From Prevotella sp. (lineage in GTDB: Bacteria; Bacteroidota; Bacteroidia; Bacteroidales; Bacteroidaceae), in assembly GCA_017469955.1 (NCBI GenBank), contig JAFUFJ010000014.1, positions 1 to 64,000 of the forward strand: a stretch of 64,000 nucleotides of DNA. The letters are read 5' to 3'. Every line of letters starts with the position of its first letter. Position 1 is the first letter of the stretch. The notes beneath the pieces are model-generated. The model had not been told where the DNA came from, did no database searches, and saw only the letters and a program-made list of their open reading frames with translations. Positions 1 through 64,000 of the stretch are shown here, piece after piece. The translations under genes and the position numbers were made by a program.

Positions 1-24
1 GAATATAACGACGGTTGGAGAGGC

Positions 25-389
25 GTTGTGGTTTGATGTAGAATACTGATAAAAGACAACACCATTACTCCTCCACATAGAATATAGTGGGTTGTGGTTT
101 GATGTAGAATACTGATAAAAGACAACTCAATAGTGTGCGCATACTCAGATAGGTAGTTGTGGTTTGATGTAGAATACTGATAAAAGACAACAGCCATACG
201 GCCAAGCCGAATGGTGCAAAAGTTGTGGTTTGATGTAGAATACTGATAAAAGACAACCTTATAACCTTTAATAGTTTTAGCATGGTCGTTGTGGTTTGAT
301 GTAGAATACTGATAAAAGACAACATTGTTCGCGCAGCATTAGCAACCGCGCCAGTTGTGATTTGATGTAGAACACCTATACATAACAAT
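25..389. CRISPR. CRISPR array, distal end
   Basis: Five identical 36-bp repeats start at 25, 91, 156, 222 and 288. Each begins GTTGTGGTTTGATG and ends AAAAGACAAC. They are separated by spacers of 29-30 bp at 61-90, 127-155, 192-221, 258-287 and 324-353. A sixth, degenerate repeat at 354-389 keeps its first half and has lost its second half, which marks the trailer end. Bases 1-24 are part of another spacer, so the array, its leader and any cas genes continue to the left of the window. Repeat length and 30-bp spacers fit Bacteroidetes type II-C (Cas9) arrays. Type VI-B has the same dimensions but its repeats usually carry an internal TTTTGG-like block, which is absent here. No cas gene lies in the window, so the type is inferred. 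Confidence 0.96.
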
Positions 390-395
390 GGAAAG

Positions 396-573
396 ATGGA
401 TGATGTGAACGAGTCAATCAGGAAGAAATGCGCCGAGTATGACATTGTCCCCCTACGTACTTACACCCAATGAATTGGCTCAGCTGAAGAAGGAAATTGA
501 GACCGAACAGCGAGGAGGCTTCATTCTTGACAGTATTCTCGGCAATCCCGACATTCTCACAAGAGGCCGTTGA
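396..573 (+). pseudogene. Possible frameshifted gene remnant beside the CRISPR array
   Basis: Two short overlapping frames read like one protein broken by a +1 shift near 455. The first starts at ATG 396 (MDDVNESIRKKCAEYDIVPL) and stops at 471-473. The second is open from 409 to the stop at 571-573 and encodes LTPNELAQLKKEIETEQRGG and then FILDSILGNPDILTRGR. Amino acid composition in both halves looks protein-like, which is why a remnant is preferred to chance. I do not recognise the family. The piece could be a relic of the material that once flanked the array. Confidence 0.35.
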
Positions 574-717
574 GACTTAAAAGAAGACACCAATAAATGA
601 CGATTTGTGTTGCATTAGCGGTATTGCTGCCGATCTTTCCGACAAACACGGAGAGCAATGCCCATGTTCCTAATTTATCTTTGTGATGGCATAGGCAAAG
701 CTTCAAACCATTGAGGC
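574..717. other. Intergenic DNA, nothing recognised
   Basis: Together with the remnant before it, this makes a gap of 328 bp between the CRISPR array and the first intact gene. I see no promoter, hairpin, repeat or anti-repeat matching the CRISPR repeat here. A 64-codon minus-strand frame crosses the region but overlaps the end of the next gene and is not supported. Confidence 0.5.
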
Positions 718-1755
718 CTACCTCTTCCCGTATCTTACATACATCTGCCAAGCATCTTGCAGATCGTCTATCCCCTTCTTTCCTGTGAAGAATTCAGCCT
801 GGCAGTTATCTCTAAAAGGAGCCCAATTACCACAGATAATGCCGTCATGTACAATGACCGGCTGAAAGATGCCCGTGTTGTTGTGGGCCCGATGACGATA
901 TTCTGACGAAAGAACAACATCACGACTCTTATATCCAATAAGGTATTCGTCGTAGGGAGGTATCAGTAGCAGGCGTCCCTTTCTGAATCCTCGCGTACGG
1001 CAGTCATCAGTCAGGTAGAAGTCGCGTCCACACCATGTTTCCTTATGAATGCCGTCACCCATCAACTCGATACCTCTTTTGCAATCACTCACGCTCAGTC
1101 CTGACCACCAGACAAAATCCTCCAACGTGGCCGGCTGGCGACTCTGGAAGTATTTGCGGGTAAAGCGCAGCAGGGTTTCGTCCCTATCTATTCCGTCTGG
1201 CTTCCTTACCCTGTTGGCAGTGAGGGCGTAGGTGGCTTTCATCGGCAACAGTTCTCCGCTACAAAGGGCTCCCGACAATTCTGCCATGCGGATATGATAC
1301 GACAAGCGACGGTCGGCCATTCGTATGTTTTTCCCTTGCAATGCCCTGACAAAGTCTTCTTTTGTAGCGCTGCCTTTCTCGTCGGCGGTCTGCTCAAGAA
1401 TGCTCCTGATCATTTTCTGTTCGTCATCATGAATAGTGATTCCATTACTGCTCATCCATCCTTTGGTCACAGCGACGGCCTTGGGTGCGCAGAGTTCAAG
1501 GAACGGCCAGTAGTCTTCGGACGAGAGTATTTGCCAAGTACCGCGCATCAAATGCAAGCGGATAATCCTTCCCTGATCGTATACCTCCTTGAAAGCCCTG
1601 TGCGACGGTCTGCATGTTCGCATGGCCACTGCCCAGCGCATCATTCGATACTCCTGTGCCTGCATGGCTCCCATATGGCTGACCACATCTGCAGGATTGG
1701 CAAACTGAGGCGCCATGAGCTGCTGGCTGAGAAGTCGGATAGCTACAGGATTCAT
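718..1755 (-). CDS. Winged-helix DNA-binding protein, HTH_42/YcaQ-like
   Basis: The 345-residue product resembles the HTH_42 (DUF1006) winged-helix family, whose studied members include DNA glycosylases acting on crosslinks and alkylated bases. Family-like signatures are the N-terminal stretch ending MGAMQAQEY (about 28-36) and RLHLMRGTWQ (about 66-75). The start at 1755 (MNPVAIRLL) is preferred over an upstream ATG at 1815 because family similarity begins there and the longer form would overlap the preceding gene. The gap to that gene is 5 bp, so the two are probably co-transcribed. A repair role is inferred from family; this branch is not characterised to my knowledge. Confidence 0.72.
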   Translation of the reverse strand: MNPVAIRLLSQQLMAPQFANPADVVSHMGAMQAQEYRMMRWAVAMRTCRPSHRAFKEVYDQGRIIRLHLMRGTWQILSSEDYWPFLELCAPKAVAVTKGWMSSNGITIHDDEQKMIRSILEQTADEKGSATKEDFVRALQGKNIRMADRRLSYHIRMAELSGALCSGELLPMKATYALTANRVRKPDGIDRDETLLRFTRKYFQSRQPATLEDFVWWSGLSVSDCKRGIELMGDGIHKETWCGRDFYLTDDCRTRGFRKGRLLLIPPYDEYLIGYKSRDVVLSSEYRHRAHNNTGIFQPVIVHDGIICGNWAPFRDNCQAEFFTGKKGIDDLQDAWQMYVRYGKR

Positions 1756-1760
1756 CGGAA

Positions 1761-2066
1761 TTATTCGTCTAATGTTTCTATATAGAAGCTGAACGGGCGG
1801 AAACCATCGTTGCAACTTATCATTGCGCTCATCGGATTCTTCATCCAGCCATCGTAGAAATTGCCTTCACCTTTGGCCAGTGACTCCACAAACTCTCTCA
1901 TGGAATACCAAGCTGCAGGGCACATGCCCTCTGGACACTTGCCATTTTCGGAAACCCATTGCTGACCTTCCCTTACGTCGCAAGTGTGCTCGATGGGGTT
2001 TTCATATTTTGCCATCAGGTCAGGATAGACCGTCTGACGCATTGCAGTGATACGTACCTTCTTCAT
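1761..2066 (-). CDS. TIGR04076 family protein
   Basis: This is a 101-residue cytoplasmic protein. It matches the small TIGR04076 pattern: an N-terminal KVRIT strand, a cysteine before an EGQ turn (C29 and 34-36), a second cysteine region CPAAW (49-53), GEGNF (66-70) and the closing CNDGFRPFSF (85-94). Four cysteines (29, 44, 49, 85) suggest metal binding, but this is inference. No activity is established for the family. It is the first gene of a two-gene unit with the winged-helix gene downstream. The upstream gap contains a 22-bp periodic array. Confidence 0.7.
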   Translation of the reverse strand: MKKVRITAMRQTVYPDLMAKYENPIEHTCDVREGQQWVSENGKCPEGMCPAAWYSMREFVESLAKGEGNFYDGWMKNPMSAMISCNDGFRPFSFYIETLDE

Positions 2067-2198
2067 ATTTGTGCAACAAACCTATGCGCTCTTTCCAAAA
2101 TATGGTGTCTCTCCTACCCTGCCAGTCGTGGTTTTCCATTCTCGTCTTTTCATTTCATGTACCGGCAACATGCCGATTCAAATTCATACACGGCTCGT

Positions 2199-2264
2199 GT
2201 ATCATTCGTACATGCCAGGTGTATCATTCGTACATCAGCATGGTATGCTTCGTACATGCCACAT
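2199..2264. repeat. 22-bp array, family 1 (TCGTACAT)
   Basis: TCGTACAT occurs at 2206, 2228 and 2250, exactly 22 bp apart, within three similar 22-bp units at 2199-2220, 2221-2242 and 2243-2264. Weaker relatives extend the register to either side: TCATACAC at 2184, and GTACGATGTGC from 2265. Each unit has a GTA...TAC dyad. The array lies between the start of the TIGR04076 gene (2066) and the stop of the thioredoxin gene (2296). The period is not a multiple of three and no frame through it looks coding. Confidence 0.8.
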
Positions 2265-2295
2265 GTACGATGTGCAAAGACGCACCTTTCCTCTG

Positions 2296-2805
2296 TCATT
2301 TCGGCTTGGTTGCCACGGCTTCGGGCGTCCAGTTCTGGAAGAAGCGAAGCACTTTTTCCTTACTATACCCCTTTCCTTCCTCAAGAAAACTTGAGTCTTG
2401 AATGTGAATGACTTGGCCTTCAGCGTCAAGAACGACAAACACAGGGAAGCCAAAGCGTGCCGGATTGCCCAGACGTCTCAGCATTTCCGATGTTTTCTCT
2501 GCCATATCCGGTCCTGACGACTTGCGAGGATTGTAATTGACATGGATATATACAAAATTCTTGTCGATGACATCACTGATAGCAGTGTCATTCTGAATGA
2601 AGTCTGCAAACCGCAAACACCATATGCACCAGTTGCCACCAACTTGACATACTACAAACTTTTCTTCTGATTTCGCCGTTGACATAGCCAGGTCAATTTG
2701 CTCTAACGGATCTATGTCCTCGTTATATACCCTTTTCAACTCAGTCTGTGCCTGTAACGTATTTGAAAAAAACAGGCAAAACGCCGCAACTAACAAGGTT
2801 CTCAT
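2296..2805 (-). CDS. Exported thioredoxin-fold protein, CIWC motif
   Basis: The 169-residue protein starts with a signal peptide (MRTLLVAAFCLFFSNTLQAQ, cleavage near 20) and has a thioredoxin fold with the redox pair C60-I-W-C63 and a cis-proline at P121 (FGFPVF). It therefore probably acts in the periplasm as a thiol-disulfide oxidoreductase. Its layout (long helix before GGNWC, then DFIQND) resembles thioredoxin_7-type proteins rather than TlpA/ResA. A further conserved-looking cysteine, C53, precedes the active site. The substrate is unknown. The gene stands alone. Confidence 0.78.
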   Translation of the reverse strand: MRTLLVAAFCLFFSNTLQAQTELKRVYNEDIDPLEQIDLAMSTAKSEEKFVVCQVGGNWCIWCLRFADFIQNDTAISDVIDKNFVYIHVNYNPRKSSGPDMAEKTSEMLRRLGNPARFGFPVFVVLDAEGQVIHIQDSSFLEEGKGYSKEKVLRFFQNWTPEAVATKPK

Positions 2806-3001
2806 CGTTCAATTCTATTCTTTTATCAACAACCGTATTTCATCTATATTGGCCTTTCCCCCACCGAAAGATGTCTCCATTTTTACTTTCCTCCGCACGG
2901 GATATAGACACGAATATACCAAATCATCCAGGCCCCAGTGCCGTATTTACCGACACGGAATCTGGATGATTGCACTGCTTCTATTTGATGATTACAAACG
3001 T

Positions 3002-3493
3002 TTATTTATTACCAAAAAATGCCTTCAGTTTCTTCCAGAACCCAGTCTTTTGAACTTCTTCGGCAGCATCTTCAACAAAATTCTCGACTTTGCCGACACT
3101 TTCTTCAACAAACTCGCGAACTTTCTTGGCTTCTTCACTATTAGCCAAGTCTTCAACTTTCTCTTTTACAGCCTTCAACGTTTCGTTTTCGCTGATATCG
3201 TCAAAGGCCTTTTCCACCTTTTCCTTCACATCGTTGAACGTCTCCGCAGCCTTTTCCTTCAAATCCTCGACCTTCTCCATGGCCTCAGCCTTTACCTCTT
3301 CAAAGGTTTTCTCTGCGCCGGCTTTTACTTCTTCAATCTTCTCCGTGACCGTGTCCTGCACATTCTCCACCTTTTCCTTTACTTCTGCCTCTACATTTTC
3401 AGCCACAGTCTGAGCTTCAGCCTTTGTTTCTTCAACAACATTCTCTGCCTGCTCCTGTGCTTCTTCGGCAATGTTTTTTACTTCGTCATTCAT
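3002..3493 (-). CDS. Highly charged helical protein, LEA/apolipoprotein-like
   Basis: The 163-residue product is almost entirely Glu, Lys, Ala and Val in repeating 11-residue amphipathic blocks such as VKEKVENVQDT and VEDLKEKAAET. This is the pattern of LEA group 3 proteins and apolipophorins. It lacks a signal peptide. The last dozen residues (GFWKKLKAFFGNK) switch to a cationic, aromatic amphipathic helix that could contact membranes. A role in surface coating or stress protection is inference from composition only. Low complexity makes homology calls unreliable. It has its own promoter and about 70 nt of 5' leader. Confidence 0.75.
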   Translation of the reverse strand: MNDEVKNIAEEAQEQAENVVEETKAEAQTVAENVEAEVKEKVENVQDTVTEKIEEVKAGAEKTFEEVKAEAMEKVEDLKEKAAETFNDVKEKVEKAFDDISENETLKAVKEKVEDLANSEEAKKVREFVEESVGKVENFVEDAAEEVQKTGFWKKLKAFFGNK

Positions 3494-3571
3494 AGATTTA
3501 TACTATAAAAGGTAGCGCCTACTCCCTTTCAAGCGGTTCGGCCTTTTCTTTTTTGCTGTTATATACGTATG

Positions 3572-3602
3572 CAAAGCTACGAAAAATAGTTTATTACGCC
3601 AA
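3572..3602 (-). promoter_or_regulatory. Bacteroidetes promoter for the helical-protein gene
   Basis: On the minus strand, TTG (3600-3602) is followed by 20 bp and TAGCTTTG (3572-3579), matching the TTTG-N19-21-TAnnTTTG form used by the Bacteroidetes primary sigma factor. It implies a leader of roughly 70 nt before the start at 3493. Confidence 0.6.
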
Positions 3603-3775
3603 GAAAAATACGAAAATAAAAGTATCTCAGATGAAAAAGTTTCAAAATATACACTCACATACCCATAGGCAAACCAAATATTAAGAGATTGCGAAAAACA
3701 GTCGTGTCCTGTCAAAAGAGTGAGAGGAAGCTATTTGTCCAAGTCGAAAATCCGAAAAAGTTTACATCAGAAACC
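3603..3775. other. AT-rich divergent intergenic DNA
   Basis: This is the middle of a 322-bp gap between divergent genes. Apart from the promoters annotated at each side I see only AT-rich sequence, with no repeat, hairpin or convincing reading frame. Confidence 0.5.
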
Positions 3776-3806
3776 TTGTACATCAGAATTTAAATTTGTA
3801 TTTTTG
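3776..3806 (+). promoter_or_regulatory. Promoter very close to the DUF1294 start
   Basis: TTG (3776-3778), 20 bp, then TATTTTTG (3799-3806); an overlapping TAAATTTG lies at 3791-3798. The ATG follows at 3816, only 9 bp after the -7 box, so the mRNA should have a leader of a few bases or none. Confidence 0.6.
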
Positions 3807-3815
3807 CAACCAAGT

Positions 3816-4391
3816 ATGAAACACCTTGTCATTTATCTTTTTGTAGTTAATGTTGTTGCTTTCTTGACTTATGGATGGGATAAGTGGAAGGCTCAGCACA
3901 AGAAATGGCGCATTTCAGAGGGCAATCTGCTGTGGTTGGCTGCCATTGGAGGTAGTCTCGGGGCACTGTTCGCTATGATATGCTTCCGCCACAAGACCCG
4001 ACATCCAAAGTTCAAATATGGAATTCCTTTAATATTAATGCTCCAAATTTCGCTATTTCTCTTAATATCATGTAAATCAACAAAAGAAGTTGTTTCCATT
4101 ACACCAAAAGAACAAGCGTCTGATATCGGAGCTTTTTCTCCTACTACCCTAATCATCATGTACGATCAGGGCATTGGAAAAGAAGCGCTTCTAAAAGCCG
4201 TCAAAGAATACAAGGCTGAAATTATCTACGACTACCACACCATTTCTGGCATAGCCATCAAAAAGCCAAAAGACAAGACTATTGAGGAAACTATTGAACT
4301 TTTCAAAGCCATACAAGGAGTCATTGCTGTTGAACGCGACCGCATTATCCAGCTTACCGACCCTGTCAGGCCACAACTTTTGGAGAAATGA
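3816..4391 (+). CDS. DUF1294 membrane protein fused to an I9-like domain
   Basis: The start at 3816 (MKHLVIYLF) gives 191 residues. Residues 1-75 are a DUF1294 domain with two hydrophobic segments around the conserved WDKWKAQ and RHKTRHPKFKYG motifs. Most DUF1294 proteins end near here. This one continues with a third hydrophobic stretch ending in a lipobox-like LLISC (82-86), then a domain (110-180) with the outline of subtilisin propeptide/inhibitor I9 folds, ending GVIAVERD. It reads like a DUF1294 protein joined to a small lipoprotein. Function is unknown. The stop overlaps the next start (ATGA), so the two genes are co-translated. Confidence 0.7.
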   Translation: MKHLVIYLFVVNVVAFLTYGWDKWKAQHKKWRISEGNLLWLAAIGGSLGALFAMICFRHKTRHPKFKYGIPLILMLQISLFLLISCKSTKEVVSITPKEQASDIGAFSPTTLIIMYDQGIGKEALLKAVKEYKAEIIYDYHTISGIAIKKPKDKTIEETIELFKAIQGVIAVERDRIIQLTDPVRPQLLEK

Positions 4392-4876
4392 ATATCAGAA
4401 AAGCTACAGATGCCGATCTTTCCGTGGTTTTAAGCCTGCGAGACAAGGCACGAGAAATCATGAGACATAGCGGAAACCCCGACCAATGGCCTATAGGATA
4501 TCCCAAAGAAAGCGTTTTTGCAAAAGACATCAATGAGGGGAACTGCTATATCATCGAGGATGAAGACGGTGCCTCTGTTGCAACTTTTTCCTTCATCCCC
4601 GGCCAAGACATCACTTACCAGACGATCAAAGGCGAATGGCTTGACGACGAGCTTCCCTATTATACCATCCACCGAATCGCAAGTAACGGAGCCTGTTCTG
4701 GCATTTTCCAGACAATCATCGACTTCTGTTCCTCCCGAACTAACAACATTCGCATTGACACACATCGTGACAATGCCATCATGAGACACCTGCTGTCCCA
4801 TACAGGTTTCTCCTATTGCGGCATCATCTGGCTTGCCAATGGCGAAGAGCGACTGGCTTTTCAAAAGCTATTTTGA
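4388..4876 (+). CDS. GNAT family N-acetyltransferase
   Basis: The 162-residue protein has the GNAT outline: IRKATDADL at the N-terminus, a central strand VATFSFIPGQD, the partly degenerate acetyl-CoA loop region (IASNGACSGIFQTII, about 98-112) and the C-terminal IRIDTHRDNAIMRHLL then GFSYCGI. The RIDTH.DN.. motif is typical of a subgroup common in Bacteroidetes and Firmicutes. The acceptor substrate cannot be predicted. Its ATG overlaps the previous stop by four bases. Confidence 0.82.
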   Translation: MNIRKATDADLSVVLSLRDKAREIMRHSGNPDQWPIGYPKESVFAKDINEGNCYIIEDEDGASVATFSFIPGQDITYQTIKGEWLDDELPYYTIHRIASNGACSGIFQTIIDFCSSRTNNIRIDTHRDNAIMRHLLSHTGFSYCGIIWLANGEERLAFQKLF

Positions 4877-4885
4877 GCCCAACCG

Positions 4886-5206
4886 TTACTCAGAAGGTTC
4901 TTGAAAATAGTTTACCTTCTTGCCACAACGTGTTGCATAGGCTATCTCACGCCGGGTGCTCTCGCCAATATAGCCATTGACATTCACAACATATATCTCG
5001 TCGGCAAGGTCTATTTTTCGCAGATGCATCTCGTCAAGCATATCTTTTACCCCAGGCTTCCACACGTCATTGTCGCCAGAATGACCAAAAAGACCTACGC
5101 TGATAACAATGTTTCCCTCAAGAGTCAACCGCTTTTGCACCTCCATAAAAGCATCTTTAAAACGAGTACTTCCACAAAGTGTTATAACTTTATAATTCCC
5201 TATCAT
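4886..5206 (-). CDS. DUF4406 / nucleoside deoxyribosyltransferase-like protein
   Basis: This is a 106-residue cytoplasmic protein with the CGSTRFKDAF motif near the N-terminus, DEMHLRKIDLADEIYVVN and GYIGESTRREIAYA. These match the nucleoside 2-deoxyribosyltransferase-like Rossmann fold (DUF4406). The family is thought to bind nucleotides or nucleosides; the reaction of this branch is not established. It is convergent with the GNAT gene, 9 bp away, and has no partner in the same direction. Confidence 0.78.
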   Translation of the reverse strand: MIGNYKVITLCGSTRFKDAFMEVQKRLTLEGNIVISVGLFGHSGDNDVWKPGVKDMLDEMHLRKIDLADEIYVVNVNGYIGESTRREIAYATRCGKKVNYFQEPSE

Positions 5207-5355
5207 GGCTTCTTTATTGCATGTTTACTACCGCAAAGATAATGAATACGATGGACATTTCCTTGTTTTTCATTCAAAAAAAACAAAAAACTGATGTCAT
5301 TCTAAAGGAAAAACTGCTAACTTTGCAGCCATCAACTCTCTGAATACAGACTATA

Positions 5356-6159
5356 ATGGGCATCATCAAAATCAAATCTTTACATCATTCTGGCATTGAT
5401 ATCTTCCACAATCTCACCGAAGCACAGCTACGAAACAGCTATGAAAACGGAAAGGGAATCTTCATTGCCGAGAGTCCCAAGGTCATCAACGTTGCCTTAA
5501 ATGCCGGATATCAACCAATAGCTCTGCTCTGCGAAGAGAAGCATATCACCGGTGATGCAGCAGACATCATAAAGACATGTGGTGACATTCCCGTCTACAC
5601 CGGCGAGCGAGACACCTTGGCTACACTGACAGGCTACACACTAACCCGTGGTGTTTTGTGCGCGATGCACCGCCCTGTCCTGCCGTCTATAGAAGACATA
5701 TGCCAGAATGCCCATAGAATCGTAGTGATTGACGGAGTTGTTGACACCACTAATATCGGAGCCATCTTCCGCGCAGCAGCTGCCCTTGGCATCGACGCCG
5801 TTCTCCTTACTCCCACATCATGCGACCCTCTCAACCGAAGAGCAGTAAGGGTTTCGATGGGTTCTGTTTTCCTTGTCCCATGGACTTGGCTTGTCAATGG
5901 CATTGACCAACTTCACCATTTAGGTTTTCAAACAGCAGCAATGGCCTTGTCAGACGATTCCATTGACATTGACAATCCTCAGTTACTCCAAGAAGAACGC
6001 CTTGCAATTATCATGGGAACAGAAGGTGAAGGACTCTCTGAAGAAACCATCAAGCGAGCCGACTATGTGGTCAAGATCCCCATGTTCCACCAAGTCGACT
6101 CGCTTAATGTTGCATCTGCTGCAGCCATAGCATTTTGGCAATTGCGCAAGAAAAGATAG
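5356..6159 (+). CDS. TrmH/SpoU-family RNA 2'-O-methyltransferase
   Basis: The 267-residue SPOUT enzyme has an N-terminal substrate-binding domain (about 1-105) and the three SpoU motifs: DTTNIGAIFRAAAALG, IIMGTEGEGLS and SLNVASAAAIAFWQL. It should transfer a methyl group from SAM to a ribose 2'-OH in rRNA or tRNA; the exact nucleotide cannot be told from sequence. A -7 box TAACTTTG lies at 5318-5325, but no clear -33 element is visible. It is convergent with the HU/LysM gene downstream. Confidence 0.88.
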   Translation: MGIIKIKSLHHSGIDIFHNLTEAQLRNSYENGKGIFIAESPKVINVALNAGYQPIALLCEEKHITGDAADIIKTCGDIPVYTGERDTLATLTGYTLTRGVLCAMHRPVLPSIEDICQNAHRIVVIDGVVDTTNIGAIFRAAAALGIDAVLLTPTSCDPLNRRAVRVSMGSVFLVPWTWLVNGIDQLHHLGFQTAAMALSDDSIDIDNPQLLQEERLAIIMGTEGEGLSEETIKRADYVVKIPMFHQVDSLNVASAAAIAFWQLRKKR

Positions 6160-6209
6160 CCAGCAGGCCTTTCGCAACGCACTCTCTGTTGCGCACGACA
6201 GGCTTTTGC

Positions 6210-7640
6210 CTATTTCGTTGTATTCCGTTTTTTCAGTTCAAGTTTCGGAATGTTCACTTTGTCCCCTTCTTTTACCGAAGTAACTCCTTTGTTGACAGCC
6301 TCGACATAGCACTCCATGCCGGCACCAAGATGTGCCTTGCTGATCATCGAAAGGGTCTGTCCTTTCAGGACCGTCACCGTTTTGTCAATGCCAACGATGC
6401 GATACGCCCCCAGCCTTACCCTTGGATCACTATCATATTCACCGTCTGAAACAGCCTTTTTAGTGGTTGATTCCGGAGTTGCCTTTGGCTTCGATGCAGT
6501 TGTAGGGGCAGACTGCTTGGCCACCGGCGTTGTGGAAGCTGCCGACGTTGACTGAGATGACGGGGCGGTCTTCTCCGCTTCATTCTTCTCTTTGCCTTCC
6601 TCTGTCGGCTGTTGTTCTTTCAATTCGCCAGAAACTTTTTCTTCAGGTTCTCCAGCTTCCTGGGCAATCTCATCTGAATCTTCTTGATCCAGCAGCTCTT
6701 CTTCCGCAACATTTCCCTGAGACTTCTTCTCTGCAGTCACAATCTGTGCTACGAGATGCTCTATCCGATTGTCGCGACATTTCATCTGAGAACCCAGATA
6801 TACTGCGCTTCCTACGCCTGTAATAAGCAATATCACCAAAGCTGCTATTAGCCATTTCAGCAGAGATACGCAACGATTCAGACGAATTTCCAGATCAGCT
6901 TTCTCTGCCTTTGCGTCTTTTAGTTCTTCACGCAAATACAAGATTTCTTCGTGTTCCATATTAGATATTTTTTTTGTTAATTGTTCCTCCATTTCATATT
7001 CTGGATGCGATTCCGTCTTTTCCGCACCTGACACCCCAACAGGAACGTCAGGTTCTGATGCATTTTCCAGAAGTTCCGCTTCCGATTTTCCTTCTTGACG
7101 GTCAGCATTCACCAGAGCCGTCATCTCCCATCCTGCAATGCTTTCTGCCTGTTCCTTTTCGATGTGTTTCTCCTTTTCAACAGAAACAGGCTCAGATGCT
7201 GTCGAAAAGAGTGGTTCGGCCTTTGCTTGGGAAGTTTCTTTCCCAAGCACATCCATGCTGTTTTCTTCGGTCTTCTCTTCCGTTTCATCCTCCAGATATT
7301 TCTCGTCAATCTGCGAGAAGTCTACGCCATCAGAAAGTACCACCGTCTCAAACTGGGCAAACGGGCTGTTCACCCTGTCTCTCATAGAGGCTTCCGGTGT
7401 GAATGTTATCTTGTCTCTGCTGTCGATGGTGATGCGTTCTCCTGTCGTCACGTCAATGCTTTCCCGCGCACTCACAGTGGTCACTTTGAATGTCCCGAGC
7501 CCTTTTATCTTGACTAATTTCTCATATTGGAGTGCCTCGTTCAGCACTTCAACCATCGTGGAGATGAAAGACTCAGCTTCTTTCGCGTCAATATCATACC
7601 GTTCGGCGATGGCCTTTGCCATTGATGTGATTCTACTCAT
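6210..7640 (-). CDS. HU domain - transmembrane - LysM-like fusion protein
   Basis: The 476-residue protein joins three parts. Residues 1-90 are an HU/IHF-type DNA-binding domain (IKGLGTFKV, TTGERITIDSRDKITFTP). An acidic linker and short coiled coil (about 225-255) follow, then one transmembrane segment (about 259-283, LLKWLIAALVILLITG). After a low-complexity Ser/Thr/Pro/Lys stretch, residues 412-467 form a LysM-like module (YRIVGIDKTVTVLKGQTLSM, GDKVNIPKLEL). If topology follows this layout, the HU end faces DNA and the LysM end faces peptidoglycan. Its start overlaps the upstream HU gene by 8 bp. Similar HU-led proteins occur in related Bacteroidetes, but the role is unknown. Confidence 0.85.
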   Translation of the reverse strand: MSRITSMAKAIAERYDIDAKEAESFISTMVEVLNEALQYEKLVKIKGLGTFKVTTVSARESIDVTTGERITIDSRDKITFTPEASMRDRVNSPFAQFETVVLSDGVDFSQIDEKYLEDETEEKTEENSMDVLGKETSQAKAEPLFSTASEPVSVEKEKHIEKEQAESIAGWEMTALVNADRQEGKSEAELLENASEPDVPVGVSGAEKTESHPEYEMEEQLTKKISNMEHEEILYLREELKDAKAEKADLEIRLNRCVSLLKWLIAALVILLITGVGSAVYLGSQMKCRDNRIEHLVAQIVTAEKKSQGNVAEEELLDQEDSDEIAQEAGEPEEKVSGELKEQQPTEEGKEKNEAEKTAPSSQSTSAASTTPVAKQSAPTTASKPKATPESTTKKAVSDGEYDSDPRVRLGAYRIVGIDKTVTVLKGQTLSMISKAHLGAGMECYVEAVNKGVTSVKEGDKVNIPKLELKKRNTTK

Positions 7641-7926
7641 CGGCTATCTCTCCATTCTTTAGTCTGTCTTTAATATATCCTGTCGGACGGAAATTCAGCA
7701 CCAGTTTGGGCGGAACCATCATGCGCTGACCTGTAGAAGGGTTGACAAGTATTCGCTCCAGACGTTTCTTTACCTCAAATGTTCCAAAGGAAGGTATCTG
7801 TACACTCTCCCCTTTGTCAAAACTTTCTCCCATTGCTTCAATGGCCGTTCTGACAAAGTTCTGCACAACATTCTTGTTGTAACCCGAACGCTGAGACAAT
7901 TCTGCTATAAATTCCTTGTTGTTCAT
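7633..7926 (-). CDS. HU family DNA-binding protein
   Basis: The 97-residue protein is a complete HU/IHF-type nucleoid protein: N-terminal helical dimer region (NNKEFIAELSQRSGYNKNVV), the turn QIPSFGTFEVKKR, and the DNA-wrapping arm with RILVNPSTGQRMMVPP followed by VLNFRPTGYIKDRL. The arm proline region is intact. It overlaps the next gene by 8 bp and lies 58 bp after rimO, in the conserved Bacteroidetes order ftsY-rimO-HU-HU. Confidence 0.92.
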   Translation of the reverse strand: MNNKEFIAELSQRSGYNKNVVQNFVRTAIEAMGESFDKGESVQIPSFGTFEVKKRLERILVNPSTGQRMMVPPKLVLNFRPTGYIKDRLKNGEIADE

Positions 7927-7984
7927 ATCTTGTGTTATCTAAAGGAAACAATGCTTGGCCGAAGGCCACTCTTGCGCAATTCTC

Positions 7985-9286
7985 TTATACGACTTCTCCA
8001 TAGAGGTCGAATTCCTCGGCACCGGTGATGCGCACTTGGTAGAACCTTCCTCTTTGAAGTCTTCGGTTTCCGGCAGGAATAAGCACTTCAGGATCAACCT
8101 CCGGCGAGCTAAACTCTGTGCGTCCTATATAATAGTCGCCTTCCTTTCTGTCGACAATCACCTTCATCTCCTGCCCTATTTTTTCTGCTTCCAGTTCTGC
8201 ACTGATGCGCTGTTGCAGGAGCATCAGCCTGTCCAGCCGCTCTTGTTTCTTGTCATTGGGCACGTCATCTGCATAGTGTTGCGCGCTGTAGGTGCCGTCT
8301 TCCTCTGAATAGGCGAAGGCTCCCATGCGTTCAAAGCGTACCGTACGTACGAATTCCATCAGCTCTTCAAAGTCATCTTCGGTCTCTCCGGGGAATCCAA
8401 CCATCAGGGTTGTGCGCAGGGAGATGCCCGGAACCCGGCGTCTTATCTCGCCTATCAGCTCCAGAGTCTCTTGCTTTGTGACGTGCCGATGCATTCTTGA
8501 GAGCATATTGTCGGAGATGTGTTGCAGGGCAATGTCAAGATATTTACACACGTTTGGCTTTTCTCTCATCGCGTCAAGCAGGCCCATAGGGAACTGGTTG
8601 GGATAGGCATAATGCAGGCGGATCCACTCGACGCCCTCAATATCTGCCATCTTCGATATCAGCTCTGTGATGTGTTCTGCTCCGTCAATGTCGCGGCCAT
8701 AGTAGGTCAGTTCTTGGGCAATAACCTGAAATTCCTTCACACCCTGCCCCACCAGCATTCTCACTTCCGACAGAACCTCATCCATCGGCCTGCTTCGATG
8801 GCGACCTGTGATAAGGGGAATGGCACAATAGGCGCAGTGCCGGTCGCATCCTTCACTGATTTTTATATAGGCATAATGGGCCGGAGTCGTCAGGTGTCTT
8901 GCATATGGAACTGCCGTCTGCCGGTGTCTTTCGTCCTCTTTCAGGTCGTTCAAGAGTTCCCTGTAGTTGAACTTTCCATAGTATTTGTCGACCTCTGGCA
9001 ATTCGTTTTCCAGGTCGGCCAGATAGCGTTCAGACAGGCATCCCATGACAAACAGTTTCTTGATGCGGCCTTTTCGCTTGGCTTCGGCAAACTCAAGTAT
9101 CGTGTCAATGCTCTCCTGCTTGGCGTCTTCGATGAACCCACAGGTGTTGATGACAACGATTTCTCCGTGCGGACGCTTGGCATCATGCGTACAGACATAG
9201 CCGTTTGCCTCCATCAGTCCCATCAGCATCTCGCTGTCAACGAGGTTCTTCGAGCATCCAAGTGTTATGATGTCAATCGTCTTCAT
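7985..9286 (-). CDS. rimO: Ribosomal protein S12 methylthiotransferase RimO
   Basis: The 433-residue radical-SAM enzyme adds a methylthio group to an aspartate of ribosomal protein S12. It has the N-terminal MTTase domain (TLGCSKNLVDSE, with further cysteines in NTCGF and MGCLSERY), the radical-SAM triad CDRHCAYC, and a C-terminal TRAM domain. Start 9286 (MKTIDII) is chosen because AGAGAG sits at SD distance upstream; in-frame ATGs at 9292 and 9319 are less likely, and 9319 would overlap ftsY. It lies 29 bp after ftsY. Confidence 0.96.
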   Translation of the reverse strand: MKTIDIITLGCSKNLVDSEMLMGLMEANGYVCTHDAKRPHGEIVVINTCGFIEDAKQESIDTILEFAEAKRKGRIKKLFVMGCLSERYLADLENELPEVDKYYGKFNYRELLNDLKEDERHRQTAVPYARHLTTPAHYAYIKISEGCDRHCAYCAIPLITGRHRSRPMDEVLSEVRMLVGQGVKEFQVIAQELTYYGRDIDGAEHITELISKMADIEGVEWIRLHYAYPNQFPMGLLDAMREKPNVCKYLDIALQHISDNMLSRMHRHVTKQETLELIGEIRRRVPGISLRTTLMVGFPGETEDDFEELMEFVRTVRFERMGAFAYSEEDGTYSAQHYADDVPNDKKQERLDRLMLLQQRISAELEAEKIGQEMKVIVDRKEGDYYIGRTEFSSPEVDPEVLIPAGNRRLQRGRFYQVRITGAEEFDLYGEVV

Positions 9287-9315
9287 GCGCATCTCTCTGG
9301 CTATGGGCGGGCTTA

Positions 9316-10275
9316 TCAATCGTCAACACTGAACAAAGAGTCGACAAACTCCCTCCGGTTGAACAGCTGAAGGTCTTCCATTCCCTCCCCCAGCCCGATG
9401 TATTTCACCGGAACTTTCAGCTGGTCGCTGATGCCTATCACCACGCCTCCCTTGGCCGTTCCGTCGAGTTTCGTAATGGCAAGCGAAGTGATCTGCGTGA
9501 CAGCGGCAAACTGTCGGGCCTGTTCGAAGGCATTCTGCCCTGTAGAACCGTCAAGAACGAGCAGCACTTCGTCGGGTGCTTCAGGAAGTACTTTCTTCAT
9601 GACATCCTTGATTTTCTTCAGCTCGTTCATCAGCCCCACCTTGTTGTGCAGGCGGCCTGCCGTATCGACGATCACCACATCGGCACCGTTAGCCTTGGCC
9701 GACTGCAACGTATCAAAGGCTACCGAGGCAGGATCGCTGCCCATCTGTTGCTTGACAACGGGCACGCCAACGCGCTCTCCCCATATTGATATCTGCTCGA
9801 CGGCAGCTGCGCGGAACGTGTCTGCGGCGCCAAGATAGACCTTCTTACCAGCCTGTTTGAACTGATAGGCCAGCTTTCCGATAGTCGTCGTCTTGCCCAC
9901 TCCGTTGACTCCTACCACCAATATCACATAGGGGCGATGGTCTTCGGGCAGGTCCCACGAGTCGCCGTCAGACGTATTGTTCTCAGCAAGGAGCGAAGCT
10001 ATCTCGTCACGCAATATCTGATTGAGCTCCGACGTAGAGACATATTTGTCGCGAGCCACACGCTCCTCGATGCGTTCTATGATCTTCAAGGTAGTGTCGA
10101 CGCCCACGTCACTCGTTATAAGCACCTCTTCCAGATTGTCAAGCACCTCGTCGTCGACCTTTGACTTTCCCGCAACTGCTCGTGTAAGCTTGTCAAACAC
10201 GCTCTGTTTGGTCTTCTCAAGACCTTGGTCAAGCGTTTCTTTCTTCTTCTTATTGAATAGTCCGAATATTCCCAT
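9316..10275 (-). CDS. ftsY: Signal recognition particle receptor FtsY
   Basis: The 319-residue SRP GTPase docks ribosome-nascent chain complexes at the membrane. It shows a short basic N-terminal region (GIFGLFNKKKKE), the NG domain with P-loop GVNGVGKTTTIGK, AADTFRAAAVEQ, DTAGR, and TKLDGTAKGG. It lacks the long acidic A domain of E. coli FtsY, as in most Bacteroidetes. Start 10275 is preferred over the ATG two codons upstream. It is followed by rimO; its usual upstream partners rpmB-rpmG-DUF4295 are about 9 kb away here. Confidence 0.97.
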   Translation of the reverse strand: MGIFGLFNKKKKETLDQGLEKTKQSVFDKLTRAVAGKSKVDDEVLDNLEEVLITSDVGVDTTLKIIERIEERVARDKYVSTSELNQILRDEIASLLAENNTSDGDSWDLPEDHRPYVILVVGVNGVGKTTTIGKLAYQFKQAGKKVYLGAADTFRAAAVEQISIWGERVGVPVVKQQMGSDPASVAFDTLQSAKANGADVVIVDTAGRLHNKVGLMNELKKIKDVMKKVLPEAPDEVLLVLDGSTGQNAFEQARQFAAVTQITSLAITKLDGTAKGGVVIGISDQLKVPVKYIGLGEGMEDLQLFNRREFVDSLFSVDD

Positions 10276-10421
10276 AGACAAACATTATTTGCCACAAAAT
10301 TATGAAAAAAAAATGAATCTCACAACACTTCACGCATAAATCAATAGCCCAAACGCTGAAATACCGCCTCCTCTGCGGCCCACGCTGCCTATTCTGGCCG
10401 GTGAGAAAGGTGGTTCTTCTC

Positions 10422-10526
10422 GGGAAATTCACCAGAGAATTTTGGAAATTCTCCAGAAAATTCGGAAAATTCTCCAGAAAATTCGGAAAATTCTCCAGAA
10501 AATTCGGAAAATTCTCCAGAAAATTT
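10422..10526. repeat. 21-22-bp array, family 2 (GAAAATTC), copy a
   Basis: Five units of 22, 20, 21, 21 and 21 bp start at 10422, 10444, 10464, 10485 and 10506. Each carries two GAAAATTC-like boxes separated by TCCA, so A/T tracts recur about every 10.5 bp, one helical turn. The array ends in CCCGG, pairing with CGGG at its start. It lies in a 505-bp gap between ftsY (divergent, minus) and the methyltransferase gene (plus), about 100 bp upstream of two tandem promoters. A related copy is at 37190-37255. Confidence 0.9.
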
Positions 10527-10625
10527 CCCGGCTTCGGTTCACCTTCACGCCTGACACGAGGAGAATTGACGGTCGCGAAGACGGCATGTCGCGACAATGA
10601 AAGCGAAAAAAACTTCGCATTTTCC

Positions 10626-10656
10626 TTTGCATTGCACCCTACTTTGCGTATCTTTG
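10626..10656 (+). promoter_or_regulatory. Distal tandem promoter of the glycosyltransferase operon
   Basis: TTTG (10626-10629), 19 bp, TATCTTTG (10649-10656): a perfect Bacteroidetes consensus. The 37 bp including the boxes resemble the second promoter 87 bp downstream, suggesting duplication. Confidence 0.7.
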
Positions 10657-10712
10657 CTGTCTGGAGGTCTGCGAAAATACGGTGTCTCGGCATAAAAAAG
10701 AAAAGGATTTCT

Positions 10713-10743
10713 TTTGTTCTACACTCAACTTTGCGTATCTTTG
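10713..10743 (+). promoter_or_regulatory. Proximal tandem promoter in a dispersed element
   Basis: TTTG (10713-10716), 19 bp, TATCTTTG (10736-10743), 37 bp before the start at 10781. The preceding AAAAAAGAAAAGGATTTC belongs to the same dispersed promoter element seen at 36722-36775 and 46079-46130. Confidence 0.75.
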
Positions 10744-10780
10744 CACGAAAATAGAAGGAGCTTTGCAATACCACATAAGC

Positions 10781-11680
10781 ATGACAAGCAGCACACACAT
10801 AGCAAGATGGCTCGACGGAATAGCCTACGAAGTGGCGTTCTGGAACAATGTCTACCGATGGAAAAGGACGTTCAACGGACTGTTGGCATGGTCGCATTAC
10901 GGCTCGAACATCGAACTGGAAGGCTTTGATGCCAACGGATTCCTGGCCACACATGACGCTCCCAAGGTGCTTGACGTGGGCGCAGGCATGAGTTATGCAC
11001 CAGGCGATCACATCGTAAAAGACGGCATAAGCCAACCGCTTGACATCCACTATGTAGACCCGTTGGCCATGTTTTTCAACCAGATTCTGCAACGCCACCA
11101 TCGTGAACTGCCGGCCATTGAGTTCGGCATGATGGAGTATCTTTCGGCATTCTATGAAGAGGGAAGCGTCTCGATGGTCGTCATTCAGAATGCCCTTGAC
11201 CACTCTGCTGCCCCCATGAAGGGCATCTTTGAGGCCCTCTACACGCTCGAGACCGGAGGTATTCTCTATCTGAACCACCACCCTAACGAGGCGGAAGTAG
11301 AGAACTACAAGGGATTCCACCAGTATAACATCATTGCCGAGAACGGCCGACTGACGATATGGAACCGCGACGAACACATGGACGTAGCAGCAATGCTGGA
11401 AGGGTTTGCCGTCATTGACCAGGCCTTGCAGGTGGAGAACGGACATGTGATTGCGGTTATTCGCAAGACAAACCGAGTGCCAGACGAGCTCTTGCAAAAC
11501 CGCGAAGACAAGCGTTTGCTGTGCGAAGAACTGCTGAGTCAGGCGCAGAACCACCAACGGCTTGGCTACGATGTGAAAAAGAAAATAACGTATTGGAAGT
11601 ACAATGCCATCCAGCTTGTCGCCCAGGCACTGCCTTGGACGCTCAAGATGCGGCTCAAACATCTGCTCACAGGCAAGTAG
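10781..11680 (+). CDS. SAM-dependent methyltransferase, class I
   Basis: The 299-residue protein has a Rossmann-type SAM motif VLDVGAGMSYAPGD at about 63-76, an acidic strand end IHYVDPLA, and a later EFGMMEYLSAF / MVVIQNALDHS pair that fits motifs of class I methyltransferases. No signal peptide is seen. The start at 10781 is used because the longer frame runs back through the promoter. Standing first in a run with three glycosyltransferases 21 bp downstream, it probably modifies a sugar or a polysaccharide precursor; this is inference from context. Confidence 0.75.
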   Translation: MTSSTHIARWLDGIAYEVAFWNNVYRWKRTFNGLLAWSHYGSNIELEGFDANGFLATHDAPKVLDVGAGMSYAPGDHIVKDGISQPLDIHYVDPLAMFFNQILQRHHRELPAIEFGMMEYLSAFYEEGSVSMVVIQNALDHSAAPMKGIFEALYTLETGGILYLNHHPNEAEVENYKGFHQYNIIAENGRLTIWNRDEHMDVAAMLEGFAVIDQALQVENGHVIAVIRKTNRVPDELLQNREDKRLLCEELLSQAQNHQRLGYDVKKKITYWKYNAIQLVAQALPWTLKMRLKHLLTGK

Positions 11681-11701
11681 ACTCCAAACGCCAAAGAGCC
11701 T

Positions 11702-12649
11702 ATGACTCCGAGATTGTCGATTATCATTCCCGCCTACAATGCCGAGAAGACACTCGAAAAATGTGTAAAGAGCGTTGTGGCAACAGCCGGTCAGGAGGTT
11801 GAAATCATCCTCGTTGACGACGGTTCAACCGATTCTACACCCGGGATATGCGACAGACTTGCCAATGACAACAGCTGCGTCAGCGTGATTCATCAGGCAA
11901 ACAAAGGACTTAGCGGAGCCAGGAATGCAGGGCTCGAGACGGCCAAAGGACACTATGTCACCTTTCTTGACGCAGATGACTGGATATGCCTGGCTACAAT
12001 TCCGAAGCTGTTGCACATCCTATCCGCCCATCCCGAATACGACATTCTGGAATATTCCATGAAGAAGACATGGGAAAACGGAAAGACTGAAGCTCTGGAA
12101 TGGAGGCAAGGCCTGTACACTTCCCTCGCCGACTACTGGCTTTTCGCTGAAGGCTACAGCCATTCTTATGCCTGCAACAAAATCTTCAAACGCAAGCTTT
12201 TCGACGGTTTGCGGTTTCCTGAAGGCGTTGTTTTTGAAGACGTCTACACCATTCCCCATTTGATGAAACGGGCAGAAACGATTGCTGTCACACCCGAAGG
12301 TTCATACATGTACTTCCAGAATCAGCAGGGCATCACCCATCAAGCCTCAGCCAAGCAATGGTACATGCTGCTCGCCCATCACCTGAAGATGTGGGAAGAA
12401 CTGCAGAAACAGGGTGTCTCCGGCAAAGCCTATGCCACGGCCATGAGCAAATACTATATGCATCTTGTCAACATTCAGCTGTATTACTCGGCTCTTTCTG
12501 GTGCAGAAAACGAGCTGAAGGAGTATCCAGCCAAGTGGGAAGGATGCACATCGTGGCAATCAGGGATAAAACTTCTGCTGCTGAAAGCGATGGGAATAAA
12601 ACGACTTTGCCGGCTCTATGCCTGCATCTATCATAAGCAAACACGATGA
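11702..12649 (+). CDS. Family 2 glycosyltransferase
   Basis: The 315-residue GT-A enzyme has LSIIIPAYNAEKTLEKC at the N-terminus, the nucleotide-sugar motif LVDDGSTDSTP (38-48), KGLSGARNAGLE and the metal-binding DADDW (90-94). A later FEDVYTIPHL fits the catalytic-base region of GT2 enzymes acting in surface polysaccharide or O-antigen synthesis. The donor and acceptor sugars cannot be assigned. It is second in the operon and overlaps the next gene by ATGA. Confidence 0.9.
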   Translation: MTPRLSIIIPAYNAEKTLEKCVKSVVATAGQEVEIILVDDGSTDSTPGICDRLANDNSCVSVIHQANKGLSGARNAGLETAKGHYVTFLDADDWICLATIPKLLHILSAHPEYDILEYSMKKTWENGKTEALEWRQGLYTSLADYWLFAEGYSHSYACNKIFKRKLFDGLRFPEGVVFEDVYTIPHLMKRAETIAVTPEGSYMYFQNQQGITHQASAKQWYMLLAHHLKMWEELQKQGVSGKAYATAMSKYYMHLVNIQLYYSALSGAENELKEYPAKWEGCTSWQSGIKLLLLKAMGIKRLCRLYACIYHKQTR

Positions 12650-13590
12650 GCATCAGCTTTATCATCACCTATCACAACGAGCCTTCCGACACACTGCTCG
12701 AATGCCTTCAAAGCATCATGGCGCTGGAACTACGGGAAGATGAGTATGAGATGATTGTCATAGACGACGGCTCTTCTACCCATCCGATGGAGGACACACG
12801 CCTTCAAGCGATACCCGTCAAATACATACGCCAGACAAATCAAGGCATCAGCTGTGCAAGAAACACAGGCATAAGTCACGCCTCCATGCAGTACATCCAG
12901 TTTGTCGATGCCGATGATGCCTTAATGACAACGGCCTACAGCAAAGTGGTTGACTTGCTCAGGGAAGAGCATCCTGACGCAGTGATGTTCGACTTCACAT
13001 GCGAAAAGCCGGCCCCTCTGACATACAAAAGGCGCCCGGCAACCGACGGAACAACCTATATGGCCAGACACAACATCAACGGAGCCGTGTGGAGTTCTGT
13101 CATAAAAAAGGAGATTTGCCACAACTTGTCGTTCACGCCGGGCACCACCTACGGCGAGGACGAAGAGTTTACAGCCCGAATGATGCTGCGGACAAAGAGT
13201 TTCATACGCGTATTTATAAAGGCATATTACTATCGTCAACACCCTCATTCGGCCACCCACCAGCTGGATTGGGCATCCATCGAGAAACGGTTTGACGACA
13301 ACATTGGGGTTATCAAGCGCCTGCGTACACTTTCATTGACACTGGACAAACCCAAGAAGGCTGCCCTCGGAAGACGTACTGACCAACTGACCTTGGACAT
13401 CATCTACAACGCTGCACGCCTCACCCATGACGCTTCTTATGTGGAACAACTGATTCGGAACCTCAGGAAAGAGGGACTGTTTCCCGTTCCTCTCAAAGCA
13501 TATACGGCGAAATATGTGCTGCTACATGTCATGACATGCGGGCGACGCAGCCGGAAAATGTTGTGCAGAATATTATCATCAAAGGCATGA
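12646..13590 (+). CDS. Family 2 glycosyltransferase
   Basis: The 314-residue GT-A protein starts MSISFIITYHNEPSDTL and carries VIDDGSSTHP (38-47), QGISCARNTGIS and DADD (88-91); the following YGEDEEFTARMML matches the acidic catalytic region. It is distantly similar to the preceding gene and may have arisen by duplication. Its start and stop both overlap neighbours by four bases, indicating tight translational coupling across the three glycosyltransferases. Confidence 0.9.
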   Translation: MSISFIITYHNEPSDTLLECLQSIMALELREDEYEMIVIDDGSSTHPMEDTRLQAIPVKYIRQTNQGISCARNTGISHASMQYIQFVDADDALMTTAYSKVVDLLREEHPDAVMFDFTCEKPAPLTYKRRPATDGTTYMARHNINGAVWSSVIKKEICHNLSFTPGTTYGEDEEFTARMMLRTKSFIRVFIKAYYYRQHPHSATHQLDWASIEKRFDDNIGVIKRLRTLSLTLDKPKKAALGRRTDQLTLDIIYNAARLTHDASYVEQLIRNLRKEGLFPVPLKAYTAKYVLLHVMTCGRRSRKMLCRILSSKA

Positions 13591-14699
13591 AGATACTATT
13601 ATTAGGAGAATACAGCAACGTACATGCCACACTGGCTGACGGCTTGCGAACCCTTGGACACGAAGTTACGGTAGCTTCGAACGGGGACTTCTGGAAAAAC
13701 TATCCCCGCGACATTGACCTTCCACGCACATATACCAAATGGGGAGGCATCAAATACATGGCCAGACTCTTGCGCATCCTTCCCCAGCTAAAGGGTTATG
13801 ATGTTGTTCAGCTGATCAATCCGATGTTCTTGGAAATCAAGGCAAAACGCATATTTCCAATATACAGCTACCTAAAGCGGCACAACAAGAAAATCATTCT
13901 CTGCGGCTTTGGCATGGACTACTATTGGGTAAACACCAATATCACCGACAGACCTCTTCGCTACAGTGACTTTAATTTCGGAGAAAAGCTGCGAACAGAC
14001 GATAATGCCAAGCGCGAGATTGCTGACTGGATTGGCACAGAAAAAGAACGGCTCAACAAGTATATTGCCGACGACTGTGACGCTATTGTCACAGGACTCT
14101 ATGAATATTGGGTGTGCTACCATCCGGCCTTTCCTGAGAAAACTTCCTTTATTCCTTTTCCTATCAAGGACATTGCCGAGGAGAGTGCGGTCGGGACTTC
14201 AGACCTCAATCGCCCGATACGCATATTTATCGGCATCAACAAGACACGCTCTGTCTACAAGGGAACCGACATTATGCTGAAAGCAGCACAAGACATCAAA
14301 AAGAATTACGCCGACAAAGTGGAGCTGAACATTGCCGAAAATGTTCCATTCAGCCAATATGTCGACATGATGAGTCATTCAGATCTCATCCTTGATCAGC
14401 TGTATAGCTACACACCAGCCATGAATGCTCTCGCCGCGATGGCTAAGGGAATAATATGTGTTGGAGGGGGAGAACCGGAGAACTATGATATCCTTCATGA
14501 GGAAGAATTACGGCCGATCATCAATGTAGAGCCAAGCTATGAGAGCGTCTTCTGTGAACTTGAGCAGGTTGTTCTGCATCCGGAGTGTATCGGAAAGCTA
14601 AAGAAACAAGGCATTGAATACGTAAGAAGACACCACGACTACCGCAAAGTAGCCAGGCAATACCTTGCCCTTTACGAGAAAATCTGCAATGGACGATAG
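13587..14699 (+). CDS. GT-B-type glycosyltransferase
   Basis: The 370-residue protein begins MKILLLGEYSNVHATLADGL, a GT-B N-terminal strand and glycine loop, with RTLGHEVTVAS. The C-terminal half contains FIGINKTRSVYKGTDIM and a YTPAMNALAAMAKG...GGGEPENY region resembling the donor-binding EX7E area of GT4-like enzymes, although a clear EX7E is not evident. It probably completes the same glycan pathway. Start 13587 gives the ATGA overlap with the previous gene; an upstream ATG at 13536 would overlap by 55 bp. Confidence 0.78.
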   Translation: MKILLLGEYSNVHATLADGLRTLGHEVTVASNGDFWKNYPRDIDLPRTYTKWGGIKYMARLLRILPQLKGYDVVQLINPMFLEIKAKRIFPIYSYLKRHNKKIILCGFGMDYYWVNTNITDRPLRYSDFNFGEKLRTDDNAKREIADWIGTEKERLNKYIADDCDAIVTGLYEYWVCYHPAFPEKTSFIPFPIKDIAEESAVGTSDLNRPIRIFIGINKTRSVYKGTDIMLKAAQDIKKNYADKVELNIAENVPFSQYVDMMSHSDLILDQLYSYTPAMNALAAMAKGIICVGGGEPENYDILHEEELRPIINVEPSYESVFCELEQVVLHPECIGKLKKQGIEYVRRHHDYRKVARQYLALYEKICNGR

Positions 14700-14726
14700 G
14701 ACGAAGCGAAAGGAATCGCAGAAAAG

Positions 14727-14769
14727 AAGACGGCCAGGAAGCAATACTTCCCGGCCGTCTTTCTTTTTT
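14727..14769. terminator. Bidirectional terminator
   Basis: AAGACGGCC (14727-14735) pairs with GGCCGTCTT (14753-14761), with an inner GGAAG/CTTCC stem and T-rich tail TTCTTTTTT. It serves the glycosyltransferase operon and, on the other strand, rpsP. Confidence 0.85.
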
Positions 14770-14781
14770 CAACAGAAGTGA

Positions 14782-15303
14782 TTAAGCCTCTGCGGGAGCC
14801 TCTTCTGCTGGAGTTTCATCAGCAGGAACCTCTTCAGCTACGGCTGCAGCCTTCTTCTCGGCTACCTTTTTAGCGATAGCTGCATTGACTTGCTTCTCAG
14901 CTTCGAGAGCCTTTGCAGCTGCTTCACGCTTGGCTTTTTCTTCATTTGCACGTACTGTGTCGAAACCAGCGACCTTTCCAGCTTTCCATGCATCAAACTT
15001 TTGTTGAGCAGTAAGCTCGTCGAAAGCGCCCTTCTTCACGCCACCGCGCAAGTGCTTCATCATGTAAACACCCTCTGACTTGAGAATGTTGCGGGCAGTA
15101 TCTGTGGGCTGTGCGCCTACCTCTACCCAATAGAGAGCACGTTCGAAATTCAAATCTACGGTTGCAGGGTTTGTGTTTGGATTGTACATACCCAGCTTTT
15201 CAGTGAAACGACCATCACGTGGTGCACGAGCGTCGGCGACGACAATGCGATAAACTGCATAGCCCTTACGGCCACCGCGCTGCAATCTGATTTTTGTTGC
15301 CAT
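14782..15303 (-). CDS. rpsP: 30S ribosomal protein S16, long form
   Basis: Residues 1-85 are canonical S16 ([38 protein letters not shown]), a small-subunit assembly protein. The remaining 88 residues form an extension rich in Ala, Lys and Glu that ends in repeated EEAPAEA-like blocks, giving 173 residues against about 80-90 in most bacteria. Such tails are common in Bacteroidetes S16 and their role is not known. A -7 box TAACTTTG lies on the minus strand at 15363-15370, about 60 bp upstream of the start. Confidence 0.97.
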
Positions 15304-15489
15304 TGTTAATTTTGTTTTGTTAATTAATTGAATTTCATACCATCAACTCGTGATAGCGGGTGCAAAGTTACGAAGAAAACGCGAAGTATGTATGACAAAG
15401 TGGGGAGAATTTGCAGTATCGGGCCTGTTTTTTAACGTTTTTTGTGGTGTATCAGCCCATTCTATTTCCCTTACTTGCTGTCCTTGCTC

Positions 15490-16527
15490 TTACATAACTC
15501 CGTCTTCTCGCAGTTTTTCTTGCCACTTCCATGCCGAAGCAAGCACGTCTTCGACGGGTGTGTCGGCTTTCCATCCAAGTACTTTATTAGCCTTGTCTAC
15601 GTTGCCCCATACCTTCTCTATGTCGCCTTCCCGGCGTGGAGCATACTCCCAATTGACCTTTACGCCGGTGGCTTTCTCGAACCCTTCGACCACCTCAAGT
15701 GTGGAAAGTCCACGACCTGTACCGATATTGAAGTACTCGATGGCATCGCCATCAGCATCGAGAACGCGCTCCATTGCCTTGACATGAGCCTTGGCCAAGT
15801 CAACGACATAGATGTAGTCGCGGATGCAAGTGCCGTCGGGCGTGTTATAGTCGTTTCCGAATATCTTCAGCTGCTTGCGTATTCCTATGGCTGTCTGGGT
15901 GACAAAGGGGATGAGATTCATGGGCACTCCGTTAGGCAATTCGCCGATGAGTGCCGACGGATGGGCTCCGATGGGGTTGAAATAGCGCAGGACTATCGAC
16001 TTGATGGGTGCACCGGAGTGGATAAAGTCGTAGATGATTTCCTCGTTGATCTGCTTGGTGTTGCCATAGGGTGAGAGGGCTTTCTGGATGGGAGCATCCT
16101 CGGTAACGGGCAGGTTTTCTTTGGAAGGCTGTCCGTAGACGGTGCAGCTGCTGGAGAAAATGATGCCCTTCACGCCGTATTTCGGCATGAGTTCAAGCAG
16201 GTTGACCAGCGACACAATGTTGTTGCGATAGTAGAGTAATGGCTTTTCAACGCTCTCTCCGACGGCCTTTGAGGCTGCGAAATGGATGATGCCTTCTATC
16301 TGAGGATACTTTTTGAAGACTGCCTCGGTGGCCTCAAGGTCCTTCAAGTCGACATTCTCAAAGGCCGGACGAACGCCAGTGATCTTCTCGATGCCGTCGA
16401 GCACCTCGATCTTTGAATTTGAAAGGTTGTCGACAATTACTACATTGTAGCCTGCCTGCTGCAGCTCTACGGTGGTGTGCGAACCGATGAATCCGGTTCC
16501 GCCTGTTACTAAGATGGTCTGTTTCAT
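15490..16527 (-). CDS. galE: UDP-glucose 4-epimerase
   Basis: The 345-residue short-chain dehydrogenase fold enzyme interconverts UDP-glucose and UDP-galactose in the Leloir pathway and for glycan synthesis. It has the NAD motif GGTGFIG (9-15), NLSNS, the serine region FSSSCTVYG, and the catalytic YGNTK (YxxxK). RYFNPIGAHPSALIGE and the C-terminal substrate loop are intact. It stands alone on the minus strand but may feed the glycosyltransferase operon nearby. Confidence 0.96.
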   Translation of the reverse strand: MKQTILVTGGTGFIGSHTTVELQQAGYNVVIVDNLSNSKIEVLDGIEKITGVRPAFENVDLKDLEATEAVFKKYPQIEGIIHFAASKAVGESVEKPLLYYRNNIVSLVNLLELMPKYGVKGIIFSSSCTVYGQPSKENLPVTEDAPIQKALSPYGNTKQINEEIIYDFIHSGAPIKSIVLRYFNPIGAHPSALIGELPNGVPMNLIPFVTQTAIGIRKQLKIFGNDYNTPDGTCIRDYIYVVDLAKAHVKAMERVLDADGDAIEYFNIGTGRGLSTLEVVEGFEKATGVKVNWEYAPRREGDIEKVWGNVDKANKVLGWKADTPVEDVLASAWKWQEKLREDGVM

Positions 16528-16697
16528 ATTGGTGATGATATTACTTCTCGTTTAGATATATAACGAAAAGCGGGGTGCTTTATTATAGACTCGGGGCTTT
16601 TTAGAGAAGAAAATCTGAAAATATTTTGTAAAAAATATGGCGGTCTACCCAAAAAACTGTATATTTGCAGTGTTTTAAGGCATCAGCCTGACCAACC

Positions 16698-17171
16698 ATG
16701 ATGATTTCAAGCAGAAAGGAACCCAAGGAAATGACTCACCCCTCAGAGCAAACTACACAACAGATTGACCGTGCAATCAGGAAGATTGCACAGAAGTTTC
16801 CCTATGCCGACGACACGGCTTTCGTGACCGACATCCACCTGCGCGCTACTCAGGAAAGCGGCGAACTGCTTGCCTTCGACGACGACGACAATGAGATTAA
16901 CCGCTGCGTGATTGAGCAATGGATAGACAACAAGGACGAAGACTTCTATGAGAGCGTGACGGATGTGTTGCGCAACAGGCTGAAACACTCGCACGAACTG
17001 GTCGACTCGATGGGAATCATGAAGCCCTACAGCTTCGTTTTGGAGGACGAAGACAAGGAGACCATCGCCGAACTCTACGTTGCCGACGACGAAACTATCA
17101 TCATCGGAGACGACCTGATGAAGGATCTTGACGAAGACCTTGACGAGTTTTTCAAGAAGCTTTTCGAATAG
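16698..17171 (+). CDS. Acidic protein of unknown function
   Basis: The 157-residue protein is strongly acidic (FDDDDNEIN, DNKDEDFYESV, and a C-terminal DLDEDLDEFFKKLFE). It has no signal peptide, membrane segment or motif I recognise. The N-terminal start is uncertain: ATG 16698 and ATG 16731 (MTHPSEQ) are both possible, the latter with GGA close upstream. A -7 box TATATTTG lies at 16660-16667. It is followed by a strong terminator, so it is a monocistronic gene. Confidence 0.7.
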   Translation: MMISSRKEPKEMTHPSEQTTQQIDRAIRKIAQKFPYADDTAFVTDIHLRATQESGELLAFDDDDNEINRCVIEQWIDNKDEDFYESVTDVLRNRLKHSHELVDSMGIMKPYSFVLEDEDKETIAELYVADDETIIIGDDLMKDLDEDLDEFFKKLFE

Positions 17172-17214
17172 GCAACCATCTGTAAACGAGCCATTTCCAT
17201 TCCTTCTACGGCAT

Positions 17215-17246
17215 AAGGCGTTCCATTTCCAAGGAACGCCTTTTTC
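17215..17246 (+). terminator. Rho-independent terminator
   Basis: AAGGCGTTCC (17215-17224) pairs with GGAACGCCTT (17233-17242), followed by TTTTTC. It ends the acidic-protein gene. Confidence 0.88.
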
Positions 17247-17257
17247 AATTGCCGGCA

Positions 17258-17367
17258 AGAAAGCTATCCTTTCAGCCCGGGAAGTCTTAGCTTTCATCAC
17301 AAGAACCCTATCCTTTCTCACCCAGAACCCATAGACTTATCAGGCAGAAACCTAAGCTTTCTCAGGC
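17258..17367. repeat. 22-bp array, family 4, diverged copy c
   Basis: Five 22-bp units start at 17258, 17280, 17302, 17324 and 17346. The consensus is AGAAANCNTANNCTTTCT plus four more bases, an imperfect dyad. The sequence is a diverged, inverted relative of the near-identical copies at 48587-48696 and 49710-49819. It lies in a 347-bp gap between convergent genes; the rest of the gap holds the two terminators and no other recognisable signal. Confidence 0.85.
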
Positions 17368-17458
17368 ATGAGGAGCCGCATCCGAAGCACGACGCCACAG
17401 GTTCCTGTACTGCAGTCCCGCCCGAAGACAGCCTCACCCTTGCCCGAAAACGACAAGA

Positions 17459-17485
17459 GACGGCCTCCGTAAAGCGGAGACCGTC
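17459..17485 (-). terminator. Hairpin after the GHL10-type gene
   Basis: GACGGCCTCCG (17459-17469) and CGGAGACCGTC (17475-17485) form an 11-bp stem with one mismatch and a 5-nt loop. The tail on the minus strand is only moderately T-rich. Confidence 0.6.
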
Positions 17486-17518
17486 CCCTATTCTATCCAA
17501 GTCTGGCATCAAGGTCCG

Positions 17519-19033
17519 TCAGAGTTTCACCTTCTTCTTCACCGACTTGCTCTCGTTGCTCATGCGGTCAAGCGCCGTAACCACATAGGTATACTTCTTG
17601 TTCGAATTGGCAAAAGGCAGCTTATACCACGTGTTTGAGGTGACGGCAACAATCTTTGAGGCATCGTCGACATTCACCTTTTCGCCCTTTGCAAAGCGAT
17701 AGACTACGTATCGGGCCACTTCGTCGTTCCACTTCTTAGCCTTCGGAGCCGTCCAGAAAAGCACGTATCCGTCGGGAGTCCACACAGGCTTCACTCCCTT
17801 CGGAGCCTTAGGTGCCTTGTCGTCGATGAACGGCATGCGTGGTTGCAGGGCGGGATACTTCCAATATACGTCGCGAAGCATCGAGCCATAATTGCCAGTA
17901 TTGTCAACCGCAGCCTTGGCATACCACAGCACTGTGCCGCCGACATGGCCCATCTGGTCGTGAAGCCGATACTTGGCACCCATCTGATGGGCATTGGAAT
18001 TGGCCGGATCAGCATACTTAACCGTGCGGTCAATGTCTTCTCCGATGAAGAGAGGACGACCGCTTGCATACTTGTTCCACCAAGCAATGAGGGTCTTATA
18101 GTCTGCCGTAGGATGCCCGATTTGCCAATAGATTTGAGGTACACAATAATCGATCCAGCCGTTGTTGATCCACAAAAGCACATCAGCATAGAGGTCATCG
18201 TAGTTCTGAAGTCCGCCCGTATCGCTGCCGTTGGCCGGGTCATTACGCTTATTCCGGTAAATGCCGAAAGGCGAAACGCCGAACTTCACCCAAGGCTTGG
18301 CAGCATGAATAGAGTCGGAAAGCTGCTTCACGAAAACGTTAACATTATCGCGTCGCCAGTCTCCACGGTCTCTAATACCATTATTGTAAAGCTGATACTC
18401 GCGGTCATCGGGAATAGGCAGCCCAGCCACAGGATAGGGATAGAAATAGTCGTCCATGTGCATGCCGTCAATATCATAGCGCCTCACGATGTCATTCACT
18501 ACCCTGCAAATATATTCACGGTTCTCAGGAAGAGCGGGGTTGAGAATCAACTGTCCGTCATAGTTAAAGACACGTTCGGGATGTTGAATGGCAATGTGGT
18601 TGGCAGCCAGTGCCGTTGTGGTCTTCGTCTTGGCCCGATAAGGATTGATCCATGCATGAATCTCCATGCCACGCTTGTGACATTCGGTGACCATCCATGC
18701 CAAAGGATCCCAATAAGGCTGAGGCGCCCTGCCCTGTTGGCCCGTCAAGAAACGGCTCCAAGGCTCGTAAGAACTCTGATAGAGAGCGTCACACTCAGGG
18801 CGAACCTGAAAAATAATCGCATTCACACCATCGCGCTGCAACTCATTCAGCTGAGCCGTCAAGGTCTGCTGCATGCGCTCTGTGCCCATGCCTTGGAACT
18901 GTCCGTTGACACATTGAATCCAAGCGCCACGGAACTCGCGCTTCTTAATGCTCTGCGCCGACAACAACTCACTGAAAAATAATAAACAAATCAAGCATGC
19001 CAGTCTCGGCACCAACAATTTCATTTCTTTCAT
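17519..19033 (-). CDS. GHL10-type secreted glycoside hydrolase (DUF187)
   Basis: The 504-residue protein has a signal peptide (MKEMKLLVPRLACLICLLFF..SAQ) followed by the GHL10/DUF187 TIM-barrel pattern: REFRGAWIQCVNGQF, NAIIFQVRPECDALYQS, WDPLAWMVTECHKRGMEIHA, WINPYR, and DGMHMDDYFYPYP with its acidic residues. The C-terminal 100 residues (APKGVKPVW...) form a fibronectin-III-like domain. Related proteins act on bacterial or host glycans, some on peptidoglycan; the substrate here is unknown. The start is taken at the first ATG with a proper signal peptide; 19024 is an alternative. Confidence 0.85.
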   Translation of the reverse strand: MKEMKLLVPRLACLICLLFFSELLSAQSIKKREFRGAWIQCVNGQFQGMGTERMQQTLTAQLNELQRDGVNAIIFQVRPECDALYQSSYEPWSRFLTGQQGRAPQPYWDPLAWMVTECHKRGMEIHAWINPYRAKTKTTTALAANHIAIQHPERVFNYDGQLILNPALPENREYICRVVNDIVRRYDIDGMHMDDYFYPYPVAGLPIPDDREYQLYNNGIRDRGDWRRDNVNVFVKQLSDSIHAAKPWVKFGVSPFGIYRNKRNDPANGSDTGGLQNYDDLYADVLLWINNGWIDYCVPQIYWQIGHPTADYKTLIAWWNKYASGRPLFIGEDIDRTVKYADPANSNAHQMGAKYRLHDQMGHVGGTVLWYAKAAVDNTGNYGSMLRDVYWKYPALQPRMPFIDDKAPKAPKGVKPVWTPDGYVLFWTAPKAKKWNDEVARYVVYRFAKGEKVNVDDASKIVAVTSNTWYKLPFANSNKKYTYVVTALDRMSNESKSVKKKVKL

Positions 19034-19185
19034 ATCTACTTTAGATTCATTCGTATACACATCCAGAAAATCGACAACAAAATTACAAAAAAAACTTTCA
19101 AAACATGCAACAAAAAATTGATATTATGCCGAAAGCAACAAAAATATGCCACACACAAGGACAACATGCTCGCCATACAGCAACA

Positions 19186-19226
19186 AAAAAAAGGATTACA
19201 TTGCTTTCGCAACTGCAATCCTTTTT
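19186..19226 (-). terminator. Terminator of the rpmB-rpmG-DUF4295 operon
   Basis: AAAAAGGATT and AATCCTTTTT form the outer stem around an inner TTGC-TTTC-GCAA hairpin. It lies just downstream of the DUF4295 stop on the minus strand. Confidence 0.65.
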
Positions 19227-19252
19227 CCTATAAATAATAAATAAGTATCGTC

Positions 19253-19408
19253 TTATTTGAAGAATTCCTTAACGGCTTCGTTGGGAACCATCTTCTCATC
19301 AAAGATGTAAGCACCAGTCTTCGGGCTTCTCACCATCTTGATAACTTTTGTATATGAGCGACCTTCCGTTGAGCCTTCATGGAGGGTAGCCACCGCTTTT
19401 TTTGCCAT
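19253..19408 (-). CDS. DUF4295 domain protein
   Basis: This 51-residue basic protein begins MAKKAVATLHEGSTEGRSYT and ends VPNEAVKEFFK. It matches DUF4295, a Bacteroidetes-specific small protein encoded next to L33 and thought to be ribosome-associated because of this constant position and its composition. It lies 25 bp after rpmG. In many relatives ftsY follows directly; here a glycoside hydrolase and other genes intervene. Confidence 0.92.
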   Translation of the reverse strand: MAKKAVATLHEGSTEGRSYTKVIKMVRSPKTGAYIFDEKMVPNEAVKEFFK

Positions 19409-19433
19409 ATCTAAACTTCTTTATATTTAGTTA

Positions 19434-19622
19434 TTACTTAATCTCCTTGTGAAGAGTCATCTTCTTCAGAATAGGATTGTACTTCATGAGCTCCATACGC
19501 TCAGGAGTGTTCTTGCGGTTCTTGGTCGTGACATAACGGCTCGTGCCGGGCATACCACTGTTCTTATGCTCAGTGCACTCCAGAATAACCTGAACTCTAT
19601 TGCCTTTTACTTTCTTAGCCAT
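19434..19622 (-). CDS. rpmG: 50S ribosomal protein L33
   Basis: The 62-residue protein reads [20 protein letters not shown] and continues with [23 protein letters not shown], the standard L33 pattern. The paired zinc-binding cysteines of the C+ form are absent, so this is a C- type L33. It is 3 bp downstream of rpmB. Confidence 0.97.
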
Positions 19623-19625
19623 CGT

Positions 19626-19889
19626 TTATTCTCCTATAACTTTTATGTCCTTCCAGTCTACATAGCCTTTGGCAACAGCCTGCTTCAAGGCTGCATCAAG
19701 GCCAACTTTATTGATGAGACGAAGACCAGCAGCACTGATCTTGAGGCTAATCCAGCACTGCTCTTCTACATAGTAGAACTTCTTGCTGAAAAGATTAACG
19801 TCAAAGCTTCTCTTCGTACGGTGCTTTGAGTGAGACACATTGTTGCCTATCTGTGCCTTCTTTCCTGTGATTTGACAAATCTTAGACAT
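19626..19889 (-). CDS. rpmB: 50S ribosomal protein L28
   Basis: The 87-residue protein has the L28 signature [20 protein letters not shown] followed by [13 protein letters not shown] and [13 protein letters not shown]. It is a large-subunit protein and first gene of the rpmB-rpmG-DUF4295 operon. About 140 bp of AT-rich leader separate it from the CE15 gene. Confidence 0.97.
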
Positions 19890-20032
19890 CGCTATCTTTA
19901 ATTTTGTTTCGTTTTTTGATACTTATTCCAAACAGGGTGCAAAATTACAAATAATTCCCGAATCAGCAAAGAATTTGTTTAAATAATATTGATAATTAAG
20001 GATTTTTTTGTTTTTACGCCACTTTCCTCAGG

Positions 20033-21289
20033 CTAATGTCCCATTCTTCCGAAGGCTTTGTCACAGAAACCCAGATACTGCTCCCAATCATATTCCGTAA
20101 CATCATGCTTCCCTGAGCGAATATGATAGCCGACATGATTCATAATAGGCTGATGCACTGCCGGCATTGAGGGTGAAGAAATGCCGGCAAGTCCATACAA
20201 GGCATATACGGATGAGGCATGATAGGCAGCCAAATACTCACCATATGGATCGGCCCAAAGATCCTCTTCTGCACTGGCTACGTACAGATATCGGGGAGCA
20301 ATGAGAGCCAATAACTCATGCTGGTCAAAGGGAAGTTGCTGTTCCTTGCCGGAATATTGCGCGAAAGAGGCACAAAACCAATGTGGGAAATTTTGCGTTA
20401 TAGGCTCTATACGCTCACCGAACTCTCGCTTATACAAAGCGGCTCCGCCACATCCCGAGTCATTTGATATGACTACTTTGAAACGTTTGTCTTGAGCCCC
20501 AGCCCACAAAGCAGCCTTTCCTTGACGCGAATGCCCCATTATCACAAATTGGTTGCAGTCTGCCCACGGCTGCTTTTCCGCCCAGTCTGCTATACGACTA
20601 CTGCCCCAAGCCCATACTCCTATGGCCTGCCATGACGCCGTTTCATCTGAAGAATCAGGGAAAAGCTGCTTTACACTCTCTATGCCGCCATCGGCGTTAT
20701 CAGGGAAAATATCCTGATAGCACATCGTTACAATGGCATAGCCTCTGCTGACAATCATTTTCAATGGCCAGCGACTTGCCTGTGTATTGCGTTGCAACTC
20801 TGGCACATTACTATCCTTGTAACGGTCAAAATACGGGGAATAGAGTATGCATTCGTCATCAGTAACAGAGTGGTTACCCTTGAAATTATAAGTTATGAAT
20901 ACCGGAACTTTTCCTTTCCTATGATTAGGGATATAAGCAAGCAACAGAGCTTTGACCGTCTTACCCATGCCAGAAAAAGTAACAAGGACCTGTTGGCTGG
21001 TGGCAATTCCACTCAAAGCCTGCGTATCTTCGTGCAGTAATTGACAGGTTTTCTTTATCTTCTCTGTTGGTGTACGTCCATATTCCATGCCACTAAACAT
21101 GTCCAACACCTCTGGACGGCGTTGTTTTTCCCATTGACGAGCCGTTGTCACCCGGGTACCGTTGTTGCAAAGGAGCACGTCTGGCAAAGAATATTGGGGA
21201 ACTTTCTCCTCATCATAATTCGCTTTGCTCTGACCATACAGCCAAGATGTAGCCAGAAGACAGGCTATCATCACAAAAAGGCGCTTCAT
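20033..21289 (-). CDS. CE15-like glucuronoyl esterase
   Basis: The 418-residue protein has a signal peptide (MKRLFVMIACLLATSWLYGQ) and an alpha/beta-hydrolase domain with the CE15 nucleophile motif GHSRQGKAA (252-260, Ser254), preceded by WAWGSSRIADW. The C-terminal VGYHIRSGKHDVTEYDW carries the catalytic histidine. CE15 enzymes cleave ester bonds between glucuronic acid side chains of xylan and lignin alcohols, which fits a plant-fibre diet. It sits between cinA and rpmB, a place where these genes are usually adjacent, with one base separating its start from the cinA stop. Confidence 0.85.
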   Translation of the reverse strand: MKRLFVMIACLLATSWLYGQSKANYDEEKVPQYSLPDVLLCNNGTRVTTARQWEKQRRPEVLDMFSGMEYGRTPTEKIKKTCQLLHEDTQALSGIATSQQVLVTFSGMGKTVKALLLAYIPNHRKGKVPVFITYNFKGNHSVTDDECILYSPYFDRYKDSNVPELQRNTQASRWPLKMIVSRGYAIVTMCYQDIFPDNADGGIESVKQLFPDSSDETASWQAIGVWAWGSSRIADWAEKQPWADCNQFVIMGHSRQGKAALWAGAQDKRFKVVISNDSGCGGAALYKREFGERIEPITQNFPHWFCASFAQYSGKEQQLPFDQHELLALIAPRYLYVASAEEDLWADPYGEYLAAYHASSVYALYGLAGISSPSMPAVHQPIMNHVGYHIRSGKHDVTEYDWEQYLGFCDKAFGRMGH

Positions 21290-21290
21290 C

Positions 21291-21788
21291 TCAAGTGCGT
21301 TTGTTCTGATGAATATAAGTTGTTATAAGTTGGAGTGCCATGAGTTTGGCCCGTTCCAGATTATCTTCGCGCCCATAATCCCCATGAAGACAATGGGTAT
21401 GGACATCGTCTTTTGACCCATATCCTATCCAGATCGTTCCCACAGGTATCTCAGGAGTGCCTCCCCCTGGCCCTGCAAGACCAGTTAATGCCACGGCAAA
21501 ATCAACTTGAAGTGCCCCACATGCTCCGATGACCATTTGCCGGGCAACCTCTTCACACACGGCAGTCTGCTCTTCAAGTGTCTGATGAGATACATTCAAA
21601 AGCCGTTCTTTAACCTCATTGCAATAGGAAACGATACCGCCCTTAAAGTATTCAGATGCCCCAGGAGTGGAAACAATTGCCTGCGCAACACCACCCCCCG
21701 TGCAGCTTTCTGCTGTCCCTAATGTCAGATTTTCCCCAACAAATTCGTCGTGAAGAGCCTGACTCAATGCGCTGATTTCCTGCTTCAT
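21291..21788 (-). CDS. CinA C-terminal domain, nicotinamide-nucleotide amidase
   Basis: The 165-residue protein is the stand-alone CinA-C/PncC domain: LGTAESCTGGGVAQAI at the N-terminus, FKGGIVSYCNEVKERLL, and ALTGLAGPGGGTPEIPVGTI. The enzyme deamidates nicotinamide mononucleotide in the pyridine nucleotide salvage cycle. The larger CinA N-terminal MoaB-like domain is missing, as in many Bacteroidetes. It follows tsaD after 50 bp. Confidence 0.9.
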   Translation of the reverse strand: MKQEISALSQALHDEFVGENLTLGTAESCTGGGVAQAIVSTPGASEYFKGGIVSYCNEVKERLLNVSHQTLEEQTAVCEEVARQMVIGACGALQVDFAVALTGLAGPGGGTPEIPVGTIWIGYGSKDDVHTHCLHGDYGREDNLERAKLMALQLITTYIHQNKRT

Positions 21789-21838
21789 ACGAGATGTTTA
21801 CATGTCTTTGACTATAGAAGCCACGAGAACTACGGGTA

Positions 21839-22882
21839 TTATGCGAACGTGACTTTGCTGAAAGCGGGTGCATCAATGGGGCAGAAGTCTCCGTCAAGAT
21901 ATTTATAATAGCCCACGATGCCTATCATTGCCGCATTGTCTGTAGTATACGAAAATTTGGGTATATAGACAGTCCAGCCATATCTGCGGGCATGATCGTG
22001 GAAGGCATTGCGCAATCCATTATTGGCAGACACCCCTCCTGCCACAGCAACATGCTTGATGCCCGTAGCCTTTACGGCCAAACGCAGTTTCTTCATAAGG
22101 ATATCAACAATAGTAAACTCCAGGCTTGCGGCAAGGTCTTCCTTGTGGTGTTCTATGAAGTCGGGGGCGTCCTGCACCCATTTCTGAAGCGAATACAGAA
22201 ACGACGTCTTCAACCCGGAAAAGCTGTAATCGAATCCTGGGATATGAGGCTCTGCAAAAGTGAAGGCCTTTGGATTGCCTTGACGAGCCAGACGATCGAT
22301 AATTGGACCGCCCGGATAGCCCAGCCCCATCACCTTTGAGCACTTGTCAATGGCTTCTCCTGCCGCATCGTCAATAGTCTGCCCAAGCACCTCCATGTCA
22401 TTATAGGCATTGACTTTTACGATCTGCGAGTTGCCGCCACTCACCAAGAGACAGATGAAAGGCAACGGCGGAACGTTTCCCTCTATTTCTCCTGTGGGAG
22501 CCTCCTCACGGATGAAATGAGCCATGACATGCCCTTGCAGGTGGTTTACGTCGATCAATGGTATACCAAGAGCACGTGCAAAGCCTTTGGCAAAGCTCAC
22601 TCCGACCAATAACGACCCCATAAGACCCGGACCACGAGTAAAGGCAATGGCCGAAAGTTGTTCCTTTGTTATGCCTGCTTTCTGTATAGCCTGATCGACA
22701 ACGGGCACGACATTCTGCTGGTGAGCCCGCGAAGCCAGCTCGGGAACCACCCCTCCGTAAGCCTCATGCACGGCCTGGCTGGCCGTCACATTTGAGAGTA
22801 GAATCCCATTTTTCAGCACTGCAGCCGACGTATCATCGCACGAGCTCTCAATTCCTAATATATAAACGTCTCTTTCCTTCAT
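21839..22882 (-). CDS. tsaD: tRNA threonylcarbamoyladenosine synthase subunit TsaD
   Basis: The 347-residue ASKHA-fold protein makes the t6A37 base of ANN-decoding tRNAs together with TsaB, TsaC and TsaE. Visible signatures are LGIESSCDDTSAAVL, the metal-binding VNHLQGHVMAH, LLVSGGNSQIV, and VAGGVSANNGLR. Length and motifs are normal. It leads the tsaD-cinA pair; a 73-bp gap separates it from map. Confidence 0.97.
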   Translation of the reverse strand: MKERDVYILGIESSCDDTSAAVLKNGILLSNVTASQAVHEAYGGVVPELASRAHQQNVVPVVDQAIQKAGITKEQLSAIAFTRGPGLMGSLLVGVSFAKGFARALGIPLIDVNHLQGHVMAHFIREEAPTGEIEGNVPPLPFICLLVSGGNSQIVKVNAYNDMEVLGQTIDDAAGEAIDKCSKVMGLGYPGGPIIDRLARQGNPKAFTFAEPHIPGFDYSFSGLKTSFLYSLQKWVQDAPDFIEHHKEDLAASLEFTIVDILMKKLRLAVKATGIKHVAVAGGVSANNGLRNAFHDHARRYGWTVYIPKFSYTTDNAAMIGIVGYYKYLDGDFCPIDAPAFSKVTFA

Positions 22883-22955
22883 TTCCTTTTATAACTAACG
22901 AGTGCCATTTTCCCTACGAACATGATGCAAATGCCATGGGCCTTCGACACAGATA

Positions 22956-23819
22956 TCAGTAAGTAAGCACCTCAACGCCGTGCTCAGTCATCAAGAATGT
23001 ATGCTCCCATTGGGCACTGGGCTTCTCGTCTTCAGTAATGACTTCCCACCCGAAAGGATCGTCGGCATCAATGAAAACACGCCATGTGCCCATGTTCACC
23101 ATGGGCTCTATCGTGAACACCATGCCAGGAACAAGCAGCATTCCGTCGCCTTTCCTGCCGACATGCATCACATCGGGCTCCTCGTGGAACTCCACTCCTA
23201 CCCCATGACCGCAAAGGTCGCGAACAATACCATAATGGTATTTGTCAGCGTGTTTCTTGATAGCATACCCTATATCGCCAACAAAGCCGTAAGGCTTGGC
23301 TGCCTCTGCACCTATCTCCAGGCACTCTTTAGCCACGCGCACCAGACGTTCTTTCTCGGGAGAGGTCTTTCCGATGATGAACATACGTGAGGCGTCAGCG
23401 AAATATCCGTCAAGAATAGTTGTGAAATCGACATTGACGATGTCGCCTTCGCGCAGGATGTCGGTTGGCTTCGGTATGCCATGACAGACGACTTCATTAA
23501 TGCTCGTGCAGACACTTTTCGGAAATCCCTCGTAGTTCAGGCAGGCAGGCGTAGCACCATGGGCCTCACAATACCTCATGCAGATGTCGTCGATCTCCTG
23601 CGTCGACATGCCTTCATGGATAGCTGCAGCCACGGTGTCCAGCACACCTGTATTGACAATTCCCGCCTTGCGGATGCCTTCTATCTGTTCGGGGGTCTTA
23701 ATCAGGTTGCGAGTGGGCACTTCCCTACCCTTGTTCTGCCAATAGAGAACCTTCTTATCCATTTCGGTCAAAGGCTGTCCGGGCAAGGTTGTCCAGCGAT
23801 TTTTCTTTCTTTTGAGCAT
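22956..23819 (-). CDS. map: Type I methionine aminopeptidase
   Basis: The 287-residue metalloenzyme removes initiator methionine. The catalytic core shows EIDDICMRYCEAHGA, SINEVVCHGIP, VNVDFTTILDGYFADASR (metal-binding Asp pair), DLCGHGVGVEFHEEP and FTIEPMVN. Compared with E. coli Map it has about 40 extra N-terminal residues, basic at first, as is usual in this phylum. The stop is 3 bp from the HAD gene start region, suggesting co-transcription. Confidence 0.96.
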   Translation of the reverse strand: MLKRKKNRWTTLPGQPLTEMDKKVLYWQNKGREVPTRNLIKTPEQIEGIRKAGIVNTGVLDTVAAAIHEGMSTQEIDDICMRYCEAHGATPACLNYEGFPKSVCTSINEVVCHGIPKPTDILREGDIVNVDFTTILDGYFADASRMFIIGKTSPEKERLVRVAKECLEIGAEAAKPYGFVGDIGYAIKKHADKYHYGIVRDLCGHGVGVEFHEEPDVMHVGRKGDGMLLVPGMVFTIEPMVNMGTWRVFIDADDPFGWEVITEDEKPSAQWEHTFLMTEHGVEVLTY

Positions 23820-23822
23820 AGC

Positions 23823-24443
23823 TTATTTTAAATATTCGTATATCTTTTTTGTCCAGTCTTCTCCATTCACGGGACGAAAGGTGTGTATGCCCAGCCTGCT
23901 TGCCGTAGCGACATTGCGCTCTCCGTCGTCGACAAAAAGTGTTTCGTCAGGCTGTATGTTCTCCTTCTCAAGCACGTAGCGGAAGAAATCCTCGTCGGGT
24001 TTCATCATTTTGCACTTGTAGCTCATATAGGTTGCATCGAAGTAGTAGCCGATGGGATGGCCTTCTCCGTCGAACCTGTCGCTCTCAGCCCAGTCCATCA
24101 TAAACGGGTTTGTGTTGGAAAGAAGCAGCACACGATAGCCCTTCTCACGCAGACTCGCCAGCAATTCAAGATTACGGCGGGGCAATTCCGTGGCATATCC
24201 CTGCCAGCAATAGCAGCATTCTGCATAGCTTACTTCCCTGCCAACCAGCCTGCCAAGCTCCACACGAAAGCCTTCAGCGCTGATGGTTCCTGCCTCCAAC
24301 TCGCCAAAAATGCCCTGCTGGGTATACGGATCGAGCCGTTCGGCAGCATCGCTCAGCCCGACTTCACGGAAACGGGCGACAGCCTGACGCTGATCAATGG
24401 TGAGAATCACTCCGCCCAAGTCGAATATAACTGTCTTGACCAT
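23823..24443 (-). CDS. HAD-superfamily phosphatase (subfamily IA)
   Basis: The 206-residue protein has HAD motif I in the variant form VIFDLGGVI, motif II LLLSNTNP, lysine in SYKCKMMKPD and motif III LFVDDGERNV. The second acidic residue of motif I is glycine, as in YihX-like sugar phosphatases, so it probably hydrolyses a sugar phosphate or nucleotide. Substrate cannot be assigned. It lies 3 bp from map and 2 bp from smpB, in one operon. Confidence 0.85.
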   Translation of the reverse strand: MVKTVIFDLGGVILTIDQRQAVARFREVGLSDAAERLDPYTQQGIFGELEAGTISAEGFRVELGRLVGREVSYAECCYCWQGYATELPRRNLELLASLREKGYRVLLLSNTNPFMMDWAESDRFDGEGHPIGYYFDATYMSYKCKMMKPDEDFFRYVLEKENIQPDETLFVDDGERNVATASRLGIHTFRPVNGEDWTKKIYEYLK

Positions 24444-24445
24444 AC

Positions 24446-24925
24446 CTAATAACGTTTGACCACTCGTTCCATTTCCCGCCGGTCTTCCTTCTCCTTCAGC
24501 GACTGGCGCTTGTCATATTGTTTCTTTCCCCTGCAGAGAGCAATGTCTACTTTGGCCCGTCCGTTCTGGTCGATGAACACCAATGTCGGCACGATGGTAT
24601 AGCCGGGGGCTTTGGTTGCTTCCTGCAAGCGGTTGATTTCGCGACGGTTGAGCAGCAGCTTGCGGTCGCGTTTCATCTCATGATTGGCAAAAGAGCCGTA
24701 GAAATAAGGCGACACGCTCATTCCCCTGAGCCACATTTCGCCGTTGATAATCAGGCAATAGGTGTCTACCAGCGAGGCTTTTCCCTGACGGATAGACTTG
24801 ATTTCCGTACCAGTCAGCACGATGCCTGCCGTAAAGGTCTCTACGAAGAAATATTCAAACGAGGCCTTTCTGTTCTTGATCTGTATGGGACTTTTCTTGC
24901 GAAGCTCCTGTTCTTGCTTGTTCAT
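24446..24925 (-). CDS. smpB: SsrA-binding protein SmpB
   Basis: The 159-residue protein carries tmRNA to stalled ribosomes. Signatures: IQIKNRKASFEYFFVETFTA, GTEIKSIRQGKASLVDTY, RDRKLLLNRREI, and the basic C-terminal tail KKQYDKRQSLKEKEDRREM that enters the mRNA channel. No tmRNA gene was recognised in the window. It is the first gene of the smpB-HAD-map run. Confidence 0.97.
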   Translation of the reverse strand: MNKQEQELRKKSPIQIKNRKASFEYFFVETFTAGIVLTGTEIKSIRQGKASLVDTYCLIINGEMWLRGMSVSPYFYGSFANHEMKRDRKLLLNRREINRLQEATKAPGYTIVPTLVFIDQNGRAKVDIALCRGKKQYDKRQSLKEKEDRREMERVVKRY

Positions 24926-24970
24926 TCAGTCAACAATTATCTGTTATGACATACGGATGAGGCCCCTGAA

Positions 24971-25480
24971 TCAGTCGGCTACAATGGTTGCAAAACGGTC
25001 GATATGGTCGTCAAGATAGTGGGCTACCATGGCCGTCCAGCGCTCTTCATTCTCAACAAAACGGTCGTCAAGGTCGTCGAACATGGGGAACCGCTCGTAG
25101 AGTGCCATGAATTCTTCGTCGGAACACTCAGCCTCAATGTCCTTCTTGTACTTGCTATAAAGCTTGTGGGCTTTGTTGACAAGCGGGGCAAGACCGTCGA
25201 CCTGCCACAGGGTCATCGCCTTCGAGAACGGATTCAGGAAGATGAAACCGCCATACCCGTTGTGAATCAGCTGGACAAAACCGCCGTCCATCAGTTCCTC
25301 ATGCAAGATGTTCCAGGCAAGAAGCGTCACCTGGTCGGCATTCAGCTCGGCCATCGTCTCGGCATTCAGATTGCCTCCTATGGCTTTGTTGATAGCATCT
25401 ACAAACACTTTCACAAACGCATCCATGCCCTTTGAGGCTGCTTTCCGCAGAGCGGCACCGTTCACATAGACCTCTTTCAT
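24971..25480 (-). CDS. DMP19/DUF4375-like protein
   Basis: The 169-residue cytoplasmic protein contains LLAWNILHEELMDGGFVQLIHNGYGGFIF, an arrangement close to the DMP19 (DUF4375) pattern of a helix followed by NGGF.Q...N. The C-terminal half is acidic (FPMFDDLDDRFVENEERW). DMP19 in Neisseria is a DNA mimic, but that role does not transfer automatically. Start 25480 (MKEVYVNG) is preferred to the ATG 24 bp upstream. It stands alone. Confidence 0.6.
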   Translation of the reverse strand: MKEVYVNGAALRKAASKGMDAFVKVFVDAINKAIGGNLNAETMAELNADQVTLLAWNILHEELMDGGFVQLIHNGYGGFIFLNPFSKAMTLWQVDGLAPLVNKAHKLYSKYKKDIEAECSDEEFMALYERFPMFDDLDDRFVENEERWTAMVAHYLDDHIDRFATIVAD

Positions 25481-25625
25481 CGTCGTTAAAATATGTATTA
25501 GCATGCAAAGTTAAGCATTTCTTCTGATATACGCAACGCAATCTGGCTTTTTTCCGTTTCACACTGCAGCGTCCCATTCCCGACAACCCATAGTAAACAT
25601 GCCGGAAATGCTGTCCGTCATGCAG

Positions 25626-25735
25626 GTAAAAGATAAGGTTTTAGAGACCAAAAGATAATATTTTGCTCACCAAAAGATAATGTATTGCCCACCAAAAGAT
25701 AATGTATTGCCCACCAAAAGATAATCTTTCAGTCT
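25626..25735. repeat. 22-bp array, family 3 (AAAAGATNAT), copy a
   Basis: Five 22-bp units start at 25626, 25648, 25670, 25692 and 25714. The core is CCAAAAGATAATGTATTG plus four bases; the third and fourth units are identical. The array occupies 110 bp of the 358-bp gap between the GH78 stop and the DMP19-like start, both minus strand. The remaining sequence shows no terminator or promoter I can support. Confidence 0.92.
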
Positions 25736-25838
25736 GTGAATACAAAGAAAAGCAAGCAGGAAACGGCAGCCAACAGGCTGACAAGCAGCAGAGATTGGCC
25801 GTTCAGACTTAAGGAGTCGCCCAGAAAACGCAGTCTGG

Positions 25839-28463
25839 CTAATCGGCGAACAGGAAGACGTGACGCCCCGAAGCGACATGCTCCACCTGCTGACTGCGCC
25901 CGGCACTGACCGTAGCCTGACACCCTACCGGCACATTTGTCTCGACACGGATGCCCCTGTCTGTGCGTTCAGCTCGCACGCTAATGATGCCATAGTTGTT
26001 CTCTTGGCTGCTCTCAACCCACGTGATTCCTTCGGGAAGACGGGGGCGAATGTCAAGTGTCCGGTCGTCAACAGGGCGGATTCCCGCCAGCCATGTGTAG
26101 AACCATGTAAGTCCTCCGCCAAACATCGGGTGGCAATGGGAGTTGCCACCGTCCCACTGTTCCCACGTAGTCGTGGCACCTTGGGCAATCCAATAGCCGA
26201 AACTCGGGAAGTCGCGCTTGGTAAAGGCTTCGAGAGCTTCGCGCTCAAGACTGTGAGAGGCCAGCACGTCAAAGAAGATGCTCGTCCCGAAAATGCCCGT
26301 ATAGAGATGGCCGTCGTGGTCATCCAACTCTTGACAGACGGTGGCCGCCACCTCTTTTTCCCTCGTTTCAGGTACACCCATGTGAAGGGCAAAGAGGTTG
26401 CTTCCGGCTGGTCCGTAGCTCTTTTTGGCATCGTCATAGAAGCGATGGTGGAAAGACTTCCAGATGTTTTGTGACAGTTGTGCATAGCGGAAGGCATCCT
26501 TCTCCTTGTCAAGAGCACGGGCAATGGCCGACATCGCCTCGGCACAACGCCAATAATAATAGGTGTGGACAAGGGCATTGGCAGGTATTTCGCTCGTGGG
26601 AGTACACCACTCGCCAAGATTACACCAATAGCTCATGTCGTTCTTCGCCTCATAATGCTGCTCCATCGTGCCGTCTTCGCCGACCCATTGGCTGAAATAG
26701 TCCATCAGACGGAGCATCGACGAGTAGTTGTCGGCCAACACCTTCCGATCGCCATAGTGGCGATAGTATTCGAACGGCATCAGTATCATGGCTGCACTCC
26801 ATGGTACTCCTCCCCCACAACCGGGCTGCCAGGGTGCACCAAAAGGCACGAATCCCGTGCGCGGATTTTGCGAAAGACGCATGTCAGAGAACCATTTCGC
26901 ATAAAGAGTGCGGGCATCGAAAGTGCTCATCACCATATCGCATGCCACTTGTCCGTCGCCCAGATAGGCCGCTCTCTCACGGTGTGGACAGTCACTAATG
27001 ATAGCTCCGTGGACATTGTCTAAAAGGGTTCGGTGCCAGATGCGGTAGATTTGTGACAGTAAAGTGTCAGAACAGGCGAACATACCCGTGGTGCGTAAGT
27101 CGGTGTTGACGGCCTCTGCAGTGATGTCATCGGCCGACAACTCTTGGGAAAGTCCGCTAATTTCAACCTTCCGAAACACAAACCAAGTGAAACGAGGATG
27201 GTATTCCTCCGGGTCTTTTCCACTCATCGTGTAAAAATTCTCGCCGTTTGGCGATTCTGAAAGGTAGTTGATAGTGAGACGTTGGCCCGCCTTTCCGTGC
27301 AGGTTGCGAAGATGAACCCAACCGGAAATCTCTTCGCCAAAGTCTACGACCAGCGTCCCGTCAGGACGACAAGTCATGGATTGCGGCCGGAAGGTCTCGG
27401 CAACCTTGTCGGAAGATGACATCTGAGCCTGCAAGATGCCGTCAGGAGGTGCGCACGGAACGACAGGTGTCCAGCCGGCCTGCGTGGTTGACTTCGGGTT
27501 GCACCAGTCCTTGTCATACAGTCGCGCATCATAGTGCTCGCCCGAATAGACCCCGTTCATGACAATGGCACTTGGCTTGCATCGCCAGGAAGGGTCAGAC
27601 AAGATGGTTTCTTCGGAACCATCGGCATAAGTAAGATGCAGCTGAACGATAAGACGCGGATGACCATAGGGCATCGCAAAGGCGTTGCCTGAATGGAAGA
27701 AACCATTGCCCAAGAGGACACCCAATGCATGATTTCCCTCGGAAAAGAATGGAAGAAGGTCGTAGCAGAGGTAAAGACAGCGATAGCCTGTGAACTCGTT
27801 GTCGATGGCAACGCGGGTGCGTTCGAGGTTTGGACGATAGGTATAGTCGGTTTGATTGGGCACAAGCACGTCGTCACTGACCTTTTTTCCGTCTACATAC
27901 AGTTCGAAATATCCAAGACCACAGACGTAGGCATGGGCCTTCTTGACGGGCTTGCTGACGACAATGTCGCGACGAAACAAAGGGGATTCGTCGCTATTGC
28001 CTGCTGAAAAAGACGGTGAAGTGATCCATGACGCCCGCCAGTCGGAAGAAGAAAGAAGACCCATATGCCATTGACCGACGTCACTCCATTTCGACTTACG
28101 GCCTTGCTGATCCCATACTCGCACACGCCAGTAGCAGTCTTCATCACTGCTCAACGGGCGTCCGGCATAGGTAACGAGTACGCTTTCCTGGCTCTCTTGC
28201 TTGCCAGAGTTCCACATATCGGCCTTGCCACGCAAGAGTTTCTCGCGGGTTGAGGCCACTTGTATCTGATAAGCCGACTGAAACTGGTCGTGCTCATGCG
28301 GTCCAGCCTCGTTGATCCATGACAAGCGTGGCCTTAGGACATCGACTGCCATGGGGTTGACAAGGTTTTCACAGGTCATCCTTGCTATATGCAGACGAGC
28401 ATGAAGACCTGCATTCGGCAGCAGCATCAGACTGAAAAACAGAAAGAGTCTATGGAAGTTCAT
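25839..28463 (-). CDS. GH78 alpha-L-rhamnosidase
   Basis: The 874-residue protein has a signal peptide (MNFHRLFLFFSLMLLPNAGLHA) and the multi-domain layout of GH78 enzymes: beta-sandwich domains with LRPRLSWINEAG, the carbohydrate-binding-like middle region, and the (alpha/alpha)6 barrel with DCPHRERAAYLGDGQ, SYWCNLGEWCTP and TTTWEQWDGGNSHCHPMFGG. It should release terminal rhamnose from pectin side chains or plant glycosides in the periplasm or outside. It lies 30 bp after a cupin gene and may be transcribed with it. Confidence 0.93.
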   Translation of the reverse strand: MNFHRLFLFFSLMLLPNAGLHARLHIARMTCENLVNPMAVDVLRPRLSWINEAGPHEHDQFQSAYQIQVASTREKLLRGKADMWNSGKQESQESVLVTYAGRPLSSDEDCYWRVRVWDQQGRKSKWSDVGQWHMGLLSSSDWRASWITSPSFSAGNSDESPLFRRDIVVSKPVKKAHAYVCGLGYFELYVDGKKVSDDVLVPNQTDYTYRPNLERTRVAIDNEFTGYRCLYLCYDLLPFFSEGNHALGVLLGNGFFHSGNAFAMPYGHPRLIVQLHLTYADGSEETILSDPSWRCKPSAIVMNGVYSGEHYDARLYDKDWCNPKSTTQAGWTPVVPCAPPDGILQAQMSSSDKVAETFRPQSMTCRPDGTLVVDFGEEISGWVHLRNLHGKAGQRLTINYLSESPNGENFYTMSGKDPEEYHPRFTWFVFRKVEISGLSQELSADDITAEAVNTDLRTTGMFACSDTLLSQIYRIWHRTLLDNVHGAIISDCPHRERAAYLGDGQVACDMVMSTFDARTLYAKWFSDMRLSQNPRTGFVPFGAPWQPGCGGGVPWSAAMILMPFEYYRHYGDRKVLADNYSSMLRLMDYFSQWVGEDGTMEQHYEAKNDMSYWCNLGEWCTPTSEIPANALVHTYYYWRCAEAMSAIARALDKEKDAFRYAQLSQNIWKSFHHRFYDDAKKSYGPAGSNLFALHMGVPETREKEVAATVCQELDDHDGHLYTGIFGTSIFFDVLASHSLEREALEAFTKRDFPSFGYWIAQGATTTWEQWDGGNSHCHPMFGGGLTWFYTWLAGIRPVDDRTLDIRPRLPEGITWVESSQENNYGIISVRAERTDRGIRVETNVPVGCQATVSAGRSQQVEHVASGRHVFLFAD

Positions 28464-28493
28464 CAGGCAACAAAAACAATAATGCCTACGCTA

Positions 28494-28826
28494 CTAATGG
28501 TGCTCAGCCACAACAGCAAAATATTCTACATCTTCCCTGCCACGATTCTCATAGCTATGGGCATGACCTTTAGGGCAGTAATGGACTTGTCCGGAATGAA
28601 GAGTCTCCTCTTGTCCGTCGCAAACGAACGTCAGTTCGCCTTTCAACATAAAGATAACTTCGCAATTTTCAGCATGCAGATGGTGGCCAACTGTTGCTCC
28701 AGATGCCAGGGACAAATGCATAATACGACACTTGTCATCTGTAAAACTACGCATCAAAAGCTCGCCTTCTCCACCTTTGAAACCAGAGATCTTCTCTTCG
28801 GCAATGGCATTGAAATCAATAATCAT
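28494..28826 (-). CDS. Small cupin protein
   Basis: The 110-residue single-domain cupin has the two motifs GATVGHHLHAENCEVIFMLKG (H-H-E pattern) and GQVHYCPKGHAHSYENRG. It could bind a metal and a small sugar or act as a regulator, and its position upstream of GH78 hints at carbohydrate metabolism. No signal peptide. Function not assignable beyond the fold. Confidence 0.83.
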   Translation of the reverse strand: MIIDFNAIAEEKISGFKGGEGELLMRSFTDDKCRIMHLSLASGATVGHHLHAENCEVIFMLKGELTFVCDGQEETLHSGQVHYCPKGHAHSYENRGREDVEYFAVVAEHH

Positions 28827-28864
28827 ACTATCTTCTCATTTTGATTAGCAAAGGCAAAGATACA

Positions 28865-28902
28865 AAAAAAGCAGGAAAGCACTACAGCTCCCCTGCTTTT
28901 TT
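28865..28902 (-). terminator. Terminator after the BACON lipoprotein gene
   Basis: AAAAAAGCAGG and CCTGCTTTTTT form a perfect stem about 20 bp downstream of the stop at 28921. On the minus strand the stem ends in a run of T, so it should end the TonB receptor-lipoprotein operon. Confidence 0.85.
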
Positions 28903-28920
28903 ATATAAATATTTCAATCT

Positions 28921-30510
28921 TTACTCGGCTTTCTCATGAGAAAGATATACACCTACAGCCTCTACAAGTCCTTTATAGGTGGTCTTGTAAGCAATGATGG
29001 TAAGCTTATCGCCCCAAGTAAGGTTAAGTTCTCCGAACTGACCCTTTGCACCACCCCAGCCTTTGAGTACGCCATAGACATAAACAGAGCCGGAATCATC
29101 GGTCAGGTTAAAGTTACCATACTGTGTCACATCATTCTTTGTACCGTCCTCTGTTGCCTCAGTGATGGTTCCAGAGATAAGGTAATAAGCCTCCTTATTG
29201 TCATCAAGATTGCGGAAATCAGCAATACTGACCTCTTTAACAGCATACTTAAGTGACTCAAAGGTACCGCTTACCAGCTGCGGGTTGCCCTTATAAGCAC
29301 CACGCTTACCGACAACTGTTACGACATCGCCCACCTTTGCACCAGACTCGATGAAGCCTTCTGTGCGATAGACAAGCGTCTTGCCTGTATGGTCTGCAAT
29401 GTAGAAGCTCTTGCCTTGGCTGTCACTGGCGTAGAATTCGGTAATAACACCCGTGATGCGATACTGCGTATCACCCTCTTCGGCTGCAAGGAAATCGGCC
29501 ACATTCACCTCAAGAATAGCACCCTTCTGAGTGAAGGACTGCTCGCAGGTGTAGGTTGTACCGGCAGACTCAGTAGAGAGCGTCACAGTGACATTGCGGT
29601 CGCCACCTGTGTTGCCATCGGCTTGAAGCGTCACGTAGTTAGAACCGAAGTCAGAAATGTGGAGCCAACTCTTTGCAGCCTCGGGAATAGCAATGTGGAA
29701 ACCATTGCCCTTGCTGTTGACGTTGATCTTGATCTCGCCACCTTCGAGCGGGAATTCTGTCACACCTTCACCTTCTTCGACACCCAGCAATTCAACGCCA
29801 TCGACACCAATGAGCGACTTGGTAACAGAGATGACTTCGCAAGTGCCCTGTTTGGTCTCGGGGGTACCTTGATAGTCCATCAGCACACCCTTGATGACCA
29901 ACTCGTCACCCACAGCAAACTCGTCACCCTTGGTGAACTTGGCGGCATTGAGCCAATAGCCACGATAGACCTCAAGCCATACACCATCGGCTGAATATTT
30001 GCCGTCGTCGGAGAGGAAGTAAGTTGCATTGCCATACTGGACGCTGATTTCCTGAATGCGACAGACGATACCCTTGACATAGAGAGCAGTCTCAGGTATG
30101 TTGCCCGACTTAATCAGAGCCACGGCCTCGGCCACGGTCATAATGACGGGGTCGGTCTCTTCTGCCTGCTGCACGACGTTGATGCGCTGTGTCTTTTCTG
30201 CGCAATTGAGCAGAAGTTCAGCTTCACGGTTTGCAGTAGCAACATCGGTAGTGAAGGTCACCTCGGACTCACCAGCCGTACCAGACATAGGCGTGACGGT
30301 AATCCATTCGGGCACACTCGCAGCATCGAAAGCCCAGTCAGCCTTGGCATTAAGTGTGATAGTAGTAGAACCTCCCTCTTGTGCGAAGGTCACATAGGAC
30401 GATGACACGCGTACTTCATCGAGATACGTCGGGTCGTCATCGTCAGAACAACCTGTGAACACAGCAGCAACGACTGCCATGAGAGCCGGTATAAAATATT
30501 TCAGTTTCAT
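28921..30510 (-). CDS. BACON / OB-fold surface lipoprotein
   Basis: The 529-residue protein has a lipobox (AAVFTGCSDDDD, Cys about 21) followed by acidic residues that favour surface export in Bacteroidetes. Residues 33-115 form a BACON domain (YVTFAQEGGSTTITLNAKAD). An OB-fold-like segment follows (about 125-235, ALYVKGIVCRIQEIS), then a second BACON-like domain (about 245-330), and two more OB-like repeats (YRITGVITEFYAS, YLISGTITEATED). It is 17 bp downstream of the TonB receptor and probably its partner. Ligand unknown. Confidence 0.85.
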   Translation of the reverse strand: MKLKYFIPALMAVVAAVFTGCSDDDDPTYLDEVRVSSSYVTFAQEGGSTTITLNAKADWAFDAASVPEWITVTPMSGTAGESEVTFTTDVATANREAELLLNCAEKTQRINVVQQAEETDPVIMTVAEAVALIKSGNIPETALYVKGIVCRIQEISVQYGNATYFLSDDGKYSADGVWLEVYRGYWLNAAKFTKGDEFAVGDELVIKGVLMDYQGTPETKQGTCEVISVTKSLIGVDGVELLGVEEGEGVTEFPLEGGEIKINVNSKGNGFHIAIPEAAKSWLHISDFGSNYVTLQADGNTGGDRNVTVTLSTESAGTTYTCEQSFTQKGAILEVNVADFLAAEEGDTQYRITGVITEFYASDSQGKSFYIADHTGKTLVYRTEGFIESGAKVGDVVTVVGKRGAYKGNPQLVSGTFESLKYAVKEVSIADFRNLDDNKEAYYLISGTITEATEDGTKNDVTQYGNFNLTDDSGSVYVYGVLKGWGGAKGQFGELNLTWGDKLTIIAYKTTYKGLVEAVGVYLSHEKAE

Positions 30511-30527
30511 ATCTTTCCTATAATTTA

Positions 30528-33500
30528 TTAGTTGAAAATATACTTAATGCCTACTGAAGCATACCAACACTGGTAAACATCCTTATAGGGCACCCATGTC
30601 TTGGTATTGGCATTGATAGCAGCAGGAGTAGAGAAGGTTGCATATCCATCGGCATCGACTCCCTCATACTTCAAGATTTTCGAAGTGGTCTGTCCACTGG
30701 TGGTATTAGAGAATGCAGGATTTGCATACTTGCTGACACCCCATGATGAGTTGAAGAAGTTGAGCACGTTCTTCATGTCGAAGCTAAGCTGCAAGGTGTG
30801 TTTCGCCTTGGCAACATTCACCTTGAAGTCGTGCTTATAGCTGAAATCGATACGGTGTACCCAAGGATTGTAGGCACTATAACCCTCAGTGTATTTGCCC
30901 TGACGGCTCTTCAGATAGCCATTGTTGTGAACGTAGTCCATGAAGCGGTCACGGTCGTCGTCACTGATGAAGCGGAACTCACGATTGGCCACTTCCTTGT
31001 CGGTGGGCACATAGACGGCATCATATTCGTAACCGTCAGCATTCATATCGGAAGACATGATGTAGGAAGTATTATAACCACCGCGCCATGTCTCATAGAT
31101 GAAGCCGTAATGGTTGCCACTCTTGTCGTGGATAGTTGCAGAAGCTACGATGCGGTCGGGAGTAACATACTGCGAGTTGTGCAGCTTGATGTTGTTAGGA
31201 CCTTCCGATGTGGGAACATAATAAAAAGCCGATGAAGCATCAGAACCCGGCATACCCGTTACTTCCTTCGAGACGGTGTGCGTGTAGGCTGCCATCAGGC
31301 TAACCCACTCGGCAGGCTGAGCATTCAAGGTCAGGTTGGCAGTCCATCCATAACCTCTCGAAGTGTTTTCAAGCACGTAAGCAGGTTTGAGACCACCACG
31401 ATAGCCGGCGGGATAGATAGCACGGTTGTCGGCACCATTGAGGCGTGCGAAACCACCAACGTCAGGTGTTGCCCAGTCGGAGATATAAACACCATTGATA
31501 GTCTTGTTGAATATACCTTCAACAGTAGCCGTGAAGGGGAATGACACAGGAATCTGATAGTCAATAGCCACAGAGGTCTTCCAAACCTGTGGCATCTTGA
31601 AGTCGGAGCTGACAGCTTGAATGGCATCGGGCAGAACACCTTCTTCAGGAGTGATGTTGGCAGGATAGCCCAGCGACACGAGTTTGTCATAAAGGGCAGC
31701 GATCGTAGGCTGTCCGTTGGCATCGGTCACGAGACCACCAGCGAACTCGTTCATCGAAAATCCCATCTTGGTAGCATTGGTAGCGTTGACCTGTGCGCGG
31801 TTCTGCACCATACCACCATTGGTTGGCATATTGGTGAAGAACACGAGGGGCAGACGGCCAGAGAAGAGACCTGTACCACCACGAACCTTCAGCGACTTGT
31901 CGCCAAAGACATCATAGGTGAAGCCTACGCGAGGCGAGAAAGTAAGATTGCTGTCCGGCCACTTACCTGTATCGATGCGACGGCCATAATAATCTTGTTC
32001 GAGAATCTTGTTATTGGTCATAAGGTCGCCGTTGTCGAAGAAAAGGCCGTCAATACGGAGACCATAGGTGAGTTTGAACTTATTGGTGATGTTCCATTCA
32101 TCCTGTGCATAGACACTGGCCTTGTTGTAGGTGACGCGGGCTGCGGGGTTCTGCTCACCACCGTAACCATATGTCAAGGCAACAATCTCAGGAGCTGCAC
32201 CATTGAGGAAGTCCTCGAGACTGCTGTAACGGTAGTAACCCGTACCGTTGCGCTGAAAGGCATTGTCTGCCATCTGGTGCTCGAAGGAGATACCGCCCAT
32301 AATCTTGTGCTTGCCAAGATAGTAGGTCAGGTCGTCCTTGGCATTCCAAACGGTGTTGTGCACGCCATTGTTCCAAGTGAAGAGTTCATAACCCAGCGAC
32401 AGATAGTTGTCGTCGTCCTTCAGAATGTCGATGAAGGGGAACGGAGACGAATTGGAGCTACGGACGTCGTCGAGCTTAGAATAAGTGGCCAGGAACTGGT
32501 TCGACAGGTTGTCGGTTAGGCGGCTGTTCAGATCGAACGAGAACGAGTGGACGTTGTTGTCCTGTGAATAGAGCGAGTTGGCGTATGCCATCGAAGCCTT
32601 TGACAGACGACCGTTCGACATGCGCGATCCACCGTCCATAGAAGTGGCATTAGTCGGCATGTTGCCCGTATTCTTCGTGTAGTTGTAGCGCAGAGCCAAG
32701 TGGTGCTTGTCAGTGATGTTCCAGTCGATGCGGGCCAAGAGCTTGGTATTCTTGTCTGTAGCCGGATAATTTGTCCACGAACCTGTATTGTATCCATACT
32801 TTTCACGAACGAAATTGGAAACCATCTCCATGTCGCTCAGAGTAGTACGCGAAATCTTCTGGTCGGCATCTGCAACACCATCGGTCGAGGCACGCCAGCG
32901 ATTGACTACGTTAGGAGAATTCTCCAACTCACCGTTGACGAAGAAGAAGAGCTTGTCCTTGATAATCGGTCCACCAAGGGTAAAGCCGTAGGTGGTATTC
33001 TGCTCTTTCTCGCGTGCACCGCTCAGCTGCTCACGATCAACGGCATCGCCACGCAAATTCTCGTTTTTATGATAGATGTAGGCCGACCCCTTAAAGGTGT
33101 TCGTACCTGACTTCGTGATGGCGTTGACACCACCGCCGATGAAGTTGGTCTGACGGACATCGTAAGGCGAAATCACGACCTGCATTTCTTCGATAGCATC
33201 GATAGAGATGGGGCTTCCACCACCAGGGAGGTTGGACGAGAGGCCGAAGTTGTTGTTGAAGTTGGCACCATCGACCGTGAAGTTGCCCAGACGACCGTCG
33301 GAACCGACAAAGCTCATGCCGTTACCTCCATAAGGAGAAAGACGGGTGTACTCCGTAATGCTGCGGTTTACCGTCGGCATGTTGGCAATCTGCGCATTGG
33401 AGATGTTGGTCGAAGCACCGGTTCTCTCAGCAGCAAACTTCGAAGCCTTGCCTGTAATGAGCACTTCTTGCAGCTCATTGGCATCCTCAGAGAGCCATAC

Positions 33501-33821
33501 GTCGAGGTTGTAGGTCTCAGCCAATTCAAGTGTTATACCCTTAAGAGCCTTTGGCTGATAACCGATATACGATACCGTAACAGCATAAGGGCCACCGGTA
33601 CGCATACCTTGAATGTTGAAGCGACCGTCAACATTGGTGACAGTAGCATAACGAGTACCAGAAGGCTCATGAACAGCTACCACGGTAGCGCCAATGACGG
33701 CTTCACCATTGGCATCGTCAAGGGTCACCTTACCAGCCATACTGGACGTAGTGACCTGAGCGAAAATGCTGGAACAAGCCATCATCATCGCTGCCATCAG
33801 AAAGAATAATCTTTTCTGCAT
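30528..33821 (-). CDS. Oar-like TonB-dependent outer-membrane receptor
   Basis: The 1097-residue protein has a signal peptide (MQKRLFFLMAAMMMACSSIFA), an N-terminal carboxypeptidase-regulatory-like domain (about 27-112, GKVTLDDANGEAVIGATVV), a plug domain containing NRSITEYTRLSP and NFTVDGANFNNNFG, and a long beta-barrel ending in the aromatic-terminated strand ASVGIKYIFN. This is the Oar-like type, not SusC: no SusD follows. It imports or displays an unknown ligand with the co-transcribed BACON lipoprotein. About 240 bp of AT-rich DNA precede it. Confidence 0.93.
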   Translation of the reverse strand: MQKRLFFLMAAMMMACSSIFAQVTTSSMAGKVTLDDANGEAVIGATVVAVHEPSGTRYATVTNVDGRFNIQGMRTGGPYAVTVSYIGYQPKALKGITLELAETYNLDVWLSEDANELQEVLITGKASKFAAERTGASTNISNAQIANMPTVNRSITEYTRLSPYGGNGMSFVGSDGRLGNFTVDGANFNNNFGLSSNLPGGGSPISIDAIEEMQVVISPYDVRQTNFIGGGVNAITKSGTNTFKGSAYIYHKNENLRGDAVDREQLSGAREKEQNTTYGFTLGGPIIKDKLFFFVNGELENSPNVVNRWRASTDGVADADQKISRTTLSDMEMVSNFVREKYGYNTGSWTNYPATDKNTKLLARIDWNITDKHHLALRYNYTKNTGNMPTNATSMDGGSRMSNGRLSKASMAYANSLYSQDNNVHSFSFDLNSRLTDNLSNQFLATYSKLDDVRSSNSSPFPFIDILKDDDNYLSLGYELFTWNNGVHNTVWNAKDDLTYYLGKHKIMGGISFEHQMADNAFQRNGTGYYRYSSLEDFLNGAAPEIVALTYGYGGEQNPAARVTYNKASVYAQDEWNITNKFKLTYGLRIDGLFFDNGDLMTNNKILEQDYYGRRIDTGKWPDSNLTFSPRVGFTYDVFGDKSLKVRGGTGLFSGRLPLVFFTNMPTNGGMVQNRAQVNATNATKMGFSMNEFAGGLVTDANGQPTIAALYDKLVSLGYPANITPEEGVLPDAIQAVSSDFKMPQVWKTSVAIDYQIPVSFPFTATVEGIFNKTINGVYISDWATPDVGGFARLNGADNRAIYPAGYRGGLKPAYVLENTSRGYGWTANLTLNAQPAEWVSLMAAYTHTVSKEVTGMPGSDASSAFYYVPTSEGPNNIKLHNSQYVTPDRIVASATIHDKSGNHYGFIYETWRGGYNTSYIMSSDMNADGYEYDAVYVPTDKEVANREFRFISDDDRDRFMDYVHNNGYLKSRQGKYTEGYSAYNPWVHRIDFSYKHDFKVNVAKAKHTLQLSFDMKNVLNFFNSSWGVSKYANPAFSNTTSGQTTSKILKYEGVDADGYATFSTPAAINANTKTWVPYKDVYQCWYASVGIKYIFN

Positions 33822-34060
33822 AGTGTTTAGAAAAATTGATTAATAATAGTAATTAAAAGTAAGAATTATAGTCTATTAAATATTTAATGCTGCAAAATTA
33901 ACGTTTTTTTTTGATCTGTGCAATGGGTTTTATTAAAAAATATCAAAAAAGAGATCCCAAATACTTTTTTTGATGCAAGTGATGCAAGTAAAGAAATGGG
34001 AGTAAACGAGGACAAAGGGAATCAAGCTACCGGCTATAGCCATCTGACCTAACAACAAAC

Positions 34061-34783
34061 TCAGTATCTCAATTTAAGCTGAGCCATCATTATGGCAGCC
34101 AACCCAGCCGTTTCCGTCCTCAATCGACTCGTACCTAATGAAACCGACTCATATCCCTTATCCAAAGCCACCTGTACTTCGGAAAAAGAAAAATCACCTT
34201 CCGGACCAACAAGAACTGTAACATTCTCATTTTCTATTGGTTTTATAATTATGTTAAAGAAATCATTTCGTTGTATTTCACTATAACAATGAGCAATATA
34301 TTTCATTCCTTCAATATTGGAACGAACAAATTCTTGAAAAGAAATCATAGGATTGACCCGGGTAAGCCAAGGTTTTCTGCTTTGTTTCATGGCCGAGACC
34401 ACAATTTTTTCGATGCGATCTGTGCGGATAACATGACGCTCAGAATACTGACAATCAAGAAAAGTGATTTCGTCAACACCTACCTCCACTGCCTTTTCTG
34501 CCATCCACTCTATTCTGTCTGTCATTTTAGTCGGTGCGATGGCAAGATGGATTTTTCCGCGCCAAGCGCGTTCCTGTGGCAGCACTTCTCGAATGACATA
34601 CATGCAATGCTTATTGTTGGTCAGCGTCACCTCTGCCCGAAAGAAGCATCCACGACCGTCCATCAAGAAGATCTCGTCGCCCTCTCTCAGCCTCAGCACA
34701 CGCAGGGCATGCAAAGCCTCATCACCTGGAAGTTCCGATTGCATGGCAGCATCAGGTACGTAAAAGTAGCGTGCTTCTTTCAT
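34061..34783 (-). CDS. rsmE: 16S rRNA m3U1498 methyltransferase
   Basis: The 240-residue SPOUT methyltransferase modifies U1498 of 16S rRNA. N-terminal PUA-like domain (residues 1-70, ALRVLRLREGDEIFLMDGRG), then the knot domain with VLVGPEGDFSFSE and SLGTSRLRTETAGLAAI. The start overlaps the stop of the preceding nuclease gene by four bases, so the MFS-nuclease-rsmE genes form one operon. Confidence 0.95.
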   Translation of the reverse strand: MKEARYFYVPDAAMQSELPGDEALHALRVLRLREGDEIFLMDGRGCFFRAEVTLTNNKHCMYVIREVLPQERAWRGKIHLAIAPTKMTDRIEWMAEKAVEVGVDEITFLDCQYSERHVIRTDRIEKIVVSAMKQSRKPWLTRVNPMISFQEFVRSNIEGMKYIAHCYSEIQRNDFFNIIIKPIENENVTVLVGPEGDFSFSEVQVALDKGYESVSLGTSRLRTETAGLAAIMMAQLKLRY

Positions 34784-35376
34784 TTCGTTGGAGTTTCTGG
34801 GATGTTTTTCTCACGTTCATCACTGATGTTGCGGGACATTTCGCGCCTTCTGAGTTCGTCCCTCAGATAGGAAGCCATCTCATAATTCTCTGATGCCACC
34901 GCTTTTGCCAATGCATCCTGAAGCATTTTGTCGCTAAGCGTATTGACTGGCAAGGCTACAGAACGCGTATTCTGCTCATAAGGAATACTTTGTTTCAGGA
35001 AAAGGGACTCCTCAATATAAATAGGTACGTGCGCGATGAAAGAGAGCAAGATGGCATCACTTGCCCGAAGAGCGATGGGCTCCAATGTGTCGATATTGTA
35101 TAGCGCCGAACGATACTGGCCTTCAATAAGCGAGTCTATCACTATTTCAAAAGCCAAGTCAGTCTGCAAACTGATGGCCTGCCACAGCACTTCAGGCAGC
35201 AAGCGCCCTGCTATCGACTGGCGCTGCATACGCATCTCAAACTGTCTGAGCATGTCTTTATCGCATGTAACGGCCAATTGGCGCTGCTCGTTCTCGTCAA
35301 CGAGCACGAGCAGCCCAACAGTCTCAGTACCGACTATTTCCGATACACCTCTGAATATCAGCCGTATGCGATTCAC
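34780..35376 (-). CDS. Bifunctional nuclease family protein with UVR-type tail
   Basis: The 198-residue protein has a bifunctional nuclease (DUF151) domain in residues 1-135 (SEIVGTETVGLLVLVDENEQ, SLIEGQYRSALYN, LRASDAILLSFIAHVPIYIEE) and a C-terminal UvrB/UvrC-like motif (LAKAVASENYEMASYLRDEL). The combination is common in Bacteroidetes. DUF151 proteins were linked to nuclease activity in plants and a mycobacterial structure exists, but the in vivo role is unclear. It is 5 bp after the transporter gene. Confidence 0.85.
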   Translation of the reverse strand: MNRIRLIFRGVSEIVGTETVGLLVLVDENEQRQLAVTCDKDMLRQFEMRMQRQSIAGRLLPEVLWQAISLQTDLAFEIVIDSLIEGQYRSALYNIDTLEPIALRASDAILLSFIAHVPIYIEESLFLKQSIPYEQNTRSVALPVNTLSDKMLQDALAKAVASENYEMASYLRDELRRREMSRNISDEREKNIPETPTK

Positions 35377-35381
35377 AATCC

Positions 35382-36698
35382 TTAGTTTTTAGCCTTGTCG
35401 GGATTAAACACCAAAGCGAAAGTCACGCCGACCGCCAAGGCAAAGCCTGCGAAGATGAACCAACATGTTTGCCAGTCTCCCTGCAGGAATCCGTCTTGCC
35501 AGGTACAATAGTGATTGACAATCTCTCCTGCTGCCAGTGTTCCAATGGTAGCACCAAGTCCGTTTGTCATCAACATGAACAGGCCCTGAGCTGAAGCTTT
35601 GACAGATGGGGCGCATTCCTGGTCGACAAACATGGCACCGGAAACATTGAAGAAATCGAATGCCACGCCATAGACTACACACGAGAGGATAAACAAGATG
35701 ACCCCAGGCATGGCTGGATTACCAAGTCCAAAGAAACCAAAGCGGAATACCCAGGCAAACATTGACATCAGCATTACGCCTTTAATACCGAAGCGTCGCA
35801 GGAAAAATGGTATCATCAGAATACACAAAGCCTCGCTAATCTGTGAGATAGATGTCAGCAATGTGGCATTGTTCGCTGCAAAAGACGTTGCCACCAGCGG
35901 GTCTAAGCTTCCCTTAAAGCTGGTGATAAACGGACCGGCATAGCCGTTGGTCACTTGCAGAGACATGCCTAACAGAGCCGAGAACACGAAGAACAGTGCC
36001 ATGCGCTTGGTCTTGAACAGTTTGAAAGCATCCAGACCAAACGTCTCTGCCAGCGAAGCCTTGGGCTTCTTTTCCAGTTTGCATGCCGGCAAAGTAAAGC
36101 AATAAAAGAACAACACGATGCTCAGCAGTCCCGAAACAAAGAACTGCATATAGGTATATTGAAACTTATGAGCGTTTTCGGCAAAGGTGAAAGAGAATGC
36201 GCCATCCTCCCATACTGCACAGTTGACAAACCACATTGTTGCAATGAAACCGATAGTACCAAGCACACGGATAGGTGGGAAATCGCTGACCGTATCATAG
36301 CCTTGGTTCTTCAATGCCGTAAAAGCGACCGTATTTGCAAGGGCAATCGTTGGCATAAAGAAGGCTACACTGAATGCATACAGGGCTATAAAGGCCGACT
36401 TGTATGTGATTTCATTGCCAAACCCAGCCGACATACCCATGTAGCAACAGCCCAGCATGGCTGCGCCAGCCACCAGATGGCAGAAACCTAACAATCGCTG
36501 AGGCTGTACATATTTGTCGGCCACCACACCCATCACTGCCGGCATAAAGATTGACACGATACCCTGAATGGCATAGAACCAAGATATCTGAGTTCCCAGT
36601 CCTGCCGTTCCCAGATAGTTTCCCATACACGTAAGATAAGCTCCCCATACTGCGAATTCAAGGAAGTTCATCAATGCTAAACGTACTTTCAGATTCAT
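35382..36698 (-). CDS. MFS transporter, nucleoside:H+ symporter type
   Basis: The 438-residue protein starts MNLKVRLALMNFLEFAVWGA and shows about 12 hydrophobic segments. LEFAVWGAYLTCMGNYL and PPIRVLGTIGFIATM match the NupG/XapB nucleoside symporter branch of the major facilitator superfamily; the phylum often uses such proteins for nucleoside or sugar uptake. Start 36698 is used because the in-frame upstream extension runs through the promoter and the dispersed element. It leads the operon with the nuclease and rsmE. Confidence 0.88.
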   Translation of the reverse strand: MNLKVRLALMNFLEFAVWGAYLTCMGNYLGTAGLGTQISWFYAIQGIVSIFMPAVMGVVADKYVQPQRLLGFCHLVAGAAMLGCCYMGMSAGFGNEITYKSAFIALYAFSVAFFMPTIALANTVAFTALKNQGYDTVSDFPPIRVLGTIGFIATMWFVNCAVWEDGAFSFTFAENAHKFQYTYMQFFVSGLLSIVLFFYCFTLPACKLEKKPKASLAETFGLDAFKLFKTKRMALFFVFSALLGMSLQVTNGYAGPFITSFKGSLDPLVATSFAANNATLLTSISQISEALCILMIPFFLRRFGIKGVMLMSMFAWVFRFGFFGLGNPAMPGVILFILSCVVYGVAFDFFNVSGAMFVDQECAPSVKASAQGLFMLMTNGLGATIGTLAAGEIVNHYCTWQDGFLQGDWQTCWFIFAGFALAVGVTFALVFNPDKAKN

Positions 36699-36721
36699 TT
36701 GATATAGATTTAAATTTCGCA

Positions 36722-36775
36722 CAAAGGTACGAAAAGTCGAGTGCAATACAAAAGAATTTATTCTTTTTTTGCCAG
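36722..36775 (-). promoter_or_regulatory. Dispersed promoter element upstream of the MFS operon
   Basis: Minus-strand TTTG (36749-36752), 19 bp, TACCTTTG (36722-36729). The -33 box is preceded by an AAAGAATAAATTCTTT dyad. The whole element, to about 36775, matches elements before the glycosyltransferase operon and dapA. Confidence 0.75.
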
Positions 36776-36808
36776 TACGGAGAAACTTCACCGCTGCCGG
36801 AGGCAGGG

Positions 36809-36928
36809 TTATAGAAAAATCAAAGGCAAGATGGAGACATAAATACAGACCAACGGTCCACCCACAAGAGTAATCAGGTCGCCTTTGCCAAAGCCCCCTG
36901 TCAGTCTGTCGAGTATGGAATATCCTTG
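36809..36928 (-). pseudogene. Possible fragment of a DnaB/RecA-core-type ATPase
   Basis: A 39-codon frame bounded by two stops and lacking a start codon encodes GYSILDRLTGGFGKGDLITL followed by VGGP. This resembles the segment just before the Walker A motif in DnaB-type helicases and related RecA-fold ATPases (LD..TGGF.KGDLI.L). The expected GxGKT does not follow; the frame turns hydrophobic and stops. It may be a gene scar, or a chance match. It lies in the largest gap of the window (767 bp, 36699-37465). Confidence 0.3.
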
Positions 36929-37164
36929 TTAGCATAATATCAGTTTTAGTTTCATACAAAATTACGGATAATTCCACAAACAGCCAAACTTTTCGTAATG
37001 AGAATGTAAAAGTCAGGAAAACGGCAGAGGATGGCCACGTGCACTCACGGTTATGCCCGAGTTCTGCAAAGCCTTTCAGTCAAGATATAGGGCAAGGATG
37101 CCAGTCTGAGACCAATAGTTTCGGGAAGGGCGCCTGCTCTGTCTGGCAGTTGGCGCTCCCCTAC

Positions 37165-37255
37165 CCGACAAGAAAGGTTTGTCTTGTCGGGAAATTTACC
37201 AGAGAATTTCGGAAATTCTCCAGAAAATTCTGCAAATTCACCAGAAAATTTCCTG
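37165..37255. repeat. Hairpin plus 21-22-bp array, family 2, copy b
   Basis: CCGACAAG (37165-37172) and CTTGTCGG (37183-37190) form a hairpin, directly followed by three units containing GAAATTT/GAAAATTC boxes joined by ACCA or TCCA, with spacing of 21-22 bp. The leader-like GGGAAATTTACCAGAG at 37189 matches GGGAAATTCACCAGAG at 10422, so this is a second copy of the 10.4-kb array. The rest of the 767-bp gap contains the promoter element, the ATPase-like fragment and the small RNA candidate annotated separately. Confidence 0.85.
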
Positions 37256-37327
37256 CCATTCCTTAGTCTCCTATGCGAGAGGCCGTCGGGCGCCTGATGA
37301 CAAAAAGAAAGCAAATTGGGGATAAAC

Positions 37328-37397
37328 AAAAAAAATTGATTGTCTCACGACAACCAATCTTTTCATTAACCTTAATAATCTAATACCATGAAAAACA
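37328..37397 (-). ncRNA. Candidate small RNA gene
   Basis: On the minus strand a perfect promoter (TTTG 37430-37433, 19 bp, TAAATTTG 37403-37410) is followed after about 45 nt by an intrinsic terminator: a stem of about ten pairs with one mismatch between 37335-37344 and 37349-37358, loop TCAC on the printed strand, and a run of eight T on the minus strand (37328-37335). The roughly 70-nt transcript has no credible ORF. It lies downstream of the DUF3256 stop (37466), so the hairpin could also end that operon, but the promoter in between argues for an independent RNA. Confidence 0.6.
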
Positions 37398-37402
37398 CAT
37401 TG

Positions 37403-37433
37403 CAAATTTAAACGATTTTGAATTGTCGTCAAA
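37403..37433 (-). promoter_or_regulatory. Consensus promoter of the small RNA candidate
   Basis: TTTG (37430-37433), 19 bp, TAAATTTG (37403-37410) on the minus strand, an exact match to the Bacteroidetes consensus. No coding region follows it for more than 600 bp in this direction. Confidence 0.7.
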
Positions 37434-37465
37434 AAAATTTGGTGTTTTTAGGTGGTTTGATAACA

Positions 37466-38086
37466 TTATTTAAAGGTTTTGCCGTTCCATTTAAGTTTCC
37501 TTTGCAAAAAAATGTCTCTGATTTTTTCTGCTGTTTTCGGATCAGTAAATGGATTTGAAGCGCAAAGTGCCAACTCTTCGTTATCACTTGATAATAAGGC
37601 AGATATCATAAATGGCATGAGTGAAGACTTAAGTTCTTCAAACTCTGCTTGTGGCATGTCGGCGGGTCTACTGACGAGTCCGTCGTGTTCAAACTCCAAT
37701 TTGCCGATCAGGCTCCACGACTTTGTATACAGGAACACGTCGCTTTCGGCTGCCGGGGCATGGAAAGTCCTGACCATGCAGATCAGGGTGTCGCCGTCTT
37801 CTGCCGGCAAGAGACGCATCTGCATGCGCGAAGAGGCGCTCGCCGTCAGCGAGAGATAGTTGGCAGTAAGGGTGTCCAGCACGGCTTCCTCGCCCAAGAG
37901 AGTCTTCACTTCGGCCTTTACTCCCATGTCGTAGTAGTCGAGAAGTTCCTTCCTCTGCGAGTTGTCCAAGTAGACAAGTACGTCGGATGGCATGGACATC
38001 CACAACTCGCGGAGCGTCTGCGAAGAGACCTGCAGGCTCGAAAGTCCCCAGAATAGTGCAAGAAGAAGATATGCTCTTTGTGTCAT
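37466..38086 (-). CDS. DUF3256 family exported protein
   Basis: The 206-residue protein has a signal peptide (MTQRAYLLLALFWGLSSLQVSSQ) and the DUF3256 pattern LRELWMSMPSDVLVYLDNSQRKELLDYYDMG, with LLPAEDGDTLICMVRTF in the middle. The family is restricted to Bacteroidetes and has no assigned function; periplasmic location is predicted. It follows the preceding small exported protein by 18 bp, probably in one operon. Confidence 0.83.
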   Translation of the reverse strand: MTQRAYLLLALFWGLSSLQVSSQTLRELWMSMPSDVLVYLDNSQRKELLDYYDMGVKAEVKTLLGEEAVLDTLTANYLSLTASASSRMQMRLLPAEDGDTLICMVRTFHAPAAESDVFLYTKSWSLIGKLEFEHDGLVSRPADMPQAEFEELKSSLMPFMISALLSSDNEELALCASNPFTDPKTAEKIRDIFLQRKLKWNGKTFK

Positions 38087-38104
38087 GACGGATGGGAGAT
38101 TGTG

Positions 38105-38578
38105 TCAAAACGGTCCGAAACGCAACTCCGTGTGATAGCCTCCATCCACCTTATAGGTGTGCAAGGCCAGCAGATGTCCGATGCCACAGGGCGCTATACC
38201 GCCGACATAGAACCATGCCGCCTTGCCTTCCCGGTCTTTCGAAAGACTCCAGGTGGAAGATATCTTGCGGGCCACGGCTTCCATTCTGCTCTGTGAAGCT
38301 GCGAATGTAGGTACTTTTGAGTACAGGCGCACCTCGTTCAGTTTGCCGTCTTTGAACCCGAATATCAAGACATCAAAATCGCAATCGTGGAATTTCTTGT
38401 TATGATATGTCAGCTGCGATGCCTCCTTTTTATCAGGATTGCCATAGCGTTTCGCCAATGCAGTGGCCACTTCTGAATAGTCTGAGCCGATTTCTACATT
38501 GTCAAAGATGATCGGACGAGACTGTGCACAGGCCAGCTGAACAAAGAAAAGAGTGAATAAGAATGTAAGCTTTCGCAT
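38105..38578 (-). CDS. Exported protein of unknown function
   Basis: The 157-residue protein has a signal peptide (MRKLTFLFTLFFVQLACAQ) and a small soluble domain with IIFDNVEIGSDYSEVATALA, which looks like the start of a repeat common in Bacteroidetes exported proteins that monitor or modify the envelope, and CDFDVLIFGFKDGKLNEV. I cannot name the family. It heads a two-gene unit with the DUF3256 gene. Confidence 0.7.
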   Translation of the reverse strand: MRKLTFLFTLFFVQLACAQSRPIIFDNVEIGSDYSEVATALAKRYGNPDKKEASQLTYHNKKFHDCDFDVLIFGFKDGKLNEVRLYSKVPTFAASQSRMEAVARKISSTWSLSKDREGKAAWFYVGGIAPCGIGHLLALHTYKVDGGYHTELRFGPF

Positions 38579-38716
38579 ATCAGTTTCAACGTATCTCTAT
38601 CACGTTACTATTATGTCACACTAAAGAACTGTATTCTATAGTCAGAATTAGGTGGCCGATAACTGCATACCAACCACCTAACCTTCACTATATACCTTAT
38701 TATATTATATAGGATT

Positions 38717-41437
38717 TTATTCCTCAACTGCTGCCTGCGCCGCTGCAAGACGGGCAATAGGCACGCGGAACGGAGAGCAAGAAGCGTAGTTAAGCCCTAT
38801 CTTTGCACAGAACTTCACGCTTGACGGCTCACCACCATGCTCGCCACAGATGCCGGTACGCAGGTTCGGACGAACGGCACGTCCTTTTTCCACAGCCATC
38901 TTCACGAGCTGGCCGACTCCCTTCTGATCAAGCACCTGGAACGGATCTACCTTTAATATCTTCTTTTCAAGGTATACAGGGAGGAACGAAGCGATGTCGT
39001 CTCGGCTGTATCCAAAGGTCATTTGGGTAAGGTCGTTCGTACCAAAGGAGAAGTATTGGGCCTGCTCAGCTATGCGATCAGCAGTCAAGGCAGCACGAGG
39101 GATCTCGATCATCGTACCGATTTCAAACTCAATTGTCGTTCCATACTCAGCAAACACATCCTTGGAAACCTTCTCGATGATGGCCTTTTGCTGCTCAAGT
39201 TCATGAAGAGTACCGATGAGAGGAACCATGATTTCGGGCTGCGGGTCTTTGCCTTCTTGTTTCAATTCGCATGCTGCAGAGAGGATGGCACGGGTCTGCA
39301 TGGCCGTAATCTCTGGGAAGGTAATGCCAAGACGGCACCCACGATGGCCGAGCATCGGGTTGTTTTCCGACAAGGAATCTACGCGACGCTTGATTGCTTC
39401 CACGCTTACGCCCATCTCTTCTGCCATGACTTGTTGCCCAGCAAGGTCGTGTGGAACGAACTCATGGAGCGGTGGATCAAGCAGGCGAATGTTAACTGGA
39501 AGACCGTCCATGGCCTCAAGTATGCCCTTGAAGTCTGCTTTCTGATAAGGTAAGAGCTTGGCCAGAGCCTTCTCTCTTCCTTCTGCTGAATCGGCAAGAA
39601 TCATCTCTCTCATGGCCACAATCTTCTGGCCGTCGAAGAACATATGCTCGGTACGTGTCAGGCCTATACCCTTTGCGCCGAAGGCACGGGCTACCTGTGC
39701 GTCGTGCGGAGTGTCGGCATTTGTGCGGACTTGCAGTTTTGTATACTTGTCACAGAGATCCATCAACTCCTTGAAGTCACCGGAAAGCTCGGCAGCTTTC
39801 GTAGGAATCTCACCGGCATACACCTTTCCTGTGGTTCCGTTCAGTGAGATATAGTCGCCTTCTTTGTATACAACTCCGTCGACCTCCACTGTCTTTGCTT
39901 TATAATCTACATTGAGAGCTCCCACACCGGATACGCAGCATTTACCCATGCCACGAGCCACAACTGCGGCATGAGAGGTCATGCCTCCGCGAGCTGTCAG
40001 TATGCCTTCTGCAGCTGACATGCCTGCAAGGTCTTCAGGAGAAGTCTCGATACGTACGAGAACCACTTTATGGCCATCTGCATGCCAGGTCTGAGCGTCG
40101 TCGGCATGGAATACGATTTGCCCGCATGCTGCTCCGGGACTTGCAGGAAGACCCTGTGCAATCACCTTGGCTTGTGCCAATGCAACTTTGTCAAATACGG
40201 GGTGCAGCAGTTCGTCAAGCTTATTGGGTTCGCAGCGCAGAATGGCTGTCTTTTCGTCGATCATGCCTTCATGCAGCAGGTCAATGGCTATCTTCACCAT
40301 CGCAGCTCCCGTGCGCTTACCGTTGCGGGTCTGCAGGAACCATAGCTTACCTTCCTGCACCGTGAACTCCATATCTTGCATGTCATGATAGTGATTCTCG
40401 AGTTTCTCCTGAATGCCGTTCAGCTCTGCATAGATGTTTGGCATGGCTTCCTCCATAGAGGGGTATTTGTTCACGCGTTCTTCCTCGCTGATTCCTGCCC
40501 GTTCTGCCCATCTTTGCGAGCCGAGTTTGGTAATCTGTTGGGGGGTACGAATGCCAGCTACTACGTCTTCACCCTGGGCATTTACGAGGTATTCTCCATT
40601 GAATACGTTCTCACCATTGGCAGCATCGCGACTGAAACATACGCCAGTTGCAGAGGTTTCTCCCATGTTTCCGAAGACCATAGCCATGACCGAAACGGCC
40701 GTTCCCCACTCGTCGGGTATGCCTTCCATCTTACGATAGAGGATGGCACGTTCGTTCATCCATGAGCGGAACACTGCGCAGATAGCTCCCCAGAGCTGCT
40801 CAATCGGGTCGTTGGGGAAGTCTTTTCCTGTGCGTTCCTTTATAGCGTTCTTGAAAAGAACGACCAGTTTCTTGAGTTCGTCGACGTTGAGATCTTTGTC
40901 TAACTTCACGCCGCGCTCGGCCTTTACCTTATCGATGATTTCCTCAAACGGATCGATATCTTCCTTGTTGACGGGCTTCATCTCAAGCACAACGTCACCA
41001 TACATCTGTACGAAGCGACGATATGAGTCGTAAACGAAGCGGGGGTTGTTGGTCTTGGCAACCATGCCTTCTGCCACTTCATCGTTCAATCCGAGGTTCA
41101 AGATGGTATCCATCATGCCTGGCATTGAGGCGCGGGCTCCGGAACGTACACTGACGAGCAGCGGGTTTTCCTTGTCGCCGAACTTCGAGTTCATCAAGGT
41201 CTCGATATGTCTAACGGCAGCCATCACGTCGTCATTCAGGATCTCCATGATCTTCTCCTGCCCTACTTCATAGTATTCATTGCAACAGTCTGTGGTAATT
41301 GTAAATCCCGGAGGCACTGGTACTCCGATCAGGTTCATCTCGGCAAGGTTTGCCCCTTTGCCACCTAATTGTTCACGCATTTTAGCATTACCTTCGGCTT
41401 TGCCATTGCCAAAGGTATAAACTCTTTTCTCACTCAT
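38717..41437 (-). CDS. ppdK: Pyruvate, phosphate dikinase
   Basis: The 906-residue enzyme interconverts pyruvate and phosphoenolpyruvate with ATP and phosphate, important in anaerobic Bacteroidales. N-terminal ATP-grasp region (FGNGKAEGNAKMREQLGGKG, SVRSGARASMPGMMDT), phosphohistidine motif GGMTSHAAVVARGMGK, and the PEP-binding C-terminal barrel with GTMIEIPRAALTADR and the catalytic GICGEHGGEP. Start 41437 (MSEKRVYTFG) matches the family; the ORF extends 57 bp further upstream without support. Confidence 0.97.
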   Translation of the reverse strand: MSEKRVYTFGNGKAEGNAKMREQLGGKGANLAEMNLIGVPVPPGFTITTDCCNEYYEVGQEKIMEILNDDVMAAVRHIETLMNSKFGDKENPLLVSVRSGARASMPGMMDTILNLGLNDEVAEGMVAKTNNPRFVYDSYRRFVQMYGDVVLEMKPVNKEDIDPFEEIIDKVKAERGVKLDKDLNVDELKKLVVLFKNAIKERTGKDFPNDPIEQLWGAICAVFRSWMNERAILYRKMEGIPDEWGTAVSVMAMVFGNMGETSATGVCFSRDAANGENVFNGEYLVNAQGEDVVAGIRTPQQITKLGSQRWAERAGISEEERVNKYPSMEEAMPNIYAELNGIQEKLENHYHDMQDMEFTVQEGKLWFLQTRNGKRTGAAMVKIAIDLLHEGMIDEKTAILRCEPNKLDELLHPVFDKVALAQAKVIAQGLPASPGAACGQIVFHADDAQTWHADGHKVVLVRIETSPEDLAGMSAAEGILTARGGMTSHAAVVARGMGKCCVSGVGALNVDYKAKTVEVDGVVYKEGDYISLNGTTGKVYAGEIPTKAAELSGDFKELMDLCDKYTKLQVRTNADTPHDAQVARAFGAKGIGLTRTEHMFFDGQKIVAMREMILADSAEGREKALAKLLPYQKADFKGILEAMDGLPVNIRLLDPPLHEFVPHDLAGQQVMAEEMGVSVEAIKRRVDSLSENNPMLGHRGCRLGITFPEITAMQTRAILSAACELKQEGKDPQPEIMVPLIGTLHELEQQKAIIEKVSKDVFAEYGTTIEFEIGTMIEIPRAALTADRIAEQAQYFSFGTNDLTQMTFGYSRDDIASFLPVYLEKKILKVDPFQVLDQKGVGQLVKMAVEKGRAVRPNLRTGICGEHGGEPSSVKFCAKIGLNYASCSPFRVPIARLAAAQAAVEE

Positions 41438-41692
41438 AGCTGAATTTCGTACAATTAAATATGTATAGATTAAAATTTCCTTAAAGTTGCGCAAAATTAC
41501 TACTTTTTGTGCAATCCTGCAAACCTTTTAAACTTTATTTGCAATGTGGACATTACATTTTTTGATTAATGTCATTTTTAGGGCTTAATATGCCTGAAGC
41601 AAGGGATAAAACAGGATGTCCGCGTGTCATATACGGCACCTTTCCAACGGTGGTTTCCCATGTTTCTTCACAAGACACCTCACGTCTGGCAT

Positions 41693-41846
41693 GGCAAAAG
41701 ATGATGTTTTGAGGGGTAAAAGATGATCTTTTGCCCTGCAATAGATGATCTTTTGCTGCCAAAGGGCATAGGGTTCTGCCCTGAAAACGCGCGTTTCCTC
41801 CATGCAAATGGGAAGCTTTCGCCGGGGAAAGGGCAAGCTTTTCCGC
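41693..41846. repeat. 22-bp array, family 3, copy b
   Basis: Seven consecutive 22-bp units start at 41693, 41715, 41737, 41759, 41781, 41803 and 41825. The first three carry AAAAGATGATCTTTTG-like cores; the later ones differ in sequence but mostly keep an AAA...TTT dyad (GAAAACGCGCGTTTC, GGAAAGGGCAAGCTTTTCC) and the 22-bp register. The array runs to within 6 bp of the -33 box of the rlmD promoter. It fills the second half of a 470-bp divergent gap; 41438-41640 shows only AT-rich sequence and the ppdK leader. Confidence 0.9.
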
Positions 41847-41851
41847 GCAAA

Positions 41852-41883
41852 TTTGCAAGAGAGAAAAAAAACATGTATCTTTG
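41852..41883 (+). promoter_or_regulatory. rlmD promoter
   Basis: TTTG (41852-41855), 20 bp, TATCTTTG (41876-41883), 24 bp before the ATG at 41908. The -33 box abuts the end of the 22-bp array, so the array is placed like an upstream activation region. Confidence 0.72.
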
Positions 41884-41907
41884 CATTTCAAATGACTGTT
41901 TTCCGAT

Positions 41908-43368
41908 ATGAGCCGAAAAAAGAAAGAACTACCCATATTTGAGGACGTGACCATCACCGACATTGCTGCAGAAGGCAAATCGATGGTGCGCATTCCCATA
42001 CCAGCCCACGACGGATTGCCCGAGAGCCAGCTGGTGGTTTTCGTGCCGTTCTGCGTGCCTGGCGACGTTGTTGACTTGCAGGTGCGCCGAAAGAAGCACA
42101 GCTATGCCGAGGCAGAAGTCATACGGTTCAAGCAATACAGTAAGGTACGCGCGACTCCGATGTGCCGGCATTTTGGCGTGTGCGGAGGCTGCAAATGGCA
42201 GAACTTGCCCTATGAAGAGCAGCTGAAAGCCAAGCAAAAGCAGGTGTTCGACCTACTGTCGCGCATCGGAAAGGTGGAGCTTCCCGAGTTCAACCCGATT
42301 CTCGGAAGTGTGAAAACGCGCGACTACCGCAACAAACTCGACTTCGGAGCATCCAACAGACGCTACCTGACACGCGAGGAAATAGCGAGCGGGAAGGACT
42401 ATCCGCGAGACGCATTAGGCTTTCACATCACAGGGGCTTTCGACAAGATCCTGCCCATTGAGGAGTGCTGCCTGATGGATTCTCTGCACAATGAGATACG
42501 CAACGCCATAAGAGACTTTGCCATCGAGCGCGGAATCTCTTTCTTCGACCTGCGCGAACAGGTGGGAGTGCTGCGCGATGTCATGATACGCAACTCCAAT
42601 ACGGGCGAATGGATGGTGCTGGTTCAGTTCTGTTTCAAGGATGCAACCGATGCCGAACGGCAGCAGGCTGCCGAGCTTTTGGAATTTGTTGCCGGCCGGT
42701 TCCCGCAGGTGACATCGCTCCTTTGGGTGGACAATCAGAAGTGCAACGACACATTTGGCGACCTTCCCGTCAACGTATACCGTGGCAACGACCACATCTT
42801 CGAAGCCATGGAAGACTTGCGTTTCAAAGTGGGGCCGAAGTCTTTCTACCAGACAAATACCGAGCAAGCCTACCATCTCTACTCCGTAGCCCGCAGCTTT
42901 GCGAGGCTGACAGGCGACGAACTCGTCTACGACCTCTATACCGGCACGGGCACCATCGCCAACTTCGTGGCGAAGAAGGCTCGAAAGGTCATCGGCATAG
43001 AATACGTGCCTGAGGCCATCGAAGACGCCAAGGTAAACTCAGCAATCAACCATATCGAGAACACACTGTTCTTCGCCGGAGACATGAAAGACCTGCTCAC
43101 CGACGAGTTTATAGCCCGACACGGCAGGCCGGATGTCATCATTACCGACCCACCAAGAGCAGGAATGCATCCCGATGTGGTGCAGACTATTCTCCGTGCA
43201 GCACCCCGTCGCATCGTATATGTGTCGTGCAATCCTGCCACACAGGCACGCGATTTGCATGACCTCGACTGCCAATACTGCGTTGAAGCAGTGCAGCCCG
43301 TCGACATGTTTCCACACACTCCCCACGTAGAGAACGTCGTCCTTCTCCTACGTCGCAGCGACAAATAA
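41908..43368 (+). CDS. rlmD: 23S rRNA (uracil-5-)-methyltransferase, RlmD/RumA family
   Basis: The 486-residue protein has an N-terminal TRAM domain, a four-cysteine Fe-S site that includes CRHFGVCGGCKWQ, and a class I methyltransferase core with LVYDLYTGTGTIANF, ITDPPRAGMH and the catalytic cysteine in VSCNPATQARDL. It methylates a uridine of 23S rRNA at C5. Whether the target is U1939 (RlmD) or U747/U1915-type cannot be settled by motif alone. The gene precedes ansA by 46 bp. Confidence 0.9.
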   Translation: MSRKKKELPIFEDVTITDIAAEGKSMVRIPIPAHDGLPESQLVVFVPFCVPGDVVDLQVRRKKHSYAEAEVIRFKQYSKVRATPMCRHFGVCGGCKWQNLPYEEQLKAKQKQVFDLLSRIGKVELPEFNPILGSVKTRDYRNKLDFGASNRRYLTREEIASGKDYPRDALGFHITGAFDKILPIEECCLMDSLHNEIRNAIRDFAIERGISFFDLREQVGVLRDVMIRNSNTGEWMVLVQFCFKDATDAERQQAAELLEFVAGRFPQVTSLLWVDNQKCNDTFGDLPVNVYRGNDHIFEAMEDLRFKVGPKSFYQTNTEQAYHLYSVARSFARLTGDELVYDLYTGTGTIANFVAKKARKVIGIEYVPEAIEDAKVNSAINHIENTLFFAGDMKDLLTDEFIARHGRPDVIITDPPRAGMHPDVVQTILRAAPRRIVYVSCNPATQARDLHDLDCQYCVEAVQPVDMFPHTPHVENVVLLLRRSDK

Positions 43369-43414
43369 ACCGCAAGACAACGCACCCAGCAATTCGACCA
43401 TCAGACAATCCGCC

Positions 43415-44458
43415 ATGACCATCCAACAACGCACCAACAAAGTGCTCCTCATCTACACCGGAGGCACCATCGGCATGGGCCAGAATCCCCAGACAGGAGC
43501 ACTGGAGCCACTCGACTTCAATGCTCTTGTCAATAATGTTCCCGAGTTCAAACTCGTCAGTACAGGCATTGACATCCACCAGTTCAATCCCCCAATCGAC
43601 TCAAGCGACATGAATCCGAAGCGGTGGGGTGAACTTGTTGACATCATTTCCTCGAAGTATAACAGCTACGACGGATTCGTCATTCTGCACGGAACCGACA
43701 CGATGTCTTACACCGCATCAGCCCTTTCCTTTATGTTGGAAAACCTGACAAAGCCCGTTATTCTGACAGGAAGCCAACTGCCCATCAAGCAACTCCGTAC
43801 CGATGGCAAGGAAAACCTGATTACAAGTCTTGAATTAGCCTCAGCACACCATCCCGACGGAAGGGCTGTTGTGCCGGAAGTGTGCATCTACTTCAACGGT
43901 CATCTGCTTCGTGGCAATCGCAGTACGAAACAGAATGCCGACGGCTTCAACGCCTTCGACACCTTTAACTATCCTCACCTCTGCGACGCAGGCGTGAACA
44001 TCGTGTTCCATGAACACCACATCTTGAAGCCAGACTTCAGCCGTCCCATGGTCGCCCACACAAGGATGGACCGGCACGTAATAGTCTTTTCACTCTTTCC
44101 CGGCATAGAAGAAGAAAGCGTAAAATACCAGCTTGCAAATCCTCAACTGCGAGGAATCGTCATGAGAAGTTTCGGCAGTGGCAACGCTCCACAGCAACCC
44201 TGGCTCACGAGATTGCTTAGGGATGCTACCGAAAGAGGCATCGTTGTCGTCAATATTAGCCAATGTGTGGCAGGCACAGTCGAGATGGCTCGTTACGACA
44301 CAGGCTTCCAATTAAAAGAAGCAGGCGTAGTAAGTGGATACGACAGCACGGTAGAAGCGGCCGTCACCAAGCTCATGCACCTGCTTGCATACTATGACAA
44401 TCCAGAGACCATCCGCAGAAAGATGAACGAATCCATTGCCGGAGAAATAACAATATAA
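43415..44458 (+). CDS. ansA: Type I L-asparaginase
   Basis: The 347-residue cytoplasmic enzyme hydrolyses asparagine to aspartate and ammonia. Signatures: [14 protein letters not shown] with the first catalytic threonine, and [20 protein letters not shown] with the second, plus [13 protein letters not shown]. No signal peptide, consistent with type I. It lies between rlmD and rubrerythrin; co-transcription with rlmD is plausible. Confidence 0.94.
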
Positions 44459-44493
44459 GAATTATTCATCAACCAAATTACAAAAGAATCATT

Positions 44494-45036
44494 ATGAAAG
44501 AACTAAAAGGAACAAAAACCGAGCGTAACCTTCAAGAGGCTTTCGCCGGTGAAAGTCAGGCTCGCAACAAGTATTCTTACTGGGCTTCAAAAGCAAAAAA
44601 GGACGGCTATCAGCAGATTGCTGCCATATTTGAAGAGACTGCAGCCAACGAGAAAGAGCATGCAAAAATGTGGTTTAAGCTGCTTGAGGGCGGTTCAATC
44701 AAATCGACTGTCGAGAATCTGAAGGCTGCAGCCGAAGGTGAAAACTTCGAGTGGACCGACATGTATGACCGCATGGCAAAGGAGGCCGACGAGGAAGGTT
44801 TCGCTGAAATTGCAGAGAAATTCCGCGCAGTTGGAGCCATTGAAAAAGAACATGAAACCCGCTATCGCCGGCTACTGGCCAACATCGAGGAAGATATCGT
44901 ATTCTCTCGCGACGGCGACCGCATCTGGCAATGCCGCAATTGCGGGCATATCGTCATCGGATCAGCAGCTCCCGAGGTGTGTCCAGTCTGTGATCATCCA
45001 CAAGCATACTTTGAACTGAAGGCCGAGAACTATTAG
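44494..45036 (+). CDS. rbr: Rubrerythrin
   Basis: The 180-residue non-haem iron peroxidase has a ferritin-like four-helix domain with the diiron residues ([50 protein letters not shown]) and a C-terminal rubredoxin domain with CRNCG and CPVC. It reduces hydrogen peroxide in anaerobes. Length and metal ligands are complete. The gene ends before two strong hairpins. Confidence 0.97.
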
Positions 45037-45044
45037 CAAGTCAT

Positions 45045-45137
45045 ACAGGAAGAGCACCAACAAGCTACTCTTCCTGTAAGAAGAATAATGAAAAAGGGGC
45101 GCTACAAGAATCATTTCTCTTGTGTCGCCCCTTTTTT
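45045..45137. terminator. Two hairpins, bidirectional terminator
   Basis: ACAGGAAGAG (45045-45054) pairs with CTCTTCCTGT (45068-45077). A second stem, AAAAAGGGGCG with CGCCCCTTTTT (about 45091-45136), has an inner CTACAAG/CTTGTGT arm. The second has T-runs on both strands and serves rubrerythrin and, in the other direction, dapA. Confidence 0.85.
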
Positions 45138-45168
45138 CTTTCTATATCCTTGTAGAAAAAAGTCTTCG

Positions 45169-46056
45169 CTAACTCGCCAACTCGTTTAGGATGTCTGCCA
45201 TTTTCTGCATGGTCGTAATGCGAGTCGGAACCAATGGCAACCGTAATTCATTTTCGATATAGCCCATTTCGTGCAGCAAAGCTTTCACACCTGCAGGGTT
45301 TCCATCAACAAAAAGCAAAGAATACAGCTCCGTAAAGCGATGATGTATCTTACGGGCAGGTTCGTATTCTCCTTTAAACTCCAAACGAATCATGCGGGAA
45401 AATTCCTTCGGCAATGCATTTCCTATCACTGAAATAACCCCGGCAGCGCCACTGGCTATCATGGAGAAAGCCAACGCATCATCACCGCTCAGCACATCAA
45501 ACCACTCTGGCTTGTTTTTGATGATTTCGTCCATCTGTTCCAGTCGTCCGCAAGCTTCCTTAATTGCTACGATGTTTTCAAAATCCCTGGCCAGCCGAAC
45601 TGTTGTCTCTGGTCTGAGATTTACGCCCGTACGACCAGGTACATTGTAAAGGACTACAGGCTTCGGGCTTGCCTCTGCAATCGCTTTGAAATGCTGATAA
45701 AGCCCTTCCTGAGAAGGCTTGTTGTAAAAGGGGCAAACACTTAAGATGCCGTCAACACCGTCAAGATTCATGGTATGCAGGTCATTTACCACTGCTGCCG
45801 TATTGTTTCCGCCACATCCCATCAGTATTGGAACACGACCTTTATTCACCTCAACGACAAAATCCTTGATTTTTTGTTTCTCTTCATATGTCAGACATGG
45901 AGTTTCTGCCGTTGTACCAAGAATGCAAAGGAAGTCAGCTCCATTGGAAAGCTGATAGTCAAGCAGGCGTTTAAGGGCCTTAAAATCCACCTGACCATCG
46001 CCTGTAAATGGGGTAACAAGAGCGATGCCCAATCCTCTGAAAATATTGCGTACCAT
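45169..46056 (-). CDS. dapA: 4-hydroxy-tetrahydrodipicolinate synthase
   Basis: The 295-residue class I aldolase condenses pyruvate with aspartate semialdehyde in lysine and diaminopimelate synthesis. It has GLGIALVTPFTGDG, LGTTAETPCL, VLYNVPGRTGVNL (catalytic Tyr) and IVAIKEACG with the Schiff-base lysine. Start 46056 gives the canonical N-terminus; the longer frame runs through the dispersed promoter element just upstream. Confidence 0.95.
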   Translation of the reverse strand: MVRNIFRGLGIALVTPFTGDGQVDFKALKRLLDYQLSNGADFLCILGTTAETPCLTYEEKQKIKDFVVEVNKGRVPILMGCGGNNTAAVVNDLHTMNLDGVDGILSVCPFYNKPSQEGLYQHFKAIAEASPKPVVLYNVPGRTGVNLRPETTVRLARDFENIVAIKEACGRLEQMDEIIKNKPEWFDVLSGDDALAFSMIASGAAGVISVIGNALPKEFSRMIRLEFKGEYEPARKIHHRFTELYSLLFVDGNPAGVKALLHEMGYIENELRLPLVPTRITTMQKMADILNELAS

Positions 46057-46078
46057 AAGAAGTTCCGTTTTACCACTG

Positions 46079-46130
46079 CAAAGGTACGAAAAATCAGATG
46101 CCGAACAAAAAGAATTCATTCTTTTTTTCT
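46079..46130 (-). promoter_or_regulatory. Dispersed promoter element upstream of dapA
   Basis: Minus strand: TTTG (46106-46109), 19 bp, TACCTTTG (46079-46086). An AAAGAATGAATTCTTT dyad overlaps the -33 box. This is the third copy of the element found before the glycosyltransferase and MFS operons. Confidence 0.75.
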
Positions 46131-46192
46131 GCAGATATGGCTTTGTCAATTATTTTATTTACCTTTGCCATCAATAGAGAATATTAATACTT

Positions 46193-48385
46193 ATGGACAA
46201 TATCTTTACCGACATCATTGCCAAACAACTCAATATTTCTAAAGTAAAGGTAGAAAATACGCTAAGACTTCTCGAAGACGGATGCACCATTCCCTTCATT
46301 GCACGCTATCGAAAAGAGCGCACCGGAGGGCTGGACGAGGTGCAGATTACTGCCATATCTGAATGGTTTAGCCGGCTAAAAGACATTCAGCAGCGTAAGG
46401 AAACTGTCATTAAGACCATCTCCGATCAAGGGAAGATGACGGCAGATCTCGGACAGAAAATTGAGCAATGTTGGAATATAGCAGAGCTTGAAGACATCTA
46501 TCTTCCTTTCAAACCCAAGCGAAAAACGCGTGCCCAATCTGCGAGAGAGGCAGGGCTGGAGCCTTTGGCTCATGTGCTGTTGATGCAACGAGACCCAGCT
46601 CCGTCGGCCACGGCGAAACGCTATGTCAAGGGAAACATTCTGACTCCTGAGGCTGCCTTGCAAGGGGCGCAGGACATTATTGCAGAAATAGTCAGTGAAG
46701 ACCAGATTGCCCGTCAGCAACTTCGCCAAACTTTCCAGCGCACTGCGACCATCACATCAAAGGCTGTAAAGGCAAAGAAAGAATCGGAAGAGGCACAGAA
46801 ATACAGTGACTATTTTGACTTTTCAGAACCATTGCGACGATGTTCAGGGAATCGTTTACTTGCGATGCTGCGTGGCGAGCGTGACGGTTTTCTGAAAATT
46901 ACGATATCAGTCAACGACGAAGAAGCCATTGCCCGTCTGCTCAGACATTACGTTCGTGGCCATGGACCGTGCACAAAAATGGTCACAGATGCTGTCGCTG
47001 ACGGATACAAACGCTTGTTGGAGCCTTCCATCAGCAATGAGATTCTTGCCATGAGCAAAGCCTCTGCTGATGATGAGGCGATAGGGGTCTTCGCCGAAAA
47101 CCTAAGGCAGTTGTTGCTTGCAGCTCCACTCGGACCCCATCGTGTCATGGCCATAGACCCGGGATTTCGGACAGGTTGCAAGGTTGTCTGCCTTGACGAA
47201 CAGGGGAATCTGCTATGTCACGAGACCATTTTTCCACATCCTCCACAGCGATATTGGATGCAGTCTTCAGCTACTTTACGACGTCTTGCCAGACAATACG
47301 ACATCGAAGCGATAGCCATTGGCAACGGCACTGCATCAAGAGAGACCCTGAACTTTGTGAAAGAGGCTCTTTCTTTCAGCGAGATTGATTCTGAAAGAAC
47401 TGCCCAAGAGGGCGAAAACGTCCCTGTTCCCCTATCACATACAAAAGTCTTCACGGTCAGTGAAGACGGAGCATCCATCTATTCTGCCTCAAAATTAGCC
47501 CGAGAAGAATTTCCCGACAAAGACGTAACAGTGCGTGGAGCCATATCCATCGGCAGAAGACTCATCGACCCTTTAGCAGAATTAGTCAAGATTGATCCGA
47601 AGAATATCGGCGTCGGACAGTATCAACATGATGTAGACCAGGCGAAGCTTCGGCATTCTCTTGACCAGACAGTGGAGCATTGCGTCAACTTAGTAGGCGT
47701 CGACGTCAACACGGCCAGTCAGCAACTACTCACTTATGTCAGCGGCCTTGGACCATCTTTGGCCAAGAACATCGTCGACTATCGGCACGAAAACGGGCCG
47801 TTCAAGAGCCGGAAGACTCTTAAGAAAGTGCCCCGGCTGGGAGCAGTTGCCTTCGAGCAATGTGCCGGATTCCTGCGCATTCCGAATGCAGAGAATCCCT
47901 TAGATGCCAGTGCCGTGCATCCTGAACGCTATGCTATCGTTGAGCAGATGGCTCACGACCAGGGATGTTCCGTCAAAGAATTGATAGGCAACAAAGACAG
48001 GCTTTCGAGCATCGACCTGCAGCATTATGCGAATGACGAGGTGGGGATGCCCTCTCTCACCGACATTATACACGAGCTTGACAAGCCCGGACGTGACCCT
48101 CGCGAGGAAATAGAAGAGTTTGAATTCGACCCGAACGTCAAGGAAATCGGCGATCTTCGTATCGGAATGAAGCTGCCAGGCATTGTGACCAACATCACAA
48201 AGTTCGGCGTTTTTGTCGACATCGGCGTCCATCATGACGGACTTGTGCACATTTCGCGGCTTGCCAACCACTTTGTCAGCGACCCTTCCACCGTGGTTCA
48301 CCTACATCAGCACGTGCAGGTTCGCGTTATTGAGGTCGACATGCGCCGGGGACGCATATCGCTTTCCATGACTGACCGCCAGTAA
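46193..48385 (+). CDS. tex: Tex-family RNA-binding transcription accessory protein
   Basis: The 730-residue protein has the Tex layout: an N-terminal helical region with CTIPFIARYRKERTGGLDE, a YqgF/RuvX-like RNase H domain (MAIDPGFRTGCKVVCLDEQG), helix-hairpin-helix modules (YVSGLGPSLAKNIVDYR) and a C-terminal S1 domain (GIVTNITKFGVFVDIGVHHD). Tex binds nucleic acid and influences transcription; its exact role in Bacteroidetes is unclear. No partner gene on the same strand. Confidence 0.94.
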   Translation: MDNIFTDIIAKQLNISKVKVENTLRLLEDGCTIPFIARYRKERTGGLDEVQITAISEWFSRLKDIQQRKETVIKTISDQGKMTADLGQKIEQCWNIAELEDIYLPFKPKRKTRAQSAREAGLEPLAHVLLMQRDPAPSATAKRYVKGNILTPEAALQGAQDIIAEIVSEDQIARQQLRQTFQRTATITSKAVKAKKESEEAQKYSDYFDFSEPLRRCSGNRLLAMLRGERDGFLKITISVNDEEAIARLLRHYVRGHGPCTKMVTDAVADGYKRLLEPSISNEILAMSKASADDEAIGVFAENLRQLLLAAPLGPHRVMAIDPGFRTGCKVVCLDEQGNLLCHETIFPHPPQRYWMQSSATLRRLARQYDIEAIAIGNGTASRETLNFVKEALSFSEIDSERTAQEGENVPVPLSHTKVFTVSEDGASIYSASKLAREEFPDKDVTVRGAISIGRRLIDPLAELVKIDPKNIGVGQYQHDVDQAKLRHSLDQTVEHCVNLVGVDVNTASQQLLTYVSGLGPSLAKNIVDYRHENGPFKSRKTLKKVPRLGAVAFEQCAGFLRIPNAENPLDASAVHPERYAIVEQMAHDQGCSVKELIGNKDRLSSIDLQHYANDEVGMPSLTDIIHELDKPGRDPREEIEEFEFDPNVKEIGDLRIGMKLPGIVTNITKFGVFVDIGVHHDGLVHISRLANHFVSDPSTVVHLHQHVQVRVIEVDMRRGRISLSMTDRQ

Positions 48386-48586
48386 TTCCGAAACGAATAC
48401 ATGCTGTCCGCAGCATATACCATTCCCATCAAATGCCTATAGAGCCAAGAACATTCCTTTCATCACAAAGCCATACGCTCCACCTCCATTAGCCCCAAGC
48501 ATACTTTCCGAGCCCGTTCTTGCCTGGAATCTTGCCGGCTACGCGTCAAACAGGCCACCCCTTTCCCTTTCCCGGCTGCCAAGACC

Positions 48587-48696
48587 TGCCGAGAAAGCTT
48601 ATGTTTATGCCCGAGAAGTCTTAGCTTTCACAGCGAGAAAGGATAGAGTTGTCAAGCAGAAGGCTATGACTTCTCACCCTAAAGTCATAGCTTTCT
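48587..48696. repeat. 22-bp array, family 4, copy a (direct repeat)
   Basis: This 110-bp sequence, five 22-bp steps, is repeated at 49710-49819 with one mismatch (G at 48663, A in the other copy). The two copies flank the AbiE-like gene pair in the same orientation. It lies in the 358-bp gap between the convergent tex and AbiEii-like genes; 48386-48586 shows nothing else I recognise. Confidence 0.93.
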
Positions 48697-48743
48697 GAAT
48701 TTTGGCGGTACAAAAACATTGGAGTTTTCAGCACCAATGCACG

Positions 48744-49370
48744 CTACAAATGGTCGGCATTATATCTCTCAACCTCTGTCTTGATGCGGTTCTTCACCGA
48801 TTCCCAAGTGACGTTCTCAAACATATATGGCATAGGTTGAGGGTCGGCATCCTCAAAATAGGTCATGCTTAACAGGGCTCTATATTCTGAGTTCTCAGGG
48901 TATTTCGCCATATAGAACTGCATGATTTCGTCGAAAGTATAGTGATTGAGCAGAAAGTATACATCTATAAAGTCCTTCTTTGTGCCCCTTCCAACGACCG
49001 CATTCACCTTCATTGCGGCAATATCTTTCGGCGAAGCCATTCTGATTTCCCCCTCAACAACCGCCTCATCAATCCATTCATAGCCATAGTTGACGATGTC
49101 AACCTTCACGCCGTCGAGCACATACGCTTTGATACGCGGGCTGCAAGTCCCCTGCACGACATGCCCGACACAGCCTTTAAACATGCTTGTCAATTCTTCT
49201 GCATCCTCTGTCGTATGGCCGAAGAAGTCAAGGTCTACCGAGCGTCTGTGGCCAAACTGCAAGGCCAAAGCCGTTCCACCGACCAGTCTTGTCCCGCCAA
49301 GCAGCGGTTGTCTCATCAGCGTTCGTAAGAGTTCCAGGGTGTCGGGAAGGACTGTCTGAAGTGATAGCAT
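48744..49370 (-). CDS. AbiEii-like nucleotidyltransferase
   Basis: The 208-residue protein has the AbiEii/DUF1814 nucleotidyltransferase motif LVGGTALALQFGHRRSVDLDFFG, with the GG...R.S.DLDFF catalytic outline, and a later KVDIVNYGYEW and RGTKKDFIDVYFLLNHY. AbiEii proteins are toxins of type IV toxin-antitoxin and phage-abortive systems that transfer nucleotides to tRNA. Start 49370 (MLSLQTV) is used because the longer frame has no support. Its beginning overlaps the upstream gene by 55 bp. Confidence 0.85.
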   Translation of the reverse strand: MLSLQTVLPDTLELLRTLMRQPLLGGTRLVGGTALALQFGHRRSVDLDFFGHTTEDAEELTSMFKGCVGHVVQGTCSPRIKAYVLDGVKVDIVNYGYEWIDEAVVEGEIRMASPKDIAAMKVNAVVGRGTKKDFIDVYFLLNHYTFDEIMQFYMAKYPENSEYRALLSMTYFEDADPQPMPYMFENVTWESVKNRIKTEVERYNADHL

Positions 49371-49630
49371 CGGTATTCCTCTTCCTTTGTATGTGATATG
49401 GTGCAGATGAACGAAAGACAAACAGGGTTGAGTGTGCGCATATTCTTGCACTCTTCAACAATCTTGTCAAGCCCGAAATACTTGTTGATCAGCCTCCAGT
49501 CATTCATTTGTCCATATTCCAGCACACGCTGAATGACATATGCCGCACTCTCATCCATCGAGAATCGCGAAGGATCGGCATCCCAGAAGAGGTTCTTGGA
49601 GAACTGGCTAAGACATTCTTTACTGCTCAT
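49316..49630 (-). CDS. DUF6922-like partner protein, putative antitoxin
   Basis: The 104-residue protein, KNLFWDADPSRFSMDESAAY and VIQRVLEYGQMNDWRLINKYFG, looks like the small helical proteins (DUF6922-like, assignment tentative) often found directly upstream of AbiEii-like genes in Bacteroidetes, where they would serve as antitoxin. The last part of the frame overlaps the toxin gene by 55 bp in another frame, so the two are translationally coupled. A role as antitoxin is inference from arrangement. Confidence 0.7.
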   Translation of the reverse strand: MSSKECLSQFSKNLFWDADPSRFSMDESAAYVIQRVLEYGQMNDWRLINKYFGLDKIVEECKNMRTLNPVCLSFICTISHTKEEEYRCYHFRQSFPTPWNSYER

Positions 49631-49651
49631 ACAAGGTCAATTCGGACGCCA

Positions 49652-49681
49652 CAAAGTTACGAATTCTTTTTGAAATACAAA
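49652..49681 (-). promoter_or_regulatory. Promoter of the AbiE-like pair
   Basis: Minus strand: TTTG (49678-49681), 18 bp, TAACTTTG (49652-49659), about 22 bp upstream of the start at 49630. It lies just inside the right-hand direct repeat. Confidence 0.65.
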
Positions 49682-49709
49682 GACTGAGGGGAGGCTTTCT
49701 TTTCTTTTT

Positions 49710-49819
49710 TGCCGAGAAAGCTTATGTTTATGCCCGAGAAGTCTTAGCTTTCACAGCGAGAAAGGATAGAGTTGTCAAGCAGAAAGCTATGACTTCTCAC
49801 CCTAAAGTCATAGCTTTCT
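49710..49819. repeat. 22-bp array, family 4, copy b (direct repeat)
   Basis: This is the second copy of the 110-bp repeat at 48587-48696, 109 of 110 bases identical. Internal 22-bp steps begin GAGAAAGC, GAGAAGTC, GAGAAAGG, AGAAAGCT and TAAAGTCA. It lies between the promoter of the AbiE-like pair and the end of the EamA transporter gene. Confidence 0.93.
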
Positions 49820-49850
49820 CGGCGGGAAAGACAACACATGGGGCAAAGAG

Positions 49851-50732
49851 TCAATGCGTACCAACCCAAAGAAACAGCATGGCAAGGAGCACGAGCAGCA
49901 GGTCGACGGCCTTCGAACGAAGGTTTTTCTCGCCGAACAGCAATGCTCCGGCAAGGAAACTCACGATCACACTGCCCCTTCTCACCATAGAGACAATCGA
50001 GATCATGGCCCCCGACATGCTCAGCGAATAGAAGTAAGACGCATCGGCAGCGGCAAGAAACAGGCTGATGAGCGGAATGCTCCACGACCATCGGAAGGGC
50101 GTAGTCTGCCTGCGAACGGGCCACCACAGCAGTACCAGCACCACGCCCATCATGAGACATTGATAGAGATTAAACCAGCTTTGCACGACAATGGGCCTCA
50201 ACCCTACCCCTCCTTCTGAGGCAGAAGCCATAAGGAACTTGTCGTAGAGTCCGCTGGCTGCACCGAGCAATGCAGCCAGTATCAGGAACCATATCCACCG
50301 GTTATGTCCGAAGTCGATGCCCTCTTTTCGCCCGCTCCGACTAAGAAGAAAGAAGGAGAACACGGCCAAAGACACTCCAATCCATTGGTAAAGATTCAGA
50401 CGTTCGCCAAAAAGCAGCATCGCACCGACAAGCACCATGACCGGCCTTGTGGCATTAACCGGACCGACAATGGTAAGCGGAAGGTGCTTCATGGCAAAAT
50501 AACCGAACAGCCAGGATGAGAGTACGATGCAGCTCTTGACAAGAATGTAGCGGTGAACGGCCCACGTGACGGGCTCTGCCGACGTGAGAATGAACGGAAG
50601 AAAGATAGCTGTCGAGAAAAGAGTATTGAGAAACAACACGGGGACAACGGCATTATCCTTCAGTGCAGACTTCTTGCAGACGTCGTAAAGGCCAAGAAGA
50701 AACGCCGAAAGAAATGCGAAGGCAAGCCACAT
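49851..50732 (-). CDS. EamA/DMT family transporter
   Basis: The 293-residue membrane protein has about ten hydrophobic segments arranged as two EamA halves (WLAFAFLSAFLLGLYDVCKK and SIPLISLFLAAADASYFYSL). GPVNATRPVMVLVGAMLLFGERL is the typical first-half EamA motif and FLAGALLFGEKNLRSKAVD that of the second half. DMT members export amino acids, sugars or metabolites; substrate unknown. It is the last gene of the minus-strand run that starts at mazG, 57 bp after truA. Confidence 0.87.
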   Translation of the reverse strand: MWLAFAFLSAFLLGLYDVCKKSALKDNAVVPVLFLNTLFSTAIFLPFILTSAEPVTWAVHRYILVKSCIVLSSWLFGYFAMKHLPLTIVGPVNATRPVMVLVGAMLLFGERLNLYQWIGVSLAVFSFFLLSRSGRKEGIDFGHNRWIWFLILAALLGAASGLYDKFLMASASEGGVGLRPIVVQSWFNLYQCLMMGVVLVLLWWPVRRQTTPFRWSWSIPLISLFLAAADASYFYSLSMSGAMISIVSMVRRGSVIVSFLAGALLFGEKNLRSKAVDLLLVLLAMLFLWVGTH

Positions 50733-50789
50733 AAGGAGAATGAATATCTATTGTAAGCTATGAAAGTCGTTGAAAAACCGGCTGACTTG

Positions 50790-51596
50790 TCAGTATTCCA
50801 CACGCTCCAGGAAGAGCGCTTTCGCCGGCATGCTCTCGCCCGCCTCTGTGCGTTTCTTGCCGGCAACGATACGGTCGAACTCGTCAACACTGACACGTCC
50901 GCGCCCCACATCAATGAGTGTTCCGACAACAGCACGCACCATATTGCGAAGAAAACGATTGGCCGTAATGCGGAAATGCCACTCCGCCTCGCCATCCCGC
51001 ACCCATTCTGCCTCAGAAACGTGGCATATCGTGGTCTTCACATCAGTATGGGCCTTGCAGAATGCACCGAAATCGTCGACTTTCAGCAAGTGTGAAGCAG
51101 CCTCGTTCATCATAGAAAAGTCAAGAGGATAGTGCAATTCACAGGAATAATCCCTGCGGAAGGGATTCTTCATCGTATGTATATAATAATGGTACGTGCG
51201 CGCACAAGCAGAAAAACGGGCATGCATCTCCTCATCTACGGGCTCTACTCTATAGACGGAAATGTCGCGTGGCAACATGCGATTGAGCCGATAGGCAAGG
51301 TTATCGGCAAAATTTCTCAATCGGGAGTCTGGTGTTTGCTGTGCGGACTCGTCCTCTTTCAAATCTGAAAGCAGGGGCTGAGGTATACAAGATGTGTCGA
51401 AATCAAAGTGTGCCACCATGTGTCGGGCATGCACACCCGTATCAGTTCGCCCCGCCCCTACAACCTCTATTGGAACACGAAGGATGGTGGATAGGGCGAA
51501 CTGGAGTTCTTGCTGAACGGAGTTGGCTGAGGGTTGGATTTGCCAACCATGATAGCGCGTCCCGTCATAGCAAAGATGAATGAAATAGCGCTGCAT
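50790..51596 (-). CDS. truA: tRNA pseudouridine synthase A
   Basis: The 268-residue enzyme makes pseudouridine at positions 38-40 of tRNA anticodon arms. It has YDGTRYHGWQIQPSANSVQ and the catalytic aspartate in GAGRTDTGVHA. The C-terminal RNRFLRNMVRAVVGTLIDVG-like segment is complete. The start overlaps the stop of the previous gene (ATGA). Confidence 0.96.
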   Translation of the reverse strand: MQRYFIHLCYDGTRYHGWQIQPSANSVQQELQFALSTILRVPIEVVGAGRTDTGVHARHMVAHFDFDTSCIPQPLLSDLKEDESAQQTPDSRLRNFADNLAYRLNRMLPRDISVYRVEPVDEEMHARFSACARTYHYYIHTMKNPFRRDYSCELHYPLDFSMMNEAASHLLKVDDFGAFCKAHTDVKTTICHVSEAEWVRDGEAEWHFRITANRFLRNMVRAVVGTLIDVGRGRVSVDEFDRIVAGKKRTEAGESMPAKALFLERVEY

Positions 51597-52048
51597 CAGT
51601 TCTTCTTCTGATGGCGGTCGGCAACCCGCCGCATAGACTGGCGATGGAACTTGTCTTCGGCAATAATGACGCGCATCACCTTGGTGGCCGGCAGCACCTG
51701 AAGGAACTTATTGTGGTAGAGTTGCTGGATTTCCTTCATCTTGATCTCGTTCTTGTCGTGCTTGCGAATGGCCTCTTCACAAGTTTTTTCGTCGTTCCAG
51801 TCGGTCTTTTTGGCCTGCTGTCCCTCACCAAAAAGAGCCATCTGCTTCTTGCGCATCTCACGATAGAGCGGGAGAAATTTCGCCGACTCCTGCTGAGTAA
51901 GACCAGCTTCGGTGGTGACAAACTGCTCCATATCTGCCTCGAATTTTGCCGGGTCAAACTGGCGACGGGGCTGGTTCTGCCTGTTGTTCTGTGCCTGGGC
52001 AGTAAAAGACATGAGCAAAAGTAAAAGTATCAACAGTTGTTTCTTCAT
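51596..52048 (-). CDS. Periplasmic LTXXQ/Spy-like protein
   Basis: The 150-residue protein has a signal peptide (MKKQLLILLLLLMSFTAQAQ) and a basic helical domain with LTQQESAKFLPLYREMRKKQ, similar to the LTXXQ repeat of the Spy/CpxP chaperone family. Start 52048 is chosen because AAAGGA lies 7 bp upstream. Such proteins in Bacteroidetes sit beside an ECF sigma factor and anti-sigma-like gene, as here, suggesting a role in an envelope stress regulon. This is inference from context. Confidence 0.72.
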   Translation of the reverse strand: MKKQLLILLLLLMSFTAQAQNNRQNQPRRQFDPAKFEADMEQFVTTEAGLTQQESAKFLPLYREMRKKQMALFGEGQQAKKTDWNDEKTCEEAIRKHDKNEIKMKEIQQLYHNKFLQVLPATKVMRVIIAEDKFHRQSMRRVADRHQKKN

Positions 52049-52081
52049 TGCAATTCCTTTCATTTACAATTATCCGGTTTG

Positions 52082-52444
52082 CTAATAGCTGGCAACATAG
52101 GCATAGATATCATCATTGTCGAGCATCATACAGTCGGCTGCCTCGTCGTAATCATAGTAATACTGAGAGTCATATTGGGCCTGAGCCACCATGTCTGCCT
52201 GCTGAGTAGCAGCAACATGACGATAGATTCCTGCAGAGAAGACAATGCCACAAACACAAGCTGCAGCCAACCAAACGGGGCGAAGTCGGCGCCATGCCGT
52301 CGGGCGCATCTTGACAATCCGGGCTTCTCGCTCCGGCAACTGTTCCATGATCCGGGCATTAAACTGCTCGAAATAGCCATCAGGAACCGTGAAATGATGG
52401 TCACGCCCTAAGCGACTTTCCAATATTTTTTCTTCCTTGTTCAT
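52082..52444 (-). CDS. Probable anti-sigma factor, single-pass membrane protein
   Basis: The 120-residue protein has a cytoplasmic basic domain (HHFTVPDGYFEQFNARIMEQ), one transmembrane helix (about 57-74, VWLAAACVCGIVFSAGIY) and an acidic, Tyr-rich tail. VPDGYF.. is typical of small anti-sigma-like proteins next to ECF sigma genes in this phylum. It lies 48 bp after the sigma factor. No catalytic motif; partner relation is inferred. Confidence 0.68.
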   Translation of the reverse strand: MNKEEKILESRLGRDHHFTVPDGYFEQFNARIMEQLPEREARIVKMRPTAWRRLRPVWLAAACVCGIVFSAGIYRHVAATQQADMVAQAQYDSQYYYDYDEAADCMMLDNDDIYAYVASY

Positions 52445-52492
52445 TTCCTTTGTTGTTGCTTTGTCTTTTTGACGTTGTCGTTTTTGAAAAGT

Positions 52493-53038
52493 TTAATCGT
52501 GTTGATTAAAAAAATCTGTTATCTTCTTAACTGCCAGATGATAGCTTGCCTTCAGGGCTCCCTCACTTGTGCCCAGAATCTTGCTTATCTCAGAATATTT
52601 CATTTCATCGAAATAACGGAGAGTAAAGACGGTTCGCTGGACATCCGGAAGCAGGGCAATGGCCTCCTGCAGCAAGGCCTGAGCTTCATCGCCGTTGAAA
52701 TAATCATCAGCCAACAGGCGGTTGGCCACCGAAATGTCTTCGTCGGCACTCATGGAACGCTGGCTTTTCTGCTTACGCAAGAAATCAAGCGATTCGTTGA
52801 CGGCTATGCGATAGAGCCATGTGGAGAGCTTGGATTTCCCCTGGAATTCATCTATATTCAACCACGCCTTAATGAATACATTCTGCAAGACGTCATTTGC
52901 GTCGTCATGAGTCACGACAAGTTTACGAATCTTCCAATACAGCTGTTCACTGTATTCCTGAACCACGAGAGAGAAAGCCTGTCGCTGTTTCGCCGGGTCA
53001 GATAGTTGCTGAAGAGTCGTTTTCTCGTCGAATGTCAT
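52493..53038 (-). CDS. ECF RNA polymerase sigma factor
   Basis: The 181-residue protein has region 2 (THDDANDVLQNVFIKAWLN, FQGKSKLSTWLYRIAVNESLD) and region 4 (LPDVQRTVFTLRYFDEMKY, SEISKILGTSEGALKASYHLA) typical of RpoE-like ECF sigma factors. It would be released by the membrane-bound anti-sigma-like protein downstream. The start overlaps the stop of the L,D-transpeptidase gene by four bases. The regulon cannot be deduced here. Confidence 0.92.
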   Translation of the reverse strand: MTFDEKTTLQQLSDPAKQRQAFSLVVQEYSEQLYWKIRKLVVTHDDANDVLQNVFIKAWLNIDEFQGKSKLSTWLYRIAVNESLDFLRKQKSQRSMSADEDISVANRLLADDYFNGDEAQALLQEAIALLPDVQRTVFTLRYFDEMKYSEISKILGTSEGALKASYHLAVKKITDFFNQHD

Positions 53039-54573
53039 TCCATATAGTTCTTAAGGTATCGGCTGATGACCCGATCATAGCCATAGACATCAGGATAAGT
53101 CCGCAACGTGCCATCGGCATCGGGGAAAATAGTATAATAGGTTATAAACACCGGAATCTCTGGTTTAAGCGGCAAAGACGACAGCATCTTGCTCTTATCG
53201 ATAGAACTGTCAGCGTCAGCTGACCTGAGGTCTACCTTGGTAGAATACCTGATTTTCTCCATTGTCTGAGGATTCTTGTCGGCTAAAAGAAAGAATGCCA
53301 TGTCAAGCGGGCGCTCCAGGCGGACACATCCATGGGAAACTGCGCGGTTGTCTCGTCCGAATACGCCAGGTGAATTGGTGTCATGGAGATAGACTGCGAA
53401 GTCATTATCAAACCTGAATATAATGCGACCAAGCGAGTTTCCTGCCCCTCGCTCCTGGGCTACCATATAGTTAGTGTTCTTCAATATCTCTGGAGTAAGA
53501 TGTTGAGGCTGAATAGTATCACCTGTCTGGCGGTTACGTATGAAGTAATGATTGCGTGCAAAGTAGGCACTATCGCCAACATGTGCCATCACTTCTTTTT
53601 CGATAATGCTTCGAGGAATTATCCAAAGAGGGTTCATTTCAATACGCTTAATGTGGCTGGCAAGTAACGGTGTTTTAGTACGATTGGCACCACATGCAAT
53701 CTTCATCGATATCGTTGTGTCACGGTCGTAGGCCCAAACCCTGAAGGAAGGGATGTTGACAACCACCCGTTTCCTGTGATTTTCGGGCGAGTCAAGCTGA
53801 CGCCAACGGCTCCTTTCCATGTTGCATAGCAAACGAAGCCTGTCCGATTGATCTGTCGTCGTAGCCAAGCGTTGCTGATATTTCGCAAAAAGAGGCGACT
53901 GAGGACGACATGACTCGATAAAGAAAAGCATGGAGTCTGTCGCAGCTGCATGAATGGCCTGGGCATAGAAAGAACTGTCTGGGTGTTCGATGGGGGTGTC
54001 AAATATACGACGATAGACAATTTTCCCAGGGTATTTGTCGTCACGGTCAAGCCGGTTGAGAATGTATTCAGGATTCATATAGCCATAACGTTCTCCTACG
54101 ACAAGGCGCAGATAGCCCTTGGTAAGGTTGTATTCCAAACGGGCCAACACCTTATTTATATTATAACGGGAATCATCGAACTGAAGCGAGTCAAGGTGGC
54201 TTAGATCTGAACGCAGCTGGTCTGCCATGAATTTTGATGGGGAAAAGCCACTTCTTGCGACACTTTCAAGCGACACGAGGAAAGTATCTACCAATTGAGG
54301 ATAGATATTTTCTGCCGTTATCCAGAGAAAAGGGTTTCTACCTTTATAATACTTACGGACTTGGTAATCAGCGACAAGCGTATCCTTGTCATGGTTTGAA
54401 AGGGAGTCAATCAACTGACGAATAACCGATTCGTCACTTGTCAAGGCTTCGTCATGTAGTACTCCCCATGTCGCCATGGTTATATTCTGACGACTATCAT
54501 CACCCTTTTCATGGCATGCAATGAGACAACTGACCACAAAAAGAAGCGAAAGAGCGAGGAGATTTCTTCTCAA
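53035..54573 (-). CDS. L,D-transpeptidase lipoprotein, YcbB-like
   Basis: The 512-residue protein has a lipobox (VVSCLIAC, Cys about 20) and a large N-terminal domain followed by a YkuD catalytic domain: VNIPSFRVWAYDRD and the catalytic NRAVSHGCVRLERPLD (Cys in HGC). It would make 3-3 crosslinks in peptidoglycan or anchor proteins to it. Length and the SHGCVRLE motif fit the YcbB/LdtD group. It overlaps the sigma-factor gene by four bases, linking wall metabolism with the envelope-stress module. Confidence 0.9.
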   Translation of the reverse strand: MRRNLLALSLLFVVSCLIACHEKGDDSRQNITMATWGVLHDEALTSDESVIRQLIDSLSNHDKDTLVADYQVRKYYKGRNPFLWITAENIYPQLVDTFLVSLESVARSGFSPSKFMADQLRSDLSHLDSLQFDDSRYNINKVLARLEYNLTKGYLRLVVGERYGYMNPEYILNRLDRDDKYPGKIVYRRIFDTPIEHPDSSFYAQAIHAAATDSMLFFIESCRPQSPLFAKYQQRLATTTDQSDRLRLLCNMERSRWRQLDSPENHRKRVVVNIPSFRVWAYDRDTTISMKIACGANRTKTPLLASHIKRIEMNPLWIIPRSIIEKEVMAHVGDSAYFARNHYFIRNRQTGDTIQPQHLTPEILKNTNYMVAQERGAGNSLGRIIFRFDNDFAVYLHDTNSPGVFGRDNRAVSHGCVRLERPLDMAFFLLADKNPQTMEKIRYSTKVDLRSADADSSIDKSKMLSSLPLKPEIPVFITYYTIFPDADGTLRTYPDVYGYDRVISRYLKNYME

Positions 54574-54584
54574 AAGGATCTGTT

Positions 54585-54893
54585 TTACTTGATAGAAATC
54601 TTTCTAACAGTCTTCCCGACCTTTACAATATAGCAACCTTTGGTCAGATCAAGATTGATGTATTTATCTGGACCATCAACCTTATAGTTCTGAACACAAA
54701 CACCAGCGACATTATAGATCTTGACAACTTCGCCTTGAGCTCCCGTTACATGAAGTACATTGCCTTCAACAGTAATCGAGATTTCCTGGAAGTCATTCTC
54801 TATAATCTCAATGGCATTACCTGCTTGCATTGTCATAGGATTCCCTAAAAGCAATACCGAGGAAAATACTATAGTTAGTAACGTTTTTGTCAT
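54585..54893 (-). CDS. Small exported protein made of a T9SS-type C-terminal domain
   Basis: The 102-residue protein has a signal peptide (MTKTLLTIVFSSVLLLGNP..A) and then only a beta-rich module, VKIYNVAGVCVQNYKV and IVKVGKTVRKISIK, closely resembling the Por-secretion sorting domain at the C-terminus of type IX substrates, though no passenger domain precedes it. Start 54893 is taken because the upstream extension is basic and unlike a signal. It lies 12 bp from the L,D-transpeptidase gene. Function unknown. Confidence 0.7.
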   Translation of the reverse strand: MTKTLLTIVFSSVLLLGNPMTMQAGNAIEIIENDFQEISITVEGNVLHVTGAQGEVVKIYNVAGVCVQNYKVDGPDKYINLDLTKGCYIVKVGKTVRKISIK

Positions 54894-54996
54894 ACGCCTG
54901 CATTTAAAAGTACAAGTCATTAATAATTAGCGCAAAGTTAATGATTTTCAACCATAATACGATGGTCTATTTGCAGAAAACAGCAACTAATTATGA

Positions 54997-55914
54997 TTAT
55001 TTAACATCAAACACCTGCTGCTCGGCAGCCAGATCTGTGTTTTCAAACTCCTCACGTGCTTGCCGAAGAAGGGCTGTCTCGTCATCATAACGAGCACTGA
55101 AATGACCTATCACAAGGTGTCCAACTCCCGCACAACGCGCAACCTTTCCTGCCTCACGAGCCGTGCTATGAAAATAGAAACCTGCACGATCTGCACGGTC
55201 GTCAGCATATGTGGCCTCATGATACAACAGGTTAACCCCTTTAATCATTTCGTGTAAACGAGGAATATATCGGGTATCGCTACAATAAGCATACGACCTT
55301 GCCAAGTCAGCTGGGCGCGTAAGTCGCTCAGAAGGGATAACTTCGCCATCGGGAGTCGTCCATGAACTACCGTTTTTTATATTGTTGATTTGAGAAACAG
55401 GTATTTGATAAAAGTCGATCATCTCTCGACGAATGTGAGGGAGACCTTGTTTTTCACGGAAAAGAAAGCCACAACACGGGACACGATGTTCAAGAGGTAT
55501 TGTCTCAACCATGAGGCTACGGTCTTCATATATGGTCTTTTTTTGCTCTGTATCTATGCCATGGAACTCCACTTCATATTCCAAATTAGGGCAAAACATC
55601 TCAAGTTGAGATTTGAGCATTGGGCCAAGTGCTGGGTGAGCATACACATGAAACTTCTGCGTCCTTCCTAACATTCCGAATGTGGAAATCATGCCAACCA
55701 AGCCAAGACAATGATCGCCATGCAGATGAGAGATGAAAACTGCCGTCAAGTTGGCAAAACTTATACGAGAACGTCGCATGGCAATCTGAGTACCCTCTCC
55801 ACAATCAATCATAAAAGACTTTCCCCTAACCTCAACAACTTGTGAAGACGCATAATGTTTGGGAGTGGGCAAAGCGCTTCCACAGCCTAAGATATGTACT
55901 CTGAACGGCTCCAT
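54997..55914 (-). CDS. rnz: Ribonuclease Z
   Basis: The 305-residue metallo-beta-lactamase-fold enzyme trims the 3' ends of tRNA precursors. It shows ILGCGSALPTPKHYASSQVV, DCGEGTQIAMRRS, the zinc motif FISHLHGDHCLGLVG, YHEATYADDRADRAG and VIGHFSARY. All metal ligands are present. It is 2 bp after the lipoprotein gene. Confidence 0.95.
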   Translation of the reverse strand: MEPFRVHILGCGSALPTPKHYASSQVVEVRGKSFMIDCGEGTQIAMRRSRISFANLTAVFISHLHGDHCLGLVGMISTFGMLGRTQKFHVYAHPALGPMLKSQLEMFCPNLEYEVEFHGIDTEQKKTIYEDRSLMVETIPLEHRVPCCGFLFREKQGLPHIRREMIDFYQIPVSQINNIKNGSSWTTPDGEVIPSERLTRPADLARSYAYCSDTRYIPRLHEMIKGVNLLYHEATYADDRADRAGFYFHSTAREAGKVARCAGVGHLVIGHFSARYDDETALLRQAREEFENTDLAAEQQVFDVK

Positions 55915-55916
55915 TA

Positions 55917-56477
55917 TTACTGTAATCGTTTGTAGACAAATATACCATTGTCATTCTCCAAAAACAGGGAATCGGCATTGAGTGCCACAATGTCAAACGT
56001 GTCCCTGTCAAAAAGAAGCTGGCCATTCATGATTTTCCACGAAGTCCACGACTTTGACTCTGTGGCCACATTCGACTGTACGACCCCACCTTCCTGGATC
56101 TCAAAATTCTTGTCAAGACTCGTCCAATGTCCTAATAATGACGTCAAATTAACGATAAGGCTGGCACAAGAATCACCATATTCGTCGATGCCACGAAGCA
56201 CTGCCACCCGATCTCCGACCATCAGTCCGCCACGAGTCACCTGATCTTCTCCCGTATTGTAGCTGTAAATAAGCGTATCGCCATCATTTGTTATCAGCTC
56301 AAGGGAGTGCATTGACGTTCCGTCTCCACAGACTCCATAGTATGTAGTATCCAAAACTTCCTCTTCAATTGTTTCGTCTACGAGAGGTTCTGCCTGCTGA
56401 CCACGGGGAGAAGGCTGACACGCAACGATTAAAACGAGTAGTGTCAACATTCTTGAAAAGTGTTTAAATTTTTCCAT
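55917..56477 (-). CDS. Lipoprotein, lipocalin-like
   Basis: The 186-residue protein has a lipobox (LVLIVACQPS, Cys about 20), an acidic linker and a beta-rich domain with SLELITNDGDTLIYSYNTGE and LGHWTSLDKNFEIQEGGV, suggesting a small lipocalin-like barrel. I cannot assign a ligand. An ATG 21 bp further upstream gives a longer form; 56477 (MEKFKHF) is preferred because the signal peptide starts there. It sits between mazG and rnz. Confidence 0.68.
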   Translation of the reverse strand: MEKFKHFSRMLTLLVLIVACQPSPRGQQAEPLVDETIEEEVLDTTYYGVCGDGTSMHSLELITNDGDTLIYSYNTGEDQVTRGGLMVGDRVAVLRGIDEYGDSCASLIVNLTSLLGHWTSLDKNFEIQEGGVVQSNVATESKSWTSWKIMNGQLLFDRDTFDIVALNADSLFLENDNGIFVYKRLQ

Positions 56478-56565
56478 ATTTAAGACTATATGTTTCACAT
56501 TCGCAGTATTTTCACTATTTCATTCATCCCTCACAAGGCAAGATCTGAACAGGAAGAGCTCATAA

Positions 56566-57420
56566 TTAGTTTTTTTCCTGCGCTTTAGCTTCATTCCACA
56601 GTTCGTCCATTTCCTGCAATGTCATGTTTGTTAGAGGCTTCCCGATACGAATAGAATGTTCTTCCACATAATTAAAACGACGTATAAACTTCTGGTTTGT
56701 TGCTTCTAATGCATTATCAGGATTAAGCTTGTAGAGGCGAGCCGCATTGATAACAGAGAAAAGAAAGTCGCCCAATTCCTGTAAAGACTTTTCCTTATCC
56801 TCACGCTTCAATTCCACTTCCAGCTCATCCAACTCCTCGCGAACTTTCTTCCACACGTCATTCTTTTCCTCCCAGTCAAACCCTACATTGCGAGCTTTGT
56901 CCTGGATGCGATATGCTTTGATAAGGCTTGGGAGGGAATTTGGAACTCCCGACAACACTCGTTTATTCCCGTCCTTTTCTTTCAATTTTATTTGTTCCCA
57001 ATTCTGCAGCACCTCTCCTACTGTTTTTGCATCTTGGAATTCCGTATGATCCAGTTCCTCTCCATAGGGCAACGGTTTGGGCTCTTTGGCTCCGACTTGT
57101 GAAGAATGATAGACATGTGGATGGCGGAATATGAGTTTATCTGCCGACCGATTGCACACATCGGCAATGTCAAAATCGCCTTTCTCCTCACCTATCTTGG
57201 CATAAAAGCAAATATGTAGCAGCACATCGCCCAACTCCTTGCAGATTTCATTTTTATCTTCCTTCATCAAAGCATCGGCCAGTTCAAATGTTTCCTCTAT
57301 AGTGTTCGGCCGAAGGCTTTCGTTTGTCTGCTTTCTATCCCATGGACATTTCTCTCTTAGAGTATCGAGAACATCCAGATAACGGCCAAAAGCCGCCATT
57401 TTTTCTTCCCGTGTATGCAT
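56566..57420 (-). CDS. mazG: Nucleoside triphosphate pyrophosphohydrolase MazG
   Basis: The 284-residue protein has two MazG-type domains: LREKCPWDRKQTNESLRPNT with EICKELGDVLLHICFYA, and the second with LQELGDFLFSVINAARL. The EExxE/D-type metal-binding motifs are visible. It removes non-canonical or excess nucleoside triphosphates. It starts the minus-strand run toward truA and is divergent from valS. Confidence 0.92.
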   Translation of the reverse strand: MHTREEKMAAFGRYLDVLDTLREKCPWDRKQTNESLRPNTIEETFELADALMKEDKNEICKELGDVLLHICFYAKIGEEKGDFDIADVCNRSADKLIFRHPHVYHSSQVGAKEPKPLPYGEELDHTEFQDAKTVGEVLQNWEQIKLKEKDGNKRVLSGVPNSLPSLIKAYRIQDKARNVGFDWEEKNDVWKKVREELDELEVELKREDKEKSLQELGDFLFSVINAARLYKLNPDNALEATNQKFIRRFNYVEEHSIRIGKPLTNMTLQEMDELWNEAKAQEKN

Positions 57421-57521
57421 ATTTATTTAAATTTATGTTGCAAAAGTACTAATTTCTGACGGGAAAATAGTAACTTTGCACCGTTTTTTACACGTATAAT
57501 TCATAAAATTAAAAATATTGT

Positions 57522-60224
57522 ATGGAATTAGCAAGTAAATACGATCCGAAAGTTGTCGAATCGAAATGGTACCAATATTGGTTAGATAACAAACTGTTTT
57601 CCAGCAAGCCAGATGGTCGTGAACCGTATACCATCGTCATCCCGCCCCCTAACGTAACTGGTGTGCTTCACATGGGACACATGCTAAACAACACCATCCA
57701 AGACATTCTCGTCCGCCGTGCCCGTATGGAAGGAAAGAATGCCTGCTGGGTGCCTGGAACCGACCATGCTTCTATTGCTACAGAAGCAAAGGTGGTGAAA
57801 AAACTGGCTGAACAAGGCATAAAGAAGCATGACCTGACCCGAGAGGAGTTCCTAAAGCACGCATGGGACTGGACTGATGAGCACGGAGGAATCATCCTGA
57901 AACAACTACGCAGGCTCGGAGCCTCATGCGATTGGGACCGTACTGCCTTTACGATGGATGAGAAGCGTTCAAGAAGTGTCATAAAAGTTTTTGTAGACTT
58001 ATACAACAAAGGGCTCATCTATCGTGGTCTGCGCATGGTGAATTGGGATCCGAAAGCCCTTACCGCCCTTTCCACAGAAGAGGTCATTTATAAGGAAGAG
58101 CATTCAAAACTCTACCATTTAAAATACTATGTTGCCGACTTAGAGGCCCTGAAGGATATCGAAGCCCTTACCGAATCGGGCAACATCATCCATAAAGATG
58201 AGAAGGGATTTTATGCCGTGGTTGCCACAACCCGCCCGGAAACCATCATGGGCGACACAGCCATGTGTATCAATCCAAAGGACCCCAAGAACCAATGGCT
58301 CAAAGGACGCAAGGTGATTGTTCCGCTGGTGGGTCGAGTAATCCCTGTCATTGAAGACCGTTATGTCGACATTGAGTTCGGAACGGGCTGTCTGAAGGTC
58401 ACGCCTGCCCATGACACTAACGACTATATGCTGGGAAAGACCCATCACCTTGAGACCATCGACATCTTCAATCCCGACGGCACCATTAGCGAACAGTCTC
58501 CTCTTTACGTTGGAATGGACCGCTTCGCATGCAGAAAGCAAATCGTAAAAGACCTGGAAGCTGCCGGTCTTTTGGAAAAGGTCGAGGACTACAACAATAA
58601 GGTTGGATATTCCGAGCGCAACCCGGATACGGCAATAGAGCCACGTCTCTCGCTCCAATGGTTCCTCCGCATGAAGCATTTTGCTGACATAGCACTGCCA
58701 CCAGTCATGAACGACGAAATCAAGTTCTATCCTGAAAAATACAAAAACACCTACAAAAACTGGCTTGAGAACATACAAGACTGGTGTATCTCCCGGCAGC
58801 TATGGTGGGGGCATCGCATCCCGGCCTACTATTACAACGAAAATAATGACTTCGTCGTAGCCGAGACACGTGAAGAAGCACTGACGCTTGCACAGCAGAG
58901 AGATCCGCAGGTTACCGACGCCGACTTGCGTCAGGATAACGACGCCTTAGACACTTGGTTCAGTTCCTGGCTATGGCCCATCAGTCTGTTTGACGGCATT
59001 AACAATCCGAACAACGAAGAGTTGTCGTACTATTATCCCACCAGTGACCTGGTGACCGGCCCCGACATCATCTTCTTCTGGGTGGCCCGCATGATTATGG
59101 CCGGCTACGAATATGTAGGCAAGATGCCGTTCAAGCATGTCTATTTCACAGGCATCGTACGCGACAAGCTTGGCCGCAAGATGTCAAAGAGCCTTGGCAA
59201 CAGTCCCGACCCCATCGAACTTATCGAGAAGTTCGGTGCCGATGGTGTGCGTATGGGCATGATGCTCTCCGCGCCAGCAGGCAACGATATCCTCTTCGAC
59301 GAAGCCCTGTGCGAGCAAGGACGCAACTTCAACAACAAGATCTGGAATGCCTTCCGCCTCGTAAAAGGATGGAAAGTTGAAGACATTGAGCAACAAGAGG
59401 CCTGCAAGACTGCTGTTACTTGGTTCAGCGCAAAGCTCCGTCAAACCAACGAAGAACTGGACGACCTTTTCTCAAAATACCGCATTTCGGAGGCCCTCAT
59501 GGCTGTTTACAAGCTCTTCTGGGACGAGTTCTCCTCATGGTATCTTGAGATGATCAAGCCCGCATACGTCAATGGTCAGCCACAACCGATTGACCGCACG
59601 ACCTATGAGGCTACTCTCAACTTCTTTGATGCGCTTCTAAAGATGCTTCATCCGTTCATGCCGTTCATCACAGAAGAGCTTTGGCAGGCCTTGCAGGAGC
59701 GCAAGTCAGGAGAAAGCATAATGCGAGAAAAGCTTACTGTTGCCGTCCCGACCGAGGAAGACCGGCAACTGCTCAGTAACATTGAACAAGTCAAGCAGAT
59801 TGTCAGCAGCATCCGTATGGTGCGCAACCAGAAAGGAATTGCCCCTAAAGAGCCATTAACGCTGCAGGCTGTCGGCAGCGATCCATACGAAAAGTTCCAC
59901 GATGTCGTCACTAAAATGGCCAACCTCACGGCAATCACCGTGGTCAAGGAAAAGGACACAACGGCCTCTGCCTTCATGATCGGAACCAATGAATATGCCG
60001 TCCCTCTTGGCGACCTGATCGACGCCGAAGCCGAAATCGCAAAGATGGAAGCCCAGTTGCAGCACCTTGAAGGATTCCTTGCGGGAGTGATGAAGAAACT
60101 CTCCAACGAGCGTTTCGTCCAAAACGCCCCAGAAGCCGTCGTGGCCATGGAGCGGAAGAAGCAGGGCGATGCCGAAGAAAAGATAGCGGCCCTGAAGGAG
60201 TCCATTGCCACTCTGCGCAAGTAG
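57522..60224 (+). CDS. valS: Valyl-tRNA synthetase
   Basis: The 900-residue class I synthetase carries the HIGH-type motif ([14 protein letters not shown]), editing domain ([19 protein letters not shown]), KMSKS loop ([14 protein letters not shown]), anticodon-binding region and a C-terminal coiled coil. A -7 box TAACTTTG lies at 57471-57478, about 45 bp upstream. It is followed by a strong terminator. Confidence 0.97.
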
Positions 60225-60243
60225 TCTGTTCTTCCCTGAATAT

Positions 60244-60285
60244 AAAGCCAGCCTGTTCCTATGAGAAGCAGGCTGGCTTTTTCTT
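60244..60285 (+). terminator. valS terminator
   Basis: AAAGCCAGCCTG (60244-60255) pairs perfectly with CAGGCTGGCTTT (60269-60280), followed by TTCTTG. Confidence 0.9.
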
Positions 60286-60371
60286 GTATCAGAGATGGGG
60301 GTCCTGATGTTACGGTCCTTTTCTCCTTTATAAAGGCAGGTTGTTTGTGCATGAACAACAAGGAATCTCTG

Positions 60372-60437
60372 TGCGAAAGATGATCTATTGCTGTGCAAAA
60401 GATGATGTTTTGGCCAGCAAAAGATGATCTTTTGGTG
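60372..60437. repeat. 22-bp array, family 3, copy c
   Basis: Three 22-bp units start at 60372, 60394 and 60416, with cores GAAAGATGATCTATTG, CAAAAGATGATGTTTTG and CAAAAGATGATCTTTTG (the last a perfect 17-base palindrome). Weaker units may extend the register to 60328 and 60459. It lies in the 313-bp gap between the convergent valS and DUF3078 genes, between their two terminators. Confidence 0.88.
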
Positions 60438-60481
60438 CAAGAAGCCTTTGAGTCTACGGGAATAACGGTGAGGCAATATAT

Positions 60482-60515
60482 GAATAAGGGACGCCCGTCC
60501 GGGCGTCCCTTATTC
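60482..60515. terminator. Perfect 16-bp inverted repeat, likely bidirectional terminator
   Basis: GAATAAGGGACGCCCG (60482-60497) is the exact reverse complement of the sequence at 60500-60515, with a two-base loop. It ends the DUF3078 gene on the minus strand; lack of a long T run leaves other roles open. Confidence 0.65.
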
Positions 60516-60537
60516 GTGTTGCGATGCGCGAATGAGA

Positions 60538-61839
60538 CTAAAGGGAGTAAGAGAGGCCAAACGACATGTACTCTTTGAACTGCCAATAGCCGTGGTGGTC
60601 GTCGCGTTTACGGTTGTCATCAAACCGGGGATAGACGTAGAAGGTCGAGGTCAAGTATCTTCCGATTTTGAAGTTAAACGTGTTTTCAATCTCCACCTCG
60701 GCGCGTTTGTAGGTGGTATAGCCATAGAGTCGCATCTTCCATGAGATGTTCGGGTTGAAGATGGTTGTCGTCTCGATGCGGATGCTCGAACCGTAGTCTT
60801 TCATTGTATGGTGGCCTTCGGCTATTCCGTAGCGCGTGACGAGTGCCTTTCGGCCGCAGTATTTCCAGTTGTAGGTCAGTGGAGCCACGTCGATCAGTCC
60901 GTTCATCTTCTTCTTGAACATCGACAGGTTGTATTTCATACCCGCAGAGAGCTTTACGGTCAGCGGCGACAGGATGTCGGAATAGACCACGGGGTCATTG
61001 CTTCGGTAGCCTTTCAGGTTCTGGGTAGTGGCGATGAGCGTGAACGAATAGTCCCACTTCTTGATGGCCTGCAGGCTAAGGTTGCTCGTATAGCGGAGCA
61101 GGTCGTTGTATGTCTTGAGGGTATGCAGGGTGTCGGCTTTCGACGTTTGCAGGCCGAGTTTTATTTCAAGGGTGTTGTTCCACTTGACTTTCTGCTTGTT
61201 GTTATAGTTAAGTGTCAGCACATGGTCGTTCAGGATGTTAAAGTTGTTCTCGCCTCCCTGATACCAATTAGACGAGAAGGTGTTCTGGGTCAGCGTCACT
61301 TTGAAACTGCCCGTGAACTTCCAGAAATTGGGTTTGCGCACCATGACCGGCACTTTCTCTACGTAAGCCTCATCGGGCATGGCGGTCTTTTCCGAGATGT
61401 TGGGCTGGGTTGTCGCGGGTATTGCCGTTTCGGGAGCCACGGTTATGTTCCTCCCTTCATCCTTGTGTATCCCTGCAACCAAGCCTGGACGATAGAGATA
61501 GACGTTCAAGAGCGACTCGTCTATCGAAGAATTATAGTAGTCATAGGTGTCCAAACTGTTCGAGTCTAACGAGAAACGCCGATTGGCCACGTCGTTATAG
61601 AACGACAGAGGCATGAACAAACGCAGCATGCGTTCGTCGACAGGTCGCACGCTCTGCTGACGCCTGCTGGCTTCATACAGCGAATCTATCTGGTGTTTAT
61701 ACAAAGCTAACGAGTCAGTGTAGCTCTTGATGATCTGAGTAACCGAGTCCTTTTCTGCCGATATAGAAATAGGATTCTGGGCTGACACCATGCATGTCAA
61801 CACGGCCATGATACAGGCTGATGCCGTTCGCTTATTCAT
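60538..61839 (-). CDS. DUF3078 outer-membrane barrel protein
   Basis: The 433-residue protein has a signal peptide (MNKRTASACIMAVLTCMVSAQ), a helical linker (SVTQIIKSYTDSLALYKHQI) and a C-terminal barrel-like domain rich in alternating strands, with WYQGGENNFNILNDHVLTLN and a final FGLSYSL. DUF3078 is a Bacteroidetes family often encoded near envelope genes; its role is not established. Start 61839 is chosen because GGGA lies 5 bp upstream. Confidence 0.83.
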   Translation of the reverse strand: MNKRTASACIMAVLTCMVSAQNPISISAEKDSVTQIIKSYTDSLALYKHQIDSLYEASRRQQSVRPVDERMLRLFMPLSFYNDVANRRFSLDSNSLDTYDYYNSSIDESLLNVYLYRPGLVAGIHKDEGRNITVAPETAIPATTQPNISEKTAMPDEAYVEKVPVMVRKPNFWKFTGSFKVTLTQNTFSSNWYQGGENNFNILNDHVLTLNYNNKQKVKWNNTLEIKLGLQTSKADTLHTLKTYNDLLRYTSNLSLQAIKKWDYSFTLIATTQNLKGYRSNDPVVYSDILSPLTVKLSAGMKYNLSMFKKKMNGLIDVAPLTYNWKYCGRKALVTRYGIAEGHHTMKDYGSSIRIETTTIFNPNISWKMRLYGYTTYKRAEVEIENTFNFKIGRYLTSTFYVYPRFDDNRKRDDHHGYWQFKEYMSFGLSYSL

Positions 61840-61924
61840 ATTTCCCATCATAAAACATTAATATTCATTCTTGGTGCAAAATTACAAAAATCAATCAAAA
61901 CACCATACATATCATAAAAAAATA

Positions 61925-61956
61925 TTTGGAAGTTAACCTTTTTATTAGTACCTTTG
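61925..61956 (+). promoter_or_regulatory. yidC promoter
   Basis: TTTG (61925-61928), 20 bp, TACCTTTG (61949-61956), a full consensus match. It predicts a leader of about 115 nt before the ATG at 62077. Confidence 0.75.
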
Positions 61957-62039
61957 CAGATTGTTAAATATAAAATATTTAGAGTCCTGACTTCAATTAT
62001 ATTATAGCATCAAACTTTAGGGAATAAACATTAAGTATA

Positions 62040-62056
62040 TTGCGACAGTGTCGCAA
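62040..62056 (+). promoter_or_regulatory. Palindrome in the yidC leader
   Basis: TTGCGACAGTGTCGCAA is an exact 8-1-8 palindrome located 20 bp before the yidC ATG and well downstream of the promoter. It could be an operator or, in RNA, a hairpin close to the ribosome binding region. Confidence 0.6.
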
Positions 62057-62076
62057 CGCATAAAACAAATAAACAA

Positions 62077-63981
62077 ATGGATAAAAACACTACAACAGGT
62101 TTCGTTCTCATCATTCTCGTATTGCTGATTTTCAGCTGGTGGTCACAACCTTCTGAAGAACAGCGCCGTGCACAGTTCGTACAAGACTCTATTGAGCAAG
62201 CCAGCATTCAACAAGCTCAGCATGAAGCCGAACTGAAAGAACTCGCACAAAGTCAGGAAGCACGCCAGCAAGTGCTGGCCGATTCGACAGCACTCTTCCA
62301 TGCAGCACTCACTGGGGAGGCAAAACAGATTGTGCTTAAGAATGAAAAAACAGAACTTACCTTCTCTACAAAAGGAGCAAACGTCGAAAAAGCCGTCATC
62401 AAGGGGTACAATGACCAAGAAGGAAACCCTGACCTCACCCTCTTTGAAGGTGGCAAAGAACAGCAAATCAACTACATGCTCTCTGCCAAAGAGACCAACA
62501 TTGAGACGCAGAGCCTCTATTTCCAAGTCACAGAATCAAACGACACGTCTGCGACCTTCGTGGCTGAAGCCGGAGACAACAAGAACATAACCATCCGTTA
62601 TCAATTGGGAAAAGACTACCTGCTTCACATGCAAATGAAAACAGAAGGCATGGCCGGGCTGTTTGCTCCCAACACCAATCAGATGGACATCTCTTGGACT
62701 GGCATGTGTAGACAGCAAGAACGTGGCTTCATGTTTGAGAACCGTTATGCCACGCTGACATATAAAAAAGACGGGGCTTCGACCGACCATCTGAGCGAAA
62801 CTTCCGAGAAAACCAAGACTATTGAGGAGCAACTCAACTGGGTTGCATTCAAAGACCAGTTCTTCTCAAGCATCATGATTGCCAAGAACGACTTTGCGTC
62901 CCAAGCCACACTCACCTCGATTCCGCAGCAGAAAGGCTCCGAATATCTGAAAGAATACCGGGCACAGCTGAAGACTTTCTTCGACCCGACCGGCCAGGAA
63001 GCTACCGAATTTGAGTTCTACTATGGCCCTAACGATTTCAGAATTCTTCAAAATACTGAAAAGGAAAGCACATTCGGCAAAGACCTTCAGCTGAAAAAGC
63101 TCGTCTATCTCGGATGGTGGATTGTCCGCTGGATTAACCGTTGGTTCACGGTTTATGTCTTCGACTGGCTCACAAGACTTGGACTCAACATGGGCATAGT
63201 GCTCATTCTCATCACGCTATTGCTAAAAGCCATCACATTCCCGCTGGTGAAAAAGAGCTACATGTCGTCAGCAAAGATGCGCGTACTGAAGCCGAAACTC
63301 GACGCCGCTACAGCCCAATATGACAAACCAGAAGACCAGATGATGAAGCAACAGGCCATGATGAGCGAGTATGCAAAGTACGGCGTCTCGCCTCTATCAG
63401 GCTGCTTGCCTATGCTAATACAGATGCCTATCTGGATTGCCATGTTCAATTTTGTGCCTAATGCCATACAACTGCGTGGCGAAAGCTTCTTGTGGATCAA
63501 AGACCTTTCTACGTATGACCCCATTGTTGAATGGGGAAAGAACATCTGGCTCATTGGCGATCACCTGTCGCTCACCTGCATTCTTTTCTGTGGAGGCAAC
63601 ATTCTCTATTCAATGATGACCATGCGGCAGCAGCGCGATCAAATGGTAGGACAACAGGCCGAACAAATGAAGATGATGCAATGGATGATGTATCTCATGC
63701 CACTGATGTTCTTCTTCATGTTCAATGACTATTCAAGTGGTCTTAACTTCTATTATTTCGTCTCACTTTTCTTCTCGGCTGCCATCATGTGGACACTCAG
63801 AAAAACCACTAACGATGCAAAACTCTTGGCATCCCTTGAGCGACGTTATGAGGAGAACAAGAACAACCCACAAAAGAAAAACAGCGGATTGGCTGCACGA
63901 CTCCAAGCCATGCAGGAACAGCAGATGGAAATGCAACGCCAACGCGAAGAGATGATCAAGCGCAGAAATCAACAGAAATAA
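62077..63981 (+). CDS. yidC: Membrane protein insertase YidC
   Basis: The 634-residue protein inserts and folds inner-membrane proteins. It has the N-terminal anchor (FVLIILVLLIFSWWSQ), a large periplasmic beta domain (about 70-340, with FSTKGANVEKAVIKGY) and the conserved five-helix core (LGLNMGIVLILITLLLKAIT, YGVSPLSGCLPMLIQMPIWI, and NFYYFVSLFFSAAIMW) ending in a basic tail. The last 19 bases of the window include an ATG at 63996, which may start the next gene. Confidence 0.97.
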   Translation: MDKNTTTGFVLIILVLLIFSWWSQPSEEQRRAQFVQDSIEQASIQQAQHEAELKELAQSQEARQQVLADSTALFHAALTGEAKQIVLKNEKTELTFSTKGANVEKAVIKGYNDQEGNPDLTLFEGGKEQQINYMLSAKETNIETQSLYFQVTESNDTSATFVAEAGDNKNITIRYQLGKDYLLHMQMKTEGMAGLFAPNTNQMDISWTGMCRQQERGFMFENRYATLTYKKDGASTDHLSETSEKTKTIEEQLNWVAFKDQFFSSIMIAKNDFASQATLTSIPQQKGSEYLKEYRAQLKTFFDPTGQEATEFEFYYGPNDFRILQNTEKESTFGKDLQLKKLVYLGWWIVRWINRWFTVYVFDWLTRLGLNMGIVLILITLLLKAITFPLVKKSYMSSAKMRVLKPKLDAATAQYDKPEDQMMKQQAMMSEYAKYGVSPLSGCLPMLIQMPIWIAMFNFVPNAIQLRGESFLWIKDLSTYDPIVEWGKNIWLIGDHLSLTCILFCGGNILYSMMTMRQQRDQMVGQQAEQMKMMQWMMYLMPLMFFFMFNDYSSGLNFYYFVSLFFSAAIMWTLRKTTNDAKLLASLERRYEENKNNPQKKNSGLAARLQAMQEQQMEMQRQREEMIKRRNQQK

Positions 63982-64000
63982 CACCAGAAACGATTATGAA

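What the first reader, a model, noticed from the sequence alone, without database searches (positions are those of the whole stretch)
2199..60437. Nine intergenic arrays of four unrelated families share a 22-bp period
Arrays at 2199-2264, 10422-10526, 17258-17367, 25626-25735, 37189-37255, 41693-41846, 48587-48696, 49710-49819 and 60372-60437 lie only between genes. Their sequences fall into four families, yet seven step by exactly 22 bp and the two family 2 arrays by 20-22 bp, about two DNA helical turns; several have five units. In families 2-4, A-tracts and T-tracts alternate about one turn apart, the arrangement expected to bend DNA. Units generally form one imperfect dyad. A shared architecture without shared sequence suggests selection on shape or on a repeated dimeric site.
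Basis: partly seen in the sequence, partly recalled or inferred. Interest (0 to 1): 0.85.

Follow-up and report, generated by a model that had tools for sequence, protein, structure and literature searches.

The report
22-bp intergenic arrays on an 11-bp genome lattice
Short DNA arrays repeating every 22 letters sit between the genes of this rumen bacterium, and taken together they lie in step with a faint 11-letter A/T rhythm that runs through nearly all of the chromosome sampled, genes included, which suggests that the shape of the DNA itself is under selection.

Summary
There, 73 of 80 noncoding arrays have period 22, 44 or 88 bp; five shuffles gave none. Two families dominate; B matches a 110-bp, five-unit profile at 63 places, none mostly inside a called gene. 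No gap holds two A/B elements (13.7±2.6 expected). Three other species carry unrelated families with 22-bp dyad units. The two window arrays of family 2 are 21 bp and do not belong.

Unexpected: outside A and B elements the A/T grid continues in phase into neighbouring genes. The DNA examined carries an 11.02-bp AA/TT periodicity, phase-coherent in coding DNA at lags up to 4.8 kb, mostly lost beyond 300 bp when synonymous codons are shuffled, and found in 91% of 4-kb windows. A 100-kb sample of single-contig genome G016 has the same period.

Best reading: the arrays are coding-free peaks of a chromosome-wide helical-phase lattice acting at DNA level. Against: species G224 and G226 have arrays without a clear lattice. 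Reader protein and function are inferred.

The parts
2199..2264 (.). family C array, three units of 22 bp (dyad of the CATACA..TGTATG type)
17258..17367 (+). family B element, 110 bp, five ordered 22-bp units, convergent gap of 347 bp; the syntenic gaps of L158, L164 and L173 are only 23, 78 and 90 bp
25626..25735 (.). family A array (CAAAAGATSATSTTTTG dyad units), five 22-bp units
37189..37255 (.). family D array, three 21-bp units, about 70 bp from an FopS sRNA gene; not part of the 22-bp class
41693..41846 (.). family A array, three 22-bp units followed in the same register by four degenerate 22-bp units
48587..48696 (-). family B element, left copy of a 99% identical direct pair
49710..49819 (-). 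family B element, right copy of the pair
60372..60437 (.). family A array, three 22-bp units, convergent gap
1..64000 (.). 11.02-bp AA/TT lattice across genes and gaps of the window: local amplitude ratio 1.9-7.4 in 30 of 31 overlapping 4-kb windows, 0.6 in the one centred on 32000, which covers the long gene 30528-33821
   Evidence: first 50 kb of the window: period 11.01 at lags 300-1200

Best explanation
The 22-bp arrays of families A and B are the coding-free peaks of a chromosome-wide structural code. SHOWN for the 38% of the genome examined: AA/TT steps (and GG/CC and GC steps, whose relative phase I did not test) recur every 11.02 bp and stay in phase over kilobases, through genes; beyond lags of about 300 bp this rests mostly on the choice among synonymous codons; the A and B arrays, taken as groups, are locked to the phase of the genes around them; their step is two periods, and B is 110 bp, ten periods, so that such a unit can be gained or lost without shifting the phase. 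INFERRED: 11.02 bp is the helical repeat of DNA underwound by about 4.7% from 10.5 bp, so the lattice keeps A/T minor grooves on one face of supercoiled DNA over kilobases, favouring one-sided curvature or one-sided binding by a nucleoid protein. In gaps, with no coding limit, the lattice is written out as dyad-symmetric two-turn units that would act as the strongest docking or wrapping sites, at most one A/B element per gap, preferentially between convergent genes. This resembles in function the BIMEs of enterobacteria (recalled, not tested).
For: Period peak and noncoding bias. B: 63 profile matches, conservation ending sharply at 110 bp, 0 of 63 mostly inside called genes; in the 57 copies scoring over 70 the 20 AA/TT columns depart 0-1 times each while the median column departs 12 times. 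Grid beyond all 63 B elements: right flank of 110 bp, AA at the grid phase 129 times in 315 chances, other phases 11-53; left flank TT 121, other phases 7-49. With controls: in confident genes around B, ratio 1.89 at 110-330 bp and 1.63 at 330-660 bp; around A 1.54 and 1.40; 600 randomly drawn genic AA-N9-TT anchors over 3 kb from elements 1.16, 1.14, 1.10 up to 660 bp; random origins 0.95-1.02. Spectrum: coding peak 11.02-11.03 bp in every lag band from 150 to 4800; synonymous shuffle cuts z from 134 to 13 at lags 600-1200; codon-order shuffle leaves no peak at 11.02. Peak ratio x70.6 for all 864 kb and x51.0 in 461 kb of coding DNA over 1.5 kb from any A/B element, against x0.4-1.1 in three shuffles and x1.8 in 50 kb of E. 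coli; 91% of 210 4-kb windows exceed 2.5, against 0 of 44 in one shuffled contig; 0 of 12 E. coli windows exceed 2. Other genomes: G016 11.02 (x18.4), G225 10.96 (x14.0), G026 11.04 (x5.1). Gap rule: of 96 A/B elements none share a gap, against 13.7±2.6 doubly filled gaps expected (lowest of 3000 trials 7; 10.9±2.5 under a second null); convergent 31 of 73 pairs, others 65 of 423. No significant strand bias of B (15 of 25 sense).
Against: G224 and G226 have many 22-bp arrays but no clear AA/TT lattice (x1.0 and x1.2; G224 has GG/CC x1.9 at 11.03), and G024, G010, G004 have weak ones (x1.5-2.0), so arrays and lattice are not strictly coupled. In six same-genus samples only 6 of 28 noncoding arrays have period 22, and in 80 loci around one orthologous gene 14-bp arrays (25 loci) outnumber 22-bp ones (17 loci). 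Genes carry an 11-bp, not a 22-bp, signal (AA minus TT shows no lasting 22-bp peak in coding). The lattice stands at x51 without the arrays, so the arrays may be a by-product. At short lags (30-150) the synonymous shuffle keeps a strong peak near 11.15, so the short-range part comes from the proteins. Family D is off the lattice. One of 36 family A matches lies in a called gene. Phase locking was shown for groups, not array by array. No reader protein is known. Spectral z values are not calibrated (a shuffled contig reached 10.8 in the 30-300 band), so I rely on the bands above 300, on ratios and on shuffles.
Confidence: 0.5

Rival explanations
1. Selfish intergenic minisatellite elements of the BrickBuilt/MITE/REP kind: a non-autonomous repeat spreads in each species, is tolerated only outside promoters and genes, and amplifies internally by slippage; phase with the lattice is only what survived selection.
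For: Dispersed families with many copies; B found in the own genome and in no other of 200 genus genomes searched (at most four candidates scored per genome); B ends form inverted repeats; short array-free syntenic gaps in some relatives at one place; adjacent family A units more alike than chance at five sites (z 3.4); position nearer the stop (20 of 25 B, 13 of 17 A); near-identical arrays flanking gene modules.
Against: No target duplications at B, same as control; no Y1 transposase in the 75.6% complete genome; copies only 70% identical on average with near-invariant AA/TT columns; the phase continues into genes; no two A/B elements in one gap (target immunity could also give this).
Confidence: 0.25
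2. RNA or single-strand hairpins at transcript ends (bidirectional terminators or mRNA-stabilising structures).
For: Dyad units in all six consensuses; global hairpin in the MFE fold of 45 of 54 B copies; outer mirror words match more than chance (L1-R5 and R1-L5, z 3.1 each); convergent and stop-proximal bias.
Against: No long-range Watson-Crick covariation in 54 B copies: 45 of the 49 column pairs above threshold lie 1-4 columns apart and the other four are not complementary; left and right words of a unit avoid complementarity (L3-R3 0 of 54, z -4.5); no G.U over A.C excess on the sense strand (8 against 16 in co-directional gaps); intrinsic terminators not depleted (22 of 100 flanks with an element, 15 of 128 without); 19 of 84 divergent pairs carry one.
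Confidence: 0.1
3. The lattice is mutational, not selected: DNA is held on one face by a long-lived structure, and damage or repair differs by face, leaving an 11-bp imprint; arrays are the unconstrained extreme.
For: Signal in synonymous sites and gaps alike and in both A+T and G+C steps; it is missing in one window that covers a long conserved gene, which could mean constraint or exposure.
Against: Near-invariant AA/TT columns in B beside freely varying ones, a fixed five-unit layout and dyads are not expected from mutation alone.
Confidence: 0.12

Closest known systems
Persistent DNA-curvature-related ~11-bp A-tract periodicity of prokaryotic chromosomes (PMC3431218, abstract and passages by term search; PMC4132750, start of abstract and three passages)
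   Same: A/T periodicity near 11 bp over most of a chromosome; PMC3431218 names M. hyopneumoniae (10.9 bp) and C. curvus (11.4 bp).
   Different: Here the phase stays coherent to lags of kilobases and discrete 22-bp arrays are locked to it. PMC3431218 measures persistency as the fraction of windows with about the same period; the term search found no mention of Prevotella in either paper.
BrickBuilt MITE of Porphyromonas gingivalis (PMC4596501; abstract, sections 5 and 8 and part 1 of section 7 read)
   Same: Intergenic tandem units of 23 nt, species-limited, dispersed, imperfect units.
   Different: No leader or tail, no IS5-like ends, no target duplication found here; the exact 22-bp step recurs with unrelated sequences; 63 B matches in 864 kb against 19 elements in a genome.
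REP/BIME elements (PMC3733652 in a search listing only; gyrase and IHF binding recalled)
   Same: Extragenic palindromes; place near gene ends (recalled for REPs).
   Different: No Y1 (RAYT) transposase found in the genome; 22-bp step.
C. elegans periodic An/Tn clusters (recalled, no call)
   Same: Long-range phased A/T runs.
   Different: Bacterial, 11.02 bp, within genes largely by synonymous choice.

Membership tests
Persistently periodic prokaryotic chromosome | A/T-run periodicity of about 10-11 bp over most of the chromosome | tested here: met
   91% of 210 4-kb windows over ratio 2.5 at period 11.02, in the 864 kb examined
Persistently periodic prokaryotic chromosome | published MaxMax index of 20 or more | not tested
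   index not computed
BrickBuilt MITE | tandem 22-23-nt units in gaps, many dispersed copies | tested here: met
BrickBuilt MITE | non-repetitive leader and tail bearing terminal inverted repeats like those of IS5 elements | tested here: not met
   B (only family tested): conservation drops to mostly under 0.5 bit outside 110 bp; its ends differ from the TIRs printed
BrickBuilt MITE | target site duplication | tested here: not met
   B only: no excess over control
REP/RAYT | Y1 transposase in the genome | tested here: not met
   0 matches in own genome, which is 75.6% complete; the search rings in 5 of 14 control genomes
REP/RAYT | GTAG or CGTC tag at the foot of the palindrome | not tested
   -
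Intrinsic terminator / RNA hairpin | base-pair covariation | tested here: not met
   outer words of B do match more than chance
Intrinsically curved DNA | A-tracts phased at 10.5 bp in the arrays | tested here: inconclusive
   A z 3.06, B 0.84, C -0.17

The most novel reading that the evidence does not exclude
The chromosome is written on a helical-phase code with kilobase coherence: the cell selects synonymous codons and intergenic DNA together so that A/T steps stay on one face of underwound DNA, read by a continuous one-sided nucleoid structure; the 22-bp arrays are its sequence-free anchoring modules, sized in whole lattice turns, and each lineage rewrites the letters while keeping the step.
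Probability: 0.35. Interest if true: 0.95.

Novelty: new variant of a known kind. Interest (0 to 1): 0.85.

Why it matters
If right, bacterial DNA is patterned in phase over kilobases and across gene borders, so that codon choice, gap design and nucleoid structure are one problem. That makes an old question, why bacterial genomes show 11-bp periodicity, directly testable: insert or remove 5 or 11 bp and look. It would also explain why unrelated repeat families share one step.

Tried and rejected
Whole-array hairpins: the best foldings looked striking but mirror complementarity did not beat unit resampling (A 4.06 against 4.04±0.21; B 1.88 against 2.51±0.19), so they were picked examples; over 70 arrays the native unit order folded no better than permuted orders except in the five longest. 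Complement-swap substitutions (A-T, G-C) lead in own A and B but not in own C, G224, G225 or G226, so they are not a general signature. A-tract curvature as the shared trait: rejected. Terminator role: not supported. REP/RAYT: no transposase found. A 22-bp AA-minus-TT lattice through genes: not seen; genes carry 11 bp. Avoidance of neighbouring gaps by A/B elements: not significant (33 against 36.3±3.7), although neighbours under 4 kb are fewer (0.16 against 0.32±0.04). A lattice-strength measure by period in single gaps gave no clear 22-bp peak. Synteny of a family A gap gave no relative matching both flanking genes next to each other in the listing, so no verdict there.
Full report
SOURCE. 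The window is the first 64 kb of contig C19 of a 2.26-Mb, 22-contig genome, 75.6% complete. The best relatives of one long window protein are Prevotella metagenome genomes, 78-79% identical, most of the listed ones from the rumen or other ruminant gut sites. In 35 same-genus genomes the best DNA matches to a 2.3-kb stretch were 67-72% identical.

OBSERVATION. All nine arrays are there and lie between genes. A scan for periods 8-100 in 864 kb found 80 noncoding arrays: 22 bp 65, 44 bp 6, 88 bp 2, 21 bp 2, others 5; 13 arrays in called genes, one at 22 bp; none in five shuffles of the noncoding DNA. The best lag per gap (z 3.5 or more) was 22 in 88 and 44 in 21 of 313 gaps, and the 244 gaps without a called array still peak at 22 (z 24). 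The two family 2 arrays step by 21 bp; that family has four matches here and weak matches in four of the other genomes among 200 searched (at most four candidates scored per genome). I exclude them.

FAMILIES. Of 70 merged arrays of period 22, 44 or 88, 33 are family A, 23 B, 8 C, 6 other. An ungapped 110-bp profile finds 63 B elements with five ordered units, six of them scoring under 70; no hit in one shuffled copy; none mostly inside a called gene; conservation falls off sharply at both ends. In the 57 better copies the 20 AA/TT columns depart 0-1 times each, the median column 12 times; mean pairwise identity is 0.70. A 66-bp profile of A gives 36 matches, one in a called gene. B was found in the own genome alone among 200 genus genomes; a family A element had short matches of 75-82% in G006, G010, G027 and G030, so A has look-alikes elsewhere.

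OTHER SPECIES. 22-bp noncoding arrays were called in 17 of 80 loci, with unit sequences that differ from species to species. In three species one such array was searched through its own genome: 46, 50 and 21 matches, with 40 of 83, 40 of 125 and 19 of 19 candidates scored. All the loci I then examined (30, 30 and 10) gave a 22- or 44-bp period and none lay mostly in a called gene. All six consensuses have an odd-centred dyad (6 to 8 of 8 pairs, even centres 4 to 5; chance level not computed). In the 66 loci grouped as Prevotella 21 of 358 gaps have best lag 22 or 44, the largest class; among the eight lags listed for 102 gaps in 14 other loci neither appears. Results against a strict rule: 14-bp arrays occur in 25 of the same 80 loci (all surround one orthologous gene, so this may be one site), and in six same-genus samples 6 of 28 noncoding arrays have period 22.

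PLACEMENT. After subtracting element length, 31 of 73 convergent pairs carry an A or B element against 65 of 423 others (base gap of 20 bp or more, odds ratio 4.1; 3.4 and 3.0 with 50 and 100 bp). No gap holds two, against 13.7±2.6 expected within context by length (3000 trials, lowest 7) and 10.9±2.5 with equal chance per gap. In co-directional gaps 20 of 25 B and 13 of 17 A lie nearer the upstream stop; B shows no significant strand bias (15 sense, 10 antisense). At the syntenic gap of array 17258 the space is 23, 78 and 90 bp in L158, L164 and L173, 661, 689 and 662 bp in L155, L156 and L166, and 2356 bp in L076, against 347 bp here.

STRUCTURE TESTS. In 54 B copies 45 of the 49 covarying column pairs above threshold are 1-4 columns apart and the other four are not complementary: short words exchanged as blocks. 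Left and right words avoid being complementary in unit 3 (0 of 54, z -4.5), while the outermost mirror words match more than chance (z 3.1 twice). On balance these results speak against hairpin pairing as the conserved feature.

THE LATTICE. The AA/TT grid of B continues outside the element: right flank of 110 bp, AA at the grid phase 129 times in 315 chances, other phases 11-53; left flank TT 121, other phases 7-49. With controls: B anchors in confident genes give ratio 1.89 (z 13.0) at 110-330 bp, 1.63 (z 13.3) at 330-660, 1.10 at 660-1320 and 0.83 (z -7.7) at 1320-2640, a drift in the sense expected if the period is slightly off 11.00. Family A gives 1.54, 1.40, 1.08, 0.98. Six hundred genic anchors far from elements give 1.16 (0-110), 1.14, 1.10, 0.99, 0.96. 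Random origins stay at 0.95-1.02. The spectrum of AA/TT autocorrelation in coding DNA peaks at 11.03, 11.03, 11.02, 11.02, 11.02 bp in lag bands from 150 to 4800, with z 111, 134, 108 and 73 in the bands 300-600, 600-1200, 1200-2400 and 2400-4800; shuffling synonymous codons leaves 9.7, 13.3, 10.4 and 4.5; shuffling codon order leaves no peak at 11.02. In the 30-150 band the synonymous shuffle keeps a strong peak at 11.15, so the short-range part is protein-borne. These z are uncalibrated: a dinucleotide-shuffled contig gave 10.8 in 30-300 but 2.1 in 300-1200. The ratio to the highest other peak, lags 300-1200, is x70.6 (all DNA), x51.0 (461 kb of coding DNA over 1.5 kb from any A/B element), x0.4-1.1 in three shuffles and x1.8 in 50 kb of E. 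coli; GG/CC and GC steps also peak at 11.02 (x38, x36), relative phase not tested. Other genomes: G016 x18.4 at 11.02, G225 x14.0 at 10.96, G026 x5.1 at 11.04, G010 x2.0, G004 x1.5, G024 x1.5; G009, G224, G226 and four samples of other families x0.4-1.2. In the window the lattice fails in the 4-kb window centred on 32000, which covers gene 30528-33821.

READING. The shared step of families A, B and probably C follows from the lattice: 22 bp is two periods and 110 bp ten. That A and B as groups are locked to the phase of neighbouring genes is shown; that the lattice acts through DNA shape, supercoiling or a one-sided nucleoid protein is inferred from the period. [quoted passage not shown] PMC3431218 (passages) describes chromosomes with persistent signals, such as M. 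hyopneumoniae at 10.9 bp. Against: species G224 and G226 have arrays without a clear A/T lattice, and the lattice does not need the arrays.

LITERATURE. Searches listed no title or abstract reporting these arrays or an 11-bp lattice in Prevotella; the library lacks most subscription papers. BrickBuilt (sections read) is the nearest described repeat; that paper also mentions 22-nt repeats in P. gingivalis W83.

Noticed in passing
window 48587-49819: Two 99% identical family B elements in direct orientation flank a 1-kb module with an AbiEii-like gene and a DUF6922 gene; distant B copies are on average 70% alike. It looks like cassette insertion or duplication at an array.
   Followed up: partly
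G000:C22 37737 and 41172 (L111, L112): A second near-identical direct pair (98%, 98 bp) of chimeric arrays (B first unit, then C units) flanks two genes, one with a C25 peptidase domain.
   Followed up: partly
window 37326-37398 (-): An FopS paralogous sRNA (RF04319, 74.8 bits) lies about 70 bp from a 21-bp family D array.
   Followed up: no
window 30528-33821: The lattice vanishes in the 4-kb window over this long, well-conserved gene; [quoted passage not shown]
   Followed up: no
L001-L080: Noncoding 14-bp arrays were called in 25 of these 80 loci, more than 22-bp ones (17); all loci surround one orthologous gene, so it may be one conserved site.
   Followed up: no
L078 4082-4592: Another species has 21-bp arrays that end in a unit nearly identical to window family D.
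   Followed up: no
G053:C1 about 8231-8298 and 9647-9751 (L209): A genome of another Bacteroidales family has 23-bp arrays, the BrickBuilt unit length.
   Followed up: no
G000:C22 106029-106200 (L115): A chimeric array joins different unit families while keeping the 22-bp register.
   Followed up: partly
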